From the NCBI RefSeq assembly GCF_024462775.1, contig NZ_JANGCE010000018.1, positions 1 through 64,000 on the forward strand: 64,000 nt of DNA, written 5' to 3'. This stretch comes from Butyricicoccus faecihominis (GTDB lineage: Bacteria; Bacillota; Clostridia; Oscillospirales; Butyricicoccaceae). This document shows, in pieces, positions 1-64,000 of this stretch. Made by a program: the position numbers and the translations under genes. The notes under the pieces were generated by a model that was given only the letters and a program-made list of their open reading frames with translations, was not told the origin of the DNA and searched no databases. Each line of letters starts with the position of its first letter. Position 1 is the stretch's first letter.

Positions 1-29
1 CCCCCCCCCCCCCCCCCCCCCCCCCCCCC
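1..29. repeat. Poly-C homopolymer at window edge
   Basis: The first 29 bases are all C, ending 46 bases before the first start codon. Nothing else in the window resembles it. It may be a contig-end or gap-filling artefact, or a real homopolymer upstream of the transporter operon. The sequence alone cannot separate these, because the tract is cut by the window edge. Confidence 0.9.
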
Positions 30-75
30 GCACCGCTTACTGATTGGACGATCAAAACGGAAGGAGAAGTCACGC

Positions 76-1569
76 ATGCCATTATTGACAGCAACGGGAA
101 TCAAAAAGCTGTTCGGCGGTGTTGTCGCGCTGTCAAACGGCAACCTGACCTGCGAAAAGGGCAGGATCACGGGACTGCTCGGCACCAACGGTTCGGGCAA
201 AAGCACCATTTCCAAGATCATCACCGGCGTTTATGGAAAGGACAGCGGAACCATTGTTTACGAGGGCCGCGAGATCGCTTACAAAAACCCGAATGATGCC
301 AAAATGGACGGCATTTCCATGGTGTTCCAAAACCTTAGCTTGATACCGGATCTGACCGTTTGGCAGAATATCGTGCTGGGAATCGAGAAGAAAAAGGGGT
401 TGTTTTTAAACGACCGGCAGGCCATGGAGCTGGCGCGCGGCATTATCGAGGATCTCAAGCCCGGCATGGACGTGACCCGCCGCGTGGGCGAGCTGAACCC
501 GGGCGAACAGCAGATCACGGAAATCGCCAAGGCGATCTCGGTCCGTCCCAAGCTTCTCATTTTCGACGAACCGACGGCGGCGCTCGAGCAGGAAGAAGTG
601 AAAAGCCTGTTCCGCTATATGCGTAAGCTGGCTGACGAAGGCGTCGCCATGATCTTCACGTCCCACCGGCTGGGCGAGGTCATGGAGATCTGTGACGACA
701 TCGTCGTCTTCCGCAACGGAGAAAATGTCGGCTCAATGGACTTTGCAAAGGACGGCCGCGACCCGGAGGCGATCGTTCGGATGATCACAGGCGAAACCGA
801 GGGGATCGAGGTCACCAAGGAGTACCGCGACATTCCGGATGAGACCGTGTTCTCCGTTGAAAACCTAAACTACGGCAAATTCCTTAGAGACGTCGGCTTC
901 CGGCTGCGCCGCGGCGAGGTGCTCGGCATCGGCGGCCTTGCGGGGCAGGGCCAAACCGAGCTGATGCTCGCCCTCGCGGGCAACTACCGGCAGGCTCGTT
1001 CCAGCGCCACGGTGGACGGGAAGGCGGTGGCGCTCAACAAGCCGTCAAACGCGGTGCAAAACGGCGTGCTGCTTGTGCCGGGCGACCGGCAAAAGGAAGG
1101 CTCTTTCCAGCTTGGTTCAATCTATTACAACATGATCTATCCCAAGCTCGGCCTAAAAAAGCAGCCGCTTTTCACACCAAAAAAGAAATACCGCGCCGAA
1201 GCCGAGGAGATCTGCAAAGCGCTGTCGGTACGGGCCCGCGATATCGATGTGGATATGTACACCCTGTCGGGCGGCAACCAGCAAAAGGTGGTCGTCGGCA
1301 AGTGGCTGCCGTTCGATATCAAGGTGCTGCTTTTGGCCGATCCGGCCAAGGGCGTCGATGTGCGCGCCAAAAAGGATTTGTATGATTTTATCATGAATCT
1401 GGTGCGCGAGAAAAATATGTCGGTCATTCTGTATGCGTCGGACAGCGACGAGCTGATCAGCTACTGCGACCGGCTGCTCATCATGTACGAGGGCGAGATC
1501 GTGTCCGAACTCACAGGGCCCGAGATCACCGAGGATAACATTGTGGCCCAGTCCATGCGTGTTGGCTGA
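76..1569 (+). CDS. CUT2-type (RbsA-like) ABC transporter ATPase, two nucleotide-binding domains
   Basis: This cytoplasmic ATPase of 497 aa should energise import of a sugar-, nucleoside- or purine-like substrate with the two permeases that follow. The first domain is complete: Walker A GTNGSGKST at about residues 36-44, a signature-like NPGEQQ near 141 and Walker B LLIFDEP near 160. The second domain keeps LSGGNQQ, but its Walker A region is degenerate, as is usual in this family, and its Walker B reads LLLADPAKG, lacking the usual Asp-Glu pair. The length fits RbsA-type proteins. An AAGGAGAAG ribosome site lies 8-16 bases before the ATG. The substrate-binding protein is not visible and may lie upstream. 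Adjacency to the molybdenum hydroxylase suggests a purine- or heterocycle-like substrate, which is inference only. Confidence 0.9.
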   Translation: MPLLTATGIKKLFGGVVALSNGNLTCEKGRITGLLGTNGSGKSTISKIITGVYGKDSGTIVYEGREIAYKNPNDAKMDGISMVFQNLSLIPDLTVWQNIVLGIEKKKGLFLNDRQAMELARGIIEDLKPGMDVTRRVGELNPGEQQITEIAKAISVRPKLLIFDEPTAALEQEEVKSLFRYMRKLADEGVAMIFTSHRLGEVMEICDDIVVFRNGENVGSMDFAKDGRDPEAIVRMITGETEGIEVTKEYRDIPDETVFSVENLNYGKFLRDVGFRLRRGEVLGIGGLAGQGQTELMLALAGNYRQARSSATVDGKAVALNKPSNAVQNGVLLVPGDRQKEGSFQLGSIYYNMIYPKLGLKKQPLFTPKKKYRAEAEEICKALSVRARDIDVDMYTLSGGNQQKVVVGKWLPFDIKVLLLADPAKGVDVRAKKDLYDFIMNLVREKNMSVILYASDSDELISYCDRLLIMYEGEIVSELTGPEITEDNIVAQSMRVG

Positions 1570-1586
1570 CCGGGGGGTGGCGACGA

Positions 1587-2594
1587 GTGAAAGAAAAGAA
1601 AAAACGAAACTGGAAAACGCTCGCGGGACGGCCCGAGTTTTCCACACTGCTCATGCTGGCCGTCATGTTGGTGGCGATCGCGTGCCTGCAAAAGAATTTC
1701 TTTACGGCGCGCACGCTTTTAAGCTACATCAACGCCTTCACACCGCTGATTCTATTGGCGATGGGGCAGGCGGTCGTGATCATTGCGGGCGGGCTCGATA
1801 TGTCCTGCGGCACCTCGATGGCGCTCATGCTGTGCGTCATGACCCGCGTGATGAATCCGGATTCGCCGGTCACCGGCGTTACCGCGCTTGCAGCTGGTCT
1901 GGCGGTCGCGGTCGGAATCGGCCTTGTCAACGGCATCGCGGTCGGCTATCTGCGGCTGCCCGCCGTCATCGCGACCTTTGCGACCTCGTATGCGTGGCTC
2001 GGCATCGCCTTGTTTGTCACGCCCACACCGGGCGGCAAGCAGGTGAAATGGTTCAAGGCCTTTTATGATATGAAGCAGGTGCCCGCGCTCGCCGGGATCG
2101 GCCGGTTCGTGCCGACGGCGCTGCTATGGATTGTGCTCGCGTGCGTCATTTGGTACTTGATCAGCCGCACGCGTACCGGGCGTTATCTGTACGCGGTTGG
2201 CAGCCACAATGAAAACGCTTATGCAAGCGGCATCAACACCGCAAAAATACAGACCGTCGCCTACATCATCAACGCGGTGTTCCTGTATTTCGCGGCGGTT
2301 TACTACGCCGGACAAAACGGCGCGGGCTCGGCTCATTTCGGCGATACGCTCACCTTGCAGGCGATCGCCGCCGCCGTGGTCGGCGGCGTGGCGATGTCGG
2401 GCGGCAAGGGCAACGTGTTCCTCGCCATCGCGGGCGCGCTGATCATGAGCTTTGTCAGCAAGATCATTTTCTTCGCCAACATTCCGAACGCTTATCAGAC
2501 GCTGGTCAGCGGGCTGATCATCATAGCGGCGATCGGCGTGTCGGCCGCCTATGCGGCTTCGCAGAAGAAAGCCGCGCTGAAGGGAGGGAAATGA
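1587..2594 (+). CDS. CUT2-type ABC transporter permease (RbsC-like), first subunit
   Basis: This hydrophobic protein of 335 aa is made almost entirely of membrane helices and resembles the BPD_transp_2 permeases of ribose, galactose and nucleoside importers. Typical segments include GQAVVIIAGGLDMSCG near residues 55-70 and VGGVAMSGGKGN near 265, where RbsC proteins have similar glycine-rich motifs. It starts 17 bases after the ATPase gene and overlaps the next permease by four bases, so the three genes should be co-transcribed. It forms the channel as one half of a heterodimer with the next gene. Substrate is not deducible. Confidence 0.9.
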   Translation: MKEKKKRNWKTLAGRPEFSTLLMLAVMLVAIACLQKNFFTARTLLSYINAFTPLILLAMGQAVVIIAGGLDMSCGTSMALMLCVMTRVMNPDSPVTGVTALAAGLAVAVGIGLVNGIAVGYLRLPAVIATFATSYAWLGIALFVTPTPGGKQVKWFKAFYDMKQVPALAGIGRFVPTALLWIVLACVIWYLISRTRTGRYLYAVGSHNENAYASGINTAKIQTVAYIINAVFLYFAAVYYAGQNGAGSAHFGDTLTLQAIAAAVVGGVAMSGGKGNVFLAIAGALIMSFVSKIIFFANIPNAYQTLVSGLIIIAAIGVSAAYAASQKKAALKGGK

Positions 2595-3607
2595 GCATGG
2601 ACAACCGTCCCGTACAGCTGGAAAAGCATCCGCTGGCAGATTTCTACAACGGCAACAAAAAGGTCATCAACACGCTTTTGATGGTCATTCTGGTTTTTGT
2701 CGGCGGCGAGCTCGTGCTTACGTTCTTGAAGGGCGCGGCGCCGGGCACGTTTCTTTCCACGCAGCAGGTCTTTCTCACCATGCGGCTGGCTACCTTTGTC
2801 GCGTTGTTCGGCCTGTGCCAGATGCTGGTCATCTGCGTGGGCGGCGGCGGGCTCGATCTGTCGGTCGGCTACATAGCGACGCTTTCGGGCATTCTCGGCG
2901 CGAGCATCATGGACGGCGGCAACGGCGGGCTTGTGCCCGCGATTCTGGTCGCCATCGCGGTCGGCGCGGTGTTCGGCCTTGGCAACGGCGTATTGACGGC
3001 TTACGCCGGTCTGCCGCCGCTGGTCGTCACCATGGCGATGGCCAATATCGTGCAGGGCATTGTCAACGCTTACGTCGCGGCCACGCCGATCAAGGGGCAA
3101 TCCGCGCCGCTGCTGCAAGCGCTGGCCGCTAAATTCACCGGCGTGTTTCCGAACATCCTGCTCGTCGTGCTGGTCGCGCTCGTGATATCGGGCGTGCTGA
3201 TCGGCAAAACGAAGATTGGCGTCAAGATCCTCGGCGTGGGCGCGAATGAAACCACGGCGTATCTCAGCGGCGTCAATGTGCGCCGGGTGCGCTGCATCGC
3301 GTTTGTCGTGTCCGGCATACTGGCCGCGCTGATCGGCCTGCTGCTGGTCGGCTATCTCGGTCAGGCGGCCAAGGACATGGGTTCCAATTATGTGATGCCG
3401 TCCGTCGTGGCGGTCGTGGTCGGCGGCTGTTCGATCAACGGCGGCGAAGCAAATTACTTAAGCGTTGTGCTCGGCGCGATCGTGCTGCAAAGCCTGACCA
3501 ACCTGTTCGTCGCGCTCGGCTGGGGCGACGCGGGCAAATGGCTCGGCTACGGCATTATTCTTCTCGTCATGCTGGCCGCGTATGTGCGCGGCAAGCGCAG
3601 ACGGTAA
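2591..3607 (+). CDS. CUT2-type ABC transporter permease (RbsC-like), second subunit
   Basis: This is the second permease of the importer, 338 aa and strongly hydrophobic after a polar N-terminus of about 25 residues. It carries VCVGGGGLDLSVGY-like and VVGGCSINGGEAN segments that match the positions seen in the first permease, so the two are divergent paralogues expected to pair. The ATG overlaps the upstream stop by four bases, indicating translational coupling. The molybdenum hydroxylase large subunit begins 28 bases downstream, with a ribosome site between them, which links the transporter to the oxidation of what it imports. Confidence 0.9.
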   Translation: MSMDNRPVQLEKHPLADFYNGNKKVINTLLMVILVFVGGELVLTFLKGAAPGTFLSTQQVFLTMRLATFVALFGLCQMLVICVGGGGLDLSVGYIATLSGILGASIMDGGNGGLVPAILVAIAVGAVFGLGNGVLTAYAGLPPLVVTMAMANIVQGIVNAYVAATPIKGQSAPLLQALAAKFTGVFPNILLVVLVALVISGVLIGKTKIGVKILGVGANETTAYLSGVNVRRVRCIAFVVSGILAALIGLLLVGYLGQAAKDMGSNYVMPSVVAVVVGGCSINGGEANYLSVVLGAIVLQSLTNLFVALGWGDAGKWLGYGIILLVMLAAYVRGKRRR

Positions 3608-3634
3608 ACCGGATTTTAACAAGGAGGCAATCAG

Positions 3635-6019
3635 ATGGACACCTTAATCGGCAAGGGCGAAAAACGGATCGACGCATATGATAAGGTCACCGGCAAGGGC
3701 CTGTACGCCAGTGATTTTGATAACCAGTTTCCGAATATGGCGCATATCAAGGCCAAGCGCAGCCCGTACGCGCACGCGGGCATCAAGCGGCTGGACACGA
3801 CGAAGGCAAAAGCGCTGGAGGGCGTACTGTACATCCTGACCGGGAATGAGCCCGGCATCGATTGGGATCAGTATCCCAAGGCATCCGTACTCGCGACGGA
3901 CCGCGCGCTTTGGGCGGGACAGACCATCGCGCTGGTCGCGGCCGAAACAGAGGAGATCGCCGAGCAGGCGGTCGAGCTGATCGAGGTCGACTACGAGGTG
4001 CTGCCGCACGTACTCAACTATGAAGAAGCGATGAAGCCTGATCCCGTCGCCGTGATCGACCCCGAATACGAGACCCGCGATCAGGGCTTTATGGACCGCC
4101 CGGCGGACCGCGCGACAAACCGCGTTTCCCCCAATGTCGTCGGCGCGTTTTATATGAACGCGGGCGATGTGGAACAAAAGCTGCAGGAAGCCGATATCAC
4201 GGAAGAGGGCGAATTCTGGGTCGGCAAAAAAACCGCAAGTCCGCTCGAATGCGCCAACGCCATCTGTCGCTATGATAACGACGGCGGCATTACCATGTGG
4301 TCCAACGGCGCGGGCGTGCACGGCGTGATCAAGCAGGGCATCTGCCGTATCCTCGGCATGCCGGAATCGCGCGTGCGCGTGATCCAGCCGTATATGGGCG
4401 GCTCGTTCGGCTCGCGCCTGAACCCCTACATCGAAATACTGACCGCGCTGATGTGCCTGAAGGCCAAACGCACCGTGCGTTTCCGCTTTTCCCGCAAGGA
4501 GGTGTTCTGCTCGGCGCCCTCCAACTGGCCGTGCCAGACCAAGGTAAAGCTCGGCGCGAAAAAGGACGGCACGATCATCGCCAACGATTACTATCTCTGC
4601 GAAGAGATCGGCGCGGCGCTGAACAACACGTTTTTCTCGGGCCGCCTGTCCTCCTCCGGCGCGGCGCCCGTGTACCGCTGGGCGGAAAAGGGCCAGCCCT
4701 CGAACATCCGCATGGATACTTACGCGGTCGCCACCAACACCGTGCCCGCCGCCGAATACCGCGGCCTCGGCTGCCCCGAAGCGGAGTTCGGCATCGAGTG
4801 TCTGGTCAACAAGCTGGCGGACGACCTCGGCATGAGCCCGGTCGAGATCCGCATGAAGAACATCATCGACGCGGGCGAGCGCGACTGCTACGGCGAGCTG
4901 ATCACCTCCTCCGGCCTTAAAAAGTGCCTGCAGGCGGTCGCGGACGCGGTCCGCGTGGAGGAAAAGCCCGAGCAGGATATGGGCGTTTGGAAAAAGGGCC
5001 GCGGCGTCGCGGTGGGCGGCAAACAGAATACGCCGCTTGGCCGTTCGGAAGCCGAGGTTTGGTACAATTCGGACGGCACGATCGAGCTGTTCATTTCGTG
5101 CGATGAAAACGGTATGGGCGTAACGACCGCCATGACCCAGATCGTCGCGAATGAATTCGGCGTGCCGATCACCGACGTCAAGACGACCAAGGGCGATACC
5201 GCCATCACGCCGTATGACAACTACTCCGCTTCCTCGCGCACGACCTATAACACCGGCAACGCGGTGCTCGCCGCCTGCCATGACTGCATCGATAAGCTGA
5301 AGGAAGAGATCGCGCGGCACTTTGGGCTGCATGTTTCCAAGGTGGAGATCGAGGGCAAAAAGGCGTATCTCAAGGGTTCGTATGTGCAGGAGGTCGATAT
5401 CCCGTCGCTGTTCGTGCCGGTCGGCATGTTCACACAGGGCAACTGGGGGCTGCAAAAGGGCTCGCCGGTCAAGGGACACGGCCTGTATTGCCCGGCGCCG
5501 ATCCACCAGTGGGACAAGAACGGCCTGTCCGACCGCGTTTGGAACTGGTTCCAATACTCGGCGGCCGCGGTCGAGGTGGCGGTCAACGAGGAGACCGGAC
5601 AGGTCAAGGTACTGAAGGTCGCCTCCTCCGCCGATACGGGCAATCCGATCAACCCCAAGCTGGTCGAAGGCCAGATCGAGGGCGGCGTGCACATGGCGAT
5701 CGGCTTCTCAACGATGGAAGAACACCTTTACAATGAACGCGGCGAGATCGCCAACTGCAATTTCAGCGATTACCGCCTGCCCGGCGTGCTCGACATGCCG
5801 AAGAACGATGATGTTTACGCCTTTATCAATCCCGACCCGCTGCCCGATGGACCGTTCGGCGCCAAGGGCATGGCGGAATCGATCACGATCCCGGTCGGCC
5901 CCGCGATCGCGGAAGCGATCTATCAGGCGGTCGGCGTGCGCGTCACCGGTTATCCGATGACGGCCGAGCGCATCCTCGCGCTGATACAGGAGAAGAAAGC
6001 CAAGGAGGCGAACCAGTGA
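3635..6019 (+). CDS. Xanthine dehydrogenase-family molybdopterin-binding subunit
   Basis: Large catalytic subunit (794 aa) of a molybdenum hydroxylase. Family members hydroxylate N-heterocycles or aldehydes using water and pass electrons to 2Fe-2S clusters and FAD, which are encoded here by the next two genes. Visible features are an N-terminal aldehyde oxidase/xanthine dehydrogenase a/b hammerhead region, GGSFGSR near residue 255 contacting the pterin, a GLGCPEAEF segment near 375, and GAKGMAE at 742-748, whose Glu748 matches the catalytic base of the family. An AAGGAGG site precedes the ATG. Order and overlaps (large, FeS, FAD) show one operon. Whether the substrate is xanthine, hypoxanthine, nicotinate or another heterocycle cannot be told. 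Confidence 0.92.
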   Translation: MDTLIGKGEKRIDAYDKVTGKGLYASDFDNQFPNMAHIKAKRSPYAHAGIKRLDTTKAKALEGVLYILTGNEPGIDWDQYPKASVLATDRALWAGQTIALVAAETEEIAEQAVELIEVDYEVLPHVLNYEEAMKPDPVAVIDPEYETRDQGFMDRPADRATNRVSPNVVGAFYMNAGDVEQKLQEADITEEGEFWVGKKTASPLECANAICRYDNDGGITMWSNGAGVHGVIKQGICRILGMPESRVRVIQPYMGGSFGSRLNPYIEILTALMCLKAKRTVRFRFSRKEVFCSAPSNWPCQTKVKLGAKKDGTIIANDYYLCEEIGAALNNTFFSGRLSSSGAAPVYRWAEKGQPSNIRMDTYAVATNTVPAAEYRGLGCPEAEFGIECLVNKLADDLGMSPVEIRMKNIIDAGERDCYGELITSSGLKKCLQAVADAVRVEEKPEQDMGVWKKGRGVAVGGKQNTPLGRSEAEVWYNSDGTIELFISCDENGMGVTTAMTQIVANEFGVPITDVKTTKGDTAITPYDNYSASSRTTYNTGNAVLAACHDCIDKLKEEIARHFGLHVSKVEIEGKKAYLKGSYVQEVDIPSLFVPVGMFTQGNWGLQKGSPVKGHGLYCPAPIHQWDKNGLSDRVWNWFQYSAAAVEVAVNEETGQVKVLKVASSADTGNPINPKLVEGQIEGGVHMAIGFSTMEEHLYNERGEIANCNFSDYRLPGVLDMPKNDDVYAFINPDPLPDGPFGAKGMAESITIPVGPAIAEAIYQAVGVRVTGYPMTAERILALIQEKKAKEANQ

Positions 6020-6528
6020 TGTACGAAGAGAAAATGCGGTTTGAACTTTCCGTCAACAAGAAAAAACGCGTGGTTTACGTTCATCCGTCGCTGACCCTGC
6101 TGGAAACGCTGCGCGACGAGCTGAACCTGACCGGCACCAAGCGCGGCTGCGACGATTCCAACTGCGGCGTGTGCACCGTGCTGATGGACGGCAAGGCGGT
6201 AAAAAGCTGTACGATGTTTATCCCGCAGGCCGCGGGCCATGAGATCACGACCATTGAGGGGCTGGAGGGCGAAGACGGCCTGCACCCGCTGCAGCAGGCT
6301 TTCATCGACCATTTTGCCGTGCAGTGCGGCTACTGCACGCCCGGCATGATCCTGACGGCCAAGGCCATCCTCGATGAAAACCCGAACGCCACAGAGGACG
6401 ATATCCGCGAGGGCCTGCACGGCAACCTGTGCCGCTGCACGGGCTATAAAAAGATCGTGGAAGCGATTGAAGCCGTGCGCGACGGCGACTACGGCGATTA
6501 CGCGGCGGAATGGAGGGAGACGAGATGA
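6019..6528 (+). CDS. Molybdenum hydroxylase 2Fe-2S subunit
   Basis: Small electron-transfer subunit of about 169 aa. It has the two expected cysteine sets: an N-terminal plant-ferredoxin-type cluster (CDDSNCGVC followed by a fourth Cys in KSC) and a C-terminal helical cluster (CGYC and LCRCTGY). It moves electrons from the molybdenum centre to the FAD subunit. I place the start at the ATG at 6019, whose first base overlaps the TGA of the large subunit and which has AAGGAGG about 10 bases upstream; a GTG three bases earlier is also open. Length fits the family. Confidence 0.92.
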
Positions 6529-7400
6529 GCATGCGGTTTGAAAAATACTTTCAGCCGAAGAGCGTAGAGGAATGCTGCGCGCTGCTGGGGGAATACGGCA
6601 AGAACGCGCGGCTGCTCGCGGGCGGCACCGATGTGGTGCCGCGCATCAAAATGAAGCTGTGGCAGCCGTCGGCGGTCATCGGCCTGATGGATATCCCGGA
6701 GTTGGACGCGATTGCCGTTTCCGAAACCGGGCTGACGCTGGGCGCCCGCGCGAACCTGCGCGAACTATCGCTTTCGCCCGCGCTGGCGGAGGATTATCAG
6801 GTGGTGCGCGAGGCGTGCGGTCACGTATCCTCCATGCAGGTGCGCAATATTGCGACCATTGGCGGCAACGCGTGCAACGCGTCGCCCTCGGCGGATGCGA
6901 TACACGGCCTGCTGCTGCATGACGCGGCCGTGGTCATCGCGGGCGCGGATGGCGCGCGTGAAATGCCGCTGTGCGATTTCTTCAAGGGCCCGGGCAAGAC
7001 CGATCTTGGCGAAACGGAAATGGTTGTGCGGTTTCAGATCAAAAAGCCCGCGGCGCATACCGGCGCGGCCTACAAAAAATACGCGATCCGCGGCGATTCG
7101 GATATTTCGATCGTCGGCGCGGGCGCGCGGCTGACGCTCGCGGAGGACGGCACGATCGCCGATGCGCGCGTAACGCTAGCATCGGTCGCGCCAACGCCGC
7201 TTCGCTGCCGCGAGGCGGAAGCGCTGCTTACCGGGCGACAGCCGGATGAGGCGCTGTTTGCCAAGGCGGCGGAGGAATGCGCCGCCCATATCGCTCCGAT
7301 CACGGATCAGCGCGCCACGCGCGAGTACCGCGTCCAAATGGTGCGCGTTTGGGTCCGCCACGCGCTGCAAGAAGCGTGCGAGCGCGCAAAAGCTCGCTGA
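6525..7400 (+). CDS. Molybdenum hydroxylase FAD-binding subunit
   Basis: FAD subunit of about 291 aa, family FAD_binding_5 plus the CO dehydrogenase flavoprotein C-terminal domain. The diagnostic LAGGTDVVPR motif near residue 31 and ATIGGNACNASPSAD near 110 contact FAD. It receives electrons from the 2Fe-2S subunit and passes them to NAD or another carrier. The ATG at 6525 overlaps the upstream TGA and follows GGAGG by about 8 bases; an ATG at 6510 lies before that ribosome site and is less likely. It closes the three-subunit enzyme set. Confidence 0.92.
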   Translation: MSMRFEKYFQPKSVEECCALLGEYGKNARLLAGGTDVVPRIKMKLWQPSAVIGLMDIPELDAIAVSETGLTLGARANLRELSLSPALAEDYQVVREACGHVSSMQVRNIATIGGNACNASPSADAIHGLLLHDAAVVIAGADGAREMPLCDFFKGPGKTDLGETEMVVRFQIKKPAAHTGAAYKKYAIRGDSDISIVGAGARLTLAEDGTIADARVTLASVAPTPLRCREAEALLTGRQPDEALFAKAAEECAAHIAPITDQRATREYRVQMVRVWVRHALQEACERAKAR

Positions 7401-7535
7401 AAACTGATTTCCGATTCGGGAGGGGCGGCAAGTAAAAACTTCCTTCCTCTCCACACTCTTTTTCTTCTTTTCTTCTTTTTTACCGCCTCTCTCGAAAGGA
7501 AATACCACTCCCTATTTGGAAATGAGGAACTGTCT
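7401..7535 (+). other. Pyrimidine-rich intergenic leader before the MBL-fold gene
   Basis: Between the FAD subunit and the MBL-fold gene lies a tract of almost pure C and T at about 7438-7496. It is bracketed by GAGGGGCGGCAA (from 7421) and TTACCGCCTCTC (from about 7484), which can pair with one wobble and one mismatch. No start codon or promoter box is convincing. It may be a long-looped RNA stem between operon parts. Function unknown. Confidence 0.35.
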
Positions 7536-8390
7536 ATGGAAATGTTGACGCCCAATGTCTATACCGAAACCAAAATCCGCGGCTGTAACCCGTCGATCGT
7601 TTTCACGAGCGAAGGCTCGGTGTTCATCGATACGGCGCAGTGGCTGTCCACGCTGCTGGAAATGCGCGAGTTTGCCAAAAAACGCGGCCCGATCAAGTAC
7701 TTAATCAATACCGAGGGCCATATCGACCACATCTTCGGCAACCACTGGTTCGCGGGAGAAAGCCTTGTGATCGGCCATGAAAAGCTAAATGAGATCTTTT
7801 GGACGGTCGCGGGCGATATCAGCGATTGCTACGATTACAGCGTCGACGTGCTGGAACGGCAGGACAAGGCGGCGCTGCCGCTCATGCCGAAGCGCGAGGA
7901 ATTTATCGTCAACCGGCCGCAGATCACCTTCCGCGAGCATATGACGCTGCACCTTGGCGATACCGTGTTTGAGCTTTACCATACGCCCGGCCATTCGACC
8001 AGCCAGCTTTGCGTGCACGTACCCAAGGAGCGCGTCGCCTTTGTGGGCGACACCCTGTTTTCCGGCTGCCAGACTTGGCTGCATTCGGCAGACATCGGCG
8101 CGCTCCTTCAGACGCTTGATTTTCTGGAAACGCTCGATGTGGATTATTTCGTGCCCGGTCACGGTCCTGTCGTGGATCGCTCCTACATCGCCGAGCAGCG
8201 CGCGTTCGTTTACGAATGGCTTTCTGCTGTCGGCAGCGGGATCGCGCGCGGCTGGGATATGGATACCTGCGTGAAAAACATCAGCTTCGCAGACCGTTAC
8301 CCGGTCGATATCGGACAGGAAGAAATGATGGAATACATCCAGCGCACCAACGTGATCCGCTGCTACAAATATCTGACGAATACCAAGTAA
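7536..8390 (+). CDS. MBL-fold metallo-hydrolase with altered first metal ligand
   Basis: Metallo-beta-lactamase-fold protein of 284 aa. The metal motif that normally reads HxHxDH appears as EGHIDH near residue 66-71, so the first His is Glu, while the second His and the DH pair remain. Later ligands are present: PGHS near 152, GDTLFSG near 172 and PGHGPV near 210. The fold usually hydrolyses thioesters, lactones or cyclic amides, or oxidises thiols. Lying between the hydroxylase and its maturation genes, it could hydrolyse a ring product of the hydroxylase, but this is guilt by association. A GAGGA site precedes the ATG. Confidence 0.8.
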   Translation: MEMLTPNVYTETKIRGCNPSIVFTSEGSVFIDTAQWLSTLLEMREFAKKRGPIKYLINTEGHIDHIFGNHWFAGESLVIGHEKLNEIFWTVAGDISDCYDYSVDVLERQDKAALPLMPKREEFIVNRPQITFREHMTLHLGDTVFELYHTPGHSTSQLCVHVPKERVAFVGDTLFSGCQTWLHSADIGALLQTLDFLETLDVDYFVPGHGPVVDRSYIAEQRAFVYEWLSAVGSGIARGWDMDTCVKNISFADRYPVDIGQEEMMEYIQRTNVIRCYKYLTNTK

Positions 8391-8399
8391 GTACGTTGG

Positions 8400-8434
8400 G
8401 CTGCTTCCCGCCGCGTGATGCGGCGGGAAGCAGC
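8400..8434 (+). terminator. GC-rich hairpin without T-run, 15-bp stem
   Basis: Arms at 8400-8414 and 8420-8434 are perfectly complementary around the 5-base loop GTGAT. No T-run follows, so it is not a standard intrinsic terminator. It could be an mRNA stability or partial-termination element separating the MBL gene from the cofactor genes. Confidence 0.5.
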
Positions 8435-8457
8435 CGCCGGGGGGAGGCCGGGAACCA

Positions 8458-8805
8458 ATGCTGGAAGCGCTATCTTTTGAGGGAACAACGAAGGTTTTGA
8501 ACAAAGGGGTCGATGTGGCGCTCGTGATCGAGCCGCCGGACGCGGAACAGGCGCTGCGCGCGGCAAAGATCTGCGGCGTGTGCGGCGTCTCCACGGCGGT
8601 GCTCAGCGTCACGAAAACAGACCCGGTGGACAGGCGAACGATCGCGCATTTCTGCCGGACGGCGGGGCGGCTGGTCTTTGCGGACCGCGCGCTGTACGAT
8701 GCGGCGGCATGCGCGCTGACAGAGCATACAAAGGTGCTGATCGCGCCCGACAAAAGCGAGAAGGCCTTTTCAGATACCGTATTTGCCGTGAAACGGCAGG
8801 GGTGA
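8458..8805 (+). CDS. Small hypothetical protein in the molybdenum hydroxylase cluster
   Basis: I do not recognise this protein of 115 aa. It is rich in Ala and Val, has two closely spaced cysteines (KICGVCGV near residue 41-48), and alternates hydrophobic strands and helices without a signal peptide or membrane segment, so it should be a small soluble cytoplasmic domain. A GGGGGGAGG sequence lies about 10 bases before the ATG. It ends four bases before xdhC, so it is likely part of the hydroxylase maturation operon. The CxxC pair could bind a metal or sulfur, which is speculation. Confidence 0.65.
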   Translation: MLEALSFEGTTKVLNKGVDVALVIEPPDAEQALRAAKICGVCGVSTAVLSVTKTDPVDRRTIAHFCRTAGRLVFADRALYDAAACALTEHTKVLIAPDKSEKAFSDTVFAVKRQG

Positions 8806-8809
8806 GCAT

Positions 8810-9625
8810 ATGAAACGAATCAAACAGGCGGTGCGCGAAATGTGCGCGAAAGGAGAACCCTTCGCGCTGGTCTCAATCCGCGAGGGCTCGGGTTCGATGC
8901 CGCGCCATCAGGGCGCGACCATGCTGGTGCGGGAGGACGGCGGCATCGAAGGCTCGGTGGGCGGCGGCGTGTTGGAAGCGCGGGCGATCGAGCGCGCCCG
9001 GCAGCTTATCGCCGAGGGCAAAAGCGGCGAAATGCCCTTTGACCTGTCCTCCGCCGACGCGGCGAACTCGGATATGATCTGCGGCGGTTCGGGCGTGCTG
9101 TCCATCCGGTTTTACGACGGGACGGAGCAACCGGCGCTGCAACGCGAACTGGCGGAGATAGACGACGGCAAACTGGTGATCTTCGGCGGCGGGCATATTG
9201 CAAGGCAGCTTGCCCGTATCGCGGATGTTTTGGAAATCCCTATCGTAGTCGTGGAAGATCGAAGCGAGTTCTGCTCGCCCGAACGGTTTCCGAGCGCGAA
9301 GCGCGTCATTGTCGAAACCTATGACAACATCCCGGAGGCGGCGCTGGGGGAAAAGGATATGGCGGTGATCGTCACGCGCGGCCATCTGGGCGACCGGGAG
9401 GCGCTCGTCTGGGCGCTGCGGACACGGGCGGGCTATATCGGGATGATCGGCTCCAAACGCAAGCGCGACCTGATGTATGAGAAGATGCGGGCGGATGGGA
9501 TTGCCGAAAGCGCCCTTGCGCGGGTGCATTCCCCGATCGGCCTGCCGATCGGCGCGCAAACGCCGGAAGAGATCGCGGTGTCCATCGCGGCCGAGCTCGT
9601 CGCGTTTCGGAACGGTCGCGCATGA
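8810..9625 (+). CDS. xdhC: XdhC/CoxI-family molybdenum hydroxylase maturation protein
   Basis: XdhC proteins bind molybdenum cofactor, protect it during sulfuration and insert it into xanthine dehydrogenase-type apoenzymes. This one is 271 aa. The N-terminal XdhC/CoxI domain includes GSMPRHQGATMLV near residue 29 and GSVGGGVLE near 50. The C-terminal Rossmann domain shows GGGHIARQLARIA near residue 125 and ends with the conserved IGSKRKRD and SPIGLPIGAQTPEEIAVSI regions typical of the family. It overlaps the next gene by four bases. Its place beside the hydroxylase fits a dedicated chaperone. Confidence 0.92.
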   Translation: MKRIKQAVREMCAKGEPFALVSIREGSGSMPRHQGATMLVREDGGIEGSVGGGVLEARAIERARQLIAEGKSGEMPFDLSSADAANSDMICGGSGVLSIRFYDGTEQPALQRELAEIDDGKLVIFGGGHIARQLARIADVLEIPIVVVEDRSEFCSPERFPSAKRVIVETYDNIPEAALGEKDMAVIVTRGHLGDREALVWALRTRAGYIGMIGSKRKRDLMYEKMRADGIAESALARVHSPIGLPIGAQTPEEIAVSIAAELVAFRNGRA

Positions 9626-10686
9626 CGGGGGCGGTCATACTCGCGGCGGGGCTGTCCCGCCGCATGGGGGCGTTCAAGCCCTTGCTGCCGCTGGGCGGCG
9701 GCACGCTGATCGAAAGCGCGGCGCGCCGTTTGCGAGAAGGCGGCGCCGCGCGTATCGTGGTCGTGACCGGCAGCCGGGCAAGGGATGTCGAGCGGGCGCT
9801 CGCGGGGATGGACCTGCGCTTTGCGCACAACCCCGCGTTCCGTGAAACACAGATGCTGGATTCCGCCAAGATCGGCCTGCGCGCGCTGGGGGAGTGCGAC
9901 GAGGTGTTTTTGCTTCCGGCGGACATCCCCCTGTTTTGCCCCAGCCTTCTGCAAACGCTCCGGCAGGCGCGGGCGCAAACCGGGGCGGACGCGGCGCATC
10001 CCCGCATGGAAGGCAGGAACGGACACCCGCTGCTGCTTGGGCCGCGCGCGGCGCGGGCGGTGCTCGCGCACGACGGGCGGGATGGCGTCAAGGGCGCGCT
10101 TGCGCCCCTTGCCGTCGAAGCCTGCCCGGTCGGCGATCCCGGCTGTCTGCTCGATGCGGATACCAAGGCGGATTACGAGCGCCTGCTGGCGTTTCGCGCC
10201 GAAAGTGTTCCGGCGGCGTATGAGATCGAAGCGCTGCACGACCGCTTCGGTTCGACCGAGGCGATCCGGCGGCATTGCCGCGCGGTCGAACGCCGGGCGC
10301 TTGCGCTGGCCGAAAGTCCGGCGTGCGCGCACCTTAATAAACGGCTGTTGGCGGCCGCGGCGCGCGTACACGACGCGGCAAGGACAAAGCCGCAGCACGC
10401 CGCGCGGCTGGCGCAGGCCCTGTTGGATTTGGGCTATGTCCGCGCCGCCGAATGCGTGTCCGTGCATATGGAGCTGCCGCCCGCTATGTGGGGTACGGTA
10501 TCCGAAGCCACGGTGCTGTATCTGGCGGATAAGCTGGTCATGGAGGACCGGGCGGCGACGCTGGACGAACGGTTTGCCCGGGCGGCGCGGCGATGCGCCG
10601 GAAACGAACAAGCGCTCTTGGCGGCGGCCTCGCGTCAGCGGGCCGCGGAGAGCATATGGAACCTGATAAGCGAGGTGCAACAATGA
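9622..10686 (+). CDS. MobA/MocA-like NTP transferase fused to an HD domain
   Basis: The N-terminal half (about residues 1-195) is a nucleotidyltransferase like MocA, which makes molybdopterin cytosine dinucleotide: LAAGLSRRMGAFKPLLPLGG is the nucleotide-binding loop, LLPADIPLF near 97 carries the metal-binding Asp, and GRNGHPLLL follows. The C-terminal part (about 210-354) looks like an HD phosphohydrolase domain, with HCRAVE, a VHDAART His-Asp pair, SVHME and ADKLV in order. Such fused proteins occur in molybdenum hydroxylase clusters of anaerobes. The HD substrate is unknown; it might trim or recycle the nucleotide. It is coupled to both neighbours by four-base overlaps. Length 354 aa. Confidence 0.85.
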   Translation: MTGAVILAAGLSRRMGAFKPLLPLGGGTLIESAARRLREGGAARIVVVTGSRARDVERALAGMDLRFAHNPAFRETQMLDSAKIGLRALGECDEVFLLPADIPLFCPSLLQTLRQARAQTGADAAHPRMEGRNGHPLLLGPRAARAVLAHDGRDGVKGALAPLAVEACPVGDPGCLLDADTKADYERLLAFRAESVPAAYEIEALHDRFGSTEAIRRHCRAVERRALALAESPACAHLNKRLLAAAARVHDAARTKPQHAARLAQALLDLGYVRAAECVSVHMELPPAMWGTVSEATVLYLADKLVMEDRAATLDERFARAARRCAGNEQALLAAASRQRAAESIWNLISEVQQ

Positions 10687-11693
10687 AAACCGTTTTGGTG
10701 GAAAACGCGGTCGGCACGGTGCTCGCGCACGACCTGACCCAAATCATCCCGGGCGAGTTCAAGGGGAGCCGCTTTCAAAAGGGCCATGTGGTAGAGGAAT
10801 CGGATATTCCGGTGCTGCTCTCCATGGGCAAGAAGCACTTGTTCGTGCTCGAACTCGGCGCGGACGACGTGCACGAGGACGACGCGGCAAGGCGCATTGC
10901 GGCAGCCACGGCCGGGGCTAATATCGACCTTCTGCCAAAGGGCGAGGGCAAGGTGGAGCTGCGCGCGGCGTGCGACGGGCTGCTGAAAATCGACGTGGAC
11001 AAGCTGGAAGCCCTGATCGAGGACGACGAAGTGATGTTCGCGGCCATTCACGAAAACGTCATGGTGCGAAAGGGCGAGCAGCTCGCGGGCACGCGCGTGA
11101 TCCCGCTGTTTGTCAAGGAAGCGGTCGTGCGGCGGGCGGAATCGGTCGGCCCGTTCGTCGAGGTGAAACCGTTGCGACCGCTCAAGGTCGGTCTGGTGAC
11201 GACCGGCAGCGAGATTTACCACCACCTGATCGAGGACAAATTCGGCGACATTTTGCGCCGCAAATTCGAGGCCCTCGGCAGCACGGTGTTTGAGCAGCTG
11301 TTCGCAGACGATGACGATCAGATGATCGCGGACTGCATCGGCAGTTTGCAAGCGCGGGGCGCGGATTTAATCGCGGTAACGGGCGGCATGTCGGTCGACC
11401 CGGACGACCGCACGCCGGCGGGCATCCGCCGCGCGGGGGTGCAAATCGAGACCTACGGCGCGCCCATCCTGCCCGGCGCCATGTTCCTGCTCGGTTATCT
11501 GGGGGAAATTCCGGTGGTCGGTCTGCCGGGCTGCGTGATGTACCACAAGGTGAGCGTGTTCGATTTGATCGTGCCCCGTCTGCTCGCGGGCGAACGGGTA
11601 ACGCGGAAAGCGGTAAAAAAACTGGGCCACGGCGGCCTGTGCCGGAACTGCCAAACCTGCACGTATCCAAACTGCGGCTTTGGCAAGGGCTGA
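10683..11693 (+). CDS. MoeA/MogA-like molybdopterin-binding protein with cysteine-rich tail
   Basis: Protein of about 336 aa related to MoeA-type molybdopterin-binding proteins used in molybdenum insertion or hydroxylase maturation. The MoCF/Mog fold spans about residues 160-300, with GLVTTGSEIYH, VTGGMSVDPDDRTPAGI and LPGAMFLLGYL matching the molybdopterin-binding motifs. The C-terminus carries a Cys cluster, CRNCQTCTYPNCGFG, which could hold a metal or iron-sulfur centre. The start at 10683 overlaps the upstream TGA; an in-frame ATG further upstream lies inside the previous gene and is rejected. MoaA follows after 17 bases. Confidence 0.88.
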   Translation: MKTVLVENAVGTVLAHDLTQIIPGEFKGSRFQKGHVVEESDIPVLLSMGKKHLFVLELGADDVHEDDAARRIAAATAGANIDLLPKGEGKVELRAACDGLLKIDVDKLEALIEDDEVMFAAIHENVMVRKGEQLAGTRVIPLFVKEAVVRRAESVGPFVEVKPLRPLKVGLVTTGSEIYHHLIEDKFGDILRRKFEALGSTVFEQLFADDDDQMIADCIGSLQARGADLIAVTGGMSVDPDDRTPAGIRRAGVQIETYGAPILPGAMFLLGYLGEIPVVGLPGCVMYHKVSVFDLIVPRLLAGERVTRKAVKKLGHGGLCRNCQTCTYPNCGFGKG

Positions 11694-11710
11694 GAAAAGG
11701 AGGAAACGCG

Positions 11711-12661
11711 ATGCTTGACCGGTTTGGGCGCGAGATCAATTATCTGCGTCTGTCGGTGACCGAGCGGTGCAATCTGCGCTGTATCTATTGCCGCGAGGGG
11801 AACGATTGCTTCACGGCGGAAAACGAGCTGACGGCGGGGGAGCTTTCCCGCATCGTTTCGCAGATGGCGGCGCTTGGCGTGCAAAAGGTGCGCGTGACGG
11901 GCGGCGAGCCGTTGGTGCGGCAGGATCTGGAACAGATCATCGCGGATATCGCGCGGCATCCCACGGTGCGCGACCTGTGTATGACCACGAACGCGCAGGG
12001 GCTGGAGGGCCGGATACGCGGCCTGCACCGCGCGGGGCTCATGCGCCTCAACATCAGTCTGGATTCACTGTGCAAGGAGCGGTACAGCAAAATGACGCGC
12101 GGCGGCCATTTGAGCGATGTGCTGGGCGGCATCGACGCGGCGCTCGCGTGCGGCATGAACCTGATCAAGGTGAACACCGTGCTGGTGCGCGGCGAGAACG
12201 ACGGCGAGATCGATGATTTCATTCGGCTGGCAAAGGAATACCCGATCGATGTGCGGTTCATCGAGCTGATGCCAATCGGCAGGTTGGGCGAGGACGGCAC
12301 GCGCCGCATCCCGAACGCCGAGGTGCTGGCCGCGTATCCCGCGCTGAAAAGGCTCGCGCCGCGCTGCCCCTGTCAGCCGAGCGAGGACTACGCGGGCGAG
12401 GGCTTTCGCGGGCGCGTCGGGTTTATCAGCCCGGTGTCGCATAAATTTTGCGCGGTGTGCAACCGCGTCCGCCTGACGAGCGACGGCCATCTGCGCATGT
12501 GTCTGGGCGACAACACCGAGACCGACCTGCGCCCGGCGCTGGATGGAACGGACCAAACACTGGGCGATACCATACGCGCGGCAATATGGAACAAACCGCG
12601 CGGGCACCATTTTGAAACGCTGTTTCATTCGCAGCGGGCGATGAATCGGATAGGAGGATGA
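11711..12661 (+). CDS. moaA: GTP 3',8-cyclase MoaA, radical SAM
   Basis: MoaA makes 3',8-cyclo-GTP, the first step of molybdopterin synthesis, with MoaC completing cPMP. The protein is about 316 aa. CNLRCIYC near residue 19-26 binds the radical SAM 4Fe-4S cluster, and the C-terminal cluster uses CAVCNRVRL and a later MCLG Cys near residues 253-270. It ends in the Gly-Gly pair needed in MoaA. The ATG at 11711 has AAAGGAGGAA about 7 bases upstream; earlier in-frame starts lie in the previous gene. No moaC, moaD or moaE is seen in the window. Confidence 0.95.
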   Translation: MLDRFGREINYLRLSVTERCNLRCIYCREGNDCFTAENELTAGELSRIVSQMAALGVQKVRVTGGEPLVRQDLEQIIADIARHPTVRDLCMTTNAQGLEGRIRGLHRAGLMRLNISLDSLCKERYSKMTRGGHLSDVLGGIDAALACGMNLIKVNTVLVRGENDGEIDDFIRLAKEYPIDVRFIELMPIGRLGEDGTRRIPNAEVLAAYPALKRLAPRCPCQPSEDYAGEGFRGRVGFISPVSHKFCAVCNRVRLTSDGHLRMCLGDNTETDLRPALDGTDQTLGDTIRAAIWNKPRGHHFETLFHSQRAMNRIGG

Positions 12662-13119
12662 GCGCTATGGCAACCGTTACGGCGGTCAATATCAGCAAGC
12701 AGAAGGGCACGGTCAAGCACCCGGTGGCAGAAGGACTGTTGAAGATCGATCACGGTATTGTGGGCGATTCGCACGCAGGCAACTGGCACCGGCAGATCAG
12801 CCTGCTCGCGCAGGAGAGCATCGATAAAATGACGGCGCTCGGCGTACCGGGGCTGACGCCGGGCAAATTCGCGGAAAACCTGACCACGGAGGGGATCGTG
12901 CTGCATACGCTGCCGGTCGGCACGCTGCTGCTGATCGGTCCTTGCCTGACCGAGGTGACGCAGATCGGCAAGCAGTGCCATCAGCACTGCGAGATCTACC
13001 AAAAGATCGGCCGGTGCATCATGCCGACCGAAGGCATCTTCGTCAAGGTGCTTTCCGAAGGCGCGGTGCGCGCGGGGGATTCCATTCGCGTGGTCACGCG
13101 CGAGGAGGCGGGCTTATGA
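12658..13119 (+). CDS. MOSC domain-containing protein
   Basis: MOSC domains resemble the C-terminal domain of molybdenum cofactor sulfurase and handle Mo-bound sulfur or cofactor transfer. This stand-alone form is 153 aa, with DHGIVGDSHAGNWHRQISLL near residues 31-50, GKFAENLTTEGI near 75, and a Cys-rich GKQCHQHCEIYQKIGRC segment near 107-123 whose Cys residues could carry sulfur. It overlaps moaA and mogA by four bases each. In this operon it probably assists maturation of the hydroxylase cofactor. A second ATG nine bases downstream is possible. Confidence 0.9.
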   Translation: MSAMATVTAVNISKQKGTVKHPVAEGLLKIDHGIVGDSHAGNWHRQISLLAQESIDKMTALGVPGLTPGKFAENLTTEGIVLHTLPVGTLLLIGPCLTEVTQIGKQCHQHCEIYQKIGRCIMPTEGIFVKVLSEGAVRAGDSIRVVTREEAGL

Positions 13120-13610
13120 AAATACGAACCGCCGTGCTGACGGTCAGCGACAAGGGCAGTCAGGGCCTGCGCGAGGACAAAAGCGGTCCGGCGATCGTGG
13201 AGACGCTGGGCGAGCTGGCCGAGATCGTTTGGACCGGCGTCGTGCCCGATGAACGGGAGCGGATCGCGCAAACGCTGCGAGAGCTCGCGGACGCGGGCGG
13301 CGCGGATTTGATCCTGACCACCGGCGGCACCGGCCTTGCCCCGCGCGACGTCACACCCGAAGCGACCTGCGACGCGGGTCAGCGCATGGTGCCCGGCATC
13401 GCGGAAGCGATGCGCGCCGAAAGCCTGCGCATCACGCCGCGCGGCATGCTTTCTCGCGGGGTCGCGGTCACGCGCGGGCGCACGCTGATCGTCAACCTGC
13501 CGGGCAGCCCCAAGGCGGCGCGTGAATGCCTTGCGGTGCTGCTGCCCGCGCTGCCGCACGGGATCGAGATTTTGTGCGGCAAGGCCGGCGAGTGCGGCGC
13601 GCCGGCGTAA
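13116..13610 (+). CDS. mog: Molybdopterin adenylyltransferase, MogA/MoaB family
   Basis: MogA adenylates molybdopterin before molybdenum insertion. The protein is about 164 aa, a single MoCF fold: AVLTVSDKGSQGLREDKSG near the start, TTGGTGLAPRDVTPEA near residues 66-81 for pterin binding, and LIVNLPGSPKAARECL near 125-140. The ATG at 13116 overlaps the MOSC stop and follows GAGGAGG; the long open frame upstream lies inside the MOSC gene and is not used. It closes the MoaA-MOSC-MogA block. Confidence 0.94.
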   Translation: MKIRTAVLTVSDKGSQGLREDKSGPAIVETLGELAEIVWTGVVPDERERIAQTLRELADAGGADLILTTGGTGLAPRDVTPEATCDAGQRMVPGIAEAMRAESLRITPRGMLSRGVAVTRGRTLIVNLPGSPKAARECLAVLLPALPHGIEILCGKAGECGAPA

Positions 13611-13623
13611 AGGGGGCGGGCAT

Positions 13624-14076
13624 ATGGAACACGGCGGCTTGCGGTATTCCTTAAAGATCCGGCTGCGGGCAAGCGAAACCTTTTTCGGCCCGGGTCTGGC
13701 CGAGCTGCTGCTCCTCGTTGGCGAGAGCCACTCGCTGAACGTGGCCGCGCACACGATGGGCATGGCGTACAGCAAGGCGTGGCGCATCGTCAAGGCCGCC
13801 GAGGCCGAGCTGCGGTATCCGTTACTCGAACGCAAGGTGGGCGGCGTGGACGGCGGCGGCAGCGAGGTAACGCCGCGCGGGCGTGATTTGATCACGCGGT
13901 ATCAGGCGTTTGCAGCGGCGCTGGCAGAAGAGGCGGATCGGCTGTTCGACCGGTATTTCAGCGGCCTTGATCAAACAACAGAGGGGGAGACAGATGGAAA
14001 CAGGAGCGAAACGGCTGCCCAAACGGCGGCTGCTGCATCAGGAGGTCAGCCAGTACATCCGGCAGGCGATCCTTAG
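13624..14076 (+). CDS. ModE-like winged-helix regulator (stand-alone DNA-binding domain)
   Basis: Small DNA-binding protein of about 150 aa resembling the N-terminal LysR-type winged helix of ModE: LLLLVGESHSLNVAAHTMGM with AYSKAWRIVKAAEAELRYPLLER near residues 24-72, then a ranked C-terminal helix. There is no molbindin domain, so it cannot sense molybdate the way full ModE does. GGGGGCGG lies just before the ATG. The last 30 or so residues are low-complexity and run 83 bases into the next gene, an unusually long overlap that suggests translational coupling. Likely a regulator of the molybdenum genes, by context. Confidence 0.8.
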   Translation: MEHGGLRYSLKIRLRASETFFGPGLAELLLLVGESHSLNVAAHTMGMAYSKAWRIVKAAEAELRYPLLERKVGGVDGGGSEVTPRGRDLITRYQAFAAALAEEADRLFDRYFSGLDQTTEGETDGNRSETAAQTAAAASGGQPVHPAGDP

Positions 14077-14656
14077 AGGCGAGCTGAAGCCGGGCGACCG
14101 CATCGTAGAAACCAAAATGGCGCAGCTGCTTGGCGTTTCACAGGCCCCCGTGCGGGAGGCGATACGGGAGCTGGAATTCAGCGGATTGGTGGAGCAAAAG
14201 CCTTATTTTGGAACCTATGTCAAGCAGATCACCATGCAGGATATGGAGAACTTTTACCGCGTGCGCGGCGCGCTGGAAAAGCTGGGCGCGCATCAGGCCT
14301 GCGAAAACATGACCGACGAGCAGCTTGCCGGCATCCAGCGCGCGATGACGGAAATGGAGCGCGCGGGCGCAAAGCAGGATAACGACCGCTATGTGCAAAT
14401 GGACGCGCTGTTTCACGATCATATCATTGCCGCTTCGGGCAACAGCCTGCTGTGCAAACTGTGGGAGCAATGCAATATCAAATCCTGGCTGTTCGTCGGC
14501 ACGGCGCTGACACAGCGGAATTTAAGCTATTTGGCGGCCCGGCATCGAAAGATTTTTGAACGCTTGCAGGCGCGCGACGCAAGCGGGCTGGAAGCGGCGG
14601 TGCAGGATCACTTGGAGCAGCTATTATCGATGATGCTGGAAAACGGGCAAAGCTGA
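13994..14656 (+). CDS. GntR-family transcriptional regulator with FCD domain
   Basis: Regulator of about 220 aa. The N-terminal winged helix spans residues 15-80 (KPGDRIVETKMAQLLGVSQ, APVREAIRELEFSGLV), and the C-terminal FCD ligand domain has the usual FHDHIIAASGN and HRKIFERLQARDASG blocks; its Asp/His residues often bind a metal and a small carboxylate. The start at 13994 is supported by GAGGGGGAGA, and the DNA-binding domain would be cut by any later start. It precedes the 3-hydroxyacyl-CoA dehydrogenase gene by 16 bases, so it may control that gene or the whole operon. Confidence 0.88.
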   Translation: METGAKRLPKRRLLHQEVSQYIRQAILRGELKPGDRIVETKMAQLLGVSQAPVREAIRELEFSGLVEQKPYFGTYVKQITMQDMENFYRVRGALEKLGAHQACENMTDEQLAGIQRAMTEMERAGAKQDNDRYVQMDALFHDHIIAASGNSLLCKLWEQCNIKSWLFVGTALTQRNLSYLAARHRKIFERLQARDASGLEAAVQDHLEQLLSMMLENGQS

Positions 14657-14672
14657 AAGGGGAAACGAACAT

Positions 14673-15623
14673 ATGTTAAATACAAAACCGCAAAAGATCG
14701 CTGTGATTGGCACGGGTATGATGGGCATGAGCCTTACCGCGCTTTTCACAGGAAACGGATACGATACCACGGTGCTTGCCACCAAGGCCGCCTCCGCCGA
14801 ACGCGGCAGGCGCAGCTATGATGAAATGTACGCCGTGCTGGAAGGGCGGGGGCTGGTAAGCCGGGCGCAGGCCGCGGCCTGCGCCGGCAATCTGCATTTT
14901 ACCCTGTCCTATGTCGACCTACAGGATGTGGACGCTGTTTTTGAATGCGCGGTAGAGGACAAGGCGGTAAAATTTGCGATCTATCAGCAGATCGAGGCGC
15001 ACTGCAAACGCTTTCGCTTCGTCGCCTCCACCACCTCCGCCATGGCGCCTGAAACGCTGTGCGAGGGGTTGCAAAGCTGCCCGGGCAAGCTGGTCGTCGC
15101 TCACCCGTTCAATCCGCCGCATCTGGTGCCTTTTGTCGAGCTGGTGAAATGCGCGTGCACCGAGGAGGCCGCTGCAAGCGCCGCGTATGAAATACTGGAA
15201 AGCTGCGGCCGCAAGGTATGTGTGATGAAAAAGAGCGCGCCCGGCTTTATCGCCAACCGCTTACAGCACGCGCTGCTGCGCGAGGCGATCTACATGGTCG
15301 AACAGGGGCTTGCCGATCCGCGCGATATTGATAAGGCGCTGATGTACAGCTTCATGCCGCGCTATACCTCGGTCGGCCTGTTCGAGCATCAGGACGCGGC
15401 GGGGCTGGATATGGTGCAAAGCATCGAAGACCATCTGCTGCGCGATCTGAGCGACGCCAAGGAAACGCCCGCTTTCGTGCGCGAGCGCGTGGCGCGCGGC
15501 GACCTTGGACAAAAGACCGGCAGGGGCACCTACGACTGGACCGACGCTTCGAGAGCCGATTTTAAAGCGCGCGCCGCCGCGCCGTACTGGCAGTATTTCA
15601 ACTGGGATCTGCCGCAAGTATAA
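14673..15623 (+). CDS. 3-hydroxyacyl-CoA dehydrogenase-family NAD-dependent enzyme
   Basis: Protein of 316 aa with an N-terminal Rossmann domain (VIGTGMMGMSLTALF near residues 11-25) and the 3HCDH C-terminal domain. The catalytic His sits in VVAHPFNPPHLVPFVE near residues 135-150, and FIANRLQHALLREA follows near 193. The family oxidises 3-hydroxyacyl-CoA, 3-hydroxybutyryl-CoA or related hydroxy acids with NAD. In a molybdenum hydroxylase operon it may act on a ring-opened product; this is inference. A strong intrinsic terminator follows at once, so the operon may end here and modABC may be separate. Confidence 0.85.
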   Translation: MLNTKPQKIAVIGTGMMGMSLTALFTGNGYDTTVLATKAASAERGRRSYDEMYAVLEGRGLVSRAQAAACAGNLHFTLSYVDLQDVDAVFECAVEDKAVKFAIYQQIEAHCKRFRFVASTTSAMAPETLCEGLQSCPGKLVVAHPFNPPHLVPFVELVKCACTEEAAASAAYEILESCGRKVCVMKKSAPGFIANRLQHALLREAIYMVEQGLADPRDIDKALMYSFMPRYTSVGLFEHQDAAGLDMVQSIEDHLLRDLSDAKETPAFVRERVARGDLGQKTGRGTYDWTDASRADFKARAAAPYWQYFNWDLPQV

Positions 15624-15630
15624 TAAGCCG

Positions 15631-15657
15631 AAAATGGGCTTTGAAAAGCCCATTTTT
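15631..15657 (+). terminator. Intrinsic terminator after the 3HCDH gene
   Basis: Arms 15631-15641 and 15646-15656 are perfectly complementary around TGAA, and T residues end the stem. It separates the hydroxylase/cofactor operon from modABC. Confidence 0.9.
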
Positions 15658-15708
15658 GAGGCGTGCGTTATCCTTGATCGGCTACAACGATTGTGAGGAG
15701 AAAACAAC

Positions 15709-16557
15709 ATGAACGATAAAGGGAAACGAATGCTGTGCGTCATGGCCGCCGCCGGGCTGCTCGCGGGCGGGCTTGCAGGCTGTGGGAACGGCGGACCGGC
15801 TGAAACGAAAAAGGAAGCGCCCCACGCAAATGAAACGGTAGAGCTGACCGTATTCGCCGCCGCTTCCATGACGGAAACGCTGACCGAGCTGGCGGAAAGC
15901 TACAAGGCCGTCGCGCCCAACGTGAAGCTGACGTTCAATTTCGATTCGTCCGGCACGCTGAAAACCCAGATTGAGGAGGGGGCCGACTGCGACCTGTTCA
16001 TCTCGGCGGCGCAAAAGCAGATGAACCAGCTCGACGCGTCCAAGGACGCGGCGGGCAATCCGGACGGCCTTGGTTTGATTGACGCCGCGACGCGCGTCGA
16101 TCTGCTGGAAAACAAGGTCGCGCTGGTCGTGCCCGAAGGCAACCCGGCGGGCATACGGTCGTTTCAGGATATCGGCGGCAAATGCGATTTGATCGCGCTC
16201 GGCAACGACGACGTACCGGTCGGTCAGTATTCAGCGGAGATTCTGACGGGACTCGGCCTGCTGGATGCGCTCGAAAGCGAAAATAAGATCACCTACGGTT
16301 CCAATGTGAAGGAAGTCACCACGCAGGTGGCCGAGGGCTCGGTCGATTGCGGCATCGTCTATGCGACCGACGCGTTTTCCGCGGGGCTGACCGTGGTAGA
16401 TCAGGCGACAAAGGATATGTGCAAGCAGGTGGTTTACCCCGCGGCTGTGCTCAAAGCCGCGCCGCACCCGGATGAGGCGCGGGCATTTTTAGATTACTTG
16501 CAGTCCGATGCCGCGATAAAAGTCTTTGAAGCGGTCGGCTTTGCCAAAGCAGGCTAA
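15709..16557 (+). CDS. modA: Molybdate ABC transporter substrate-binding lipoprotein
   Basis: ModA binds molybdate or tungstate outside the membrane. The protein is 282 aa, with a lipoprotein signal ending in the lipobox LAGC near residue 25 and a charged linker. The mature part has VFAAASMTETLTELAESYK near 47 and the oxyanion-site residues in NFDSSGTLKTQIEEGADCDLF near 77-97, then VDCGIVYATDAFSAGLTVV near 220. GAGGAGAAAAC precedes the ATG. It is first in modABC, directly downstream of the molybdenum cofactor genes, so supply and use of molybdenum are grouped. Confidence 0.95.
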   Translation: MNDKGKRMLCVMAAAGLLAGGLAGCGNGGPAETKKEAPHANETVELTVFAAASMTETLTELAESYKAVAPNVKLTFNFDSSGTLKTQIEEGADCDLFISAAQKQMNQLDASKDAAGNPDGLGLIDAATRVDLLENKVALVVPEGNPAGIRSFQDIGGKCDLIALGNDDVPVGQYSAEILTGLGLLDALESENKITYGSNVKEVTTQVAEGSVDCGIVYATDAFSAGLTVVDQATKDMCKQVVYPAAVLKAAPHPDEARAFLDYLQSDAAIKVFEAVGFAKAG

Positions 16558-16580
16558 ATGGAAAAGGAGGGACACGCGCC

Positions 16581-17264
16581 GTGGATTGGTATCCGCTTTT
16601 TAATTCGCTTCGCATTGCGCTGATCGCGACCGTGCTCGTGTTTTTTACGGGCATTTTTGCGGCGTGGTATATCGCAAAGCTGCCGCGGCTGGTCAAGGGC
16701 GCGCTCGATGTGGTGCTGACGCTGCCGCTCGTGCTGCCGCCTACCGTGGTCGGTTATTTCCTGCTGTGCCTGTTCGGCGCGAAGCGGCCCGTCGGCCTAT
16801 GGCTGATGGATACGTTCGGCATCAAGGTGCCGATGACGTGGTACAGCGGAATCTTCGCGGCGGCGGTCGTCGCGTTTCCGCTCATGTACCGCACGGCGCG
16901 CGGCGCGTTTGAAGGCTTCGACGACACGCTTCGCTACGCGGCGCAGACACTGGGCCTTTCCGGCAGCTATATTTTTTGGCGCGTGACCATGCCTGCGTGC
17001 CGTCAGGGCATTTTGGCGGGCGCGGTGCTTTCGTTTGCGCGGGCGCTGGGCGAATACGGCGCGACCAGCATGATCGCGGGCTACACCCCGGGCAAGACCG
17101 CGACCATTTCCACCACGGTCTATCAGCTATGGCGCACGGATCAGGAAGCGTTGGCATTTCGGTGGGTGCTGGTCAATTTAGCGATCTCGGCCGTTGTTTT
17201 GCTGACGGTAAACCTGCTGGAACGGCGGGAAAACCCAAAACGGCGGGCGGGAGCAGAGGGGTGA
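16581..17264 (+). CDS. modB: Molybdate ABC transporter permease
   Basis: ModB of 227 aa with about five membrane helices and the EAA-type loop near residues 135-165 (ARALGEYGATSMIAGYTPGKT), which docks onto ModC. The first part LRIALIATVLVFFTGIFAAWYIAKLPR is typical of ModB. Translation begins at GTG 16581, with AAGGAGG about 10 bases upstream. It ends six bases before modC. Confidence 0.95.
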   Translation: MDWYPLFNSLRIALIATVLVFFTGIFAAWYIAKLPRLVKGALDVVLTLPLVLPPTVVGYFLLCLFGAKRPVGLWLMDTFGIKVPMTWYSGIFAAAVVAFPLMYRTARGAFEGFDDTLRYAAQTLGLSGSYIFWRVTMPACRQGILAGAVLSFARALGEYGATSMIAGYTPGKTATISTTVYQLWRTDQEALAFRWVLVNLAISAVVLLTVNLLERRENPKRRAGAEG

Positions 17265-17270
17265 AAAGCA

Positions 17271-18311
17271 ATGCTCATGGTGGATATTCAGAAAGCCTTT
17301 GGCTCGTTCCGGTTGGACGTGTCGTTCACGGCGGAAAAGGAAACGATCGGCCTGCTGGGCGCTTCTGGCTGCGGCAAAAGTATGACGCTGCGGTGCATCG
17401 CGGGCATCGTCACGCCGGACAGCGGCAAGATCGTGTTGGACGGGCAAACGCTGTTTGATTCCGAGCGGGGCATCGATCTGCCGCCGCAGAAGCGGCGCGT
17501 CGGCCTGCTGTTCCAGAATTACGCGCTGTTCCCCAATATGACGGTGGAGCAAAACATCCTGACAGGGCTGCGGCGGAGCGGTCTGGCGCAGCACGCAAAG
17601 CGCGTTCGCGTCGCGGAGGCAGTGGAACGGTTACAGCTCGGCGGCTTAGAGCGCCGCCGCCCGCACCAGCTTTCGGGCGGGCAGCAGCAGCGCGCCGCGC
17701 TGGCGCGCATTCTGGTATCCGAGCCGCGTATCCTGATGCTGGACGAGCCGTTTTCCGCCTTGGATAGCTTTCTCCGCTGGCAAACCGAGCGCGAGGTCCT
17801 GCGTGTGCTCGAACAGTTTAACGGCCCGGCGCTGTTCGTTTCCCACAACCGCGATGAGATCTACCGGCTTTGCGATAAGGTAGCGGTGTACGATCGCGGC
17901 CGCATCGATGCGTACTGTGAAAAGTGGGCGCTGTTCCAAAGCCCGCATACGCGCGCGGCGGCACTTTTGACCGGCTGCAAAAACATTGCGGACGCATACC
18001 CGTCCGGTGAGAACGCGGTGACGGTACCCGCGTGGAATTTGACCCTGCGGGCGGCGGCGCCCATGGCGGGCGATGTTTCCGCGGTGGGAATCCGCGCCCA
18101 CTTCTTTCGGCCCGGCGGGACGGAAAACGCGTTTGCCTGCCGCGTGGAGCAGGTGATCGAAAGCCCGTTTGAGGTGCGCGTGCTGGTCAGGCCAAAAGGC
18201 GCTTCGCAGTCCCTCTGCTGGATTCTGAACAAAGCGGAATACGCCGCGCTGCCAAACCGGGAAAGCCTTACGCTGTCCGTTTCACCAAGCGACATTTTGC
18301 CACTGCGATAA
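17271..18311 (+). CDS. modC: Molybdate ABC transporter ATP-binding protein
   Basis: ModC of 346 aa. Walker A GASGCGKSM near residue 27-35 (Met where Thr is usual), Q-loop FQNYALFPNMTV near 81, signature LSGGQQQR near 130 and Walker B ILMLDEPFSALD near 151-162. The C-terminal part (about 250-346) resembles a molybdate-binding TOBE/mop region, which in ModC can sense molybdate. Its stop codon TAA directly abuts the terminator hairpin of the structured repeat, so the repeat lies in the modC 3' end. Confidence 0.94.
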   Translation: MLMVDIQKAFGSFRLDVSFTAEKETIGLLGASGCGKSMTLRCIAGIVTPDSGKIVLDGQTLFDSERGIDLPPQKRRVGLLFQNYALFPNMTVEQNILTGLRRSGLAQHAKRVRVAEAVERLQLGGLERRRPHQLSGGQQQRAALARILVSEPRILMLDEPFSALDSFLRWQTEREVLRVLEQFNGPALFVSHNRDEIYRLCDKVAVYDRGRIDAYCEKWALFQSPHTRAAALLTGCKNIADAYPSGENAVTVPAWNLTLRAAAPMAGDVSAVGIRAHFFRPGGTENAFACRVEQVIESPFEVRVLVRPKGASQSLCWILNKAEYAALPNRESLTLSVSPSDILPLR

Positions 18312-18595
18312 AAAGGCCCCTCGCGCCGCAGCGCGAGGGGCCTTTCAGCGTGTCAAAGAACCTTTCGCGCCGCAGCGCGCATTAAATAGGATTTTGCCGT
18401 TTGCGGCAAAATTCATAAAAAGCCGCGACATGTGCGTGGTTTTTTATACAAACCGACTTCAAGTGTGCCTGTAAGGCGCGCGCAGAAGCCGGAATACTCG
18501 ATCGAAATGGGGCTTTGTTTCGATCGACAGGATGTCAAAACTTGTTTTTTGACATCCTGAAAAGCCCCTCGCGCCGCAGCGCGAGGGGCCTTTTT
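18312..18595 (+). repeat. Structured repeat copy A, flanked by two copies of the modC/gdhA terminator
   Basis: Core at 18346-18559. Left terminator hairpin arms are 18312-18326 and 18331-18345; the same hairpin, one G shorter, recurs at 18560-18595. The core begins CAGCGTGTCAAAGAACC and ends TTTTTTGACATCCTGA, imperfect inverted ends. It contains six stem-loops. Stem VI here is CAGGATGTC/GACATCCTG, where other copies have CAGACTGTC/GACAGTCTG, a compensated change. It sits between convergent modC and gdhA, so it should terminate both. Confidence 0.88.
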
Positions 18596-18605
18596 GAATG
18601 AAAAT

Positions 18606-20039
<1,434 letters not shown>

Positions 20040-20044
20040 TTACT

Positions 20045-20073
20045 ATTATAGAACATTTTGTTCAGGTATGCAA
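20045..20073 (-). promoter_or_regulatory. Promoter of gdhA
   Basis: Reading leftward, TTGCAT (20068-20073) is followed by a 17-base spacer and a perfect TATAAT (20045-20050), about 95 bases before the gdhA start codon. Confidence 0.75.
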
Positions 20074-20176
20074 CAATTTAACACGTAAAAATAGACATTT
20101 TTTTCATGCTGAAAGGGCGTGGAAATCGGCATATTGCCATGATATAATAGAAATAACGCAGAAGGGCGGCGAAGGA

Positions 20177-20494
20177 ATGGAAAATACATACCAAAAGATC
20201 TATGCCGTGGTACGGCGCATCCCGCGCGGCCGCGTCGCTTCCTATGGGCAGGTCGCGGCGCTCGCGGGCAACCCGCGCTGGGCGCGCGTGGTCGGCTATG
20301 CGCTGCATGTCAACCCGGACCCGGCGGGCGTTCCGTGCTACCGCGTCGTCACACAGGATGGGCGCACATCCGCGGCTTTCGCTTTCGGCGGGGGCGATGT
20401 GCAGCGCGCCATGCTGGAAGCCGACGGCGTCCGGTTTACGGCGGACGGCCGGGTGGATATGGCGGCGTTCCGGTGGCAGCCGGAGGACAACTAA
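20177..20494 (+). CDS. Small MGMT-family DNA-binding protein with PCYRV motif
   Basis: Protein of 105 aa that matches the C-terminal DNA-binding domain of O6-alkylguanine alkyltransferases: IPRGRVASYGQVAALAG near residues 15-31 is the winged helix and VGYALHVNPD follows. The active-site motif, normally PCHRV, is PCYRV near residue 53. Alkyltransferase-like proteins replace Cys by Trp, whereas here Cys is kept and His lost, so repair activity is uncertain. It may flag alkylated bases for excision. An extended -10 (TGATATAAT, about 20134-20142) lies upstream. Its terminator flanks repeat copy B. Confidence 0.85.
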   Translation: MENTYQKIYAVVRRIPRGRVASYGQVAALAGNPRWARVVGYALHVNPDPAGVPCYRVVTQDGRTSAAFAFGGGDVQRAMLEADGVRFTADGRVDMAAFRWQPEDN

Positions 20495-20495
20495 A

Positions 20496-20537
20496 AAAGC
20501 TCCGAAGAAAGGACTTTGCGCCTTTCTTCGGAGCTTT
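20496..20537 (+). terminator. Intrinsic terminator of the MGMT-family gene, flank of repeat copy B
   Basis: Arms 20496-20512 and 20521-20537 pair over 17 bases with loop ACTTTGCG. The repeat core begins directly after it. Unlike the other four sites, no second copy of this hairpin is seen at the far end of the repeat. Confidence 0.9.
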
Positions 20538-20747
20538 CAGACTGTCAAAAAACTATTTTGACAGTCTGTCGATCGAAACAAAGCCCCATTTCGATCGAGT
20601 ATTCCGGCTTCTGCGCGCGCCTTACAGGCACACTTGAAGTCGGTTTGTATAAAATCCGAGATACATGCTCCCGGATTTTATGGATTTTGCTCTTGCAGCA
20701 AAATCCTATTTTATGCGCGCTGCGGCGCGTGGAGGTTCTTTTACACG
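20538..20747 (-). repeat. Structured repeat copy B, reverse orientation, one terminator flank only
   Basis: Reverse complement of the repeat in copies A, C, D and E. In element orientation it begins GCGTGTAAAAGAACC near 20747 and ends at the MGMT-gene terminator at 20538. Stem II is GGATTTTGCT/AGCAAAATCC and stem III is AAAATCCG/CGGATTTT, both compensated relative to other copies. The terminal GTGTCAAAG reads GTGTAAAAG here, and its TAA is the stop codon of the small leftward gene, so the insertion defines or truncates that gene's end. Confidence 0.85.
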
Positions 20748-20995
20748 CAGCGGGGACCGGCGGCCTCGATCAGGCGGCGCTTTGCGCCGGCCGGATCGGT
20801 AAAACAGGGGTTCTTTTCTCCGCACAGGTACTGGACCGCTTCCGTCCACTCGGCAAGCGGGTAGCGTTCAGGCGGCGTTTCTTTTACCGCGGAGCGGAAG
20901 GCTTCGCTGCCCACGATCTCAGGCAGGTTGGAGAGATACGGGCAGTTTGTTTTTTCCGTGAGCCAGTCGAGTAACGAGGGTGTATCAGCTGCCAT
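20741..20995 (-). CDS. Small hypothetical protein whose stop lies in repeat copy B
   Basis: I do not recognise this small acidic protein of about 84 aa with four Cys (KTNCPYLS, YLCGEKNPC, PRCV). No signal or membrane segment is visible. A start at 20995 is preceded by AAAGGAC; a start at 21016 inside the upstream gene is also open. It directly follows the GGDEF gene, overlapping it, so it should be co-transcribed. Its final TAA is formed by the end of the repeat, so the original C-terminus may have been longer. Confidence 0.6.
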   Translation of the reverse strand: MAADTPSLLDWLTEKTNCPYLSNLPEIVGSEAFRSAVKETPPERYPLAEWTEAVQYLCGEKNPCFTDPAGAKRRLIEAAGPRCV

Positions 20996-22958
20996 CCTTG
21001 TCGGTCCTTTCGTCATGGTCTGCGGTCGGGGGAGCTATGGTGAAGCCGTCCCGGCCGCGTTTCTTGGTTTGGTACAGCGCGTGCTCCGCGCGTTTATACA
21101 GATCGTCGAAACCGGCGGTATCGGCGTTTGCAAGCGCCACGCCGATGCTGGCCGAGACCGCCCACGCGCGGTCCTCCTCGCCGTAGAGAAAACGCAGCGC
21201 GCCGCTTAAGGCATTTGCTTTTTCCGTGGCCCACTCGGCGCCGTGACCGGCCGGAATGGGAACGAGCGCGGCGAATTCGTCGCCGCCAAGGCGGCCTAAA
21301 ATATTATCCTGCTGGAACTGGCCCTGCATGGTATGGGCAAAGGCGCGTATGACCGAATCGCCATAATCGTGGCCGAATTTATCGTTGGCCTGTTTGAAGT
21401 TGTCAATGTCGCACAGGAAAAACGCGTATATCGCAGCGCTCTTTTCGCTCAGCAGCTGCTCGCCGAGCCGCTGGATCGCGGACCGGGTCAGCAGGCCGGT
21501 GGTCTCGTCCGCTTGCGCCAGCTCGCGCAGGCGGCGCTCCTGCCGTTTTTCCGCGTCGATGTTCTGGCGGTAGGTCAGCATATGGATCGCGCCGTCGCTT
21601 TCGCAGCGCACGATGCGCGCGGTGATGCGCATCCAATAGTAATCCTGTCCGCCGCTCGAGATCATTAAATCATACCGCAGGGTATCCTGCCCGCTGGCGT
21701 AAGCGCGCAGTACGTTTTCCGGGGAAAACGTGGCGATGTAGCCCTGACGGAACTCTTCCTTTACCTGCTTTGCCGCGATGATATGCAGCGCGCTGTCGAA
21801 CGGTGTGCCGGCAGGCGCGCCCAGACTGGTAAAATAGGCTTCCGTCGCGCTGTTGGCGGGGCGGTTGTGCGTGATGTCGAGCTCGTAAATATTTTCATAC
21901 AGCTCTTCGGTGGCTTTTTCAAACAGCGCGTATTTTTCATAGGCGAACGTGCGGGCCAGCGTTACGATCTGGCGGTTAAAATTGCGCACCGTGTAGGAAA
22001 CAATAAATAGAATGACTACAATAATTGCGAGGATGATGAGCACGGTCTGCGCCATGTGCAGGTTCAGCTCCTGCATCAGCGCGCCCGTGTCGCGTTCGAC
22101 CACCAGATGCCAATCGGGATCGGGCAGATAGCGAACGATGACATAGTTGCTTTGGGGCGCGCCCGTCTCGTCCGGCACCCAAAAGCTGCGGGCGGAGCCG
22201 GTCTCGTTCCAGTCGAGGATGCGCCGCTGCACCTCTTCGCTGTAGCGGTCTATTTCAAACAGGCTCAGCGCGTCGTGGCCGGAATGGTCGTCCGATACCT
22301 GAATGGTGCCGTTGCCGTCGATCAGGTAAGCGTTTACCCCGAACTCGTCTTTGTAATCGCTCAGCATGGTTTGCAGGCCGTCTATGCGCAGCCCCACGCC
22401 GATCAGGCCCTGTATCTCGCCCTCGTCGTCCAAGATCTTGCAGTTTACAAAGATCGTCAGCTGCTGCCCGGCGCCCGCGACCTCATCGTTGTCCACATTT
22501 AAGGCGAATTCGCGTGGATCGTCTAGCAGGTTGTAGCACCAGCTGTTTTCCGGGTCGTCCGGCGCGAGGTAGCGGTCGAAGCCGTTGAAATGATAGTACC
22601 GTCCGGTCGCCGTGGAAACGAGAAAGACCGAATCGTAGCCGTATTTCAAGCGGTAAGCGTTTAAATACTGCTTGAGCGGTTCCAGAAAGGCCTCGTCATC
22701 GGGGCCTTCTCGCTCTTTGGAAAGCAATGTTTTGAGCAGGCTGTCGTTGGCCATGGTCATCGATATATTGACCGGCTTTGTGAAAATAGAATTGATTTGG
22801 GTGTAGATACCCTCCGAGGTCAGGGTGGAAACCTGCTCGATATTTTCAATGGCGGCGCTGTAATTGGCCCGGTAGCTGAGAAGCGCGGTCAGCAGGAAGC
22901 CGATCAGGAGTATTGCGCAGATCAATAGATTGGTCCGCAACAAAATGCGGTTTTTCAA
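20985..22958 (-). CDS. Membrane diguanylate cyclase: Cache sensor, PAS-like and GGDEF domains
   Basis: Protein of 657 aa. A membrane helix at residues 8-28 and another near 310-332 bracket an extracellular double-Cache sensor. A PAS-like segment (about 350-470) leads to a C-terminal GGDEF domain with intact GRLGGDEFAALVP near 585, so it should make cyclic di-GMP. The inhibitory RxxD site before GGDEF is absent (QQDN there). The final C-terminus is short and charged. It is transcribed from 23024-23053 and overlaps the small hypothetical gene. The ligand is unknown. Confidence 0.9.
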   Translation of the reverse strand: MKNRILLRTNLLICAILLIGFLLTALLSYRANYSAAIENIEQVSTLTSEGIYTQINSIFTKPVNISMTMANDSLLKTLLSKEREGPDDEAFLEPLKQYLNAYRLKYGYDSVFLVSTATGRYYHFNGFDRYLAPDDPENSWCYNLLDDPREFALNVDNDEVAGAGQQLTIFVNCKILDDEGEIQGLIGVGLRIDGLQTMLSDYKDEFGVNAYLIDGNGTIQVSDDHSGHDALSLFEIDRYSEEVQRRILDWNETGSARSFWVPDETGAPQSNYVIVRYLPDPDWHLVVERDTGALMQELNLHMAQTVLIILAIIVVILFIVSYTVRNFNRQIVTLARTFAYEKYALFEKATEELYENIYELDITHNRPANSATEAYFTSLGAPAGTPFDSALHIIAAKQVKEEFRQGYIATFSPENVLRAYASGQDTLRYDLMISSGGQDYYWMRITARIVRCESDGAIHMLTYRQNIDAEKRQERRLRELAQADETTGLLTRSAIQRLGEQLLSEKSAAIYAFFLCDIDNFKQANDKFGHDYGDSVIRAFAHTMQGQFQQDNILGRLGGDEFAALVPIPAGHGAEWATEKANALSGALRFLYGEEDRAWAVSASIGVALANADTAGFDDLYKRAEHALYQTKKRGRDGFTIAPPTADHDERTDKDGS

Positions 22959-23023
22959 GCTGCGACCCTCCTTGCTGTGCCGCTCGTGAAAAGGCCATGG
23001 ACACAGTCAATTTATTCTATATC

Positions 23024-23053
23024 ATTATAGCAACCAGAGGGAGCGCTTGTAAA
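23024..23053 (-). promoter_or_regulatory. Promoter of the Cache-GGDEF gene
   Basis: Leftward TTTACA (23048-23053), 18-base spacer and TATAAT (23024-23029), about 65 bases before the start codon. The rest of the 457-base gap between the GGDEF gene and azlD holds only repeat copy C. Confidence 0.6.
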
Positions 23054-23111
23054 CAGATTTCTTCATGCCGTGACGAAGACGCACAGCAAAGGCATTTGTT
23101 TGAACATTAAA

Positions 23112-23392
23112 TAAGCCAGCCGAAGCGGTCGCTTCGGCTGGCTTAGCGTGTCAAAGAACCCCTCGCGCCGCAGCGCGCAATAAAATTGAAAATTGAAGCT
23201 TAGCTTCAATTTGACCAAAAACCGGGAGCATGTATCTCGGTTTTTGAACAAACCGGCGGCGAAGTGTGCCCAAAGGGCGCGCGCCAGAGCCGGAAATCTC
23301 GATCGAAATGGGGCTTTGTTTCGATCGACAGACTGTCAAAACTTGTTTTTTGACAGTCTGAGCCAGCCGAAGCGGTCGCTTCGGCTGGCTTT
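23112..23392 (+). repeat. Structured repeat copy C, flanked by two copies of the azlCD terminator
   Basis: Core about 23146-23360. Left hairpin 23112-23145 and right hairpin 23361-23392 share the same stem (AGCCAGCCGAAGCG paired with its complement). This is the most diverged core: stem II is AAATTGAAG/CTTCAATTT instead of ATTTTGCCG/CGGCAAAAT, and stem IV has TGCCC/GGGC instead of TGCCT/AGGC, yet pairing is kept. It lies downstream of the leftward azlCD operon. Confidence 0.88.
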
Positions 23393-23415
23393 GAAGAAAT
23401 TATGGCAATAACGGA

Positions 23416-23745
23416 CTAAAACACATACTGCACCAGCAGCATATAAAAGATGGTGCCGCCCGCGATGGAGATGAGCATTTGCCGTTTCCATAAGTGCAGC
23501 GCTACGACAAGCGCGATGGCAAGCAGCTCGGGCAGTCCGTGGCTGCCGGTAAACAGACTGATGTTTTTCAGGCAATAAACGACCAGCATGCCGAAAACGG
23601 CGGCGGGCAGCGCGCGGCCTAGATACTGGATATAGCGAGGCGTCGGCTTTTGCGGGGAAAAGACCAAGAAGGGCAGAAACCGCGTCGCCATCGTGCCGAG
23701 CACACACATGGCGATGGTGATCATCTGCTGTGGCAACGACATCAT
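23416..23745 (-). CDS. azlD: AzlD-family branched-chain amino acid exporter subunit
   Basis: Small membrane protein of 109 aa with about four helices, typical AzlD with [14 protein letters not shown] near residues 18-31. With AzlC it forms an exporter for branched-chain amino acids or analogues. Its start overlaps the azlC stop by four bases. Repeat copy C follows the stop. Confidence 0.92.
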
Positions 23746-24452
23746 GCGGGCTCACCTGCTTTCTCAAGAGGACGGCGCAGCACGGTCAGCACGAGCAGGA
23801 TACAGAGCATGGTCGGGATCAAAAATGAATCCGCGCCAAAGCCCAGCCTGCACAAAATGGATGCGCCAATGCCGAGCAGCGCCGAGTAAGGACGTTTTTC
23901 CTTGAAACACTGCTCCAAAAAAATAACGACGAACATGGCGGTCATGGCAAATTCCAGCCCCTCGGTGTTGATGCTAATCATCGAGCCGAGCACGCCGCCC
24001 AGCGTCGCGCCGAATACCCAGTAAATTTGGTTGAGCAGGGTGACGAAAAACATGAACCAGCCCCGGTCGACCGTTTCCGGGATATCGGCCGTATAATTGA
24101 TGGAAAAGCTTTCGTCGCACATGCCGAAGATCAAATAAGGCTTTTTCCAGCCGGTGCCCTTGAACTTGTCCAGCATGGAGATGCCGTAAAACAGGTGGCG
24201 CGCTTGGATCATCAGCGTCATGATTAGGGTCTGCATGGGCGCAAACGTGCCGAGCAGCATTGTCACGGCCACAAATTCCAGCGAACCGCCGAAAATGGTC
24301 AGGCTCATCAGCATGGGATACCAAAAGGAAAAGCCGGATATGTTCATATAAATACCGTAGGTAAGTCCCAAAAACCAAAAGCCCGCAAAGATCGGTATCG
24401 TATAGGGAAATGCGGTTTTGAGTGCGTTTTTAACTAAATTCGAGCGTGACAA
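23742..24452 (-). CDS. azlC: AzlC-family amino acid exporter subunit
   Basis: Membrane protein of 236 aa with several helices and the family segments [15 protein letters not shown] near 20 and [11 protein letters not shown] near 110. Translation starts at TTG (24452), with AAAGGAGG 8 bases upstream. It is divergent from the MocR-type regulator, with a perfect inverted repeat in the shared promoter, so that regulator likely controls it. Confidence 0.92.
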
Positions 24453-24480
24453 TGTTAAAACCTCCTTTTACTGATTAAAG

Positions 24481-24526
24481 TGTAACATTGCAATCCATAC
24501 AATGCAATGCTATAATTGTATGGATT
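24481..24526. promoter_or_regulatory. Divergent azlC/mocR promoters with 12-bp inverted-repeat operator
   Basis: Rightward: TTGCAA (24488-24493), 17-base spacer, TATAAT (24511-24516). Leftward: TTGCAT, 17-base spacer, TACACT. AATCCATACAAT (24492-24503) and ATTGTATGGATT (24515-24526) are perfect inverted repeats covering both promoters, the expected placement for a MocR-type dimer. Confidence 0.75.
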
Positions 24527-24548
24527 ACAATTTCGTATGGAGGCGCCT

Positions 24549-25943
24549 ATGCCATTCAATTCGTTTGCGGATTACCCCATGTCTTGGAAGCCCAACCGGG
24601 CCGGGCTCAAGCGCCCGATCTACCTGTCGCTCGCGCAGCGGCTGGAAACGGATATCGGCGCGGGCCTGCTGGCGCCCGGCGTAAAGCTGCCGCCCCAGCG
24701 GGAGCTGGCGGATTTTCTGGATATTAATTTTACAACGGTCACCCGCGCTTATAAGCTGTGCGAACTCAAGGGGCTGGTGGTCGCCGAAACGGGGCGCGGC
24801 ACGTTTGTATCGCCCCGCGCGGCGCGGCCGATCACCATATCGGCCGATCATATGGTGCGCGAATGCATCGATCTGGCCTTTGGGGCTTCCTTTGAACAGT
24901 GCAACAGTATGATTGCGGACGCCATGCGCCGCGTAATGGCAAAACCGTATTTCGACCGCCTGCTCGATTATACCGACCCCTCCGGCATGCCGCACCACAA
25001 GCAGGCGGCGCTGAACTGGATGCGCGGCATGGGGCTGGAAGCGCGGCCCGAACAGACGGCGATCGTATCGGGCGCGCAGAACGGGCTTGTCATTGCGCTG
25101 ATGGCGCTTTTCCAGCCGGGCGACCGCATCGCGGTGGATACGTATACCTTTTCCAACCTGATCGAGTTTGCGAGATTGCATCATCTGCACTTAGTACCCG
25201 TGCGCGGCGACCGTCAGGGTATGCTGCCGGAGGAGCTGGAAGCGCAGTGCAAGCTCAACGAGGTGCGCGGCGTTTTCCTCATGCCGTCCTGCTCGAATCC
25301 CACCACGGTTGTCCTGCCGGAAGAGCGCAAGCGGATGCTGATCCGGGTCATCCGGCAATACGGCCTGCTTTTGGTGGAGGATGATACCCACGCGTTTTTG
25401 ACCGCGGGCGTGGTGCCGGATTACGAGGGACCCATGTACCGGCTGCTGCCGGAGCAAACGGTTTATATTTGCAGTACCTCGAAGGCGATCTGCTCGGGCC
25501 TGCGGGTGGCGTATCTGGTGTTTGGGGAAGCGCTTCGCGAGCGGATTTTACATACCATTTATAATGTGAACGTCAAGACCTCCTCGCTCAACGCGGAGAT
25601 CGTCACCGAGCTGCTGCTCACCGGCCGCGCGGGCGAGATCATGGCGGAAAAGAAACGGCTGGCCGAACAGGCGAACGCGTTGTTTAACGCCTGCTTTCCG
25701 GCCGAAGCGCAAAACGGGCATCCGCTCGCGTTCCTCCGCTGGCTGCCGGTATCCTCCGCGCTGCCCGGCGAACAGCTGGAAAAGCAGCTTGAAACGCGCG
25801 GCATCCGGGTCTTTCATTCCGACCGGTTCTTGAGCGGTCCGGTGCAGCCTCAAAAATATTTGCGTATCGCGCTGTCCACCGCGGATTCGATGGAGCGGCT
25901 GCGGGCGGGGCTGTATATTTTGCGCGAAGCCCTCTTGACTTAG
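24549..25943 (+). CDS. MocR-type regulator: GntR winged helix fused to aminotransferase-like domain
   Basis: Regulator of about 464 aa. Residues 20-90 form the GntR winged helix (LPPQRELADFLDINFTTVTRAYKL) and the rest resembles class I aminotransferases, with SGAQNGLVIAL, LMPSCSNPTTVVLP and the probable PLP lysine in STSKAICSGLRV near residue 318. MocR proteins bind PLP and control genes of amino acid or vitamin metabolism. The ATG at 24549 has GGAGG six bases upstream; a TTG at 24516 would overlap the -10 and is rejected. Its likely target is azlCD, which is divergent. Confidence 0.9.
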   Translation: MPFNSFADYPMSWKPNRAGLKRPIYLSLAQRLETDIGAGLLAPGVKLPPQRELADFLDINFTTVTRAYKLCELKGLVVAETGRGTFVSPRAARPITISADHMVRECIDLAFGASFEQCNSMIADAMRRVMAKPYFDRLLDYTDPSGMPHHKQAALNWMRGMGLEARPEQTAIVSGAQNGLVIALMALFQPGDRIAVDTYTFSNLIEFARLHHLHLVPVRGDRQGMLPEELEAQCKLNEVRGVFLMPSCSNPTTVVLPEERKRMLIRVIRQYGLLLVEDDTHAFLTAGVVPDYEGPMYRLLPEQTVYICSTSKAICSGLRVAYLVFGEALRERILHTIYNVNVKTSSLNAEIVTELLLTGRAGEIMAEKKRLAEQANALFNACFPAEAQNGHPLAFLRWLPVSSALPGEQLEKQLETRGIRVFHSDRFLSGPVQPQKYLRIALSTADSMERLRAGLYILREALLT

Positions 25944-25965
25944 AGTGCACTCTAGGGTTTATACT
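25935..25965 (+). promoter_or_regulatory. MerR-type promoter with 19-base spacer and palindrome
   Basis: TTGACT (25935-25940) and TATACT (25960-25965) are separated by 19 bases, the long spacer typical of MerR-activated promoters. A perfect 14-base palindrome, TAGAGTGCACTCTA (25941-25954), lies in the spacer. The -35 box is inside the end of the upstream regulator gene. Confidence 0.85.
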
Positions 25966-25988
25966 GTCACTATCAGGAGGTAAATGCC

Positions 25989-26384
25989 ATGACGATTGCA
26001 GAAGTGAGTAAAAAATACGATATCTCGGCGGACACGCTGCGGTACTATGAGCGTATCGGGCTGATCCCGCCCGTGCCCCGCACCAAAAGCGGTATCCGGG
26101 ATTATGACGAGACGTCCTGCGGCTGGGTTGAGCTGATGAAATGCATGCGCGCCGCCGGTGTGCAGATCGAAGCGCTGATCGAATATGTCGCCTTGTTCCA
26201 GCAGGGGGATCAGACCATCGATGCGCGCAAGTGCATCCTGATCGAGCAGCGCGACCAGCTGATCGCCCGCATGGCGGACATGCAACAGTCACTTGACCGG
26301 CTGAATTTCAAGATCGACCGCTACGAGCAGGGGCTGATGACCAAGGAACAGCTGCTTCGGCGCGCGCAGGCGGAAAAGGAATAA
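25989..26384 (+). CDS. MerR-family transcriptional regulator
   Basis: Protein of 131 aa. The N-terminal winged helix has ISADTLRYYERIGLIPPV near residues 12-29 and a following wing, then a dimerising coiled coil near 80-120. It has one cysteine in the metal/redox region (SCGWVELMKCMRAAGV near 41-56) and another in RKCIL; it resembles the AdhR/NmlR-like aldehyde or redox-responsive group more than metal sensors. GGAGG precedes the ATG. Its own promoter carries a MerR operator, so it is probably autoregulated; no obvious partner gene is adjacent except the HAD gene. Confidence 0.9.
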   Translation: MTIAEVSKKYDISADTLRYYERIGLIPPVPRTKSGIRDYDETSCGWVELMKCMRAAGVQIEALIEYVALFQQGDQTIDARKCILIEQRDQLIARMADMQQSLDRLNFKIDRYEQGLMTKEQLLRRAQAEKE

Positions 26385-26398
26385 GCACAAAATATCCG

Positions 26399-26428
26399 TT
26401 GCTTTTCCGTAACCCGACCGTTTATAAT
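26399..26428 (+). promoter_or_regulatory. Promoter of the HAD gene
   Basis: TTGCTT (26399-26404), 18-base spacer, TATAAT (26423-26428), 46 bases before the start codon. Confidence 0.6.
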
Positions 26429-26474
26429 AAACAGAGCTGGAATAGAATTAAACGATAGGGACGATGAAAGAGCA

Positions 26475-27128
26475 ATGAAAAAAGCGGCTATTTTTGATAT
26501 GGACGGCGTACTATTCGATACCGAGCGACTGTACCGGGAAAGCTGGGTGGAGACCGCGGCGCAGTTTGGGCAAGCGTTTCTGCCGGCCTTTCCGGCCGCG
26601 GTATGCGGTACGAGCGGGGCCAAGCTGCAAGCTGTGGTGCGCGAGTATTATCCGGCGGTCGACGCGGCGGCGTTCGTCGAGTGCTGCATGGAGCGCGTTC
26701 GCAAGGTGCTGCGGGAGCAGCCGGTGCCGGAAAAGCCCGGCTTGCATGAGATCCTGACGTTTTTTCGCGGCAATGGCGTTAAGATTGCGGTTGCCAGCAG
26801 CAGCGAACCCTCCATGATCGAAAGCAATTTGCGCCGCACGGGTGTGATCGATCACTTTGACGCGATCGTCAGCGGCGTGCAAATGCCGCGCAGCAAGCCC
26901 GCGCCCGATATTTTTTTGGAAGCCGCCCGCCGGTTGGGGTGCGCCCCCGCGGACTGCTATGTGTTCGAGGACGGGCTGAGCGGCCTGCGCGCGGGTCTGG
27001 CCGCCGGCTGCGTCACGGTCATGATCCCCGATCTGACGCCGCCGACCGATGAATTGCGCGCCGCCTGCGCGGCGATCTGCGATAGCCTGCATGCCGTGAT
27101 CGACGCGATCCGCGTGGGAACGATCTGA
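26475..27128 (+). CDS. HAD-superfamily hydrolase, beta-phosphoglucomutase-like
   Basis: Protein of 217 aa of the HAD subfamily I with a helical cap. Motif I is FDMDGVLFDTERLY near residues 7-20, motif II is VASSSEPS near 94, and motif III/IV is KPAPDIFLEAARRLG plus VFEDGLSGLRAG near 138-170. Such proteins act as sugar phosphate phosphatases or phosphoglucomutases. The substrate is not deducible. It converges on the TolC-like operon across a 56-base palindrome. Confidence 0.88.
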   Translation: MKKAAIFDMDGVLFDTERLYRESWVETAAQFGQAFLPAFPAAVCGTSGAKLQAVVREYYPAVDAAAFVECCMERVRKVLREQPVPEKPGLHEILTFFRGNGVKIAVASSSEPSMIESNLRRTGVIDHFDAIVSGVQMPRSKPAPDIFLEAARRLGCAPADCYVFEDGLSGLRAGLAAGCVTVMIPDLTPPTDELRAACAAICDSLHAVIDAIRVGTI

Positions 27129-27146
27129 CCGCACCGGATAAACGGT

Positions 27147-27202
27147 CCACATAAGCACAAAAAAGAGAAGGGCGCGCCCTTCTCTTTTTTGTGCTTATGT
27201 GG
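27147..27202. terminator. 56-base perfect palindrome serving as bidirectional terminator
   Basis: Arms 27147-27174 and 27175-27202 are exactly complementary with no spacer bases. A6 and T6 runs sit symmetrically in the arms, so it can terminate the HAD gene rightward and the TolC-like operon leftward. The stop codon of the TolC-like gene (27195-27197) lies within it. Confidence 0.9.
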
Positions 27203-28424
27203 AGGACATCACGCCTCTTGTGGCCCATTGGTAGGTGTTATACGCGGTGAGCAGATCGATCTTTGCATTGTCGATCGTTTCCTGCGCCTCCGTGAACTCG
27301 TCCTGTGCGTCGTCAAACTCGTTTTTGGAGATCATGCCGCAGGTATACTTGGTTTGCTGTATGTTAAACTGCTTTTGGGCCTGCGTCCAATCGGCCTGCG
27401 CCGCCGTCAGCAGGGACTGCGCTTCCTCCAGCGATTTATACAGCTTGCGAAACGAGGCGGTCACGCTTTCTTTTTCCGCGTCCAACTCGATCTGAGCGGC
27501 CTTGAAGGTGTACAGGTTGTCGGTCACGTTGTTTTCGTAGTCGTCCGAAGCCTGACGGACAGCATCCTCCTTTTCAAAGATCGAATAGCTGTTTTTCAGC
27601 GCTTCCGTAAGATCGCTGTCATAGTCGATGGCGGCAAGCTGTTCCTCGGTCACTTCGGGCAGCGCGTCGGTCGTAAACGCGGTGCCCACGGAATAGCCGC
27701 ACTGCATGGCCAGCGTGTTTTTCAGGTTTTCATACTGGGTCTCAATGGTATTCAGATCGGCTTTCAAGCTCTCCCGTTCGCTTTGCTGTTTTTGCAAATC
27801 GTTTTGGCTTGCCATGCCGCGCGACACGCGGGTCTCGGTCACCGCGATATCACGATCGAGCTGGGCGATGCTACGCTCCTTTTGGCTGCGGGAGTAGGCA
27901 AGAGATTGCAGAGAAATATAGGTGCTTTCCGCGCTCATGCAGATCTGATCGGCCAAGTTTTCGGTTTGCCGTTTGGTGCTGTTGATGGAGCTTTGGTGGC
28001 TGTCCTCATCATCGTCCTCCTGATCCTCTAGATCGTCGTAGGAGGCGATCGCCGCGTTCAGGCTGCTCTGTAAAGAAGCCCGCTGCGATTGGAGTGTTTT
28101 TCGCAGCGCGGTCTCGTCCGCGTCAAGCTCGTTGATCGTCTGGTCCAGTTCTTTGATCTGGCGCTGGTATTCGCTGATCTCGTCCTCCACGTTGGCGTAG
28201 CTGATGATATAGCTGTCTCCGGGGTCGGTCGCTTCGACGCTTTTGAGGCTGTTGCCATACGCCTTAATCGATACGTTGTTTTCGCGAACCGTCTGTTCGA
28301 GCGACGCGAACGATAGGGCGATGGGCTGTGCTGCGGCCTCGTCGTCCGCGGCATAGGCGGGCGCGCAGACGCTGCACAGGGTCAGCGCCGCAAGGCCGGC
28401 GGCCATATAGCGTTTCATCATGTT
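27195..28424 (-). CDS. TolC-family-like exported coiled-coil protein, second copy
   Basis: Exported protein of about 408 aa with signal MMKRYMAAGLAALTLCSVCA and an Ala-x-Ala cleavage site near residue 25. It is mostly helical coiled coil with two similar halves, as in TolC/outer membrane efflux proteins, but lacks recognisable beta-barrel parts. Family members occur beside RND pumps in Clostridia, where no outer membrane exists and their role is unclear. The start is placed at the second Met group; the reading frame is open a few codons further upstream. It is a paralogue of the upstream gene and last in the RND operon. Confidence 0.78.
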   Translation of the reverse strand, partial: NMMKRYMAAGLAALTLCSVCAPAYAADDEAAAQPIALSFASLEQTVRENNVSIKAYGNSLKSVEATDPGDSYIISYANVEDEISEYQRQIKELDQTINELDADETALRKTLQSQRASLQSSLNAAIASYDDLEDQEDDDEDSHQSSINSTKRQTENLADQICMSAESTYISLQSLAYSRSQKERSIAQLDRDIAVTETRVSRGMASQNDLQKQQSERESLKADLNTIETQYENLKNTLAMQCGYSVGTAFTTDALPEVTEEQLAAIDYDSDLTEALKNSYSIFEKEDAVRQASDDYENNVTDNLYTFKAAQIELDAEKESVTASFRKLYKSLEEAQSLLTAAQADWTQAQKQFNIQQTKYTCGMISKNEFDDAQDEFTEAQETIDNAKIDLLTAYNTYQWATRGVMSST

Positions 28425-28444
28425 TTCTCCTTTCATCGAACCAT

Positions 28445-29665
28445 TTAGATACTGCCGCTAGACAGGCCCTTCTTGGCCCATCCGTATTGGTTGTAGGCGG
28501 TTATCAGACTGAGCTGTGCCGTTTCCACGTCCGCTTTGGCGCTGTCCAGCGTGTCCTGCGCGTCCAAATAGTTCTGCTTAGAAGCCATGCCGCGTTGGTA
28601 TTTGGTTTCGCTCACGGCAAACTCCCGTTCCGCCTGTGTCAGAGCGGTCTGCGCGGCCTGTACGGCGCTCTGGCTATCCTGCACCGAGCGGTAGGTGGTG
28701 GCAAACGCGCTTTGTACGGATTCCTTTTCCGCCGCGAGCGCGTCCTTCGCGGAAGCGACCGCCTCGGCGGTGCCTGAGATGTTTTCATCGTAGGCATTTT
28801 GCGCGGCGCGCAGGTCGCACTGCTTCTGCCAAATAGAGAAACTGTTTTGCAGCGCTTCGCTTAGATCGTCCTCATAACGCATTTTGCCAAGTTCGGCGCT
28901 GCCGGGTTCCGCAAGGGCCGATGGCATCACAAGCGTTGCCGCGTCGTAACCGCACATGAGCGCAAGGCTGCTCGCCAGATCCTCGCATTGGTTCCGCAGG
29001 GTGGTGAGCGACAGGGCAAGGCTTTCCCGCTGGTGCTGTGCCGTATGGAGATCAAAAGCGCTCACCATGCCGCGCGCATACTTGGTTTCCAATACGCTGA
29101 TCCGCCGGTCGAGCGCGGCGATCTGCCGCTCAAGGGCTTCTTCCGAGTATTGCAGGGTTTTGATTGAGATAAGCAGGTCTTGCGCGCCCATGGCAAGCTG
29201 ATCGGCCACGTTGACCGCCTGTTTTTGGATATCGTAGACCGCGTCGTCGATCTGCGCGGTGGTGGATTCCTTCTCGGTGGGCAGGCCGTTCAGGCTTTGC
29301 TGCAAGCGGTCCAAATTACCTTGCAGCACCTTCTTTTGCGCTTCATAGGTTTTGTACAGTGCGCTACTCTGATCCAGACTCTGCATCGCTGCGTCCAGAC
29401 CGTCGATCAGCGACTGATAAGAGGTGATCTGCGCCTCCATGCTGCCGCCCTGCGCGGTGTAGCTTGTGGCAATGCTGGACGAACTATCTGCGGCATAGGC
29501 TGTGTTTTGCAGGGAACGCACGGTCGCGTTGCCTTCGCGCACCGCGCGTTCGACGGCGGAAAGCCCCATTTGTTTGACGGTCTGCCCGTCCGCCGCGCCG
29601 GCGGCCGGGACAAAGCCCAGCGCCAGCGCGGCGCACAGCATGCCGCCGATCAGACGGCGTTTCAC
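28445..29665 (-). CDS. TolC-family-like exported coiled-coil protein, first copy
   Basis: Paralogue of the previous protein, 406 aa, with signal MKRRLIGGMLCAALALGFVPAAGAAD and heptad-rich helices throughout. Both share the pattern KYxxGMxSxxxYxDAQDTLDxAK near the C-terminus. Its start overlaps the RND pump stop by four bases, showing an operon with the pump. It may link pump and cell wall or form a channel, which is inference. Gene duplication within the operon is clear. Confidence 0.8.
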   Translation of the reverse strand: MKRRLIGGMLCAALALGFVPAAGAADGQTVKQMGLSAVERAVREGNATVRSLQNTAYAADSSSSIATSYTAQGGSMEAQITSYQSLIDGLDAAMQSLDQSSALYKTYEAQKKVLQGNLDRLQQSLNGLPTEKESTTAQIDDAVYDIQKQAVNVADQLAMGAQDLLISIKTLQYSEEALERQIAALDRRISVLETKYARGMVSAFDLHTAQHQRESLALSLTTLRNQCEDLASSLALMCGYDAATLVMPSALAEPGSAELGKMRYEDDLSEALQNSFSIWQKQCDLRAAQNAYDENISGTAEAVASAKDALAAEKESVQSAFATTYRSVQDSQSAVQAAQTALTQAEREFAVSETKYQRGMASKQNYLDAQDTLDSAKADVETAQLSLITAYNQYGWAKKGLSSGSI

Positions 29666-32600
29666 TTGCGACCATCCTTTCGGTTTTGAATCCTGCGGAC
29701 AAATTCCGCGCCCTTCTGCTTCAGCTTTTCGAGCTGCTCTTGCGCCGCGATACCGCGCGGTGTGCGCTGCCCGTGCTTGCAGTGCTTTCCGCGGCGCGCG
29801 CTGATTCCGTCGGACAGGCTGGCCAGCAGCGAATAGTACACCGGCGTGAACAGCAGGGTAACCACGGTGGAAATGATCATGCCCGCAAACATGACGATCG
29901 CCATGGGGCGCATCATTTCCGAGCCTTCGCCCACGCCGAACACCATGGGCATCAGGCCGAGCAGGGTGGTGGTGGTGGTCATCAGCACCGGCCGCACGCG
30001 GCGCGGGCAGGCGTTTAAGATAGCGGTGTTTTTATCTTCGCCGTTCTTCCGGCGCTGCTCAATATAATCGACCAGCACGATGGCCGAGTTAACGACCGTA
30101 CCGGCCAGTACGACCACGCCGACGATGGAGTACATCGAGATCGGGTTGCCGGTCAGCGGCAGGCCACTCAGCGAACCGATCAGGCTGATCGGCATGATCA
30201 TCATGATCATGATAGGCAGCAGGAACGATTCGTACTGCGCGGCGAGCACGAAGTACACCAGACCGAGCGCAACCAGCAGCGAGGAGCCGAGCGAACCGAA
30301 CGATTCGCCCATTTCAGCCATTTGGCCGCCGGAACCGATCGTGATGCCTTCGGGCACCGTCAGCGTCGCCAGCACCTGATTGACTTCCTGATTGAGCTTG
30401 GAGGTATTGCCGGACTGGGAATCACCCGAGATCGTGACCGTGCGGGATTGATCCTCGCGCGAAATGCTCTGGGGGATCTGCTCAATCGCCACGTCGGCCA
30501 CAAGGCTGAGCGGCACCGTGCCGCCAGAGGATACGCTGATTGGGATGTTTTTGATCGAATCCAAATTGTTATAAATGCTGCTGTCGCCGCTGACGGCCAC
30601 CGTGATCTCATCGCCGCTCAGGCTCAGTTCGGTCGCGGTGGAACCGGTCAGTTGGCTGTGTACCGCGCTGCCGATGTCGGTCGCCGTCAGCCCAAATTCA
30701 GCGGCCGCCAGCCGCTTGGGCCGGACGGTGACGCTCGATTCGCGTTCCGAGGCCGAGGAAACGACTTCTACCGCGTCCGGCACCTGATCGGTGATTGCCT
30801 TGACCACCTGTTCGCCGAAATCCATCAGCGCGTCGTAATCATCGCCCCGCATTTCGAGGGAGAGCGCGTCGCCTGTCATCGAGCCCATGGAACTGGTGGC
30901 CTCCATGGATATCTTGGCGCCCGCGATATTGTTCGTTGCTTCGCGCAGGGCGGTCACGACTTCGTCTGTCGTGCGGTCGCGTTCGCCCTTGTCCTTGAGC
31001 TGTATCGTGATGCTGGCCTGATCGCCGCTTGAATTCATGCCGGAGCTTCCGCCGCCGGAATAATAGATGGTATCGATCTCGGGCGCGGTGCTCATCGCGA
31101 TCTCGACCACGCGGTCCGCGATCTCCTCGGTCTTTTCCAGCTCCGAGCCAAGCGGCATTTCCACCGTGATGGAAATTTGGCTTTCATCCATGTCGCTCAT
31201 CAGTGTCACGCCGAAGATCATGACGTCCGCGATGATCAGCACGATGAATACGCCCATCATCGCGGTGGAGATCAGCATGGAGAGCTTCCGCCGCGTGATC
31301 AGGAATTTCAGCGTCTTGCGATAAACGCGCATCATCGGCTTATCCTCGAGCAGCTTGGTATCGCCGCCAAAGGATTGGATGCGGCGGTCGCCGCTGTCGT
31401 CCAGCACCAGATAGCAGAGCAGCGGTACCAGCAGTAACGCCACGAGGAGCGAGGACGCGATCAAGGACGCGATGGTGAGCGCAAAGTCCTTGAACATCAT
31501 GCCCACCATGCCGCCGGATAGGCCGATCGGCACGAATACGGCAAGCGTCGTCATGGTCGAAGCGATGATGGACATCGACACCTCGCCCGTGCCCTTGACA
31601 CAGGAATCCAAGCGGCTGTGTCCCTCCGTGCGGAAGCGGAACACGTTTTCCAGCACGACGATCGAGTTATCCACGATCATACCGACGCCAAGCGCCAAAC
31701 CGCTCAGCGACATGATGTTCATGGTAATGCCCATGACCCGCATCAGAATAAAAACGGAGACGATGCAGATCGGCATGGACACCACGATCACCGCCGTCGC
31801 TTTCAGGCGCTTGAGGAAGAACAGCAGCACGATCGCGGCGAGGCCCACGCCCAAAATGATGTTTTCGATAGCGGAGTCGACCGACTGATTGATAAAGATC
31901 GAGTCGTCGCTGAGGATTTCCCAATGCAAACCCGGATAATCCGCCGTGACCGCCTCGATCGCTTGTTTGATGCGGCTGGCCACCTGCACGGTGTTGGAGC
32001 CGGACTGCTTTGTCACGGAAAGCGTGATGCCGGGCTCGCCGTTGATCTTGGCGATTTCGTCCTGATCCTGCGCGGCAAGCGCCACATCCGCGATTTCATT
32101 GAGGCGCACCGTGCCGCCCGCGGGCAAGGGAATGACGGTGTTCGCTATCTCTTCCACGGAGAGATATTCGCCGTCCGTGCGAACGTTCAGCTTTTGGCTG
32201 CCGCTCTCGATATCGCCGCCGGCGATGGTGCTGTTTTCCTTGGCCAGAATACCGGCGATGTAATCGACCGTCAGGCCGTATCCGTCCAGTCGGTCGGTAA
32301 AGGTGTTGATCTCCACCTCGTTTTCGTAGCCGCCCGCGATATCGACCGAGGCGACGCCCGCCAGCCGTTCGATGTACGGACCGATATCATCCTCGGCGGT
32401 CGATTGCAGCTCGGCTAGATCCTGCCCCAGCAGGCCGACCGTGACGACCGGCATGGAATCCGGGTCCATTTTCATGATGGACGGGCTGTCGGCGCCGTCC
32501 GGCAGCCGGGCTTCAATGCGCGAAACCTTGTCGCGCAGGTCGGTCACCGCGTCGTCCAGATCGGTATCGTCCGTAAACTGTACCATGACCATCGAATTGC

Positions 32601-32859
32601 CTTCGGACGAGGTCGAGGTCAGGCTGTCCAGTCCGGACACGCTGGCGCATGCGGATTCCACAATGCGCGTGACGAGGTTTTCCACCTCTTCCGGTCCCGC
32701 GCCGCTGTAGCTGGTCACTACAACGGCCATTTTGATCTCCATGCTGGGCATCAGCGCGAGCGGCAGCGCGTTGTAGCTCATATAGCCGAACAGCACGATT
32801 AGAATGGCCGCGAGCGTGGTCGCTACCTTATGCTTGATACTGAACTGCGCGAATTTCAT
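29662..32859 (-). CDS. RND-family (AcrB/HAE-type) efflux transporter
   Basis: Inner-membrane pump of 1065 aa. The N-terminal helix, two large extracytoplasmic loops and two six-helix blocks match AcrB-type RND proteins. Helix 4 has GLALGVGMIVDNSIVVLENV near residues 390-410, with one Asp where AcrB has the proton-relay Asp pair. The hydrophobic C-terminal block carries GLPLTGNPISMYSIVGVVVL. The C-terminus has a Lys/Arg-rich tail. It is translationally coupled to the adaptor upstream by a four-base overlap. Substrate is unknown (lipids, drugs or peptides are possible). Confidence 0.92.
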   Translation of the reverse strand: MKFAQFSIKHKVATTLAAILIVLFGYMSYNALPLALMPSMEIKMAVVVTSYSGAGPEEVENLVTRIVESACASVSGLDSLTSTSSEGNSMVMVQFTDDTDLDDAVTDLRDKVSRIEARLPDGADSPSIMKMDPDSMPVVTVGLLGQDLAELQSTAEDDIGPYIERLAGVASVDIAGGYENEVEINTFTDRLDGYGLTVDYIAGILAKENSTIAGGDIESGSQKLNVRTDGEYLSVEEIANTVIPLPAGGTVRLNEIADVALAAQDQDEIAKINGEPGITLSVTKQSGSNTVQVASRIKQAIEAVTADYPGLHWEILSDDSIFINQSVDSAIENIILGVGLAAIVLLFFLKRLKATAVIVVSMPICIVSVFILMRVMGITMNIMSLSGLALGVGMIVDNSIVVLENVFRFRTEGHSRLDSCVKGTGEVSMSIIASTMTTLAVFVPIGLSGGMVGMMFKDFALTIASLIASSLLVALLLVPLLCYLVLDDSGDRRIQSFGGDTKLLEDKPMMRVYRKTLKFLITRRKLSMLISTAMMGVFIVLIIADVMIFGVTLMSDMDESQISITVEMPLGSELEKTEEIADRVVEIAMSTAPEIDTIYYSGGGSSGMNSSGDQASITIQLKDKGERDRTTDEVVTALREATNNIAGAKISMEATSSMGSMTGDALSLEMRGDDYDALMDFGEQVVKAITDQVPDAVEVVSSASERESSVTVRPKRLAAAEFGLTATDIGSAVHSQLTGSTATELSLSGDEITVAVSGDSSIYNNLDSIKNIPISVSSGGTVPLSLVADVAIEQIPQSISREDQSRTVTISGDSQSGNTSKLNQEVNQVLATLTVPEGITIGSGGQMAEMGESFGSLGSSLLVALGLVYFVLAAQYESFLLPIMIMMIMPISLIGSLSGLPLTGNPISMYSIVGVVVLAGTVVNSAIVLVDYIEQRRKNGEDKNTAILNACPRRVRPVLMTTTTTLLGLMPMVFGVGEGSEMMRPMAIVMFAGMIISTVVTLLFTPVYYSLLASLSDGISARRGKHCKHGQRTPRGIAAQEQLEKLKQKGAEFVRRIQNRKDGRK

Positions 32860-34157
32860 TCCGGAACCTCCATCTCTGCGGGTTCGGCTTCGGCGGGTGC
32901 GTCTTCCGGTTCAGCGGGCTGCTCGGTCAGATCCACGCCGTCCCGTTTGACCACGCGCACCTCCGCGCCTTCGGTCAGATAGCTTTGTCCGGCTACCACC
33001 AAATCCTCGCCGCCGGTCAGCCCGTTTGTGACCTGCGTCACGCCGTCGCCCACCAGACCGCTTTCGATATCGATCCGGGTGACCGTATCGTCATACTCGA
33101 CGATGAATATGTACTGCGAGGTGCTGTCGGTCTGGATCGCGTCGGTCGGGATGACCACCACGTCTTCGCGCACGTCCGTATAGATCGTGACAGTCGCAAA
33201 CATGCCGTAGGCGGCGCCGGTATCCTTAGGCAAGTCAAGCAGCACGTCGTACAGGTGAGTCTGCTCGTTTACCGCGGGCGCGACCGAGGCGATCGTCGCC
33301 GTGATCGGCTGGCCGCCTAGGGCGGAAATCTCTACCGTGACCACGTCGCCGATCTCCAGCCACGGCTGGATTGTTTCGGAAACTGAAAGGGAGACCTGCG
33401 GCGTTTCATCGGTCGCGATGACGACGGCGGCGGTCTGCGTATTCGCTTTGCCGCCCTTTACGACGTTCACCTCGGTCACCGTGCCTGAGACCGTGGATTT
33501 GACCGACATATCGCCCTTGCTGTCGCGCAACTCGGCAAGCGATTTGTCGTAGGTGGCGAGTTGGTTCGCCTTTTCGGTCTGCAGCTTGGTAACGGACAGC
33601 TCGGCGGCGTAGATGGTGTCCTCCGCGCTGAGCTTTACCTCGTTATACTTGGCCTCGGCCTGTTCCAGCTCGATCTGCGAAGCCGCTTCCTGTTCAAACA
33701 GCGCCTGCGTGTTTTCCCAGCTTTGCTTGGCCTGCCGCACCTGTTCATTTTGCAGGGTGCGCGTGGTCTCGAGCTGCTGCTGCGCCTGCGAGATCTGCTG
33801 ATCGTAAAGGGAAGCCGTGCGGCTGCGTTCGCCCTCGACCTGCTGGATATCGCGCTGGATGGATACCGCGTCCAGCGTGAAGAGCGTTTTGCCGATCGTC
33901 ACTCGGTCGCCCACCGCTACATCGACTGTCAGCACGTCGCTTTGCTGCGGGGCGAAAAGCGAGACCGCGTTCTGCGGCACGACCTTGCCGGAAAGCTGGT
34001 TGCGGGTGGAGATACTCGAAACGCTGACCGTTTCGGTCTCCACCGGCGTGCTGGATTTTACGGTTTCGGGCATGCTGGGCCCGCAGCCCGCCAGCGTGCC
34101 GATCAGCGCCATGGATACCGCTCCCGCGAGCAAGCGTTTTGCCTGTTGTCCTATCAT
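32856..34157 (-). CDS. RND efflux periplasmic-type adaptor lipoprotein (HlyD/AcrA family)
   Basis: Adaptor of 433 aa, first gene of the RND operon. A lipoprotein signal with lipobox TLAGC near residue 24 anchors it outside the membrane. It has a lipoyl/barrel-sandwich half, a long coiled coil (about 105-220), then the second half-lipoyl with VSGTVTEVNVVKGGKAN near 225 and a beta-barrel domain. A low-complexity tail of Glu, Pro and Ala ends it. It joins the pump to the TolC-like partners. Confidence 0.9.
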   Translation of the reverse strand: MIGQQAKRLLAGAVSMALIGTLAGCGPSMPETVKSSTPVETETVSVSSISTRNQLSGKVVPQNAVSLFAPQQSDVLTVDVAVGDRVTIGKTLFTLDAVSIQRDIQQVEGERSRTASLYDQQISQAQQQLETTRTLQNEQVRQAKQSWENTQALFEQEAASQIELEQAEAKYNEVKLSAEDTIYAAELSVTKLQTEKANQLATYDKSLAELRDSKGDMSVKSTVSGTVTEVNVVKGGKANTQTAAVVIATDETPQVSLSVSETIQPWLEIGDVVTVEISALGGQPITATIASVAPAVNEQTHLYDVLLDLPKDTGAAYGMFATVTIYTDVREDVVVIPTDAIQTDSTSQYIFIVEYDDTVTRIDIESGLVGDGVTQVTNGLTGGEDLVVAGQSYLTEGAEVRVVKRDGVDLTEQPAEPEDAPAEAEPAEMEVPE

Positions 34158-34422
34158 TTAGATAAGCTCCTTTACCATTTGATTGTGTAAACGGATTTGA
34201 TGGGTATGGACGCAGGTTTCGGACGCATTGCGCGGTCCTGCTTTTCGTGGTATGATTACCCTGTAAATCCTTTGCATGTAATCGCGTCTATCAGTTTAGC
34301 CCCTCTACTTAAAACCAAGTTAAAGCCGCGGGTAAAAAAGGTGGAACGGTTTTTAAGCTTGTTTGAGGTTTGACTGCTATACTGACTATAAAAGCGCGGA
34401 TACCGTCAAAGGAGGACGTTTC
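34158..34422. other. Intergenic region between RND operon and alarmone synthetase
   Basis: 265 bases between divergent genes. It must hold both promoters; I see AT-rich patches near 34285-34330 and a TATACT at about 34377-34382 before the rightward gene, but no well-spaced -35/-10 pair. No repeat or hairpin stands out. Confidence 0.4.
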
Positions 34423-35076
34423 ATGCGAAATTTATATCCCATATCAGGACCGGAGGAACAGGCGTTTTACGGCGAGGCGCTGATCCTGTTGGAAGGCGCG
34501 GCGGCGGAATTCCTGTCCTTACTGGAAATGATCTGCCGTTATCAGGTCAGCCGGGGGCGTCACGATCCGGTTTGTTCCTATGCCGCGCGCATCAAAAGCG
34601 CGGCCAGCATGCGCGCCAAGCTGGAGCGCCTCGGCTTGCCGGTGACGCTGGATCATGCGCTGCATCAGGTGTTTGACGCGGCCGGGGTGCGCGTGATCTG
34701 TCCTTTTATCGATGATATTTACACCACGGTAGCGCTGATCCGGACGATCCCGGGCATTACGATCGACCGCGAGCGGGACTATGTACGGCATGCCAAGCCC
34801 AACGGCTACCGCAGTTACCACCTGACCGTGTCGCTGCCGCCGCGCTATGTGTGCGGAGAACCGGCGGAGCAGGTCTGGCTGGAGGTGCAGCTCCGCACGA
34901 TCGCCATGGATTGCTGGGCAAGCATCGAACATGAACTGAAATACAAACACGCTTTGCCGCATCAACAGCTGATCGCGGGGGAGCTCAAGCGGTGCGCGGA
35001 TGAGATCACCGCCACCGATCTTTCGCTGCAAACCATCCGGGAGTTCGTTGCCGAGCTGCCGAAAAAGGAGGAGTGA
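34423..35076 (+). CDS. Small alarmone synthetase (RelQ-like GTP pyrophosphokinase)
   Basis: Single-domain (p)ppGpp synthetase of about 217 aa. The RelA/SpoT synthetase fold shows the residues for ATP/GTP binding: RIKSAASMRAKLERLG near 47, VFDAAGVRVICPF near 83-95, ERDYVRHAKPNGYRSYHLTV near 116-135 and VWLEVQLRTIAMDCWASIEHEL near 155-176. It lacks hydrolase and TGS/ACT domains. The ATG at 34423 follows GGAGG; an upstream in-frame ATG at 34363 lies before it. It overlaps the response regulator frame, so stress alarmone and two-component genes are linked. Confidence 0.92.
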   Translation: MRNLYPISGPEEQAFYGEALILLEGAAAEFLSLLEMICRYQVSRGRHDPVCSYAARIKSAASMRAKLERLGLPVTLDHALHQVFDAAGVRVICPFIDDIYTTVALIRTIPGITIDRERDYVRHAKPNGYRSYHLTVSLPPRYVCGEPAEQVWLEVQLRTIAMDCWASIEHELKYKHALPHQQLIAGELKRCADEITATDLSLQTIREFVAELPKKEE

Positions 35077-35078
35077 CC

Positions 35079-35753
35079 ATGCGTATATTAATTGCCGATG
35101 ACGAGACCGACCTGACCGACGCCTTGCAGGATATTTTGGCCCGCGAGCACTATTCGGTCGATGTGGTGGACAACGGCAACGATGCGCTCGATTATGGCCT
35201 TGCCGAAAACTACGATTGCATCGTGCTCGATATCATGATGCCGGGGCGGGACGGACTGTCCGTTTTGGCCGCCCTGCGCGAGCAGGGCGTGTCGACGCCC
35301 ATTCTGCTGCTCACGGCAAAGAGCGAGATCGGCGACCGGATCCAAGGGCTGGACGCCGGGGCGGACGATTATCTGCCCAAGCCTTTCAACATAGGCGAGT
35401 TTTTGGCGCGGGTGCGCGCCATGACGCGCCGCGCGGGTTCGTTCACCCCCAATCTGCTGTCCATCGGCAATATCACGCTCGACCGTACCACCTTTGTGCT
35501 GCAATGCGGCGAAAACACCATTCGGCTGGCCAATAAAGAATTTCAAATGCTCGAACTGCTTTTGCGGCAGCAGGGGCGCTTTATTTCGACCGAGCAGTTC
35601 ATGGAGCGCATCTGGGGCTATGAAAGCGAAGCCGAGCAAAACGTGGTTTGGGCGTACGTTTCGTATTTGAGAAAGAAACTGGGCGCGATCGGCGCCAATG
35701 TGTGTATCGCCGCCAGCCGGGGGCGGGGCTACCTTTTGGAGGTTGCGCCATGA
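35079..35753 (+). CDS. OmpR-family response regulator
   Basis: Response regulator of about 224 aa. Receiver domain (1-120) with the acidic pair DDETD and the phospho-acceptor Asp in CIVLDIMMPGRDG near 52, plus the conserved Thr and Lys (LLLTAKSE, YLPKPFN). The C-terminal winged helix (about 130-222) ends RKKLGAIGANVCIAASRGRGYLL, as in OmpR/PhoB. The ATG at 35079 is preceded by AAGGAGGAG. It pairs with the histidine kinase, whose start overlaps its stop. Confidence 0.95.
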   Translation: MRILIADDETDLTDALQDILAREHYSVDVVDNGNDALDYGLAENYDCIVLDIMMPGRDGLSVLAALREQGVSTPILLLTAKSEIGDRIQGLDAGADDYLPKPFNIGEFLARVRAMTRRAGSFTPNLLSIGNITLDRTTFVLQCGENTIRLANKEFQMLELLLRQQGRFISTEQFMERIWGYESEAEQNVVWAYVSYLRKKLGAIGANVCIAASRGRGYLLEVAP

Positions 35754-37003
35754 TCCGTTCGCTGCGCCGCCGGTTCATCTTGATCGCCGTGGTTTCGCTT
35801 ATCATTACGCTGACTCTACTCTGCGCGTTCACACAGATCACGAGTTACCATACGATGAGCCGCCGGTTTGACGAGGGCATACGCGTGCTGTATGAAAACG
35901 GCGGAGAGCTCCCGGAAATAAAGGAAGAGGATATGCCTGCGATTGATGGCGCATTTCAAATGACGGTGGAGACCCCGTATGAATTGCGCTACTTTACCGT
36001 CCGGTTTGATAACGCACGGGATTCGGTGGAGATCGATACCGACCATATTGCCGCGTTCAGCAAGGAGCAGGCCGCGCAAATGGCGAAAAGTATTTACGAC
36101 AAGGGAAAGAAGTCGGGCTATTTGGATTATTACCGATACGGCGTATTCGCGGAGGAAAACGGCGTAACTGTCATCGTAATGGACGGCTTTCAGGCGATCC
36201 AGCTATTTCATAAGGGGTTAACCATGTCTCTGCTGATCTCTGTTGCCTTCATGCTGGCTGTGCTGCTATTGGTAATGATACTGTCCAAACGCGCCATCCG
36301 GCCGTTTATCGAAAATATGGAACGACAGCGGCAGTTCGTCACGGACGCTTCGCACGAATTGAAAACGCCGCTTACCATCATTGCCGCAAACAACAACCTG
36401 ATCGAGACTATTTTGCCGGATAACAAATGGGTGAAAAGTACGGAGAAGCAAATAAGCCGTATGAATCTTTTGATTCGCAACTTGATCGAGCTGGCGCACA
36501 CTGAGGAATCGGCCGGCAGTACGGAATGGGCGGAGTTTTCGCTCAGTGATGTGGCGGCCTCGCAGGGCGAAGCCTTTGCGCCGCCTGTGGAAGCGCACGG
36601 CTGTAGGCTGGAAACGCAGGTGCAGCCCGGAATACAGTACCGCGGCGCGCAGGATAATCTGTTCCGGCTATTTTCCTTGCTGCTGGACAATGCGGTAAAA
36701 TACTGCACGCCCGGCGGCACGATCAAGCTGGCGCTTTGCCGCAAGGGCCGTTTGGTGGTTTTCACGCTGTCCAACCCCTGCCGAAACCTGAAGCCCGCCG
36801 ATATTCCCAAACTGTTTGACCGGTTCTATCGCGCCGACGCGTCTCGCGCGCGGGCGACCGGCGGCTACGGGATCGGCCTGTCGACCGCCAAGGCGATCGT
36901 CGAACAGCACCACGGCAAAATATCGGCAAAGTATGAAAATGGACAAATTACGTTTACCGTATCGCTGCCCGCTATAGCGAGCAAAAAAGTAACGGAAAAA
37001 TAA
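35750..37003 (+). CDS. Sensor histidine kinase
   Basis: Membrane kinase of about 417 aa. Two helices near residues 9-30 and 157-178 flank an extracellular sensor of about 120 residues. The HisKA domain has FVTDASHELKTPLTII near 196-211 with the phospho-His, and the ATP-binding domain has DNAVKYCTPGG, LFDRFYRADASRARATGGYGIGLSTAKAIVEQH near 360-395. The ATG at 35750 overlaps the regulator stop by four bases. The stimulus is unknown; the RND pump and alarmone synthetase next door hint at envelope stress. A strong terminator follows. Confidence 0.93.
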   Translation: MIRSLRRRFILIAVVSLIITLTLLCAFTQITSYHTMSRRFDEGIRVLYENGGELPEIKEEDMPAIDGAFQMTVETPYELRYFTVRFDNARDSVEIDTDHIAAFSKEQAAQMAKSIYDKGKKSGYLDYYRYGVFAEENGVTVIVMDGFQAIQLFHKGLTMSLLISVAFMLAVLLLVMILSKRAIRPFIENMERQRQFVTDASHELKTPLTIIAANNNLIETILPDNKWVKSTEKQISRMNLLIRNLIELAHTEESAGSTEWAEFSLSDVAASQGEAFAPPVEAHGCRLETQVQPGIQYRGAQDNLFRLFSLLLDNAVKYCTPGGTIKLALCRKGRLVVFTLSNPCRNLKPADIPKLFDRFYRADASRARATGGYGIGLSTAKAIVEQHHGKISAKYENGQITFTVSLPAIASKKVTEK

Positions 37004-37043
37004 AAAAGATAGGCAGGAGAAACAACTCCTGCCTATCTTTTTT
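37002..37043 (+). terminator. Bidirectional intrinsic terminator
   Basis: Arms 37002-37019 and 37026-37043 pair over 18 bases with loop AAACAA and A/T runs on both sides. It terminates the histidine kinase and the leftward aldehyde dehydrogenase gene. It is a simple terminator without the structured repeat. Confidence 0.92.
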
Positions 37044-37045
37044 AT

Positions 37046-38536
37046 TTAGTCGTCTGCGAAATCGAAGAAATTATCGTACTGCTCGCCCATATACCAGATG
37101 TGGTTTTTTACCTTTAAGTATTCGAGCAGCCCTTCCACGCCGTCCTCGCGGCCGAGGCCGCTGTTGCGATTGCCGCCGAAGGGGGTCTCAATGTTGGATT
37201 TGGTGGCGCAATTCATCCAGACGGTGCCCGCGTCTACCTTTTCGGCGGCCCAGTACATCTTGCGGATGTTTTCGGTAAAGATGGCAGCGCCCAGAGCAAA
37301 GCGGGTCGCGTTGGCGAGCTCGATCGCTTCGTCCAGCGTTTGATAGCGGGTCACCGCCAGCACGGGGCCGAAAACCTCTTCCTGAAACAGCTCCATATCC
37401 GGCGTTATATTTTCTAGGATCGTCGGCGGATAATAGCTGCCCTTCTCATAGGGGGCTTGGGTCAGCGGCGCGCCGCCGCAGCGCAGCTTGCCGCCCGCCG
37501 CCACCGCGCGCTCCACAAAGCCGTGCACGGTCTGAAGGTGCTCGGGGCTGATGAGCGAGCCCATTTGCGTATCATCGTTCAGGCAGTCGCCGATGCGGAT
37601 GCGCCGCACGCGGTCTACCAGCTTTTCCATAAACTCGTCGTAGATCGCGTCCGCAAGCAGCAGGCGGGAGGTGGATACGCATACCTCGCCCTGATTCATG
37701 CAGAAGCCCAGAATGACGGAGTTGAGCGCGCCGTTCATGTCGCAGTCCGGCTCAACGATGATCGGGCTTTTGCCGCCAAGCTCGAGCGAGAGAGGCTTGA
37801 TGTGTTTGGCTTCGGACGAAGCCGCCATCAGCCTGCGGCCGACCGCCTCCGAGCCGGTCAGCGCGACCATGGCCACCTTGTCGCTGGCGAGCAGCTCCTC
37901 GCCGACCACGCCGCCCGGGCCGGAAACGATGTTGTACACGCCGGCCGGCACGCCGGCTTGGGTGAATACCTCGCCCAGCAACTGGCTGGTGATCGGGGTG
38001 AGTGTCGCGGCCTTGCACACGACGGTGTTACCCGCGGCGAGCGTCGCGCCGATCGAGCGGGTGAGCAGATGCAGCGGGAAATTCCACGGGGCTATGCTGC
38101 CGACCACGCCGTATGGTTCGTAGCTGGTGTAATCAAACAGGGGCTGGCCCGGCACCGGAATGACCTTGCCGTTTAGCGCCTTCATATTATCCGCGTGGAA
38201 ATGAAACGCGCGCACCGCGAGCGGGATGTCGATCGAGCGGGTCTCGCGGATGGGCTTGCCGGTATCCATGGCTTCCCAGCGCGCGAACTCCTCCATGCGC
38301 GCTTCCAGCAGATCGGCGACACGGTGCAGATATTGGGCGCGGGTCTCTGTGTCGAGCGCGGCCCACTGGGGGAAAGCCGCCTTAGCCGCGTCGATCGCCT
38401 TTCTGGTATCGGCGTCGGACGCGTAGGCAAGCTCGGCGATCGCCTCGCCCGTGCAGGGATTCTTGGAAACAAAGGTTTTTCCGCCTTCCGCGTCGACCCA
38501 CTCGTTTCCTATAAACAACTGAAATTTCTTCATCAT
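37046..38536 (-). CDS. NAD(P)-dependent aldehyde dehydrogenase, glycyl-radical cluster
   Basis: Non-acylating aldehyde dehydrogenase of about 496 aa, close in layout to betaine aldehyde/succinate semialdehyde types. Catalytic Glu is in SLELGGKSP near 262 and the nucleophile Cys in NQGEVCVSTSR near 297. It probably oxidises the aldehyde made by the glycyl-radical enzyme two genes upstream. Two adjacent ATGs (38534-38536 and 38531-38533) follow GGAGG; earlier codons lie in the activase gene. It is the last gene of the leftward operon. The exact aldehyde is unknown. Confidence 0.92.
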   Translation of the reverse strand: MMKKFQLFIGNEWVDAEGGKTFVSKNPCTGEAIAELAYASDADTRKAIDAAKAAFPQWAALDTETRAQYLHRVADLLEARMEEFARWEAMDTGKPIRETRSIDIPLAVRAFHFHADNMKALNGKVIPVPGQPLFDYTSYEPYGVVGSIAPWNFPLHLLTRSIGATLAAGNTVVCKAATLTPITSQLLGEVFTQAGVPAGVYNIVSGPGGVVGEELLASDKVAMVALTGSEAVGRRLMAASSEAKHIKPLSLELGGKSPIIVEPDCDMNGALNSVILGFCMNQGEVCVSTSRLLLADAIYDEFMEKLVDRVRRIRIGDCLNDDTQMGSLISPEHLQTVHGFVERAVAAGGKLRCGGAPLTQAPYEKGSYYPPTILENITPDMELFQEEVFGPVLAVTRYQTLDEAIELANATRFALGAAIFTENIRKMYWAAEKVDAGTVWMNCATKSNIETPFGGNRNSGLGREDGVEGLLEYLKVKNHIWYMGEQYDNFFDFADD

Positions 38537-38553
38537 GAAGCCTCCATTTTTCC

Positions 38554-39474
38554 TCAGTTTTTTGCAGCGTCCCAGCCGCCGATGTTGACGTCGAACCCGT
38601 AATTCTGCGCGAGTACCGCGTGCTCCTGCGCGTAGTCCACGCTGCATTCCGGCACGCCGGCCATGTCGTAGCCGACATCCGACAGAACGTACTTGGATGC
38701 GCCGACCTGATGGAACGGCAGCAGGTGCAGCTTTCTAAGGCCCTGCATTCGCAGAAGGTATTGCAGCATCCGCTCAAATTCATCCCCGTCGTTGACGCCG
38801 GGGATGAGCGGCACGCGGATGATGATCTGTTTGCCCATCTCATGCAATAGCGAGAGGTTCTCTTTGATCTGCTCGTTGCTTTGCCCGGTCCACTTGCGGT
38901 GTACTTCGTCCGATAACGCTTTGAAATCGTATAAAAACAGGTCGGTGTGCCGGGCGATACGCAGCATCGCCCGCGAAGAGCAAAACCCGCAGGTTTCGAG
39001 CGCGGTGTGGATACCGGCTTCTTGCAGGCGGCGGAACAGCTCGGTGGCAAACGCTTCGTGCAGCGTCGGTTCGCCGCCGCTCAGGGTTACGCCGCCGCCG
39101 CTGTCGCGGTAAAAGACTTGATCCCGCATGACCGCCTGATAGGTTTCGTCCACCGACATGCGGCGGCCGCACAGCGTCTTTGCGTCAATATAACAGTGCT
39201 CGGCGCAAACGCCGCAGCCCGTGCAAGCCTCGCGGTCGAAGCGCAGGCCGTCCGCCGTGAGCGTGCAGCAGCCGTGCGGGCAATAGGGCAGACACCGACC
39301 GCAACGGGCGCACTTTTCCGTGTCGAACAGCACGATCGGCTTTGTCGCGAGATTTTCCGGGTTTTGGCACCACTTGCATCGAAGCGGGCAGCCCATGAGG
39401 AATACCACGGTGCGCAGGCCCGGGCCGTCGTGCACGCAGCACTTTTGAATATTGGATACCAGCGCGGTCGTCAT
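38554..39474 (-). CDS. Glycyl-radical enzyme activating enzyme (radical SAM)
   Basis: Activase of 306 aa that would install the glycyl radical on its neighbour. The radical SAM cluster motif is CPLRCKWC near residues 29-36 and SGGEPTLHEAF near 132. Between them an inserted ferredoxin-like part has two more 4Fe-4S sets, CARCGRCLPYCPHGC and CTGCGVCAEHC near 55-95, as in activases of the dehydratase and eliminase branch. It lies 15 bases after the glycyl-radical enzyme gene, in the same order as in known pairs. Confidence 0.95.
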   Translation of the reverse strand: MTTALVSNIQKCCVHDGPGLRTVVFLMGCPLRCKWCQNPENLATKPIVLFDTEKCARCGRCLPYCPHGCCTLTADGLRFDREACTGCGVCAEHCYIDAKTLCGRRMSVDETYQAVMRDQVFYRDSGGGVTLSGGEPTLHEAFATELFRRLQEAGIHTALETCGFCSSRAMLRIARHTDLFLYDFKALSDEVHRKWTGQSNEQIKENLSLLHEMGKQIIIRVPLIPGVNDGDEFERMLQYLLRMQGLRKLHLLPFHQVGASKYVLSDVGYDMAGVPECSVDYAQEHAVLAQNYGFDVNIGGWDAAKN

Positions 39475-39489
39475 GTTTTCAACCCCTTG

Positions 39490-41850
39490 TTACTTGATGA
39501 CAGCGCCCTTGGCAAAGCGCTGGATGATATTTTGCTGCTGCATGGCGCTCATTGCGATAAAATAAGCCGACAGGCCGCCCATGCGGACTTTCAGGTCCTT
39601 GTGCTTTTCCGGATGCACGACCGCGTCCTGCAATTCCTCGATGCTGGTCGCCGTGATGGTCGCGATCTGGCCGCCCAGATCGCAGAAGGAGCGGATGATG
39701 CCCTCCATACGGGTGACGCCCACTTCGCCTAGGTACTCGTTGGCATTGAGCGAAATGTCCAGCGGGCAGCCGCAGAAGTAACGCATCAGTTCGGGGCGCG
39801 TCGCGCTTTTAATCACGGCGGTCGGGCCGTTTACGTCCACGCCCGGCGTGGGGGAGTAATTCGGCGCAAGGGCTTCGCCCGCGCCGCGTCCATCCGGGCT
39901 GGCGCTCAGGTTGCGGCCTAGTGCGGCGTAGTTTTCAAACGTGCCGATACCGGCGGGGATCTTGATCTTATCCTGTTTGGCGCGCCAAGCGACGCATGAG
40001 TTTTCAAAATCCTTCATCACGCGCGCGAGCATGTCGTCCGCGTAATCATTGTCGTTGCCGTACTTGGGCACGCGGTTCAAGGCGATCAGACGCAGCTCCT
40101 CGCAGCCCTCCCAGTTGTTTTCAATCGCTTTTTTAAAATCCGCGAGCGTCGCCACGCGGTCCTCGTAAACCAGCTTCTTGACCGCGCACAGCGAATCGAC
40201 GACGTTGGAAAGTCCGGTGATCAGCAGCAGGTGGAAGGTATAGGGCAGGATGCCAGCGCCGGTCATATCGCGGCCCTTTTCGATGCAGCCCTCCATGATC
40301 GTCGACATGAGCGGATCGGGCGCGATCATTTCGCTCATGCCGAGGTTTTCCAACCGGCGGTTGACCTGCAACTCGATCTGGCTGTCCACCTGCTTGCAGT
40401 AGGCGGCGTAGAAGGTTTCAAAATCAGTCAGGCTGTCCAGCGCGCCGGTGTCCACGCCTTCGGTTTCGCCGGTCATTATGGTCACGCCGCGGGTGAACAC
40501 CCATTCCAAACAACGCAGGTTCATGATGTGCGCATAGCTGAAATAGCTCTTGCCGGGAATGAGCGTTTCCCAGCAGCCGTCGTTCGTATAGTCGCGCGCC
40601 TCCTCGAGCGGAATGCCGATATCGACAAAACCGGGGATGATTGCGTCGTCGTTATAAATGGCGGGCTCGCCCTCGCAGTGGCGCAGGCAAAGCGCCAATT
40701 CGCGCCACAGCCGGTCGGGCGCTTTGCTTGATACGCGCACCGACAGCGTCGGCATGAGCAGCTGCATTTCAAAGCGCAGACGGAGCAGCTTAAACGTGAT
40801 CTCGTTGGTGCCGTCCTCGCCGTCCGGACGCACGCCGCCGATGATCATGTTCATCAGCCAGTCGTTGCCGGACTGACCGAAGTTGAAGTTCGCGTCACTG
40901 TCGATGCTCTCATTCTCCTGATATTGCAGCGCGCGGATGTCGTAGCCGCCGGATTCGTGGCCGCCCGATTCCTCGGTGCCGGTCGAGTAGGAAAGCGGCA
41001 CGCCTTGCGAGAACAGGCCGAAGTCGTAATGATTTTCCCAGTTTTTCGTATCCGTGCAAATGCGCTCGTTGCACTTGGCGAGGAAGGAACCGACCAGATC
41101 GTCGGCGCGCTCGTCGTCGATCAGCCCGTTTTCCAGATCGCGCCGGTAGTACGGATACAGGTGCTGATCGACACGGCCCAGCGGCACATATTCGCCGCCG
41201 GAATTGACCATGGCGTAAGTAAACCAGTAGGCCTGCACGGCCTCGTGCAGGGTCTCGGCGGGCAAATAAGGCACCCGGCTGCACACGCGGTGTATTTCGA
41301 TCAGCTCGCGGCGGCGCTTGGGGTCGGTCTCCTGCGCCGCGTCCGCGAGGGCCTGCTGGGCGTGGCGTTCGGCAAAGTGCACCACGCCTTCGATCGCGTA
41401 CAGCATGGCGCGGTATTCGGCAACCGATTTTTCATCGGGCGTTTGCTTGGAACATTCAGCGAGCAGCATGCGCTGAATCTCGTCCGTAATGCCGCGGAAA
41501 CCGATATGCAGCACCTTTTCCCAGTGCGGCGGATGGTGGCCCCATACGGAATTGGCGTTAAGCTTATACTGCTTCGCCTCCTCCAGCTCCTCCTCGGTCG
41601 CGTATACGGGCAGGACCGTGCCAAAGCCCACGCTGTTCATATTTGGGTTGCCGACGATCAGCTCATCCGGCCGGATATAGGCCGGCAGGTGCTCGCCCAT
41701 GTGGCGGGTGGCCAAGCCCTTGCGGACGACCAGCGGTTCGTGCCTGTTTTCATCCGTTACAATGCAGGTGTCCTTGAAATACCAAGTGCCGGGATCGTGG
41801 TATTCCTGTTCAAACAGCCGCGTTCTGATTTTTTCCAGTCTGGGTGTCAT
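39490..41850 (-). CDS. Glycyl-radical enzyme of the dehydratase/eliminase type, substrate unknown
   Basis: Protein of 786 aa, close to the length of glycerol dehydratase and hydroxyproline dehydratase. The thiyl Cys is C426 in NDGCWETL, followed by Glu428, the C-x-E pattern of dehydratases and C-N or C-S lyases and not the Cys-Cys of pyruvate formate-lyase. The radical loop is RMGGLSAYF, with the glycyl residue at about G759; most family members have RVAGYSA, so Tyr is Leu here. A neighbouring acid-rich N-terminal barrel has YHDPGTWYF. It would turn a diol, aminoalcohol or similar substrate into an aldehyde. Context suggests a C4 product, see findings. Confidence 0.93.
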   Translation of the reverse strand: MTPRLEKIRTRLFEQEYHDPGTWYFKDTCIVTDENRHEPLVVRKGLATRHMGEHLPAYIRPDELIVGNPNMNSVGFGTVLPVYATEEELEEAKQYKLNANSVWGHHPPHWEKVLHIGFRGITDEIQRMLLAECSKQTPDEKSVAEYRAMLYAIEGVVHFAERHAQQALADAAQETDPKRRRELIEIHRVCSRVPYLPAETLHEAVQAYWFTYAMVNSGGEYVPLGRVDQHLYPYYRRDLENGLIDDERADDLVGSFLAKCNERICTDTKNWENHYDFGLFSQGVPLSYSTGTEESGGHESGGYDIRALQYQENESIDSDANFNFGQSGNDWLMNMIIGGVRPDGEDGTNEITFKLLRLRFEMQLLMPTLSVRVSSKAPDRLWRELALCLRHCEGEPAIYNDDAIIPGFVDIGIPLEEARDYTNDGCWETLIPGKSYFSYAHIMNLRCLEWVFTRGVTIMTGETEGVDTGALDSLTDFETFYAAYCKQVDSQIELQVNRRLENLGMSEMIAPDPLMSTIMEGCIEKGRDMTGAGILPYTFHLLLITGLSNVVDSLCAVKKLVYEDRVATLADFKKAIENNWEGCEELRLIALNRVPKYGNDNDYADDMLARVMKDFENSCVAWRAKQDKIKIPAGIGTFENYAALGRNLSASPDGRGAGEALAPNYSPTPGVDVNGPTAVIKSATRPELMRYFCGCPLDISLNANEYLGEVGVTRMEGIIRSFCDLGGQIATITATSIEELQDAVVHPEKHKDLKVRMGGLSAYFIAMSAMQQQNIIQRFAKGAVIK

Positions 41851-41862
41851 ATGCTTTCCTCC

Positions 41863-43638
41863 TTAGCCACGGGGCGGGCACGGAACGTCTGCCAGCGCCA
41901 TCTCGTTTTCCTGTGTTTCGTCGTCGTCATAGACCTGCTTGTCAAAGCGGCGCATGACCTTTTTGAAGAGGTAGCCCGCAAGGAAGGTCGCCGCGACGCC
42001 TACGACCATCCAAACGCCGGTCATCACGTCCGCGCCGCCGTCCTTGGCAAAGCCGATGGGGGACAGGGCGATATAAGTAAGCACCGCGCCCGCCATAATG
42101 AGCGTGCCGAATTCATAGCGGTGTTTCCACGGCTTGATAGAGACCACGTTGTTGCGCTTTGCTTCCATGATTTTATCGGTGGGCCGTACCTTACCCATGA
42201 TGAACATGAAGATGCAGCAGATCACAAACATGATGGCGGAAATGTGCAGGTAGAAGATCGGCAGATCCATGAAGAACTGCGTCACGCCGTATACGCCAAT
42301 GAACGCGATCAGGGAGATCTTGGCTGCGATCGCCGGGGTCTTCTTATTTAAGTAGCCCATTATCATAATAGTAAAGATCGGCACATTAAACAAGCCGTTA
42401 ATTTTTTGAAACTGCGTATACAGGCCGTCCGGCGCGTACATGATCAGCGGCGCGACGATCATGGAACCGACGCCCACGACCAGACCGCAGATTTTACCGA
42501 CCTTGACGATCTTGGCTTCGGAGACCGGCTTGCCGTTTTCGGTTTTGCCCTTATAAAGGTTCATGGCGAACAGGGTGCAAACGCTGTTGAGCGTGCCGTT
42601 GAACGTGCTGAGGATCGCGCCGAACATCGCGGCGATGAACAGGCCGATCAGCGGCTTAGGCAGCACGCCGTTTACCAGCGTCGCATAGGCTAGATCGCTG
42701 TTTTCGATCGCGCCCGCGCCGTACAGATGGAAGCAGATAATGCCGGGGAACATCAAAAGAATGGGGGTGAGCAGCTTGAGGAAGCCCGCGAACATGATGC
42801 CTTTCTGGCCTTCCTCCAAATTCTTCGCGGCCAGCGCGCGCTGCATGATCGCCTGATCCATGCCCCAATAATAGATCAAAACGGGCATCAGGCCGGTGAA
42901 CAGGGTGGAGAACGGCAGCAGATCGTGCTCGGTGCCGATCGCGTTGAGCTTTTCCGGCGCGTTGCTGAGAATGGTGTGCATGGCATCGCCGATATTGCCG
43001 TTGCCCAGCATCAGCAGGCCGAAGATCGGGACCATGAGGCCGCCGATGACCAGCAGCACGCCGTTGAGCGTATCCGCCGTCGCGACCATCTTGAGGCCGC
43101 CGAACAGGGCGTAAATAATGCCGATCAGGCCGATGAGCAGCACCATGGCCCAAACGCCCTGCGTATAGGTCAGTCCGAACAGGCCGGGAATATCAAAAAT
43201 GGTGTTTACCGTGATCGCGCCCGCGTACAGGCAGATCGGAAGCGTGTTGCAAACATAGCAGATGATGAACAATAGCGAGACCCACTTTTTCACCGTCGCG
43301 TCGTACCGCTCTTCCAGAAAGTCCGGTATGGTGGCGAAGCCGCGGCGCAGGTATCGAGGCAGCAGGATGATGCCGACGACCACCAGTGCAATCGCACAGG
43401 GCGTTTCCCAGCCGATGGTGGACATATTGATGCGGTAAACGTCGCCGGTCATGCCGACAAAGTTGGTCGCGCTGAGGTTGCAAAGCAGCAGGGAAGCGCC
43501 GATAACGCCGCCGGTCAGGCTTCTGCCGCCCAGAAAATAGCCGTCGCTCGTGTTTTGCGCCACTTTGCGCGATTGATAGAATGAAATTGCCATAACGATG
43601 ATGGTAATGCCCAAAAAACTGCCTAAAATGATTCCCAT
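41863..43638 (-). CDS. Sodium:solute symporter (SSS family)
   Basis: Membrane transporter of 591 aa with about 13-14 helices. GGRSLTGGVIGASLLLCNLSATNFVG near residues 39-64 forms part of the sodium and substrate site, and a short charged C-terminal tail is cytosolic. It is first in the glycyl-radical operon, 12 bases before the enzyme, and is the likely importer of its substrate. SSS proteins carry sugars, carboxylates, betaines and choline-like compounds. It has its own promoter and an operator-like palindrome upstream, at 43707-43762. Confidence 0.92.
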   Translation of the reverse strand: MGIILGSFLGITIIVMAISFYQSRKVAQNTSDGYFLGGRSLTGGVIGASLLLCNLSATNFVGMTGDVYRINMSTIGWETPCAIALVVVGIILLPRYLRRGFATIPDFLEERYDATVKKWVSLLFIICYVCNTLPICLYAGAITVNTIFDIPGLFGLTYTQGVWAMVLLIGLIGIIYALFGGLKMVATADTLNGVLLVIGGLMVPIFGLLMLGNGNIGDAMHTILSNAPEKLNAIGTEHDLLPFSTLFTGLMPVLIYYWGMDQAIMQRALAAKNLEEGQKGIMFAGFLKLLTPILLMFPGIICFHLYGAGAIENSDLAYATLVNGVLPKPLIGLFIAAMFGAILSTFNGTLNSVCTLFAMNLYKGKTENGKPVSEAKIVKVGKICGLVVGVGSMIVAPLIMYAPDGLYTQFQKINGLFNVPIFTIMIMGYLNKKTPAIAAKISLIAFIGVYGVTQFFMDLPIFYLHISAIMFVICCIFMFIMGKVRPTDKIMEAKRNNVVSIKPWKHRYEFGTLIMAGAVLTYIALSPIGFAKDGGADVMTGVWMVVGVAATFLAGYLFKKVMRRFDKQVYDDDETQENEMALADVPCPPRG

Positions 43639-43706
43639 AAATTTACCCTCGTTCCTTTGTATTGTTACGTTTCAGGTTCCTCTTTTCGTGGTCGACTGAT
43701 TTTGAT

Positions 43707-43762
43707 ATTGTATACAATTAATTTGTTATACTCATAATAATGCTTTTATGATTTAATTGCAA
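43707..43762 (-). promoter_or_regulatory. Symporter/GRE operon promoter with ATTGTATACAAT operator
   Basis: Leftward TTGCAA (43757-43762), 17-base spacer, TATTAT (43734-43739). The perfect palindrome ATTGTATACAAT lies at 43707-43718, about 10-20 bases downstream of the expected start of transcription, a repressor-type position. The same palindrome occurs at 50649-50660. Confidence 0.75.
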
Positions 43763-43816
43763 CTGTAAGTGTTCACAAAGGTCAAGACAGAGTTCTATGC
43801 AGATTGCCCTTCTGCT

Positions 43817-45121
43817 TTAACCCGCCCATTTTTGGTGAAACCGCTGCTCGTAGGCGCGCAGCAGCATGGGGCGAAAATCGGGATGCGCGACTTGAATCAG
43901 CGCTTCCGCGCGCTCCCGCAGCGTCTTGCCCTTCAGGTCGGCTACTCCGTATTCCGTGACGATGTATTCCACGTCCATCCGGTTGGTTGTCACCGCCGCG
44001 CCCTCGTCCAGCACGGGGACGATTTTGGAAACCCGCCCGCCCGCGGCGGTGGAGGACACCGCAATGATCGACCGGCCGCCTTTGCTCAGCGCCGCGCCCC
44101 GGATAAAATCGACCTGCCCGCCCACGGCGCTGATCTGTCGCAGACCGACCGATTCCGAGCAGACCTGTCCGGACAGATCGATCTGTACGCAGGAATTGAT
44201 CGATACCAGATCATTGTTTTGGCCGATGATCAGCGGATCGTTCACATAGTCCACCGGGGCCATGTACACGCTCGGGTTGTCGTCAACAAAGTCGTAAAGC
44301 CGTCTGGTGCCCATCAGAAAGGTCGCCACATGCTTGCCGGGGTGCAGGTTTTTCCGCCGCCCGTTGATGTTGCCCGCGCGGATCAGGTCAATCGCGCCGT
44401 CGGAAAACATTTCCGTGTGCAGCCCCAAATCGTTTTTGTCGCCAAGGCAGTTCAGCACCGCGTCCGGCAGCGCGCCGATGCCGAGCTGTAGGCAGTCGCC
44501 GTCGCGGATGAGCGACGCGCAATACCGGCCGATGGCCTGCTCGGTCTCGCCGATCTGGGCAGGCTGCAACTCGATCAGCGGCTGATCCTGTTCGACGATG
44601 GCGGTCAGATCGGTCACATGCAGAAAGCAGTCGCCGTGGCAGCGCGGCATATGCCGGTTCACCTGTGCGATCACCGTGCCCGCCGCCAGCGCGCCCGCCA
44701 GTGTGTAATCGACCGAAACGCCCAGCGAGCAATTTCCTTCCTCATCCGGCGGGCTGACCATGATCATGGCCACATCCGGTTTAAGCGTGGAGCGCAGCAG
44801 TTCGGGCACGCAGTGAAAATAGCAGGGCGTAAAGTCCGCGCGCCCCAGCTCCACGGCCTTGCGCGCCGCGCCGCCGACAAACAGCGAGTTGTGTCGGAAA
44901 TGCCCGGCCATTCGTTCGGACAGATATTCTCCCTTGCCCATCAGCACCATGTGCAGCAGCTCGACGTTGTTCAGGCGGTCCGCGTCCGCGACCAGCGCGT
45001 CGACCAGCGCGGTCGGTTCGCCAACCGCGTGGCCAATGGAAACGATCTGTCCGGACTGTATCAGCTTAACGGCCTGCGCGGCCGGCATTTTATGCTTTTC
45101 ATAATACGGTTTCCAGCTCAT
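43817..45121 (-). CDS. 4-hydroxybutyrate CoA-transferase (acetyl-CoA:4-hydroxybutyrate type)
   Basis: CoA-transferase of about 434 aa of the AbfT/Cat2 family, which moves CoA from acetyl-CoA or butyryl-CoA to 4-hydroxybutyrate. The catalytic Glu lies in LHTEMFSDGAIDL near 235, and a C-terminal EYGVADLKGKTLRERAEALI block near 395-415 is typical. The ATG at 45119-45121 has GGGAG six bases upstream; the frame continues 27 bases upstream with a GTG/ATG that lacks a site. It lies next to 4-hydroxybutyryl-CoA dehydratase, which makes the assignment much firmer. Confidence 0.9.
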   Translation of the reverse strand: MSWKPYYEKHKMPAAQAVKLIQSGQIVSIGHAVGEPTALVDALVADADRLNNVELLHMVLMGKGEYLSERMAGHFRHNSLFVGGAARKAVELGRADFTPCYFHCVPELLRSTLKPDVAMIMVSPPDEEGNCSLGVSVDYTLAGALAAGTVIAQVNRHMPRCHGDCFLHVTDLTAIVEQDQPLIELQPAQIGETEQAIGRYCASLIRDGDCLQLGIGALPDAVLNCLGDKNDLGLHTEMFSDGAIDLIRAGNINGRRKNLHPGKHVATFLMGTRRLYDFVDDNPSVYMAPVDYVNDPLIIGQNNDLVSINSCVQIDLSGQVCSESVGLRQISAVGGQVDFIRGAALSKGGRSIIAVSSTAAGGRVSKIVPVLDEGAAVTTNRMDVEYIVTEYGVADLKGKTLRERAEALIQVAHPDFRPMLLRAYEQRFHQKWAG

Positions 45122-45131
45122 GTGCTCTCCC

Positions 45132-46577
45132 TCATTCGATCCGCGCAATGGCTCTTGCCAGCTGCTTTTTCATTTCGAGGTTGGACTGTCTTGCGATCAT
45201 GATGCGCTGGGCCTGCGGCGAGCCCGCGCCGTGCATGGATTCGGGCAGATAGCCGACGGCGGCCGTGCCCATGGTCATGTTTTCGATCAGGCGCAGCACA
45301 CGCATGCGGTCCTCGGTCGGCACGCTCGCCACGCCCTTTAAGTACTTTTCGATGTAATCATGTGTCGCGGGGTTGCGGTAGTCCGCCTCGGAGGGCTGGG
45401 TCACCATGACGCCGCCCGCGAGGTCCTGCGCAAGGCGCGCAATCTCGTACGGGAAACGGGTCACGTTCTGCTTGCACACGTTGGCCAGCAGCAGGTCGAT
45501 CAGGTAGTTGCCCGCCTTGGTCTTGGCGCCCTGCGACGAGCACGCAATCCCGCAGCAGTACAGCGTTTCGTTCAGATGCGTCATCTCAATCAGCTTATCC
45601 TTGACGTGGCTGGCCTTGGCGGAACCCGCCATGTCGCCCGCGAGCGCGGTCGCCCCGATCAGCACGTCGCCCACGCCGACCTTGCAGCCGCCATAGCTTT
45701 GGCGGTGGTAGCCCGCGAAGCGCTCCACCATCATGCCCGCGAAGTCCACCTCGCCGTTCAGGAAAATCATGTCGTTCGGGATGAACACGCGGTCGAAAAT
45801 GACCAGCACCTCGTGGCCGCCGTACACCTTGTTGCCAACGTCGATATCGTTATACTCCTCAGTCTTGCGCGTGTCGCAGGACTGACGGCCAAGGATGAGC
45901 GTGATGCCGTCCGCGTCGGTCGGGCAGGCGAAGGAGATTGCGTAGTCCTCGTCGCCCTCGCGCATGGCGATGGTCGGCATGACGAGCACGTAGTGCGAAT
46001 TTAAGTAGCCGGTCTGGTGCGCCTTGGCGCCCGTGACGTATACGCCGTCCGCCGTGCGTTCGACCACGTGCAGGAACAGATCAGGATCGGCCTGTTTGGA
46101 AGGCGAAAGCGAGCGGTCGCCCTTCACGTCGGTCATCGCGCCGTCCACGCCCCAGTCGTTTCCCTGCACCTCGGTCCAAAACTGTTTGAAGTTTTCGTGA
46201 TAGCTTGTGCCGTGGGCCTCGTCGGTTTCAAAGGTGGTGGAGAACACGGCGTTGGCTGCGTCCAGACCGACGCAGCGCTGGAAGCAGGCCGCCGTCTTTT
46301 GCCCCAAAAGGCGCTGCATCTTGACCTTTTTGATCAGGTCGTCGGCGGACTGGTGCAGATGGGTAAACCGGTTGATCTTTTTGCCGGTTAAGCTGGAAAC
46401 GGCGGTCATCAGGTCCTCGTACTGCGGGTCCTCGGCCAGCTCGTAGGTCGCGGCAAAAGAATTGAGCGAGGGCCGTACGACCTCGTCGTCCACCACGTTT
46501 TCCACCCTTTCGCCAAAGCGGTACAGGTTCAGGTGCAGCCCCCGCAGGGATTCGACGTATTGCTCTTTTGTCATCAT
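45132..46577 (-). CDS. abfD: 4-hydroxybutyryl-CoA dehydratase
   Basis: AbfD of 481 aa, a flavin and 4Fe-4S enzyme that dehydrates 4-hydroxybutyryl-CoA to crotonyl-CoA by a radical mechanism. The cluster ligands match those of the Clostridium aminobutyricum enzyme: CFQRC near 99-103 and, near 292-299, HRQSYGGC. The C-terminal part resembles 4-hydroxyphenylacetate 3-hydroxylases, as expected. It starts after GGAGGAG. Its CoA-transferase lies 10 bases downstream. This is a key gene for the pathway call. Confidence 0.96.
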   Translation of the reverse strand: MMTKEQYVESLRGLHLNLYRFGERVENVVDDEVVRPSLNSFAATYELAEDPQYEDLMTAVSSLTGKKINRFTHLHQSADDLIKKVKMQRLLGQKTAACFQRCVGLDAANAVFSTTFETDEAHGTSYHENFKQFWTEVQGNDWGVDGAMTDVKGDRSLSPSKQADPDLFLHVVERTADGVYVTGAKAHQTGYLNSHYVLVMPTIAMREGDEDYAISFACPTDADGITLILGRQSCDTRKTEEYNDIDVGNKVYGGHEVLVIFDRVFIPNDMIFLNGEVDFAGMMVERFAGYHRQSYGGCKVGVGDVLIGATALAGDMAGSAKASHVKDKLIEMTHLNETLYCCGIACSSQGAKTKAGNYLIDLLLANVCKQNVTRFPYEIARLAQDLAGGVMVTQPSEADYRNPATHDYIEKYLKGVASVPTEDRMRVLRLIENMTMGTAAVGYLPESMHGAGSPQAQRIMIARQSNLEMKKQLARAIARIE

Positions 46578-46600
46578 GTTGCGTAGCTCCTCCTTTTTAT

Positions 46601-47626
46601 TTATTGCATTTCTACCAGAACTTTAAAATAATCGCCGGGCACATCCGCAAAGGCAAACGCCTCCTCCACCTGATCGAGCGGATATACCTTGCTGATCAGC
46701 GAAGCAAACGCCTCGTTCAGCTCGCCGCTTTTCAGCAGTTCCACCGCGCCGATAAAATTGTATTGCGCGTGAATACGCACACCCTGCATGCGCAGCTCCT
46801 TGGAGAACATGGCGGACAGATCGACAGGGTAGGGCTCCTTCGTCATGCCGACCACCATGATCATGCCGCCGATCGTCGTATGCTCCACGGCGGCGGCAAT
46901 GCCCGGCCTGCTGCCGGAGACCTCAAAGCTCACGTCAAAGCCCTTGCCCTCGGTCAAAGCGCCGATCTGCGCGGCAAAGTCCGCGTCCAACGGGTTCAGG
47001 GTATCAAAGCCGTGACGCTCGGCGAAGCCGCGGCGGAAGGCGTTGATCTCGGATATCACGACCCGCCGCGCGCCCGAAGCCCGCGCGACCATGGCGATCA
47101 GCATGCCGATCGGCCCGCCGCCGATGATCAGCGCGGTTTGTCCCACTTGCAGCCCGCTGCGCCGTACATCGTGCACCGCAACGGCGACCGGTTCGGCCAG
47201 CGCGGCCAAACGAAGATCGAGCTCCTTCGGGATCTTGTACATTTTGCGCGTCAGCACCTTGACGTACTCGGCAAACGCGCCGTCGCAGTGCGCGCCCATA
47301 AAGTGAAGATCGCGGCATACGTTGTCATGCCCTTGCGCGCACGGTTCGCAGTTGCCGCAGGAAAAAAAGGGCTGCGCTACCACCATATCACCCGGCGCAA
47401 ACTGTTCCGCGCCCATGCCCCGGGCTTCGATCAGCTCGCCGACGAATTCGTGTCCCGGCACGACCGGAAATCTGGCCGTTGGATGCTGCCCATGCAGTAC
47501 GTGCAGATCGCTGCCGCAAATACCGCAATAGCGAAGGCGAATGAGCGCTTCGCCGTCGCCGATCTCGGGGATAGGCGCCTGCTGCAAATGGATGCTGTCC
47601 TTGGCGGAGATGACCGCTGCTTTCAT
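46601..47626 (-). CDS. Zinc-dependent medium-chain alcohol/polyol dehydrogenase
   Basis: MDR-family NAD-dependent dehydrogenase of about 341 aa, close to threonine/sorbitol dehydrogenases. Catalytic zinc ligands are in CGICGSDLH near 38 and GHEFVGELIE near 62-71. Structural zinc is held by CGNCEPCAQGHDNVC near 92-106. The Rossmann motif IIGGGPIGMLIAMVARASG lies near 165. The ATG at 47626 has AAAGGG upstream. It could oxidise a polyol or hydroxy acid to the ketose that the adjoining transketolase uses; this is inference. Confidence 0.9.
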   Translation of the reverse strand: MKAAVISAKDSIHLQQAPIPEIGDGEALIRLRYCGICGSDLHVLHGQHPTARFPVVPGHEFVGELIEARGMGAEQFAPGDMVVAQPFFSCGNCEPCAQGHDNVCRDLHFMGAHCDGAFAEYVKVLTRKMYKIPKELDLRLAALAEPVAVAVHDVRRSGLQVGQTALIIGGGPIGMLIAMVARASGARRVVISEINAFRRGFAERHGFDTLNPLDADFAAQIGALTEGKGFDVSFEVSGSRPGIAAAVEHTTIGGMIMVVGMTKEPYPVDLSAMFSKELRMQGVRIHAQYNFIGAVELLKSGELNEAFASLISKVYPLDQVEEAFAFADVPGDYFKVLVEMQ

Positions 47627-47630
47627 AGTA

Positions 47631-48596
47631 TCAACCCTTTCTTGCAATCGCGCGTTTCGCGGCTTCCGCGATATCCTCCGCCGTAAGGTGCAGCGTTTTC
47701 TTTAGGTAAGCCACGTCGCCGACCTCGCCGAAACGATCCTGCACGCCCACGCGTTCCAGCGGACAGCAATGGTGACCGGTTAATACCTCGGACACCGCCG
47801 AACCCAGACCGTTTATCACGTTGTGGTTTTCGGCCGTAACGATCGCGCCGGAGAACTTTGCCGCCTCGATGACCGCCTGCTCATCGATCGGCTTGATCGT
47901 GAACATATTGGAAACGCCCGCGCTGATCTTTTCCTTGGCCAGCAGGTCGGAAGCGCGCAGCGCGTCCGCTACCGCGATGCCGGTGGCAAAGAGCATCACA
48001 TCGTTGCCGTCGCGCAGCTTTACCGCTTTGCCGATCTCGAACGTTGACCCGTCCCCATAGATCTTTTCCGCCTTCTTGCGGGACAGCCGTATGTAAAACA
48101 CGCCGTATCGGTCCTTGGTTTGGCGCATCAGATCGGCCAGCATCACGGAATCGGTCGGTTCTAGGATCGTGACGCCCGGGATGCAGCGCATCATGCCCAT
48201 ATCCTCGAACGGCATGTGCGTGCCGCCGTTGAGCGCGGCGGTCACGCCGGGGTCCGAACCGATGATGCGCACGTTCAGCTTGGCGTACGCCGCCGAGAGA
48301 AACACCTGATCCATCACGCGGCGCGTGGCGAAGGTGCCGAAGGTATGCGTGAATGGGATCAGCCCCGTGGCCGACATGCCCGCCGCCATACCGATCATGT
48401 TGGCTTCCTGTATACCGCAGTTGACCGTGCGATCGGGGTGTGCCTTCCAAAAATCCGTCATACCGATGCTGTTGATGATATCCGCGTCCAGATAGACGAC
48501 GCGCTTGTCCTTTTGGGACAGTTCCTCCATTACTTCGGCAAAGACCGCGCGCATTTCGCGCGCCTCCTCCTGAAGCGCCGCTTCTAATTTGACCAT
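47631..48596 (-). CDS. Transketolase-like C-terminal subunit
   Basis: Split transketolase, C-terminal half, 321 aa: the pyrimidine-binding and C-terminal domains. Segment DADIINSIGMTDF near 35 and NCGIQEANMIGMAAGMSATG near 60-80 hold the Glu that activates thiamine diphosphate. It pairs with the N-terminal half upstream, two bases apart, and the two form one enzyme moving two-carbon ketol units. The pair is not next to other pentose-phosphate genes, so a dedicated catabolic role is likely. Confidence 0.9.
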   Translation of the reverse strand: MVKLEAALQEEAREMRAVFAEVMEELSQKDKRVVYLDADIINSIGMTDFWKAHPDRTVNCGIQEANMIGMAAGMSATGLIPFTHTFGTFATRRVMDQVFLSAAYAKLNVRIIGSDPGVTAALNGGTHMPFEDMGMMRCIPGVTILEPTDSVMLADLMRQTKDRYGVFYIRLSRKKAEKIYGDGSTFEIGKAVKLRDGNDVMLFATGIAVADALRASDLLAKEKISAGVSNMFTIKPIDEQAVIEAAKFSGAIVTAENHNVINGLGSAVSEVLTGHHCCPLERVGVQDRFGEVGDVAYLKKTLHLTAEDIAEAAKRAIARKG

Positions 48597-48598
48597 GT

Positions 48599-49444
48599 TT
48601 ACACCTCCGCTTGGCCAAGCGCCTTGATCTGCTGCTCCAGCGCCTCGATGGCCTGCTGATACTGCGCCTGCGTAAATTTTATGTGATGGTTGTAGAGAAC
48701 GCCCTCCGCGAAGGTGCAGCCCTTGCCCTTTTCCGTTTGCAGCACGATCATGTGCGGCTTGCCGGAAACCTGCTTGGCGCGTTCGATCGCCGCCGTGATC
48801 GCGGCGTGGTCGTGGCCGTCCACCGTCTGCGCGTCCCAGCCGAAGGCTTCAAATTTTCCCCTAAGGTCGCCCAGATCGCATACATCCTTTGTGTAACCGT
48901 CCAGCTGCTTTTGGTTACAGTCGACAAAGGCGATCAAATGGTCCAGCTTTTGCTGGTGGGCGTTCAGCGCGCCTTCCCAGATCTGGCCTTCCTCGCATTC
49001 GCCGTCGCCCAACACCAGATAGGTGTAGCTGCCCAGCCCTTGATAGCGGTTGCCCCACGCCACGCCCAGCGCCGTACTCATGCCCTGTCCAAGAGAGCCG
49101 GTGGACATATCGACGCCGGGGGTCAGGTTGCGGTCGCAGTGGCTGGGCAGCCGCGTGCCCGGTTGGTTGATCGTTTCGATCTCGTCCTCCGGGAAGTAGC
49201 CGCGCAGCGCGAGCGTCGCGTAAACCGCGGGCCCGCAGTGCCCTTTGGAAACCACCAGCCAGTCGCGGTCCTCCCAGTTTGGTTCTTGCGGATCGACACG
49301 CATGACGCCGCTGTACAGCACGGCCATCAGGTCGGCCATCGACATTGCTCCGCCGATATGGCCCGCGCCGATCTTGCGCAGACCGCGCAACGTCGTCATG
49401 CGGATTTTCGCCGCGAAAATTTGTTGCGTTACCGTTTCATTCAT
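48599..49444 (-). CDS. Transketolase-like N-terminal subunit
   Basis: N-terminal half of the split transketolase, 281 aa. The thiamine diphosphate motif begins LVLGDGECEEGQ near 145 and ends with an Asn in VDCNQKQLDG near 175. SKGHCGPAVYATLALRGYF near 70 is conserved substrate-side sequence. Split transketolases of this size occur in many Firmicutes operons for sugar or sugar-acid use. A ribosome site AAGGAGGAT precedes the ATG. Confidence 0.92.
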   Translation of the reverse strand: MNETVTQQIFAAKIRMTTLRGLRKIGAGHIGGAMSMADLMAVLYSGVMRVDPQEPNWEDRDWLVVSKGHCGPAVYATLALRGYFPEDEIETINQPGTRLPSHCDRNLTPGVDMSTGSLGQGMSTALGVAWGNRYQGLGSYTYLVLGDGECEEGQIWEGALNAHQQKLDHLIAFVDCNQKQLDGYTKDVCDLGDLRGKFEAFGWDAQTVDGHDHAAITAAIERAKQVSGKPHMIVLQTEKGKGCTFAEGVLYNHHIKFTQAQYQQAIEALEQQIKALGQAEV

Positions 49445-49467
49445 CGTTTATCCTCCTTTTGCCGCGC

Positions 49468-50580
49468 TCAGCAGCAGGCGTTATAGATCGCGATCATGTC
49501 CTCGCGCGTCAGCACGGTGTAGTTATTGCGCAGCAAACGCTGCTGGCCCTCGATCACGCTGTCGGCAAACTGCGGGAACTCCTCGGGCGTCATGCCGTAT
49601 TCCCGCAGCGGCTTGCGCGGCAGAATGGTATCCATCAGTTCGTACAGCCGGTCCAGCGCCTCCTCGGGTTTCACGCCCAGCTCGCGGCCGAACAGCGTTT
49701 CCAACTGCGTTAGCTTGCCGGCGGGGTGTTTTACGCGGTAAGCGCGCATGACCTCGGCGAACATCAGTTGGTTGGCTTCGCCATGGGGGATATGGTACTT
49801 GCCGCCGAGCGGATAGCTCAGCGCGTGCACGGCCGCGCAGCCCGCGTAGCCAAACGCAATTCCGGCAAAGTTGGAGGCGGTGAGAAAATCCTCCGCCTTA
49901 TCCTTCCAAGACTCGCCGCCGTTTCGCGCGATATAGCGGTAGCCGGCAATGATCTTTTCAATCGCTTTTTCGGAAAACGCTTCGCTGTGCGCGATGGCTT
50001 TTGGCGAAAGGTAGGATTCCACCGCGTGGATCAGCGCGTCGATCGAGCTGGTCGCGAAAAAGCGGTAGGGCAGCGTGCGCACCATCTCCGGGATCAGCAC
50101 CGCCTCGTCCGCGTACATCGTATCGAGCGCAAGGCCTTTTTTGGTGGAAAGGTTCTTCAGTTCGCAGATCGTCACGTTGGTGACCTCGCTGCCGGTGCCG
50201 CAGGTGGTGGGGATGACCGTCAGGCGGCGCGCTTTCTGCGGGATCACGCGGCCCATAAAGATTTCCTCCGTCGTCCAATCGCCGGTAAAGGTGAGCACCT
50301 TGGCAATATCGATAACGGTGCCGCCGCCAATCGCGATGATGCGCTTCGTATCCGCGGGAATGTCCGCGCGGATTGCGTCAATCATCTGATCGTTCGGCTC
50401 GCCCGCGCCGTATCTCTCTTGAAACAACGCTTTGCAGGGTACGTTGCAGGGCTTGACGAACGGATCGAAAATAAATTCATTGGTAATGATCAGATCGTTT
50501 TTTTCAAGCTGCTCGGTCGCTGCAAAGGCGGCAAACGTGTCATAACCCTTTATACAGGGCGGTAATGAAAACGTGTACAT
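49468..50580 (-). CDS. 4hbD: 4-hydroxybutyrate dehydrogenase (iron-type alcohol dehydrogenase)
   Basis: Group III iron-dependent alcohol dehydrogenase of about 370 aa that reduces succinate semialdehyde to 4-hydroxybutyrate. It matches the Clostridium kluyveri 4HbD as I recall it in several stretches: PTTCGTGSEVTNV near 135, SSIDALIHAVESYLSP near 188, KPLREYGMTPEE near 327 and FADSVIEGQQRLL near 343. Metal His/Asp residues are in PHGEAN and VHALSYPLGG near 255-272. The ATG at 50580 follows AAAGGAGAGG. It is first of the leftward operon and divergent from a GntR gene. With the CoA-transferase and AbfD it completes the route to crotonyl-CoA. Confidence 0.94.
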   Translation of the reverse strand: MYTFSLPPCIKGYDTFAAFAATEQLEKNDLIITNEFIFDPFVKPCNVPCKALFQERYGAGEPNDQMIDAIRADIPADTKRIIAIGGGTVIDIAKVLTFTGDWTTEEIFMGRVIPQKARRLTVIPTTCGTGSEVTNVTICELKNLSTKKGLALDTMYADEAVLIPEMVRTLPYRFFATSSIDALIHAVESYLSPKAIAHSEAFSEKAIEKIIAGYRYIARNGGESWKDKAEDFLTASNFAGIAFGYAGCAAVHALSYPLGGKYHIPHGEANQLMFAEVMRAYRVKHPAGKLTQLETLFGRELGVKPEEALDRLYELMDTILPRKPLREYGMTPEEFPQFADSVIEGQQRLLRNNYTVLTREDMIAIYNACC

Positions 50581-50648
50581 GGCTTTTGTTCCTCTCCTTT
50601 TGTTAGCTTGAGTCAAGCATAACACTGCGTTGTCGACCTGTCAACATA

Positions 50649-50719
50649 ATTGTATACAATAATTATAATAAAATTTATAAAGAATAATTGTTGACAATGC
50701 ATATTTGCGATGTTATATT
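50649..50719. promoter_or_regulatory. Divergent 4hbD/gntR promoter region with two operator-like palindromes
   Basis: Rightward TTGACA (50691-50696), 17 bases, TATATT (50714-50719) for gntR. ATTGTATACAAT at 50649-50660 and the near copy ATTGTTGACAAT at 50687-50698 overlap or flank both promoters. The second overlaps the gntR -35, suggesting autoregulation. Confidence 0.78.
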
Positions 50720-50800
50720 TTAGTGGAAGTGTACTCTGTTTCAGCGGAAAGAAAGGGGTACACGCCCCTCCCTCATCATCCACTTTTCTTCTCTCACATT

Positions 50801-50839
50801 CCAAAGGGCGGCCTGACGTATGGACAGGCCGCCCTTTGG
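50801..50839 (+). promoter_or_regulatory. 14-bp perfect inverted repeat in the gntR leader
   Basis: CCAAAGGGCGGCCT (50801-50814) and its complement (50826-50839) flank an 11-base spacer. No T-run follows. It lies 32-70 bases before the gntR start and may be a leader hairpin or operator. Rest of the 290-base gap: a purine/pyrimidine-rich leader with no convincing gene. Confidence 0.6.
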
Positions 50840-50870
50840 ATAACCATCACAAAAAAGGAGCGTGTAGTTC

Positions 50871-51551
50871 ATGCCGAAAACGAATACTTGTCTGAGCGGG
50901 CCTGTATATGATTACCTGCTGGAGCAGATCATGTCGGGACAGTACAAACCGGGGGAGCGTATCCCGGAAACCAAAGTGGCCGCGGTGTTCGGCATCAGCC
51001 GCACGCCCGTGCGGGATGCCATGCGACGCCTTGCGAGCGACGGCCTGATCGATCTGCAGCCGCACCGCTTTGCACAGGTCGCCAAGTATACCTCGGACAC
51101 CATACGCGACATCGGCATGCTGCGCATTTCGCTCGACAGCATGGCAATCAAACTGGCGATGCTTTACGGCAACCAGTCCGAATTTATGGAGCTGCGCGGG
51201 ATCGCGGAGACCTGTGAACAGGGAATGCTGACAAACAACGACGCTCTGCGCCGCACTGCGGATTGCGATTTTCATTTGGCGCTCGCGCGGATCAGCGGCA
51301 ATCGGCTGTTGCTGCAATTCCAGACCGAGCTTTATTTGCGGGTGAATTTTGTTTTATTGCAGCAGCCCAACATCGTCGTCAATAAGCAGCGGCACATTCG
51401 CCAGCATTTCCAAATTGTGGACGCACTGGCGGCGCACGATGAGGAAGGCGCTCTTCGGATCATCACCGAGCATCTCTTTTCGTTTTATGACCTTTCCGCC
51501 AAGGTGCCGGAGCGCTTTTTTCATTTGGGCGCCCAATTCCCGCACCCATAA
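50871..51551 (+). CDS. GntR-family (FCD) regulator, probable regulator of the 4-hydroxybutyrate/GRE genes
   Basis: Regulator of 226 aa: winged helix near residues 12-75 (KPGERIPETKVAAVFGISRTPVRDAMRRLASDG) and a helical FCD ligand domain with the usual Asp/His metal residues (DCDFHLALARISGN near 122 and HIRQHFQIVDALAAHD near 170). The ATG follows AAAGGAG. It is divergent from the 4hbD operon with shared palindromes, so it likely controls it. It is paralogous to the neighbouring GntR (51852-52523), with which it is convergent across repeat copy D. Confidence 0.9.
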   Translation: MPKTNTCLSGPVYDYLLEQIMSGQYKPGERIPETKVAAVFGISRTPVRDAMRRLASDGLIDLQPHRFAQVAKYTSDTIRDIGMLRISLDSMAIKLAMLYGNQSEFMELRGIAETCEQGMLTNNDALRRTADCDFHLALARISGNRLLLQFQTELYLRVNFVLLQQPNIVVNKQRHIRQHFQIVDALAAHDEEGALRIITEHLFSFYDLSAKVPERFFHLGAQFPHP

Positions 51552-51562
51552 AGACAGCGAAA

Positions 51563-51844
51563 AGCCGCCGCTCCAAAACGGAGCGGCGGCTCAGCGTGTC
51601 AAAGAACTCCCTCGCGCCGCAGCGCGCATAAAATAGAATTTTGCCGTTTGCGGCAAAATTCATAAAAACCGGGAGCATGTATCTCGGTTTTTATACAAAC
51701 CGACTTCAAGTGTGCCTAAAAGGCGCGCGCAGAAGCCGGAATTCTCGATCGAAATGGGGCTTTGTTTCGATCGACAGACTGTCAAAACTTGTTTTTTGAC
51801 AGTCTGAGCCGCCGCTCCAAAACGGAGCGGCGGCTCAGACTGTC
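51563..51844 (+). repeat. Structured repeat copy D, flanked by two copies of the GntR/GntR terminator
   Basis: Core 51592-51806. Left hairpin 51563-51591 and right hairpin 51807-51835 carry the same stem AGCCGCCGCTCC with its complement. Right of the second hairpin, CAGACTGTC (to 51844) mirrors the GACAGTCTG before it, lengthening the second stem. All six stem-loops are present. Stem II is identical to copy A. It lies between two convergent gntR genes. Confidence 0.88.
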
Positions 51845-51851
51845 GAATTGT

Positions 51852-52523
51852 TTAGAGCACCATGTGAAAAAAGCCTTCCGGGAATTTATCTTTTAAGCCA
51901 TAGAAGGAGGATAGGTGAGAAATAATCAGCTCCACGGCGCGGGTCTCGTCGTGTTCCATGAGAGCCTCCGCCAGTTCATGATGCTGGCGCAGGTGGCTGC
52001 ATTCATCCTCCACCGTGATAGGGTAGTGCAGCATGATGAATTCCACCTTCATGCAGAGCTCGCGCTGAAATTTCAGCAGCAGCGCATTGCCCGCGATCTC
52101 TGCCAGTTTGACATGGAAGTCGCAATCCAGCTTGCGGCGTGATTCGCCGTCACCCGCTTCATAGGCGGCGGAGCAGGCTTCCGCCAATTCGTTCAGCTGC
52201 AAAAAATCCGCGCGGCTGCCGAACAGCCCGGCCAGCTTGACCGCCATTACGTCAAGCGAAACGCGGAGTGTGCCGATCTCGGTGATCTCATCCTTGGAAA
52301 ATTCTTTGACCTGCGCAAAGCGATTGGGAAAGATCTCTACGAGGCCGTCATTGCTGAGCTGACGGATCGCGTCGCGTACCGGGGTACGGCTGATATGAAA
52401 TTCCTGTGCGATCTTCGTTTCGGGAATTTTCTCCCCTGGCATGAGCTGCTTGGTCATAATTTGATGCAGAATGCTTTTATACGCCGGTTCGCTCAATCCA
52501 ACACTGCTTTTTGACACGAACAC
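51852..52523 (-). CDS. GntR-family (FCD) regulator, paralogue of 50871-51551
   Basis: Regulator of 223 aa with the winged helix KIPETKIAQEFHISRTPVRDAIRQLSNDGLVEIFPNRF near residues 30-67 and an FCD domain (DCDFHVKLAEIAGNALL near 124, HLRQHHELAEALMEHDETRA near 172). It is the same subfamily as the convergent GntR. It faces the SDR gene divergently across a 337-base AT-rich region holding palindromes of the same type. The two paralogues may bind the same operator with different ligands. Confidence 0.9.
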   Translation of the reverse strand: MFVSKSSVGLSEPAYKSILHQIMTKQLMPGEKIPETKIAQEFHISRTPVRDAIRQLSNDGLVEIFPNRFAQVKEFSKDEITEIGTLRVSLDVMAVKLAGLFGSRADFLQLNELAEACSAAYEAGDGESRRKLDCDFHVKLAEIAGNALLLKFQRELCMKVEFIMLHYPITVEDECSHLRQHHELAEALMEHDETRAVELIISHLSSFYGLKDKFPEGFFHMVL

Positions 52524-52860
52524 ATCTCCTGACTCTTATAATTTTGAAAAGATATTCTGTCGATGCAATCAGTATAACACAAAAGCAGAACAAAAGAAAG
52601 TATACAATTTTTATTTATGTATTTAAAAGCGTTATTGTGTAAATAAAAAAATATTTAAATAACGAATTGAAAACGGTTTTTGTATAGCCTGTATTGTATA
52701 ATTGTACAATTTCATGGACAAGAATTTGTAAATAGATACAGTCTTTTCACGAATCAAACGATTATGATTGACTGTTATGATTTAATGGTGATAAATTGTA
52801 TACATAAAATAAATTCGGAGTTATATTATTTCGGGTGAATACCTTGAGGAGGCGTCGTAA
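52524..52860. promoter_or_regulatory. AT-rich divergent region with ATTGTATAC-type palindromes and SDR promoter
   Basis: 337 bases between gntR (left) and SDR (right), much more AT-rich than the genes. Candidate SDR promoter: TTGACT (52768-52773), 17 bases, ATAAAT (52791-52796). Palindrome-like sites: AAGTATACAATT near 52599-52609, ATTGTATAATTGTACAAT at 52693-52710 and ATTGTATACATA at 52795-52806, which overlaps the -10. A TATACT for gntR lies leftward near 52575. Confidence 0.65.
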
Positions 52861-53652
52861 ATGGATTTGAAACTGAAAGGAAAACTGGCACTGGTCACCG
52901 GTTCTACGGCAGGCATAGGAAAAGGCGTGGCAAAGCTGCTGCTGCAAGAAGGGGCGATCGTCGTTATTAACGGCAGGCGGCTCGAACCTTTGCAAGAGGC
53001 GGCGGGGGAGCTGTCCGCGTACGGCGTATGCCATATGGCGTGCGGCGATCTATCGACTCCGGAGGGCGCGCAAGCGGTAATCGACGCTGTAGACGCGCTG
53101 GGCGAGCTGGACGTTTTCGTGGGCAATATGGGCGCATATAAGGGCACGCCGTTCGCGGAGATCAGCGACAGCGAGTGGGAATGGATGATGAACACCAACC
53201 TGTATTCGCAGATCCGCATGTGTCGTCACTTCCTGCCGCAAATGCTGCGGCGCAACTGTGGCCGCATGGTTCTGATAGCCAGTGAATGCGGTGTAAAGCC
53301 GCTTACCGATATGGTTCATTACAGTGTTTCCAAAACCGCCGTGATCGGTCTGGCCCGCGCCTTGGCCGAGCTGACGAAGGGAACAAAGGTCGCGGTCAAT
53401 TCGCTGCTGCCCGGCTTTACTTGGACGGAAAACACCGCGGCCTATCAAACCGACCGCGCTAGGCGCGAAGGCAAGGCGCTCGATCAGGTCATACGGGAGT
53501 ATTTTGTCAATTACGAACCCACACAGCTTTTACAGCGCATCACAACAGTGGAGGAAGTCGCCTCCACCATCGTTTACTACTGTTCGGAGGTAGCCGCCGC
53601 GACGAACGGCGCCACGATCCGCGCGGAAGGCGGCCTGATCCGCAGCATCTAA
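52861..53652 (+). CDS. SDR-family oxidoreductase
   Basis: Short-chain dehydrogenase of 263 aa. Cofactor motif GSTAGIGKG near 15-23, NMGAYKG near 87, and the catalytic set Ser in LIASECG near 138, Tyr/Lys in YSVSK near 153-157. Such enzymes reduce or oxidise sugar- or acid-derived carbonyls. GGAGG precedes the ATG. It shares operator-like sites with the 4hbD and symporter promoters, so it may be part of the same regulon. It is followed by a terminator with a 30-base stem. Confidence 0.92.
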   Translation: MDLKLKGKLALVTGSTAGIGKGVAKLLLQEGAIVVINGRRLEPLQEAAGELSAYGVCHMACGDLSTPEGAQAVIDAVDALGELDVFVGNMGAYKGTPFAEISDSEWEWMMNTNLYSQIRMCRHFLPQMLRRNCGRMVLIASECGVKPLTDMVHYSVSKTAVIGLARALAELTKGTKVAVNSLLPGFTWTENTAAYQTDRARREGKALDQVIREYFVNYEPTQLLQRITTVEEVASTIVYYCSEVAAATNGATIRAEGGLIRSI

Positions 53653-53658
53653 GCGGAA

Positions 53659-53723
53659 TTTCCCCCAATAACATAACAGGAGCGAGGCTGGCGGCCTCGC
53701 TCCTGTTATGTTATTGGGGGAAA
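53659..53723. terminator. Bidirectional terminator with 30-bp perfect stem
   Basis: Arms 53659-53688 and 53694-53723 are fully complementary around a 5-base loop, TGGCG. It lies between the convergent SDR and aldehyde dehydrogenase genes and is about twice the usual stem length. The A/T runs are short, so termination strength is uncertain. Confidence 0.85.
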
Positions 53724-53767
53724 GCGGTATCAAGCATCAACTCTGTTTGGTTAGGTGGGAAAATGAA

Positions 53768-55258
53768 TTACTTGACTACCTTTTCGACAATTTTACGCAC
53801 ATCGGCAAGTACTGCGCCGGTGCCGTCCTGATGCTGGAACAGATGCTGCTTCGGGGATACGTTGCGGAAGCCGATCGTTTTCCGGCGGGTAAACTCCTCG
53901 CACGAATATCCCGCGCCCTCGTTGCCAATGCCGGTGCCCTTGCAGCCGCCGAACGGCTGATCGTTGTGGCGCAGCGCGCTCGAACCGTTGACCCACACGG
54001 CGGAGGATTCAATGGCTTCCGCATAATAAAATGCCTTGTGCATATCCTGCGTGATGACGCAGGAGCTTAAGCCATACTTGCTCTGGTTGGCAATCGCGAC
54101 TGCCTCTTCATCGGTCTCAAAGGTGATGATCGGAACGACCGGGCCAAACACCTCCATGTCCTTTGCAATGTCCATATCCTTGGTGACGTTGTCCAAAATG
54201 GTCACATCCATCGCCGCGCCGTCGTGCGTGCCGCCGTACAGCAGCGTTGCGCCCTGATCGATGGTGTGCTGGATCTGCGCCGCCACACGCTCGGCCGCGG
54301 TAGAGGATACGAGACGGGTGAGCTGCGCTTCGGGGTCGGTCGCGTGACCGCGCTTAAGGCTTTTGACAAAGGTCAGCAGGCATTCCACGAAAGCGTCATG
54401 CGCTTTTTTATGTACCAGCGTGCGCTTGGGCGAGGCGCATACCTGACCGTTATTTTCCAAAATGCGGCCCCAGCCCAAACACTCAATCGCCTTGAGCATC
54501 TGCTCGGAATCCCCCGCGACGTCCTCGCGGATAATCAGCGGATCATTGCCGCCCAATTCAAGCACGACCTTTTTGATAGTGGGGGCGGCGTCGTGCATGA
54601 TTTCCGTGCCGGCGTCGTTGCTGCCGGTGAGCGCCAAGCAGGCGACTTTTTTGTTGGTCAGCAGATTTTTGGTGCAGTCCTCACGGCTCGCGGTCACGTA
54701 GTGCAGTACATCCTTAGGAACGCCGACTTCATGCGCCAAATCAATCAGCTTCTTGACGCTGCACGGGGCGGTGGTAGACGCTTTTACAATGACGGCGTTG
54801 CCCATCAGCAGTGCGGGAACAATCTTCTGGATCGTCAGTTCGACCGGATAGTTGAAAGGAATGACCGCGGCGATCACGCCCAACGCTTCGTGTCGCACCA
54901 TGACAACATCGTTTTCGTGGCCCTCCGAGCTGTCGCACAATACCCGGCCGAACATGTGCTTGCCGTATTCGATATTATTCCGTCCGATCTCGGCGGCATA
55001 AGTGACCTCGGCGCGGGCCTGCATAATGGGCTTGCCCATTTCGCATGCCATGTAGTTGGCGATTTCATCAATGTTTTCATCGATCTTATCGCATAGCTTG
55101 TACAGGATCTGACCACGCTCAAAGAGGGGAGAGTTTTCCCAACGCGGCTGTGCGTCGAACGCGATGTCAACCATTTCTGCGATTTCCTCGCCAGTATAGC
55201 GTGGGACAGAGCCCACAAGCTTGCCGGTGGATTCGTCGATAACATTTTGCATCTTCAT
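53768..55258 (-). CDS. Aldehyde dehydrogenase (non-acylating), second copy
   Basis: Aldehyde dehydrogenase of about 496 aa. Catalytic Glu in VVLELGGNDP near 250 and Cys in NNGQVCASPKR near 286, with the cofactor motif PFNYPVELT near 143. It is only distantly similar to the 37-kb copy. Length and motifs fit lactaldehyde, glyceraldehyde-3-phosphate or succinate semialdehyde types; the CoA-acylating signature is absent. The ATG at 55258 follows GGGAGGAAC. It lies between the SDR and aminotransferase genes, so it probably oxidises an aldehyde of the same catabolic pathway. Confidence 0.9.
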   Translation of the reverse strand: MKMQNVIDESTGKLVGSVPRYTGEEIAEMVDIAFDAQPRWENSPLFERGQILYKLCDKIDENIDEIANYMACEMGKPIMQARAEVTYAAEIGRNNIEYGKHMFGRVLCDSSEGHENDVVMVRHEALGVIAAVIPFNYPVELTIQKIVPALLMGNAVIVKASTTAPCSVKKLIDLAHEVGVPKDVLHYVTASREDCTKNLLTNKKVACLALTGSNDAGTEIMHDAAPTIKKVVLELGGNDPLIIREDVAGDSEQMLKAIECLGWGRILENNGQVCASPKRTLVHKKAHDAFVECLLTFVKSLKRGHATDPEAQLTRLVSSTAAERVAAQIQHTIDQGATLLYGGTHDGAAMDVTILDNVTKDMDIAKDMEVFGPVVPIITFETDEEAVAIANQSKYGLSSCVITQDMHKAFYYAEAIESSAVWVNGSSALRHNDQPFGGCKGTGIGNEGAGYSCEEFTRRKTIGFRNVSPKQHLFQHQDGTGAVLADVRKIVEKVVK

Positions 55259-55402
55259 GTTTGTTCCTCCCATGTTTTGTGTTATTGAGGAAGGTGCGTT
55301 ATATTGCCCGACCTCTTGCTTGTTAACTTATTATAACTCTTAATAGAAGATGTGTCAACAAGCGAATCTAAAATAAATCGAAGTTTTTTTGCGTCTCTAT
55401 AC

Positions 55403-55681
55403 AAATGCTGCGCGGCTTTTGGCCGCGCAGCATTTCAGCGTGTCAAAGAACCCTTCGCGCCGCAGCGCGTATAAAATAGGATTTTGTTTTAAGAAACAAA
55501 ATCCATAAAAACCGGGAGCATGTATCTCGGTTTTTATACAAACCGACTTCAAGTGTGCCTAAAAGGCGCGCGCAGAAGCCGGAATCTCGATCGAAATGGG
55601 GCTTTGTTTCGATCGACAGACTGTCAAAAATAGTTTTTTGACAGTCTGAAATGCTGCGCGGCTTTTGGCCGCGCAGCATTT
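55403..55681 (+). repeat. Structured repeat copy E, flanked by two identical terminators
   Basis: Core 55436-55648. The 33-base hairpin at 55403-55435 recurs without change at 55649-55681. Stem II here is GGATTTTGTTT/AAACAAAATCC, compensated relative to other copies. It lies between the leftward aldehyde dehydrogenase start and the leftward aminotransferase stop, so it can terminate the aminotransferase transcript. The rest of the 459-base gap is an AT-rich stretch (55280-55400) with the likely leftward promoter of the dehydrogenase gene. Confidence 0.9.
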
Positions 55682-55717
55682 GCAGAGAGAAAGAAAAGAA
55701 GTGAGAGAAGCGAAAAT

Positions 55718-57034
55718 TTACAGGCGCGCAAAGATATCGTCCATTTTATTGAGCGTTTCATCGATATCCTGCACGGTATGCGCGCTGGTGATACCGTAAT
55801 GCGCGGGAGATACCTTGCCTGCCGTATCGTGGAACCAAAGGCCGCGCGGCAGACACTCGGTTACAAACTTTTTATACATCGCGCGATCCTGCGCGGCGGC
55901 TACCTTGCGGAAGTCGAAATCATCCTCTGGATCTTCCACGCCAAAGTAAATACCAAAACGCGCACCCACGCCACGGCAGTGGCCTTTCTTGCCGTGCTGC
56001 GCAAACAGGCTGCTGATGCCGCTGTACAACCGGTTTCCGATCATTTCGATCTGATCGTAGAAGCCGGGCTCCAACGCCATTTTCAGGCATTCGATCGAAG
56101 CGATAACGGGAATAAGCGCGCCGGTATAGGTGCCGCTCACAGTGGTGTTGCCGATTGGATTGAGCACGCTCATTATATCCGCGCGGCCGCCGAAGGCAGA
56201 GATGGGAAGACCGCCGCCGATCGCCTTGGCCATGCAGGTCATATCCGGCAAAACGCCATAATGGAGTTGCGCGCTGCCCGGCCGCATACGCAGGCCGCAG
56301 ATCACCTCGTCAAAGATCAGAACGATGTTTTCACGCGTGCAAAGCGCGCGAAGCTGCTCTAGAAAGTTTTTACGCGATTCATAGCAGCCGCAATTATAGC
56401 ACAAGGGTTCCAGAATGACCGCGGCGATCTCGCCTTTATACTTTTGGGCGATATGCTCCATCGCAGCGATATCGTTGAATACCACGGTAACGACGTTATC
56501 CTTGGCGTTTGACGGGAAACCGGCGGAATCAGGAACGGTCTCTACCTCGCCGTACGCATCGGCAGCGTGCACATCGTTATGGTTGAACCAGATATTTTCA
56601 TACATTCCATGAAAATGTCCTTCAAAACGGACGACCTTTTCGCGGCCGGTAAAGCTGCGTGCAACGCGAAGGGCGGCCTGCGTAGCTTCTGATCCGGTAT
56701 TGGCCAGCCGGATTTTTTCACAGCTGGGGAAAACCTGCTGCAGCAGCCTGCCAAGCTCCACATGATAGGCGGTATCAAAATTCATAAAAAAGCCTTTTTC
56801 CATCGCGTCGCCGATGGCTCTGCGAAGGCGCGGGTGGTTGTGGCCAAACAGCGAAGCCCCGGCACAGCAGTGGTAATCGATGTATTCCTTGCCGTTGACA
56901 TCCCAGATGTGACTGCCATCCGCATGGTCGATATACAGCGGCTGCTTGAGTACCGCGTTATATCGCTGACCGGCTGAAGCGCCGCCAATATAGTATTGCT
57001 GTGCTTGCTGATAAATCTCTTGCATGCGATCCAT
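55718..57034 (-). CDS. Class III PLP aminotransferase, glutamate-1-semialdehyde aminomutase-like
   Basis: Aminotransferase of about 438 aa. PLP region: SEATQAALRVARSFTGREKVVRFEGHFHG near 110-140, LIFDEVICGLRMRPG near 230-245 with the Asp, and the Schiff-base Lys in DMTCMAKAIGGGLPISAFGG near 255-275. It is the GSAM/GABA-type class III fold; it could supply semialdehyde from an omega-amino acid such as GABA or a beta-amino acid. The ATG at 57034 follows AAAGGAG; the longer frame upstream runs across the promoter and is not used. Confidence 0.88.
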   Translation of the reverse strand: MDRMQEIYQQAQQYYIGGASAGQRYNAVLKQPLYIDHADGSHIWDVNGKEYIDYHCCAGASLFGHNHPRLRRAIGDAMEKGFFMNFDTAYHVELGRLLQQVFPSCEKIRLANTGSEATQAALRVARSFTGREKVVRFEGHFHGMYENIWFNHNDVHAADAYGEVETVPDSAGFPSNAKDNVVTVVFNDIAAMEHIAQKYKGEIAAVILEPLCYNCGCYESRKNFLEQLRALCTRENIVLIFDEVICGLRMRPGSAQLHYGVLPDMTCMAKAIGGGLPISAFGGRADIMSVLNPIGNTTVSGTYTGALIPVIASIECLKMALEPGFYDQIEMIGNRLYSGISSLFAQHGKKGHCRGVGARFGIYFGVEDPEDDFDFRKVAAAQDRAMYKKFVTECLPRGLWFHDTAGKVSPAHYGITSAHTVQDIDETLNKMDDIFARL

Positions 57035-57081
57035 AATTTTCGCTCCTTTAAAGTTTTCTAAAGCACCTTTGATGATTAATC

Positions 57082-57112
57082 TTATTATAAGACATACAAT
57101 AACTTTCGTCAA
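57082..57112 (-). promoter_or_regulatory. Aminotransferase promoter with TAAGACATA element
   Basis: Leftward TTGACG (57107-57112), 17-base spacer, TATAAT (57084-57089). TTATTATAAGACATACAATA (57082-57101) overlaps the -10 and spacer. The same core is at 58839-58847 and 61107-61115. Confidence 0.75.
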
Positions 57113-57185
57113 TAAAAAGTAAAGGTTGAAGTAAACAAGAAATAGGAGCGAATTTTGTGAAGATAATAGAATTTTCAAAAAAAAT

Positions 57186-57233
57186 CAACAAAAACAAAGG
57201 GCGTGTTTTGCAACACGCCCTTTGTTTTTGTTG
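57186..57233. terminator. Terminator of the FMN reductase gene, 22-bp stem
   Basis: Arms 57186-57207 and 57212-57233 pair perfectly over 22 bases with loop TTGC, with A-rich and T-rich stretches inside the arms. It lies directly downstream of the leftward FMN reductase gene and carries no repeat. Confidence 0.88.
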
Positions 57234-57234
57234 G

Positions 57235-57774
57235 CTAATGGATCGATGCGCCCAGCAGCCGCGCCTGCCGGGGATATGACGATGCCTCCGCGTCTTCGCG
57301 CGTGTTTAGGCCAAGCGCCAAGAGCCTGCCGGTATCCTGCCAGTGCAGATAGCGGCAAACGGTCTCATAGTGATGCTCCAGCGCGCCCATCGCCCAATCG
57401 TCGGAATCGCCGCCGGCAGCTAACAGCATGGCCTTGAGCGGTTTTGCGATCACTTCTTCGTTAACGGCATAAAACCGATCGAGGACAGCCTTGATCTGCG
57501 CCGAAAAGCCGAAATAATACAGCGGCGTCGATAACAAAACCAGATCGGTGGACAGAAGCGCGGGTAGGATCTGAGTCATCAGGTCATCAAACACGCACTT
57601 GCCCTCGTGTGAGCGGCAATGATCGCACCCGGTGCAGGGATGGACAGGGTGAAGCCCTGCATCGAACCGAATGACTTCATGGCCTTGGCTCTCAGCGCCC
57701 TTGATCCATTCATCTGTCAGCAAAAAGGTGGTGCCGTTCCGGTGCGGACTGCCGGTGATGACGATAATTTTCAT
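57235..57774 (-). CDS. NADPH-dependent FMN reductase/iron-sulfur flavoprotein-like protein
   Basis: Flavodoxin-fold protein of 179 aa. FMN motif GSPHRNGTTFLLTDEW near residues 8-23. A Cys set CTGCDHCRSHEGKC near 46-60 resembles the compact cluster motif of archaeal-type iron-sulfur flavoproteins, and LLSTPLYYFGFSAQIK near 80-95 is typical. It may handle electrons from NAD(P)H to a small acceptor. AGGAGG lies six bases upstream of the ATG. It is followed by the ROK gene stop 24 bases away, in the same direction. Confidence 0.88.
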   Translation of the reverse strand: MKIIVITGSPHRNGTTFLLTDEWIKGAESQGHEVIRFDAGLHPVHPCTGCDHCRSHEGKCVFDDLMTQILPALLSTDLVLLSTPLYYFGFSAQIKAVLDRFYAVNEEVIAKPLKAMLLAAGGDSDDWAMGALEHHYETVCRYLHWQDTGRLLALGLNTREDAEASSYPRQARLLGASIH

Positions 57775-57797
57775 TTTTTATGTCCTCCTTTGAAGTA

Positions 57798-58808
57798 TCA
57801 GACATTTAACTGAAACTGATATTGCACACTGTTCAAAGTCGCGCGGGCGATCCCGTTGATACAAAGCTGATAAAAGTCATGCCGCAATACCACATTGGGA
57901 ATGTGATATGGCCCGACGAATTGCTCGCAATAAGTCAATACCTCTTTTAGATCTTGCTCCGCAATGCATTCGCAGGTCAAAACGATGCAGTTGGGGTTTA
58001 AAACACAGGTGACCATTAAAATGGATTTGGCAACAAGATTCAAAAATACTGATTTTTCAAGAAGGGAAGCGGGTTGTTGCGCGCGATCCACGCCGCTTTC
58101 TGCCAGCGCATAGGAAAGCTCGCCCGCAAAACGGCTATAGCCGTTATAGATTTTTCCACCTATGACGATTCCGGCGCCAACCGGATCGCTCAAGGGAAAA
58201 TCGATGGCGACAAGGCTGTGGTTGATCTGGTTATTCTCGCAATAATAGCCATAAGCCACAAAGTTCATATCGTTTTCCACAATCACCTTGACGCCCAGCG
58301 CCTCGGTCACGTCCGCCTGCATATTGATCCCCAGCAGGGAAGAAATATCGCAGCGCTCAATCACACCCTGATACACATTGCCCGGCACACTGATGCCGAT
58401 CACGTCGATCAGCGGATCGCGCTCCATGGTTTCCCGTAAAAACTGCAACAGGTAAGGAAAGTCGATCCAGTCGGGATGCAAAATATCCTGTTCAATGATC
58501 TCGCCCGTCGCGTTGGCAATGGCGTAAACGACATTGCGCACATCGTCCACCACCTTAAGGTACACGCAGAGCACGTGCCGGTAATCCTTATTATAAACGT
58601 ACTGGCATGCAGGGCGGCCGCCCTGGGATTCGATTTGCTCGATCACCAGCTCGCCGCTTTCCTGCATTTCGTTTAAGAAATTGTTGCAGGTGGCAAGGCT
58701 TAGACCGGTGAGGCGGGAAAGGCTGGCCTTGGTGCACGAACCTTCGGCTTGGATCGCTTTGCGAATGCATTCCATATTCAGTTGTTTTAATTCCATTGTT
58801 GAGCTCAC
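57798..58808 (-). CDS. ROK-family transcriptional regulator
   Basis: Regulator of 336 aa: N-terminal winged helix near residues 10-65 (CTKASLSRLTGLSLATCNNFL), then an actin-like ROK sugar-sensing domain, with VIVENDMNFVAYGYY near 175 holding the conserved Asp. The zinc-binding Cys triplet typical of ROK kinases is missing, so it is a regulator, not a kinase. It likely senses a sugar or sugar phosphate. The TAAGACATA element in its own promoter and at three neighbour genes makes it the leading candidate binder, by autoregulation. Confidence 0.86.
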   Translation of the reverse strand: MSSTMELKQLNMECIRKAIQAEGSCTKASLSRLTGLSLATCNNFLNEMQESGELVIEQIESQGGRPACQYVYNKDYRHVLCVYLKVVDDVRNVVYAIANATGEIIEQDILHPDWIDFPYLLQFLRETMERDPLIDVIGISVPGNVYQGVIERCDISSLLGINMQADVTEALGVKVIVENDMNFVAYGYYCENNQINHSLVAIDFPLSDPVGAGIVIGGKIYNGYSRFAGELSYALAESGVDRAQQPASLLEKSVFLNLVAKSILMVTCVLNPNCIVLTCECIAEQDLKEVLTYCEQFVGPYHIPNVVLRHDFYQLCINGIARATLNSVQYQFQLNV

Positions 58809-58832
58809 AGAAACATCTCATCCTTATGTTTA

Positions 58833-58850
58833 TTATTGTAAGACATATTA
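58833..58850 (-). promoter_or_regulatory. TAAGACATA element at the ROK gene -10
   Basis: TTATTGTAAGACATATTA contains the shared core and overlaps a leftward -10-like TACAAT (58835-58840). No clear -35 is visible. The site lies 25-42 bases before the start codon. Confidence 0.6.
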
Positions 58851-58910
58851 TTAGTATAACACAGTTTAGGTGGATATGGCGATCATATATAGCTCTTTAC
58901 GGCTTAAAAA

Positions 58911-60848
58911 TTATTGCGCGGCGCAAAACCGGATCATGCGTTCGATAAAAATGGGGGATTCCCTGCCGGTCTCCGCGATTTCCAGATCCTCGATCTTATA
59001 GTCCGGCTTTAACCGCGGGTTTTGGGTAAGCCGCCGCATATATGCAGTGCCGGATCGTATCGCGTGTGCGGTGGCGGCGGCAATGGTGCCGTGTGCGGTG
59101 CGGCTTTGCGGAGAATAAACGATGAATTGAGCGGTAACAGATTCCCGGCGGATCAAAATATCAAGCTGCTGCCGCCGGCTGGCAACGGCTGCGCCGATCG
59201 CGTTGGCGATATCGGCATGCGGGGGCACAACGACGGTCAGCTGCAATTTCCGGCCCGCCTGCCGCATCCAGCTCACGGCGGGCGCGCCGATCGCCACCAC
59301 CTGTTTTTGTAAGCGGTAGGCGCCAACCAAATTGCTTGCCGTATCCTTTGCGTTCAGCTGCGCTAAGAAATATTCCACCGCGTCGTTTTGCGTAAAGTCG
59401 AGATCGGGGCGGTCAAAATAGAGCGCGGCTTGAAAGAGCGCGCGGTCAATGGCATTCCCCATCGTTTGTTGGATCAAAGAAATCATACGCGGCGTATCCG
59501 TTTTACAGCGGGCGGAAAACATGGCAAGACACTGTGCGGGTAAACGCCGGTCCCAAGGACAATACTCGCCTGTCACATGCAAAACATCGGTCGGCGTGAG
59601 GGCGATGCGGAGCAGCCTGCCTTGACGCACAAGCTCCTCGATGATCGCATGCAGATTCGGCAGCCGAATGGCTTCCGCTAAAAAGGCGAACGTATGCGGC
59701 CCCTGCGTCAGCGCGGCCCAAATTGGCTTGGCTTGCGCCGCAAAGCAGGCGTTGTCCGGGTCGACCGAGACAAAGGCTTCGTAATCGTGATAGGAAAAAC
59801 GATCGTATGCTTGGCTGCGATAAATTTCGCCAATTTCTTGCAGCAAACAGGGATACTGCGTGCCTGCCCGGCAGAACGGGATCACCTTTTCCGGGCCGAT
59901 CCGGATCTCGCCGGTTGCGGACGCATGGATGCGGCTGTCGCCGCCAAGTCCAACGGTGAATACCTCGGCCGCTTTGACGCGGGTGGACCAACCGGCTATC
60001 CTAGCGCCCTCGCTTTGGATTTGTAAATCGCCGTTTGTAACATTGACAAGGTCGGTTGTCGTTCCGCCCATGTCGAGCACGATACAGTCCCGCGCTTTCG
60101 CGAGATACCGCCCGCCGTTGGCGCTTGCCGCAGGGCCGGAGAGCAGTGTTTCGATGGGCCGAAGCCGGGCGTAGGCTTCATGCATCAGGCAGCCGTTGCC
60201 CTTGACGATCATCAGCGGAATGGACAGGTCAAACCGCGCCATTTCGGCTTTAACGGATCGAATCAGATCATGGACGGCGGGAATAAGTCTTGCGTTTAAA
60301 ACCGCAGTGACGGTACGCTCGTAAAAACCGAGAGCGCTAGACAGCTCGTGCGCGCAAACGACCGGAATATGCAGCCTTTCCTCCACTACATTTCGTACAT
60401 AGGCTTCATGCGCCGGATTACGAATGCTGGCATAGCCCGATATGGCGATGGCGGCCGCTTTACCGCGGAAGAAATCCACCGTCTGTTCCACCTCCGTTGG
60501 GTCGAGGTTTTGAATGACGCGCCCCTTGATATCATGACGCCCCCGCATGACACGGAACAACGAGGTGGGAAGTCTGCCCTCCGGTTTGGCGCCAATCAGA
60601 ATAAGCCCCGCTTCCGCGCCGCGCCGGAGGGCGATCGCATTGGTTGCAAGCGTGGTGGAGAGATAAACCGCTGAAAGCTGTTCGCGCAAAGGGGGAGGGA
60701 TCTGTTCAAACGACCGCGCGATACAGTCCCGTAGGTTTTGCGGCGTGGTCAAGACCTTGGCTTTGTGCAGAACCGCTTGGGTGCCGGTCGTGATGATCAC
60801 GCTGTCGGTATAGGTGCCGCCTGTATCGATGCCCAAGATCGTTTGCAT
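58911..60848 (-). CDS. Hydantoinase/oxoprolinase-family protein (HyuA-like)
   Basis: ATP-dependent protein of 645 aa of the hydantoinase A/oxoprolinase family. The actin-like ATP site begins ILGIDTGGTYTDSVI near residue 4, and LDMGGTTTDLVNV near 255 is the second phosphate loop. The family opens cyclic amides or carboxylates ketones with a HyuB-type partner, which is not next to it here. Context of sugar regulators makes the substrate unclear. It may act on a hydantoin-, pyroglutamate- or carboxylate-like compound. Promoter at 60910-60939. Confidence 0.85.
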   Translation of the reverse strand: MQTILGIDTGGTYTDSVIITTGTQAVLHKAKVLTTPQNLRDCIARSFEQIPPPLREQLSAVYLSTTLATNAIALRRGAEAGLILIGAKPEGRLPTSLFRVMRGRHDIKGRVIQNLDPTEVEQTVDFFRGKAAAIAISGYASIRNPAHEAYVRNVVEERLHIPVVCAHELSSALGFYERTVTAVLNARLIPAVHDLIRSVKAEMARFDLSIPLMIVKGNGCLMHEAYARLRPIETLLSGPAASANGGRYLAKARDCIVLDMGGTTTDLVNVTNGDLQIQSEGARIAGWSTRVKAAEVFTVGLGGDSRIHASATGEIRIGPEKVIPFCRAGTQYPCLLQEIGEIYRSQAYDRFSYHDYEAFVSVDPDNACFAAQAKPIWAALTQGPHTFAFLAEAIRLPNLHAIIEELVRQGRLLRIALTPTDVLHVTGEYCPWDRRLPAQCLAMFSARCKTDTPRMISLIQQTMGNAIDRALFQAALYFDRPDLDFTQNDAVEYFLAQLNAKDTASNLVGAYRLQKQVVAIGAPAVSWMRQAGRKLQLTVVVPPHADIANAIGAAVASRRQQLDILIRRESVTAQFIVYSPQSRTAHGTIAAATAHAIRSGTAYMRRLTQNPRLKPDYKIEDLEIAETGRESPIFIERMIRFCAAQ

Positions 60849-60909
60849 GGCTTTCCCTCTTTTCGGTCTGGTGCTGCATACGCTAACGACTAAAAGACTT
60901 ATTATAAGT

Positions 60910-60939
60910 ATAATACTACATTTGGTTTCCGGCTGTCAA
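60910..60939 (-). promoter_or_regulatory. Promoter of the hydantoinase-like gene
   Basis: Leftward TTGACA (60934-60939), 18-base spacer, TATTAT (60910-60915). A weak relative of the shared element, TAAGTCTTT, lies just downstream (rightward AAGACTTA near 60895). The 276-base gap to the next gene is AT-rich. Confidence 0.6.
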
Positions 60940-61079
60940 TTCCTGAATGCAAAGAATTGCGATAAAAAGACGAGAACTTGAAAACTTCCTTAAACTGTAT
61001 ATCGGTTTCATAATAAAGGAAATCATGACAAAACGTTTCATCTATATATAAAATTTATGAAGAAAACAGAAGAAAGGGG

Positions 61080-61115
61080 TTGACATTTGTCTAATTAAAC
61101 ATATAATAAGACATA
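61080..61115 (+). promoter_or_regulatory. Strong promoter with TAAGACATA element, second glutamate dehydrogenase
   Basis: TTGACA (61080-61085), 16-base spacer, TATAAT (61102-61107). TAAGACATA at 61107-61115 overlaps the -10 and predicted start, consistent with repression. Confidence 0.8.
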
Positions 61116-61157
61116 CGATATGTAATGAAAACAAGGAACAAGAAAGGGATGGGTCGT

Positions 61158-62417
61158 GTGAACGCAACGTATAATCCGTACGACAATGTGTTAAGGGTGG
61201 TGGAAAACGCGGCCGCGATATTGGGCTACAAGGAAGATGAATATTCCACGCTCAAATATCCGGAACGCGAACTCAAGGTTTCGATTCCCGTGGCCATGGA
61301 CAACGGCGGCATTCAGGTGTTCGAGGGGTTCCGCGTGCAGCATTCGACAACGCGCGGCCCCGCGAAGGGCGGCGTCCGGTTTCACCCCGCTGTCAGTCAT
61401 GATGAAGTGAAGGCGCTTGCCGCATGGATGACCTTTAAGTGCGCGGTGGTCAATATCCCATACGGCGGCGGCAAGGGCGGCATCATCTGCGACCCCCGCA
61501 CGCTATCGGAACGCGAGCTGCACAGCCTTACCAGCAAATACACGGCCGCCATCGCGCCGCTGATTGGGCCGGAACAGGATATCCCCGCGCCTGATGTCGG
61601 CACCAACGCCCGTGTCATGGCATGGATGATGGATACCTACGGCATGCTCAAGGGGCACACGGTGCTGAGCGTTGTCACAGGCAAGCCGCTGGGGCTTGGC
61701 GGCATCAAGGGCCGCGGCGAAGCGACCGGCCGGGGCGTTATGATAACAGCCCAAAATATTCTAAAGAAGATGAACCGGCAGATCGCGGGCACAACGGTCG
61801 CCGTGCAGGGGATGGGCAATGTCGGTTCGGTAACGGCGCGGCTGTTGCACGAGATTGGCATGAAGGTCGTGGCGGTAAGCGATGTATCAGGCGGCGTATA
61901 TGACCCCGACGGGCTGGATATTCCGGAGATTCTTGCGTATCTCTCCCAAACGCGCAACGCCTTGCTTTGCGATTACCGCACCGATTCGCTGATTCATTTG
62001 ACCAATGCCGAACTGCTGACGCTGGACGTTACGATGCTGGTGCCCGCGGCGCTTGAAAACCAGATCAATGGGGACAATGCCGATCAGATACGCGCGGAGG
62101 TCGTTCTGGAAGCGGCGAACGGCCCGACGACGCTGCAAGCCGATGAGATACTGGAAAAGCGCGGGATCAGACTGGTGCCCGACATTCTGGCGAACGCGGG
62201 CGGCGTTGTGGTCTCGTACTTTGAATGGGTTCAAAACATTCAGGAGCTTTGCTGGACCGAGGAACAGGTCAATACCGAGCTGCGCAATATCATGGATGTG
62301 GCTTTCGACGAGGTATGGGAAAGCGCGGAAGCAAACGGAAAAACACTGCGCATGGGCGCGTACCTGATCGCGGTCAAACGCGTTGTGGAAGCAAGACTGG
62401 GCCGCGGCATTTTCTAA
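61158..62417 (+). CDS. Glu/Leu/Phe/Val-type glutamate dehydrogenase, second GDH
   Basis: GDH of 419-430 aa depending on start, smaller than the NADP type and similar to catabolic RocG/GluD types. GGVRFHPAVSHDEVKALAAWMTFKCAVVNIPYGGGKGG near 75-110 holds the catalytic Lys, and GMGNVGSVTARLLHE near 220 is the dinucleotide fold. Starts at 61125 (ATG), 61149 (ATG) and 61158 (GTG) are open; the leader from the promoter is too short for a ribosome site before 61125, and AAAGGG lies nine bases before 61158, so I chose that. It may remove amino groups from the aminotransferase pathway. Confidence 0.9.
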   Translation: MNATYNPYDNVLRVVENAAAILGYKEDEYSTLKYPERELKVSIPVAMDNGGIQVFEGFRVQHSTTRGPAKGGVRFHPAVSHDEVKALAAWMTFKCAVVNIPYGGGKGGIICDPRTLSERELHSLTSKYTAAIAPLIGPEQDIPAPDVGTNARVMAWMMDTYGMLKGHTVLSVVTGKPLGLGGIKGRGEATGRGVMITAQNILKKMNRQIAGTTVAVQGMGNVGSVTARLLHEIGMKVVAVSDVSGGVYDPDGLDIPEILAYLSQTRNALLCDYRTDSLIHLTNAELLTLDVTMLVPAALENQINGDNADQIRAEVVLEAANGPTTLQADEILEKRGIRLVPDILANAGGVVVSYFEWVQNIQELCWTEEQVNTELRNIMDVAFDEVWESAEANGKTLRMGAYLIAVKRVVEARLGRGIF

Positions 62418-62450
62418 GGAGGCCGCGCCCTGTGAAAGGAGAACGATAGG

Positions 62451-63302
62451 ATGAACCGGTATAAAAATCACGTTTTGGAGCATGCAGACCGGCAAGGCTA
62501 TGCAACGCCTGCCTTTAATTATTCGGATATATGGGAATATGAAGCCATCGTGCAGGCCGCGATAGAAGAGCGTGCGGTCGTTTACACCGCGACCAACATG
62601 CGGGTGGCGGAAACGATCGGGCTGCCGTATCTCGGCGCGCTGGGGGCTAAGGCCTATGAACAGACCGGCGGGCAAATCCTAAACCATCTGGATCACTCCA
62701 GATCGGTGGAATTGTGCAAGCAGGCCGTGGACTGCGGCTATCACTCGGTCATGATCGACGCTTCCATGTGTTCGTTGGAGGAAAACATAGAAAAAACCTG
62801 CGAAGTGGTGGAATACGCGCATAAGCACGGCGTAGTCGTCGAAGCGGAGATCGGCCGCATTTTGGGCCGCAACGTGGAGGGTACCTATCAGGGCGAGGAT
62901 TATTTGGTGCAGGTAGAGGACGCGGTACGGCTGGCGCAAAAAACCCATGTGGATTCGCTGGCCATTGGGATAGGGACCGCCCACGGCTTTTATAAGGAAA
63001 AGCCGAACATCAATATTGAACGCCTGCAACAGGTCAACGCGGCGATCGATACGCCGCTGGTGCTGCATGGCGGCACGGGAGTACCCTTTGATACCGTGCG
63101 CGCCTGTATTCAAAACGGCATGGCAAAAGTAAACTTTGGCACGCAGCTGCATGCAACCTATATCGATACATTAAAAAAAGAGCTGACCGACTATCAGGAA
63201 ACCGATATAGCGGCGTTTATGATCCCTGTGCGCTCGGCGATCCAATCGGTCGTGCAAAGCTTGATTCAGGTGTGCGGCGCGGAAAACCGGTTTGATGGAT
63301 AA
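62451..63302 (+). CDS. Class II ketose-bisphosphate aldolase
   Basis: Zinc-dependent aldolase of 283 aa of the FbaA/GatY family. Metal ligands are visible: NHLDHSRS near 81-88, the acid site around EAEIGRILG near 135, GIGTAHGFY near 179 and VLHGGTGVP near 206. NFGTQLHATYI near 230 binds phosphate. GGAGAACGATAGG precedes the ATG. It cleaves or joins ketose 1-phosphate or bisphosphate; substrate not fixed. It is in the same + strand run as the second GDH and mannose-6-phosphate isomerase. Confidence 0.9.
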   Translation: MNRYKNHVLEHADRQGYATPAFNYSDIWEYEAIVQAAIEERAVVYTATNMRVAETIGLPYLGALGAKAYEQTGGQILNHLDHSRSVELCKQAVDCGYHSVMIDASMCSLEENIEKTCEVVEYAHKHGVVVEAEIGRILGRNVEGTYQGEDYLVQVEDAVRLAQKTHVDSLAIGIGTAHGFYKEKPNINIERLQQVNAAIDTPLVLHGGTGVPFDTVRACIQNGMAKVNFGTQLHATYIDTLKKELTDYQETDIAAFMIPVRSAIQSVVQSLIQVCGAENRFDG

Positions 63303-63339
63303 ACACGACGCAGTTTGGAAAAAGGAGGCTTGCGGGATT

Positions 63340-64000
63340 TGGAACTCTTAAAAAGCGGCATAGAGGCGCGTGCGCTATGTACACCGCTCAAGCTGAAAAC
63401 CGCCAGAGCATGGCGCACAGGCACGGGCGGGCGGGAGATCGACAAGCTGCTGGGGGCGGCAGAGCCGGCAGATTCGCACTTTCCGGAGGACTGGATCGCT
63501 TCCACCGTGCGGGCGCGCAATATTGGACGCGAAGCCTATGCGGAGGAAGGCCTGTCCTATTTGGATACATACGAGGACCTGACGCTTAAAGAGGTGATTG
63601 AAGCCTACCCGAACGAGGCGCTGGGACAAAAGCATGTACAGCAAATCGGCAAAGCCCCCGGCGTACTTGCCAAGATCATCGACCCTGCCGAGCGGGCCAC
63701 CCTGCAGGTGCACCCGGATAAGGAGACCGCGCTGCGGCTGTTTCACTCGCCCTTCGGCAAAACCGAGAGCTGGCATGTGCTTTCGGTCCGGCAGGACACC
63801 GATGCCGCGCCCGGCGTTTATCTGGGCTTTAAAAAGGGCGTTACGCGCGAGCGGTGGAAGCAGGTTTTTGACGCGCAGGATATACCGGCCATGTTGGATT
63901 GCCTGCACTACTTTCCGGTAAAACCGAAGGATACCTTTATCATTCGCGCGGGCGTGCCGCACGCGGTGAGCAAAGGCTTCCTATTCCTTGAAATGCAGGA
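63340..64000 (+). CDS. manA: Mannose-6-phosphate isomerase, type I (partial, cut by window end)
   Basis: The gene runs out of the window after about 220 codons, and no stop is seen. Visible residues include the type I isomerase zinc motif region LQVHPDKETALRLF near 118-131 and VPHAVSKG near 208, the cupin metal site. It starts at TTG 63340, with AAGGAGG upstream. It interconverts mannose and fructose 6-phosphates and gives the cluster a hexose link. Confidence 0.88.

Follow-up and report, generated by a model that had tools for sequence, protein, structure and literature searches.

A MOSC-domain protein as a candidate molybdopterin synthase in a molybdenum hydroxylase island of Butyricicoccus faecihominis

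Textbook accounts generally give molybdopterin (MPT) a single common biosynthetic route. A molybdenum hydroxylase island of Butyricicoccus faecihominis is missing MoaC, MoaD and MoaE. The window analysed here, 64,000 nucleotides of contig NZ_JANGCE010000018.1 (contig C10), carries the island on its plus strand (Table 1). We propose, with a probability of about 0.58, that the island makes and loads the molybdenum cofactor (Moco) for a catabolic hydroxylase and that its MOSC-domain protein is a molybdopterin synthase replacing the missing MoaD/MoaE.

Table 1. Genes of the molybdenum hydroxylase island and the matches on which their names rest
Feature	Position	Strand	Evidence
ABC importer ATPase	76-1569	+	NCBIfam, ribose/xylose/allose type, below family cut-off
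ABC importer permeases	1587-2594, 2591-3607	+	NCBIfam, ribose/xylose/allose type, below family cut-offs
Molybdenum hydroxylase (xanthine-oxidase family) large subunit	3635-6019	+	PF20256, PF02738, PF01315
Hydroxylase 2Fe-2S subunit	6016-6528	+	PF01799, PF00111
Hydroxylase FAD subunit	6510-7400	+	PF00941, PF03450
MBL-fold hydrolase	7536-8390	+	PF00753
115-aa ORF	8458-8805	+	PF02780 (transketolase C-terminal) 24.9 bits, cut-off 25.9
XdhC-family maturation factor	8810-9625	+	NF045664 295.2 bits (cut-off 350), PF13478
DVU_1551-family NTP transferase	9622-10686	+	NF045665 309.6 bits (cut-off 315), full-length match
MoeA-like molybdopterin-binding protein, Cys-rich C-terminus	10683-11693	+	PF00994 (MoCF_biosynth) only
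MoaA ORF, Gly-Gly C-terminus	11639-12661	+	TIGR02666 338.8 bits, above cut-off
MOSC-domain protein	12658-13119	+	PF03473 46.9 bits; NF011069 MOSC half 204.7 bits; profile A1 1.8e-66
MogA	13116-13610	+	PF00994; TIGR00177 above cut-off; NF006932 150.4 bits (cut-off 158)
ModE/LysR-type HTH ORF; likely start Met near 13624	13522-14076	+	PF00126
GntR-FCD regulator	13910-14656	+	PF07729, PF00392
3-hydroxyacyl-CoA-dehydrogenase-like enzyme (3HCDH)	14673-15623	+	PF02737, PF00725; nearest solved 4om8
ModA, ModB	15709-16557, 16581-17264	+	TIGR01256, TIGR02141, both above cut-off
ModC	17271-18311	+	By context; PhnT2 217.2 bits, ModC 209.9 bits, both below cut-off

Domain and profile scans found the genes of the island present and in order on one strand, as the preliminary description of this DNA had listed them. 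The HD half of a supposed NTP transferase-HD fusion was unconfirmed, with Pfam finding NTP_transf_3 only, and the name MoeA-like stands on the MoCF_biosynth match while Pfam finds no MoeA_N domain in that protein. The absence of MoaC, MoaD and MoaE held: there was no Pfam MoaC, MoaE or ThiS domain in the island ORFs scanned, and whole-genome searches placed none of them in this contig. The best NCBIfam model for the ModC protein is PhnT2, not ModC, and the likelier start of MoaA is the Met at 11711 rather than the ORF start. The 115-aa ORF between the MBL-fold and xdhC genes, which had gone unlisted, has a relative in locus L012 and, among solved structures, matches the split transketolase 6yaj (E 0.0016). 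A scan for RNA families at the gathering threshold returned no Moco riboswitch in the window (0 matches). Base 1 of the window is the start of the contig, and a binding protein for the importer may sit past the contig edge.

The B. faecihominis assembly comprises 56 contigs, with a completeness of 96.9%. Its MoaC gene lies on contig C5 (78373-78777; genome G000), adjoining a second hydroxylase, whereas MoaE was found in the whole genome neither by PF02391 nor by a profile of a divergent MoaE type. The ThiS/MoaD family (PF02597) has a single genome-wide match, in an apparent thi operon; this protein ends in Gly-Gly, adjoins a ThiF-family gene and ThiG/ThiH-sized ORFs, and from this gene context is probably ThiS. 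It had been suggested that other loci provide the three proteins or that an unusual route is used: the former applies to MoaC, whereas the latter is favoured for the MPT synthase step, because no MoaE was found and the only MoaD-family protein is probably ThiS. That suggestion named no replacement; the candidate is the island's MOSC gene.

In the MOSC ORF a Met at 12667 is preceded by AGGAGG, and the stop codon overlaps the ATG of mogA (ATGA). The protein belongs to the MOSC domain family (PF03473 cut-off 22.7 bits), and the same model matches 27/27 rows of alignment A1. It is not a MoaC/MOSC fusion, as its NF011069 match covers model positions 161-307 only and falls below the cut-off of 457 bits. 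At 153 aa it is shorter than the solved YiiM proteins (221-246 aa), to which its profile is weakly similar (E 8.8e-4). The column of C107 aligns with the family-wide invariant YiiM cysteine, and R45, N74, Q102 and C107 appear to match R55, N87, Q115 and C120, which a YiiM model places on Moco (reported in PMC5818509); the first three correspondences come from a hand alignment and that of C107 from a profile alignment. C107, C111 and C120 are each conserved in 66 of 68 sequences. A single-sequence AlphaFold2 prediction (mean pLDDT 40.5) was too poor to judge the extra C-terminal alpha bundle of YiiM. A search for relatives in viral contigs gave 43 pattern matches, of which none was confirmed.

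In a phylum set of 348 genomes, 248 match the MoaC/MOSC model, and a strong MOSC match occurs in 0/24 genomes with canonical MoaE, 202/206 without MoaE and 15/18 with a divergent MoaE (by family, 0/12, 67/67 and 10/11). Canonical and divergent MoaE were split by bit score (83-142 versus 29-40), with four of the 24 canonical sequences (L036-L039) and three of the 18 divergent ones (G285, G299, G446) read individually. Thirteen of the canonical-MoaE genomes have another MOSC protein that matches A1 weakly (E 1.1e-10 to 2.5e-5) and are counted as lacking MOSC; these account for all such weak matches, the next being at 4.6e-19. A genome with only a 53.9-bit MOSC-like match (G097) was likewise counted as without MOSC, and four genomes have neither MoaE nor MOSC (G323, G478, G503 and G530). 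In the order set of 247 genomes, MOSC is present in all 40 no-MoaE genomes matching the MoaC/MOSC model, and a divergent MoaE-like gene occurs together with MOSC in three of seven genomes. Mutual exclusion of MOSC therefore holds against canonical MoaE only, and not against the divergent MoaE-like gene. Among the 247 order genomes there is no canonical MoaE, PF02391 giving seven divergent matches above cut-off and one below. That MoaE was overlooked by a weak profile was rejected, as a profile of the divergent type finds the same seven genomes. The eighth match (G196, 20.6 bits, minus strand), left out of the count, lies opposite a plus-strand 512-aa ORF with the look of a TrpB-like PLP enzyme. 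Against solved structures the divergent MoaE returned ribosomal S3 only (E 0.091), which we took as chance.

Fisher tests of MOSC against MoaE gave 9e-29 by genome and 2e-14 by family, values that ignore relatedness. On a MoaA tree MOSC needs six changes, with four supported independent pairs (sign test p 0.25); independent evolutionary swaps are thus few, and the tree-corrected support is weak. The tree has 104 rows from 105 loci (L063, with a split MoaA, was dropped) rather than all 248 genomes, and draws on 80 genomes chosen by hand to include all 24 canonical, 8 of the 18 divergent and 48 MOSC genomes, one per family where possible. Within the order, the MoaA proteins of the four genomes without MOSC group in a single clade, and their operon may thus have been transferred as one cassette.

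The MOSC gene usually adjoins moaA, moaC or mogA, and of 49 moaA-centred loci in MOSC-containing genomes, which were not chosen for fusion, 39 hold MOSC, fused in 11 (eight to MogA, three to MoaC), while in the remaining 10 MOSC is not within about 3.5 kb. Corresponding loci in genomes with canonical or only divergent MoaE hold MOSC in 0/27 cases. In a 67-genome set, biased because some loci were fetched for a fused-looking match, the architectures were MOSC alone (40), MOSC-MogA (20), MoaC-MOSC (6) and MOSC-MoaC (1). The fusion partners flank the missing step in the pathway, MoaC preceding and MogA following it. A MoaE-like gene directly follows mogA in L045 and L047 and is fused to MogA in L046, and all three of these genomes are without MOSC.

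These observations can be set against other readings. The MOSC protein might act after MPT formation, as a Moco carrier, a sulfurase or a YiiM-like enzyme, with an unrecognised protein serving as MPT synthase. YiiM, the solved relative to which the profile is weakly similar, is indeed reported to bind finished Moco, its invariant cysteine being modelled close to the metal (PMC5818509). However, a late role does not predict the absence of MOSC from every canonical-MoaE genome, its fusion to MoaC (7/67 genomes; 3/39 loci selected without regard to fusion) or the occupation of its slot by a MoaE-like gene, and there is no tie to xanthine-oxidase-family enzymes, so we regard this reading as unlikely, if the strongest of the rivals. 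A general role as a sulfurase special to the xanthine-oxidase family was rejected: PF20256 is absent from 4/40 MOSC-positive, MoaE-negative order genomes, while G070 has the family without MOSC. PF20256 is also absent from two further MOSC-positive genomes that carry divergent MoaE.

It is improbable that MOSC supplies only the sulfur-carrier (MoaD-like) part, and works with a second, MoaE-like partner. The domain has been predicted to be a sulfur carrier (Anantharaman and Aravind 2002, as cited in PMC4751268), and PF02597 matches are absent from 11 of the 40 MOSC-positive, MoaE-negative order genomes, but among the named query genes no other moa-operon gene was seen to vary with MOSC in the loci read. 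An assembly gap or divergence might also have hidden MoaE or MoaD in this incomplete, multi-contig genome, or the ThiS-like and ThiF-like proteins of the thiamine operon might serve. Such explanations seem very improbable given the lack of canonical MoaE throughout the order set and of a PF02597 match in 16/47 order genomes matching the MoaC/MOSC model, the other 31 including two that match only below cut-off (G058 and G083).

Under the synthase reading of the MOSC protein, we infer the chemistry, the cPMP substrate, the sulfur donor and the neighbours' roles as follows. MoaA from the island and MoaC from contig C5 would make cPMP, which MOSC would bind in a cavity matching the proposed Moco cavity of YiiM. 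The conserved cysteines C107, C111 and C120 would accept persulfide sulfur, a cysteine desulfurase being the probable donor and MoaD taking no part, and two sulfurs would be transferred to form the dithiolene. MogA would then adenylate the product, ModABC would bring molybdenum for insertion by the MoeA-like protein or another MoeA, and the NTP transferase and XdhC would finish and load the cofactor. More broadly, and at slightly less than even odds, a single MOSC protein may be a second, unrelated kind of MPT synthase that works without MoaD/MoaE and serves most cofactor-making members of the phylum, and a third kind, able to take the slot, may be the MoaE-like protein, which is shortened, carries an invariant cysteine and lacks a linked MoaD.

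The hydroxylase of the island has the large, 2Fe-2S and FAD subunit domains of the xanthine-oxidase family in Pfam. The nearest solved relative of its large subunit is the 4-hydroxybenzoyl-CoA reductase alpha subunit 1rm6 (E 4.7e-89), yet it scores far below all NCBIfam cut-offs listed (4-hydroxybenzoyl-CoA reductase, 415.1 of 994.55 bits; xanthine dehydrogenase, 385 of 780 bits), so that no substrate can be inferred. The earlier suggestion that the linked MBL-fold and 3-hydroxyacyl-CoA-dehydrogenase-like genes break down the oxidised ring is plausible: genes for importer, hydroxylase, MBL, NTP transferase, GntR and dehydrogenase also lie together on the related contig L012, which additionally has a second hydroxylase and a gene reading as a PLP enzyme. 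The MBL protein has no relatives among solved structures at 1e-6.

A missing gene for the sulfur-adding step has been reported in acetogens (PMC5039349) and in Geobacter metallireducens (PMC2700814). In Dehalobacter, MoaD/MoaE were not found and a MOSC gene lies in the moa cluster, for which one sentence in 2016 guessed an MPT synthase role (PMC4751268); the passages on MOSC in that paper give no distribution or fusion evidence, and we found no test of the guess in the literature, nor any biochemistry or genetics on members of this MOSC group. Two reports count against replacement: Geobacter sulfurreducens carries moaE alongside a mosC, which may be of another type (PMC2700814), and Dehalobacter CF and DCA have only one MOSC gene where their relatives have two (PMC4751268). 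If MOSC does perform the sulfur step, an old pathway gap closes, genomes that look incomplete are complete, and a core cofactor gains a new sulfur-transfer chemistry.

Compared with known systems, the protein shares the MOSC half of the NF011069 (PRK14499) MoaC/MOSC fusion but is without the MoaC half, MoaC being a separate gene on another contig. With YiiM, YcbX and mARC it shares the MOSC domain, the family-wide cysteine and the likely Moco-cavity residues, but differs in its length of only about 150 aa, its extra conserved C111 and C120, and its place in moa operons, where fusions with MoaC or MogA are frequent. Like the MoaD/MoaE molybdopterin synthase it would fill the step from cPMP to MPT, between MoaC and MogA; in contrast, it is built on an unrelated domain, is apparently one protein, and is found in genomes without detectable MoaD.

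The preliminary description of a molybdenum hydroxylase island was borne out, every gene having been checked. The host genome is 3.69 Mb in size and 96.9% complete, with the window forming bases 1-64000 of contig C10, and the window hydroxylase is 92% identical to that of two Agathobaculum MAGs, which would place the host within this gut genus or close to it. The genes are closely packed from xdhC through mogA; the stop codon of MOSC shares an ATGA with the start of mogA, and the likely MOSC start at 12667 is preceded by an AGGAGG lying at the stop of moaA. The MoeA-like protein lacks the MoeA_N domain and has a Cys-rich C-terminus, and its relatives occur in MOSC-type and MoaE-type operons alike (loci L045 and L047).

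The same description proposed that MoaC, MoaD and MoaE come from other loci, or that an unusual route is used, and this was supported in part. MoaC is encoded on contig C5, where nearby genes include those for a GntR regulator, a PLP enzyme and a second hydroxylase. No MoaE was matched in the host genome with PF02391, which detected MoaE in 11/14 control genomes, or with a profile built for divergent MoaE, and the sole ThiS/MoaD-family gene sits within an apparent thiamine operon. MoaA, MOSC and MogA are thus present in the island, and no recognisable enzyme accounts for the addition of sulfur to cPMP. The MoaE-less route is the part worth pursuing. We consider the MOSC protein a somewhat favoured candidate for molybdopterin (MPT) synthase in this organism, with a probability of about 0.58.

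The missing MoaE is not an accident of assembly. Among 247 genomes of the order, PF02391 matched eight, seven of them above the cut-off and all seven of the divergent short type; the MoaC/MOSC model NF011069 matched 47, and MOSC was found in 40/40 of those without MoaE above the cut-off. The model matched 248 of 348 genomes in the phylum set, where MoaE exceeded the cut-off in 42, comprising 24 canonical proteins that scored 83-142 bits and 18 divergent ones that scored 29-40 bits. A MOSC-only profile built from 27 rows split the genomes cleanly (E ≤ 4.6e-19 in 217, E ≥ 1.1e-10 in 13), placing MOSC in 0/24 genomes with canonical MoaE, 15/18 with divergent MoaE and 202/206 without MoaE, or by family in 0/12, 10/11 and 67/67. 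Four genomes (G323, G478, G503 and G530) matched the MoaC/MOSC model but had neither MoaE nor strong MOSC; as all four assemblies are fragmented, at 150-450 contigs each, these absences are probably gaps.

Shared descent bears on how these counts are read. Fisher tests of MOSC against MoaE gave 9e-29 by genome and 2e-14 by family, both ignoring descent. MOSC needed six changes on a 104-row MoaA tree, yielding four independent pairs on supported branches and six on the best tree; random pairings had on average 2.6 with MoaE opposite to MOSC, 0 in the same direction and 1.4 with no MoaE difference (sign test p 0.25, the pairs being too few to reach 0.05). The pattern is strong by count and modest when judged by independent events. 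A moa operon without MOSC occurs in three relatives (G070, G153 and G226); divergent MoaE directly follows mogA in two and is fused to MogA in one, and congeners of G070 (G044, G093, G104) and of G153 (G177, G225) have MOSC and no MoaE. MoaA of these three and of G097 forms a single clade, so the operon there may be one transferred cassette.

Gene position also favours MOSC as the candidate synthase. MoaC produces the substrate of the missing step and MogA consumes its product, and moaA-moaC-MOSC-mogA is the most frequent order, with exceptions. In loci read from 67 genomes, including some picked because the match looked fused, MOSC was alone in 40, fused to MogA in 20 and fused to MoaC in 7 (six MoaC-MOSC, one MOSC-MoaC). 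Of 49 moaA-centred loci taken from MOSC-positive genomes blind to fusion, 39 contained MOSC, fused in 11 (8 MogA, 3 MoaC); MOSC was in none of the 27 moaA-centred loci sampled from genomes of the canonical or divergent-only class. PF02597 (ThiS/MoaD) had no match in 11/40 order genomes with MOSC and without MoaE, suggesting that MOSC does not require MoaD; PF02597 likewise had none in 5/7 divergent-MoaE order genomes. MOSC is not tied to the xanthine-oxidase family, because PF20256, the large subunit of that family, is absent from 4/40 of the former group and G070 has the family without MOSC.

In divergent MoaE the LK-motif lysine is retained, an invariant cysteine comes after it, and the protein ends short of the canonical PIWKKE segment; the LK and PIWKKE lysines of MoaE have a catalytic role. 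The cysteine is present in 10/10 rows of the family, which is fused to MogA once.

Locations of features discussed
Feature	Location	Strand	Remark
MoeA-like protein	window 10683-11693
Transketolase C-terminal-like ORF	window 8458-8805		lone; between MBL and xdhC genes
Second xanthine-oxidase-family hydroxylase + D-cysteine-desulfhydrase/CuyA-like PLP enzyme	L003:10257-16292		PLP enzyme by search
Second xanthine-oxidase-family hydroxylase + D-cysteine-desulfhydrase/CuyA-like PLP enzyme	L012:18063-22184		PLP enzyme by eye
Divergent MoaE	L045:5984-6454	+
Divergent MoaE	L046:5067-6053	-
Divergent MoaE	L047:5409-5804	-
Divergent MoaE family, further loci	L040-L042, L050, L005-L008

A related contig (locus L012) carries, in window order, a sugar-type binding protein, an ATPase, two permease-sized ORFs, hydroxylase, MBL, a transketolase-C-like ORF adjoining it (a relative of the window ORF), NTP transferase, GntR and dehydrogenase, whereas the cofactor genes found between these in the window are absent. 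After these come an apparent PLP enzyme and a second hydroxylase with 73% identity to that on C5. The PLP enzyme of C5 scored closest to the models for D-cysteate sulfo-lyase/D-cysteine desulfhydrase, below their cut-offs. As the second hydroxylase comes after the window-type operon in L012, the two probably serve a single catabolic route.

Across 68 MOSC sequences K20, D37, H39, R45, E73, N74 and K105 are kept in all, and C107, C111 and C120 each in 66. The closest solved protein is YiiM (profile search, E 8.8e-4), whose paper describes a positively charged cavity as the proposed Moco site, an invariant reactive cysteine, and R55, N87 and Q115 among modelled contacts (PMC5818509). C107 aligns with that cysteine in the profile alignment, and by hand alignment R45, N74 and Q102 would be the counterparts of the three contacts. 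C111 and C120 are extra cysteines that would suit a persulfide relay; the C120 column holds a cysteine in one solved YiiM as well.

In print, Geobacter metallireducens lacks moaE, leaving its nitrate reductase unexplained (PMC2700814), and MOSC occurs in moa clusters of Caldithrix and Dehalogenimonas (PMC5317091, PMC13390414); the accessible text of PMC6147048 and PMC1779556 does not raise MOSC as MPT synthase, and our literature searches, which covered few subscription papers, showed no test of it. The idea is not original here, since a Dehalobacter genome study reports that MoaD and MoaE are missing, that some strains have two MOSC proteins in the cluster, and that these might serve as MPT synthase (PMC4751268). 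As far as our literature searches show, what is new is the evidence from distribution, slot-swap and fusion.
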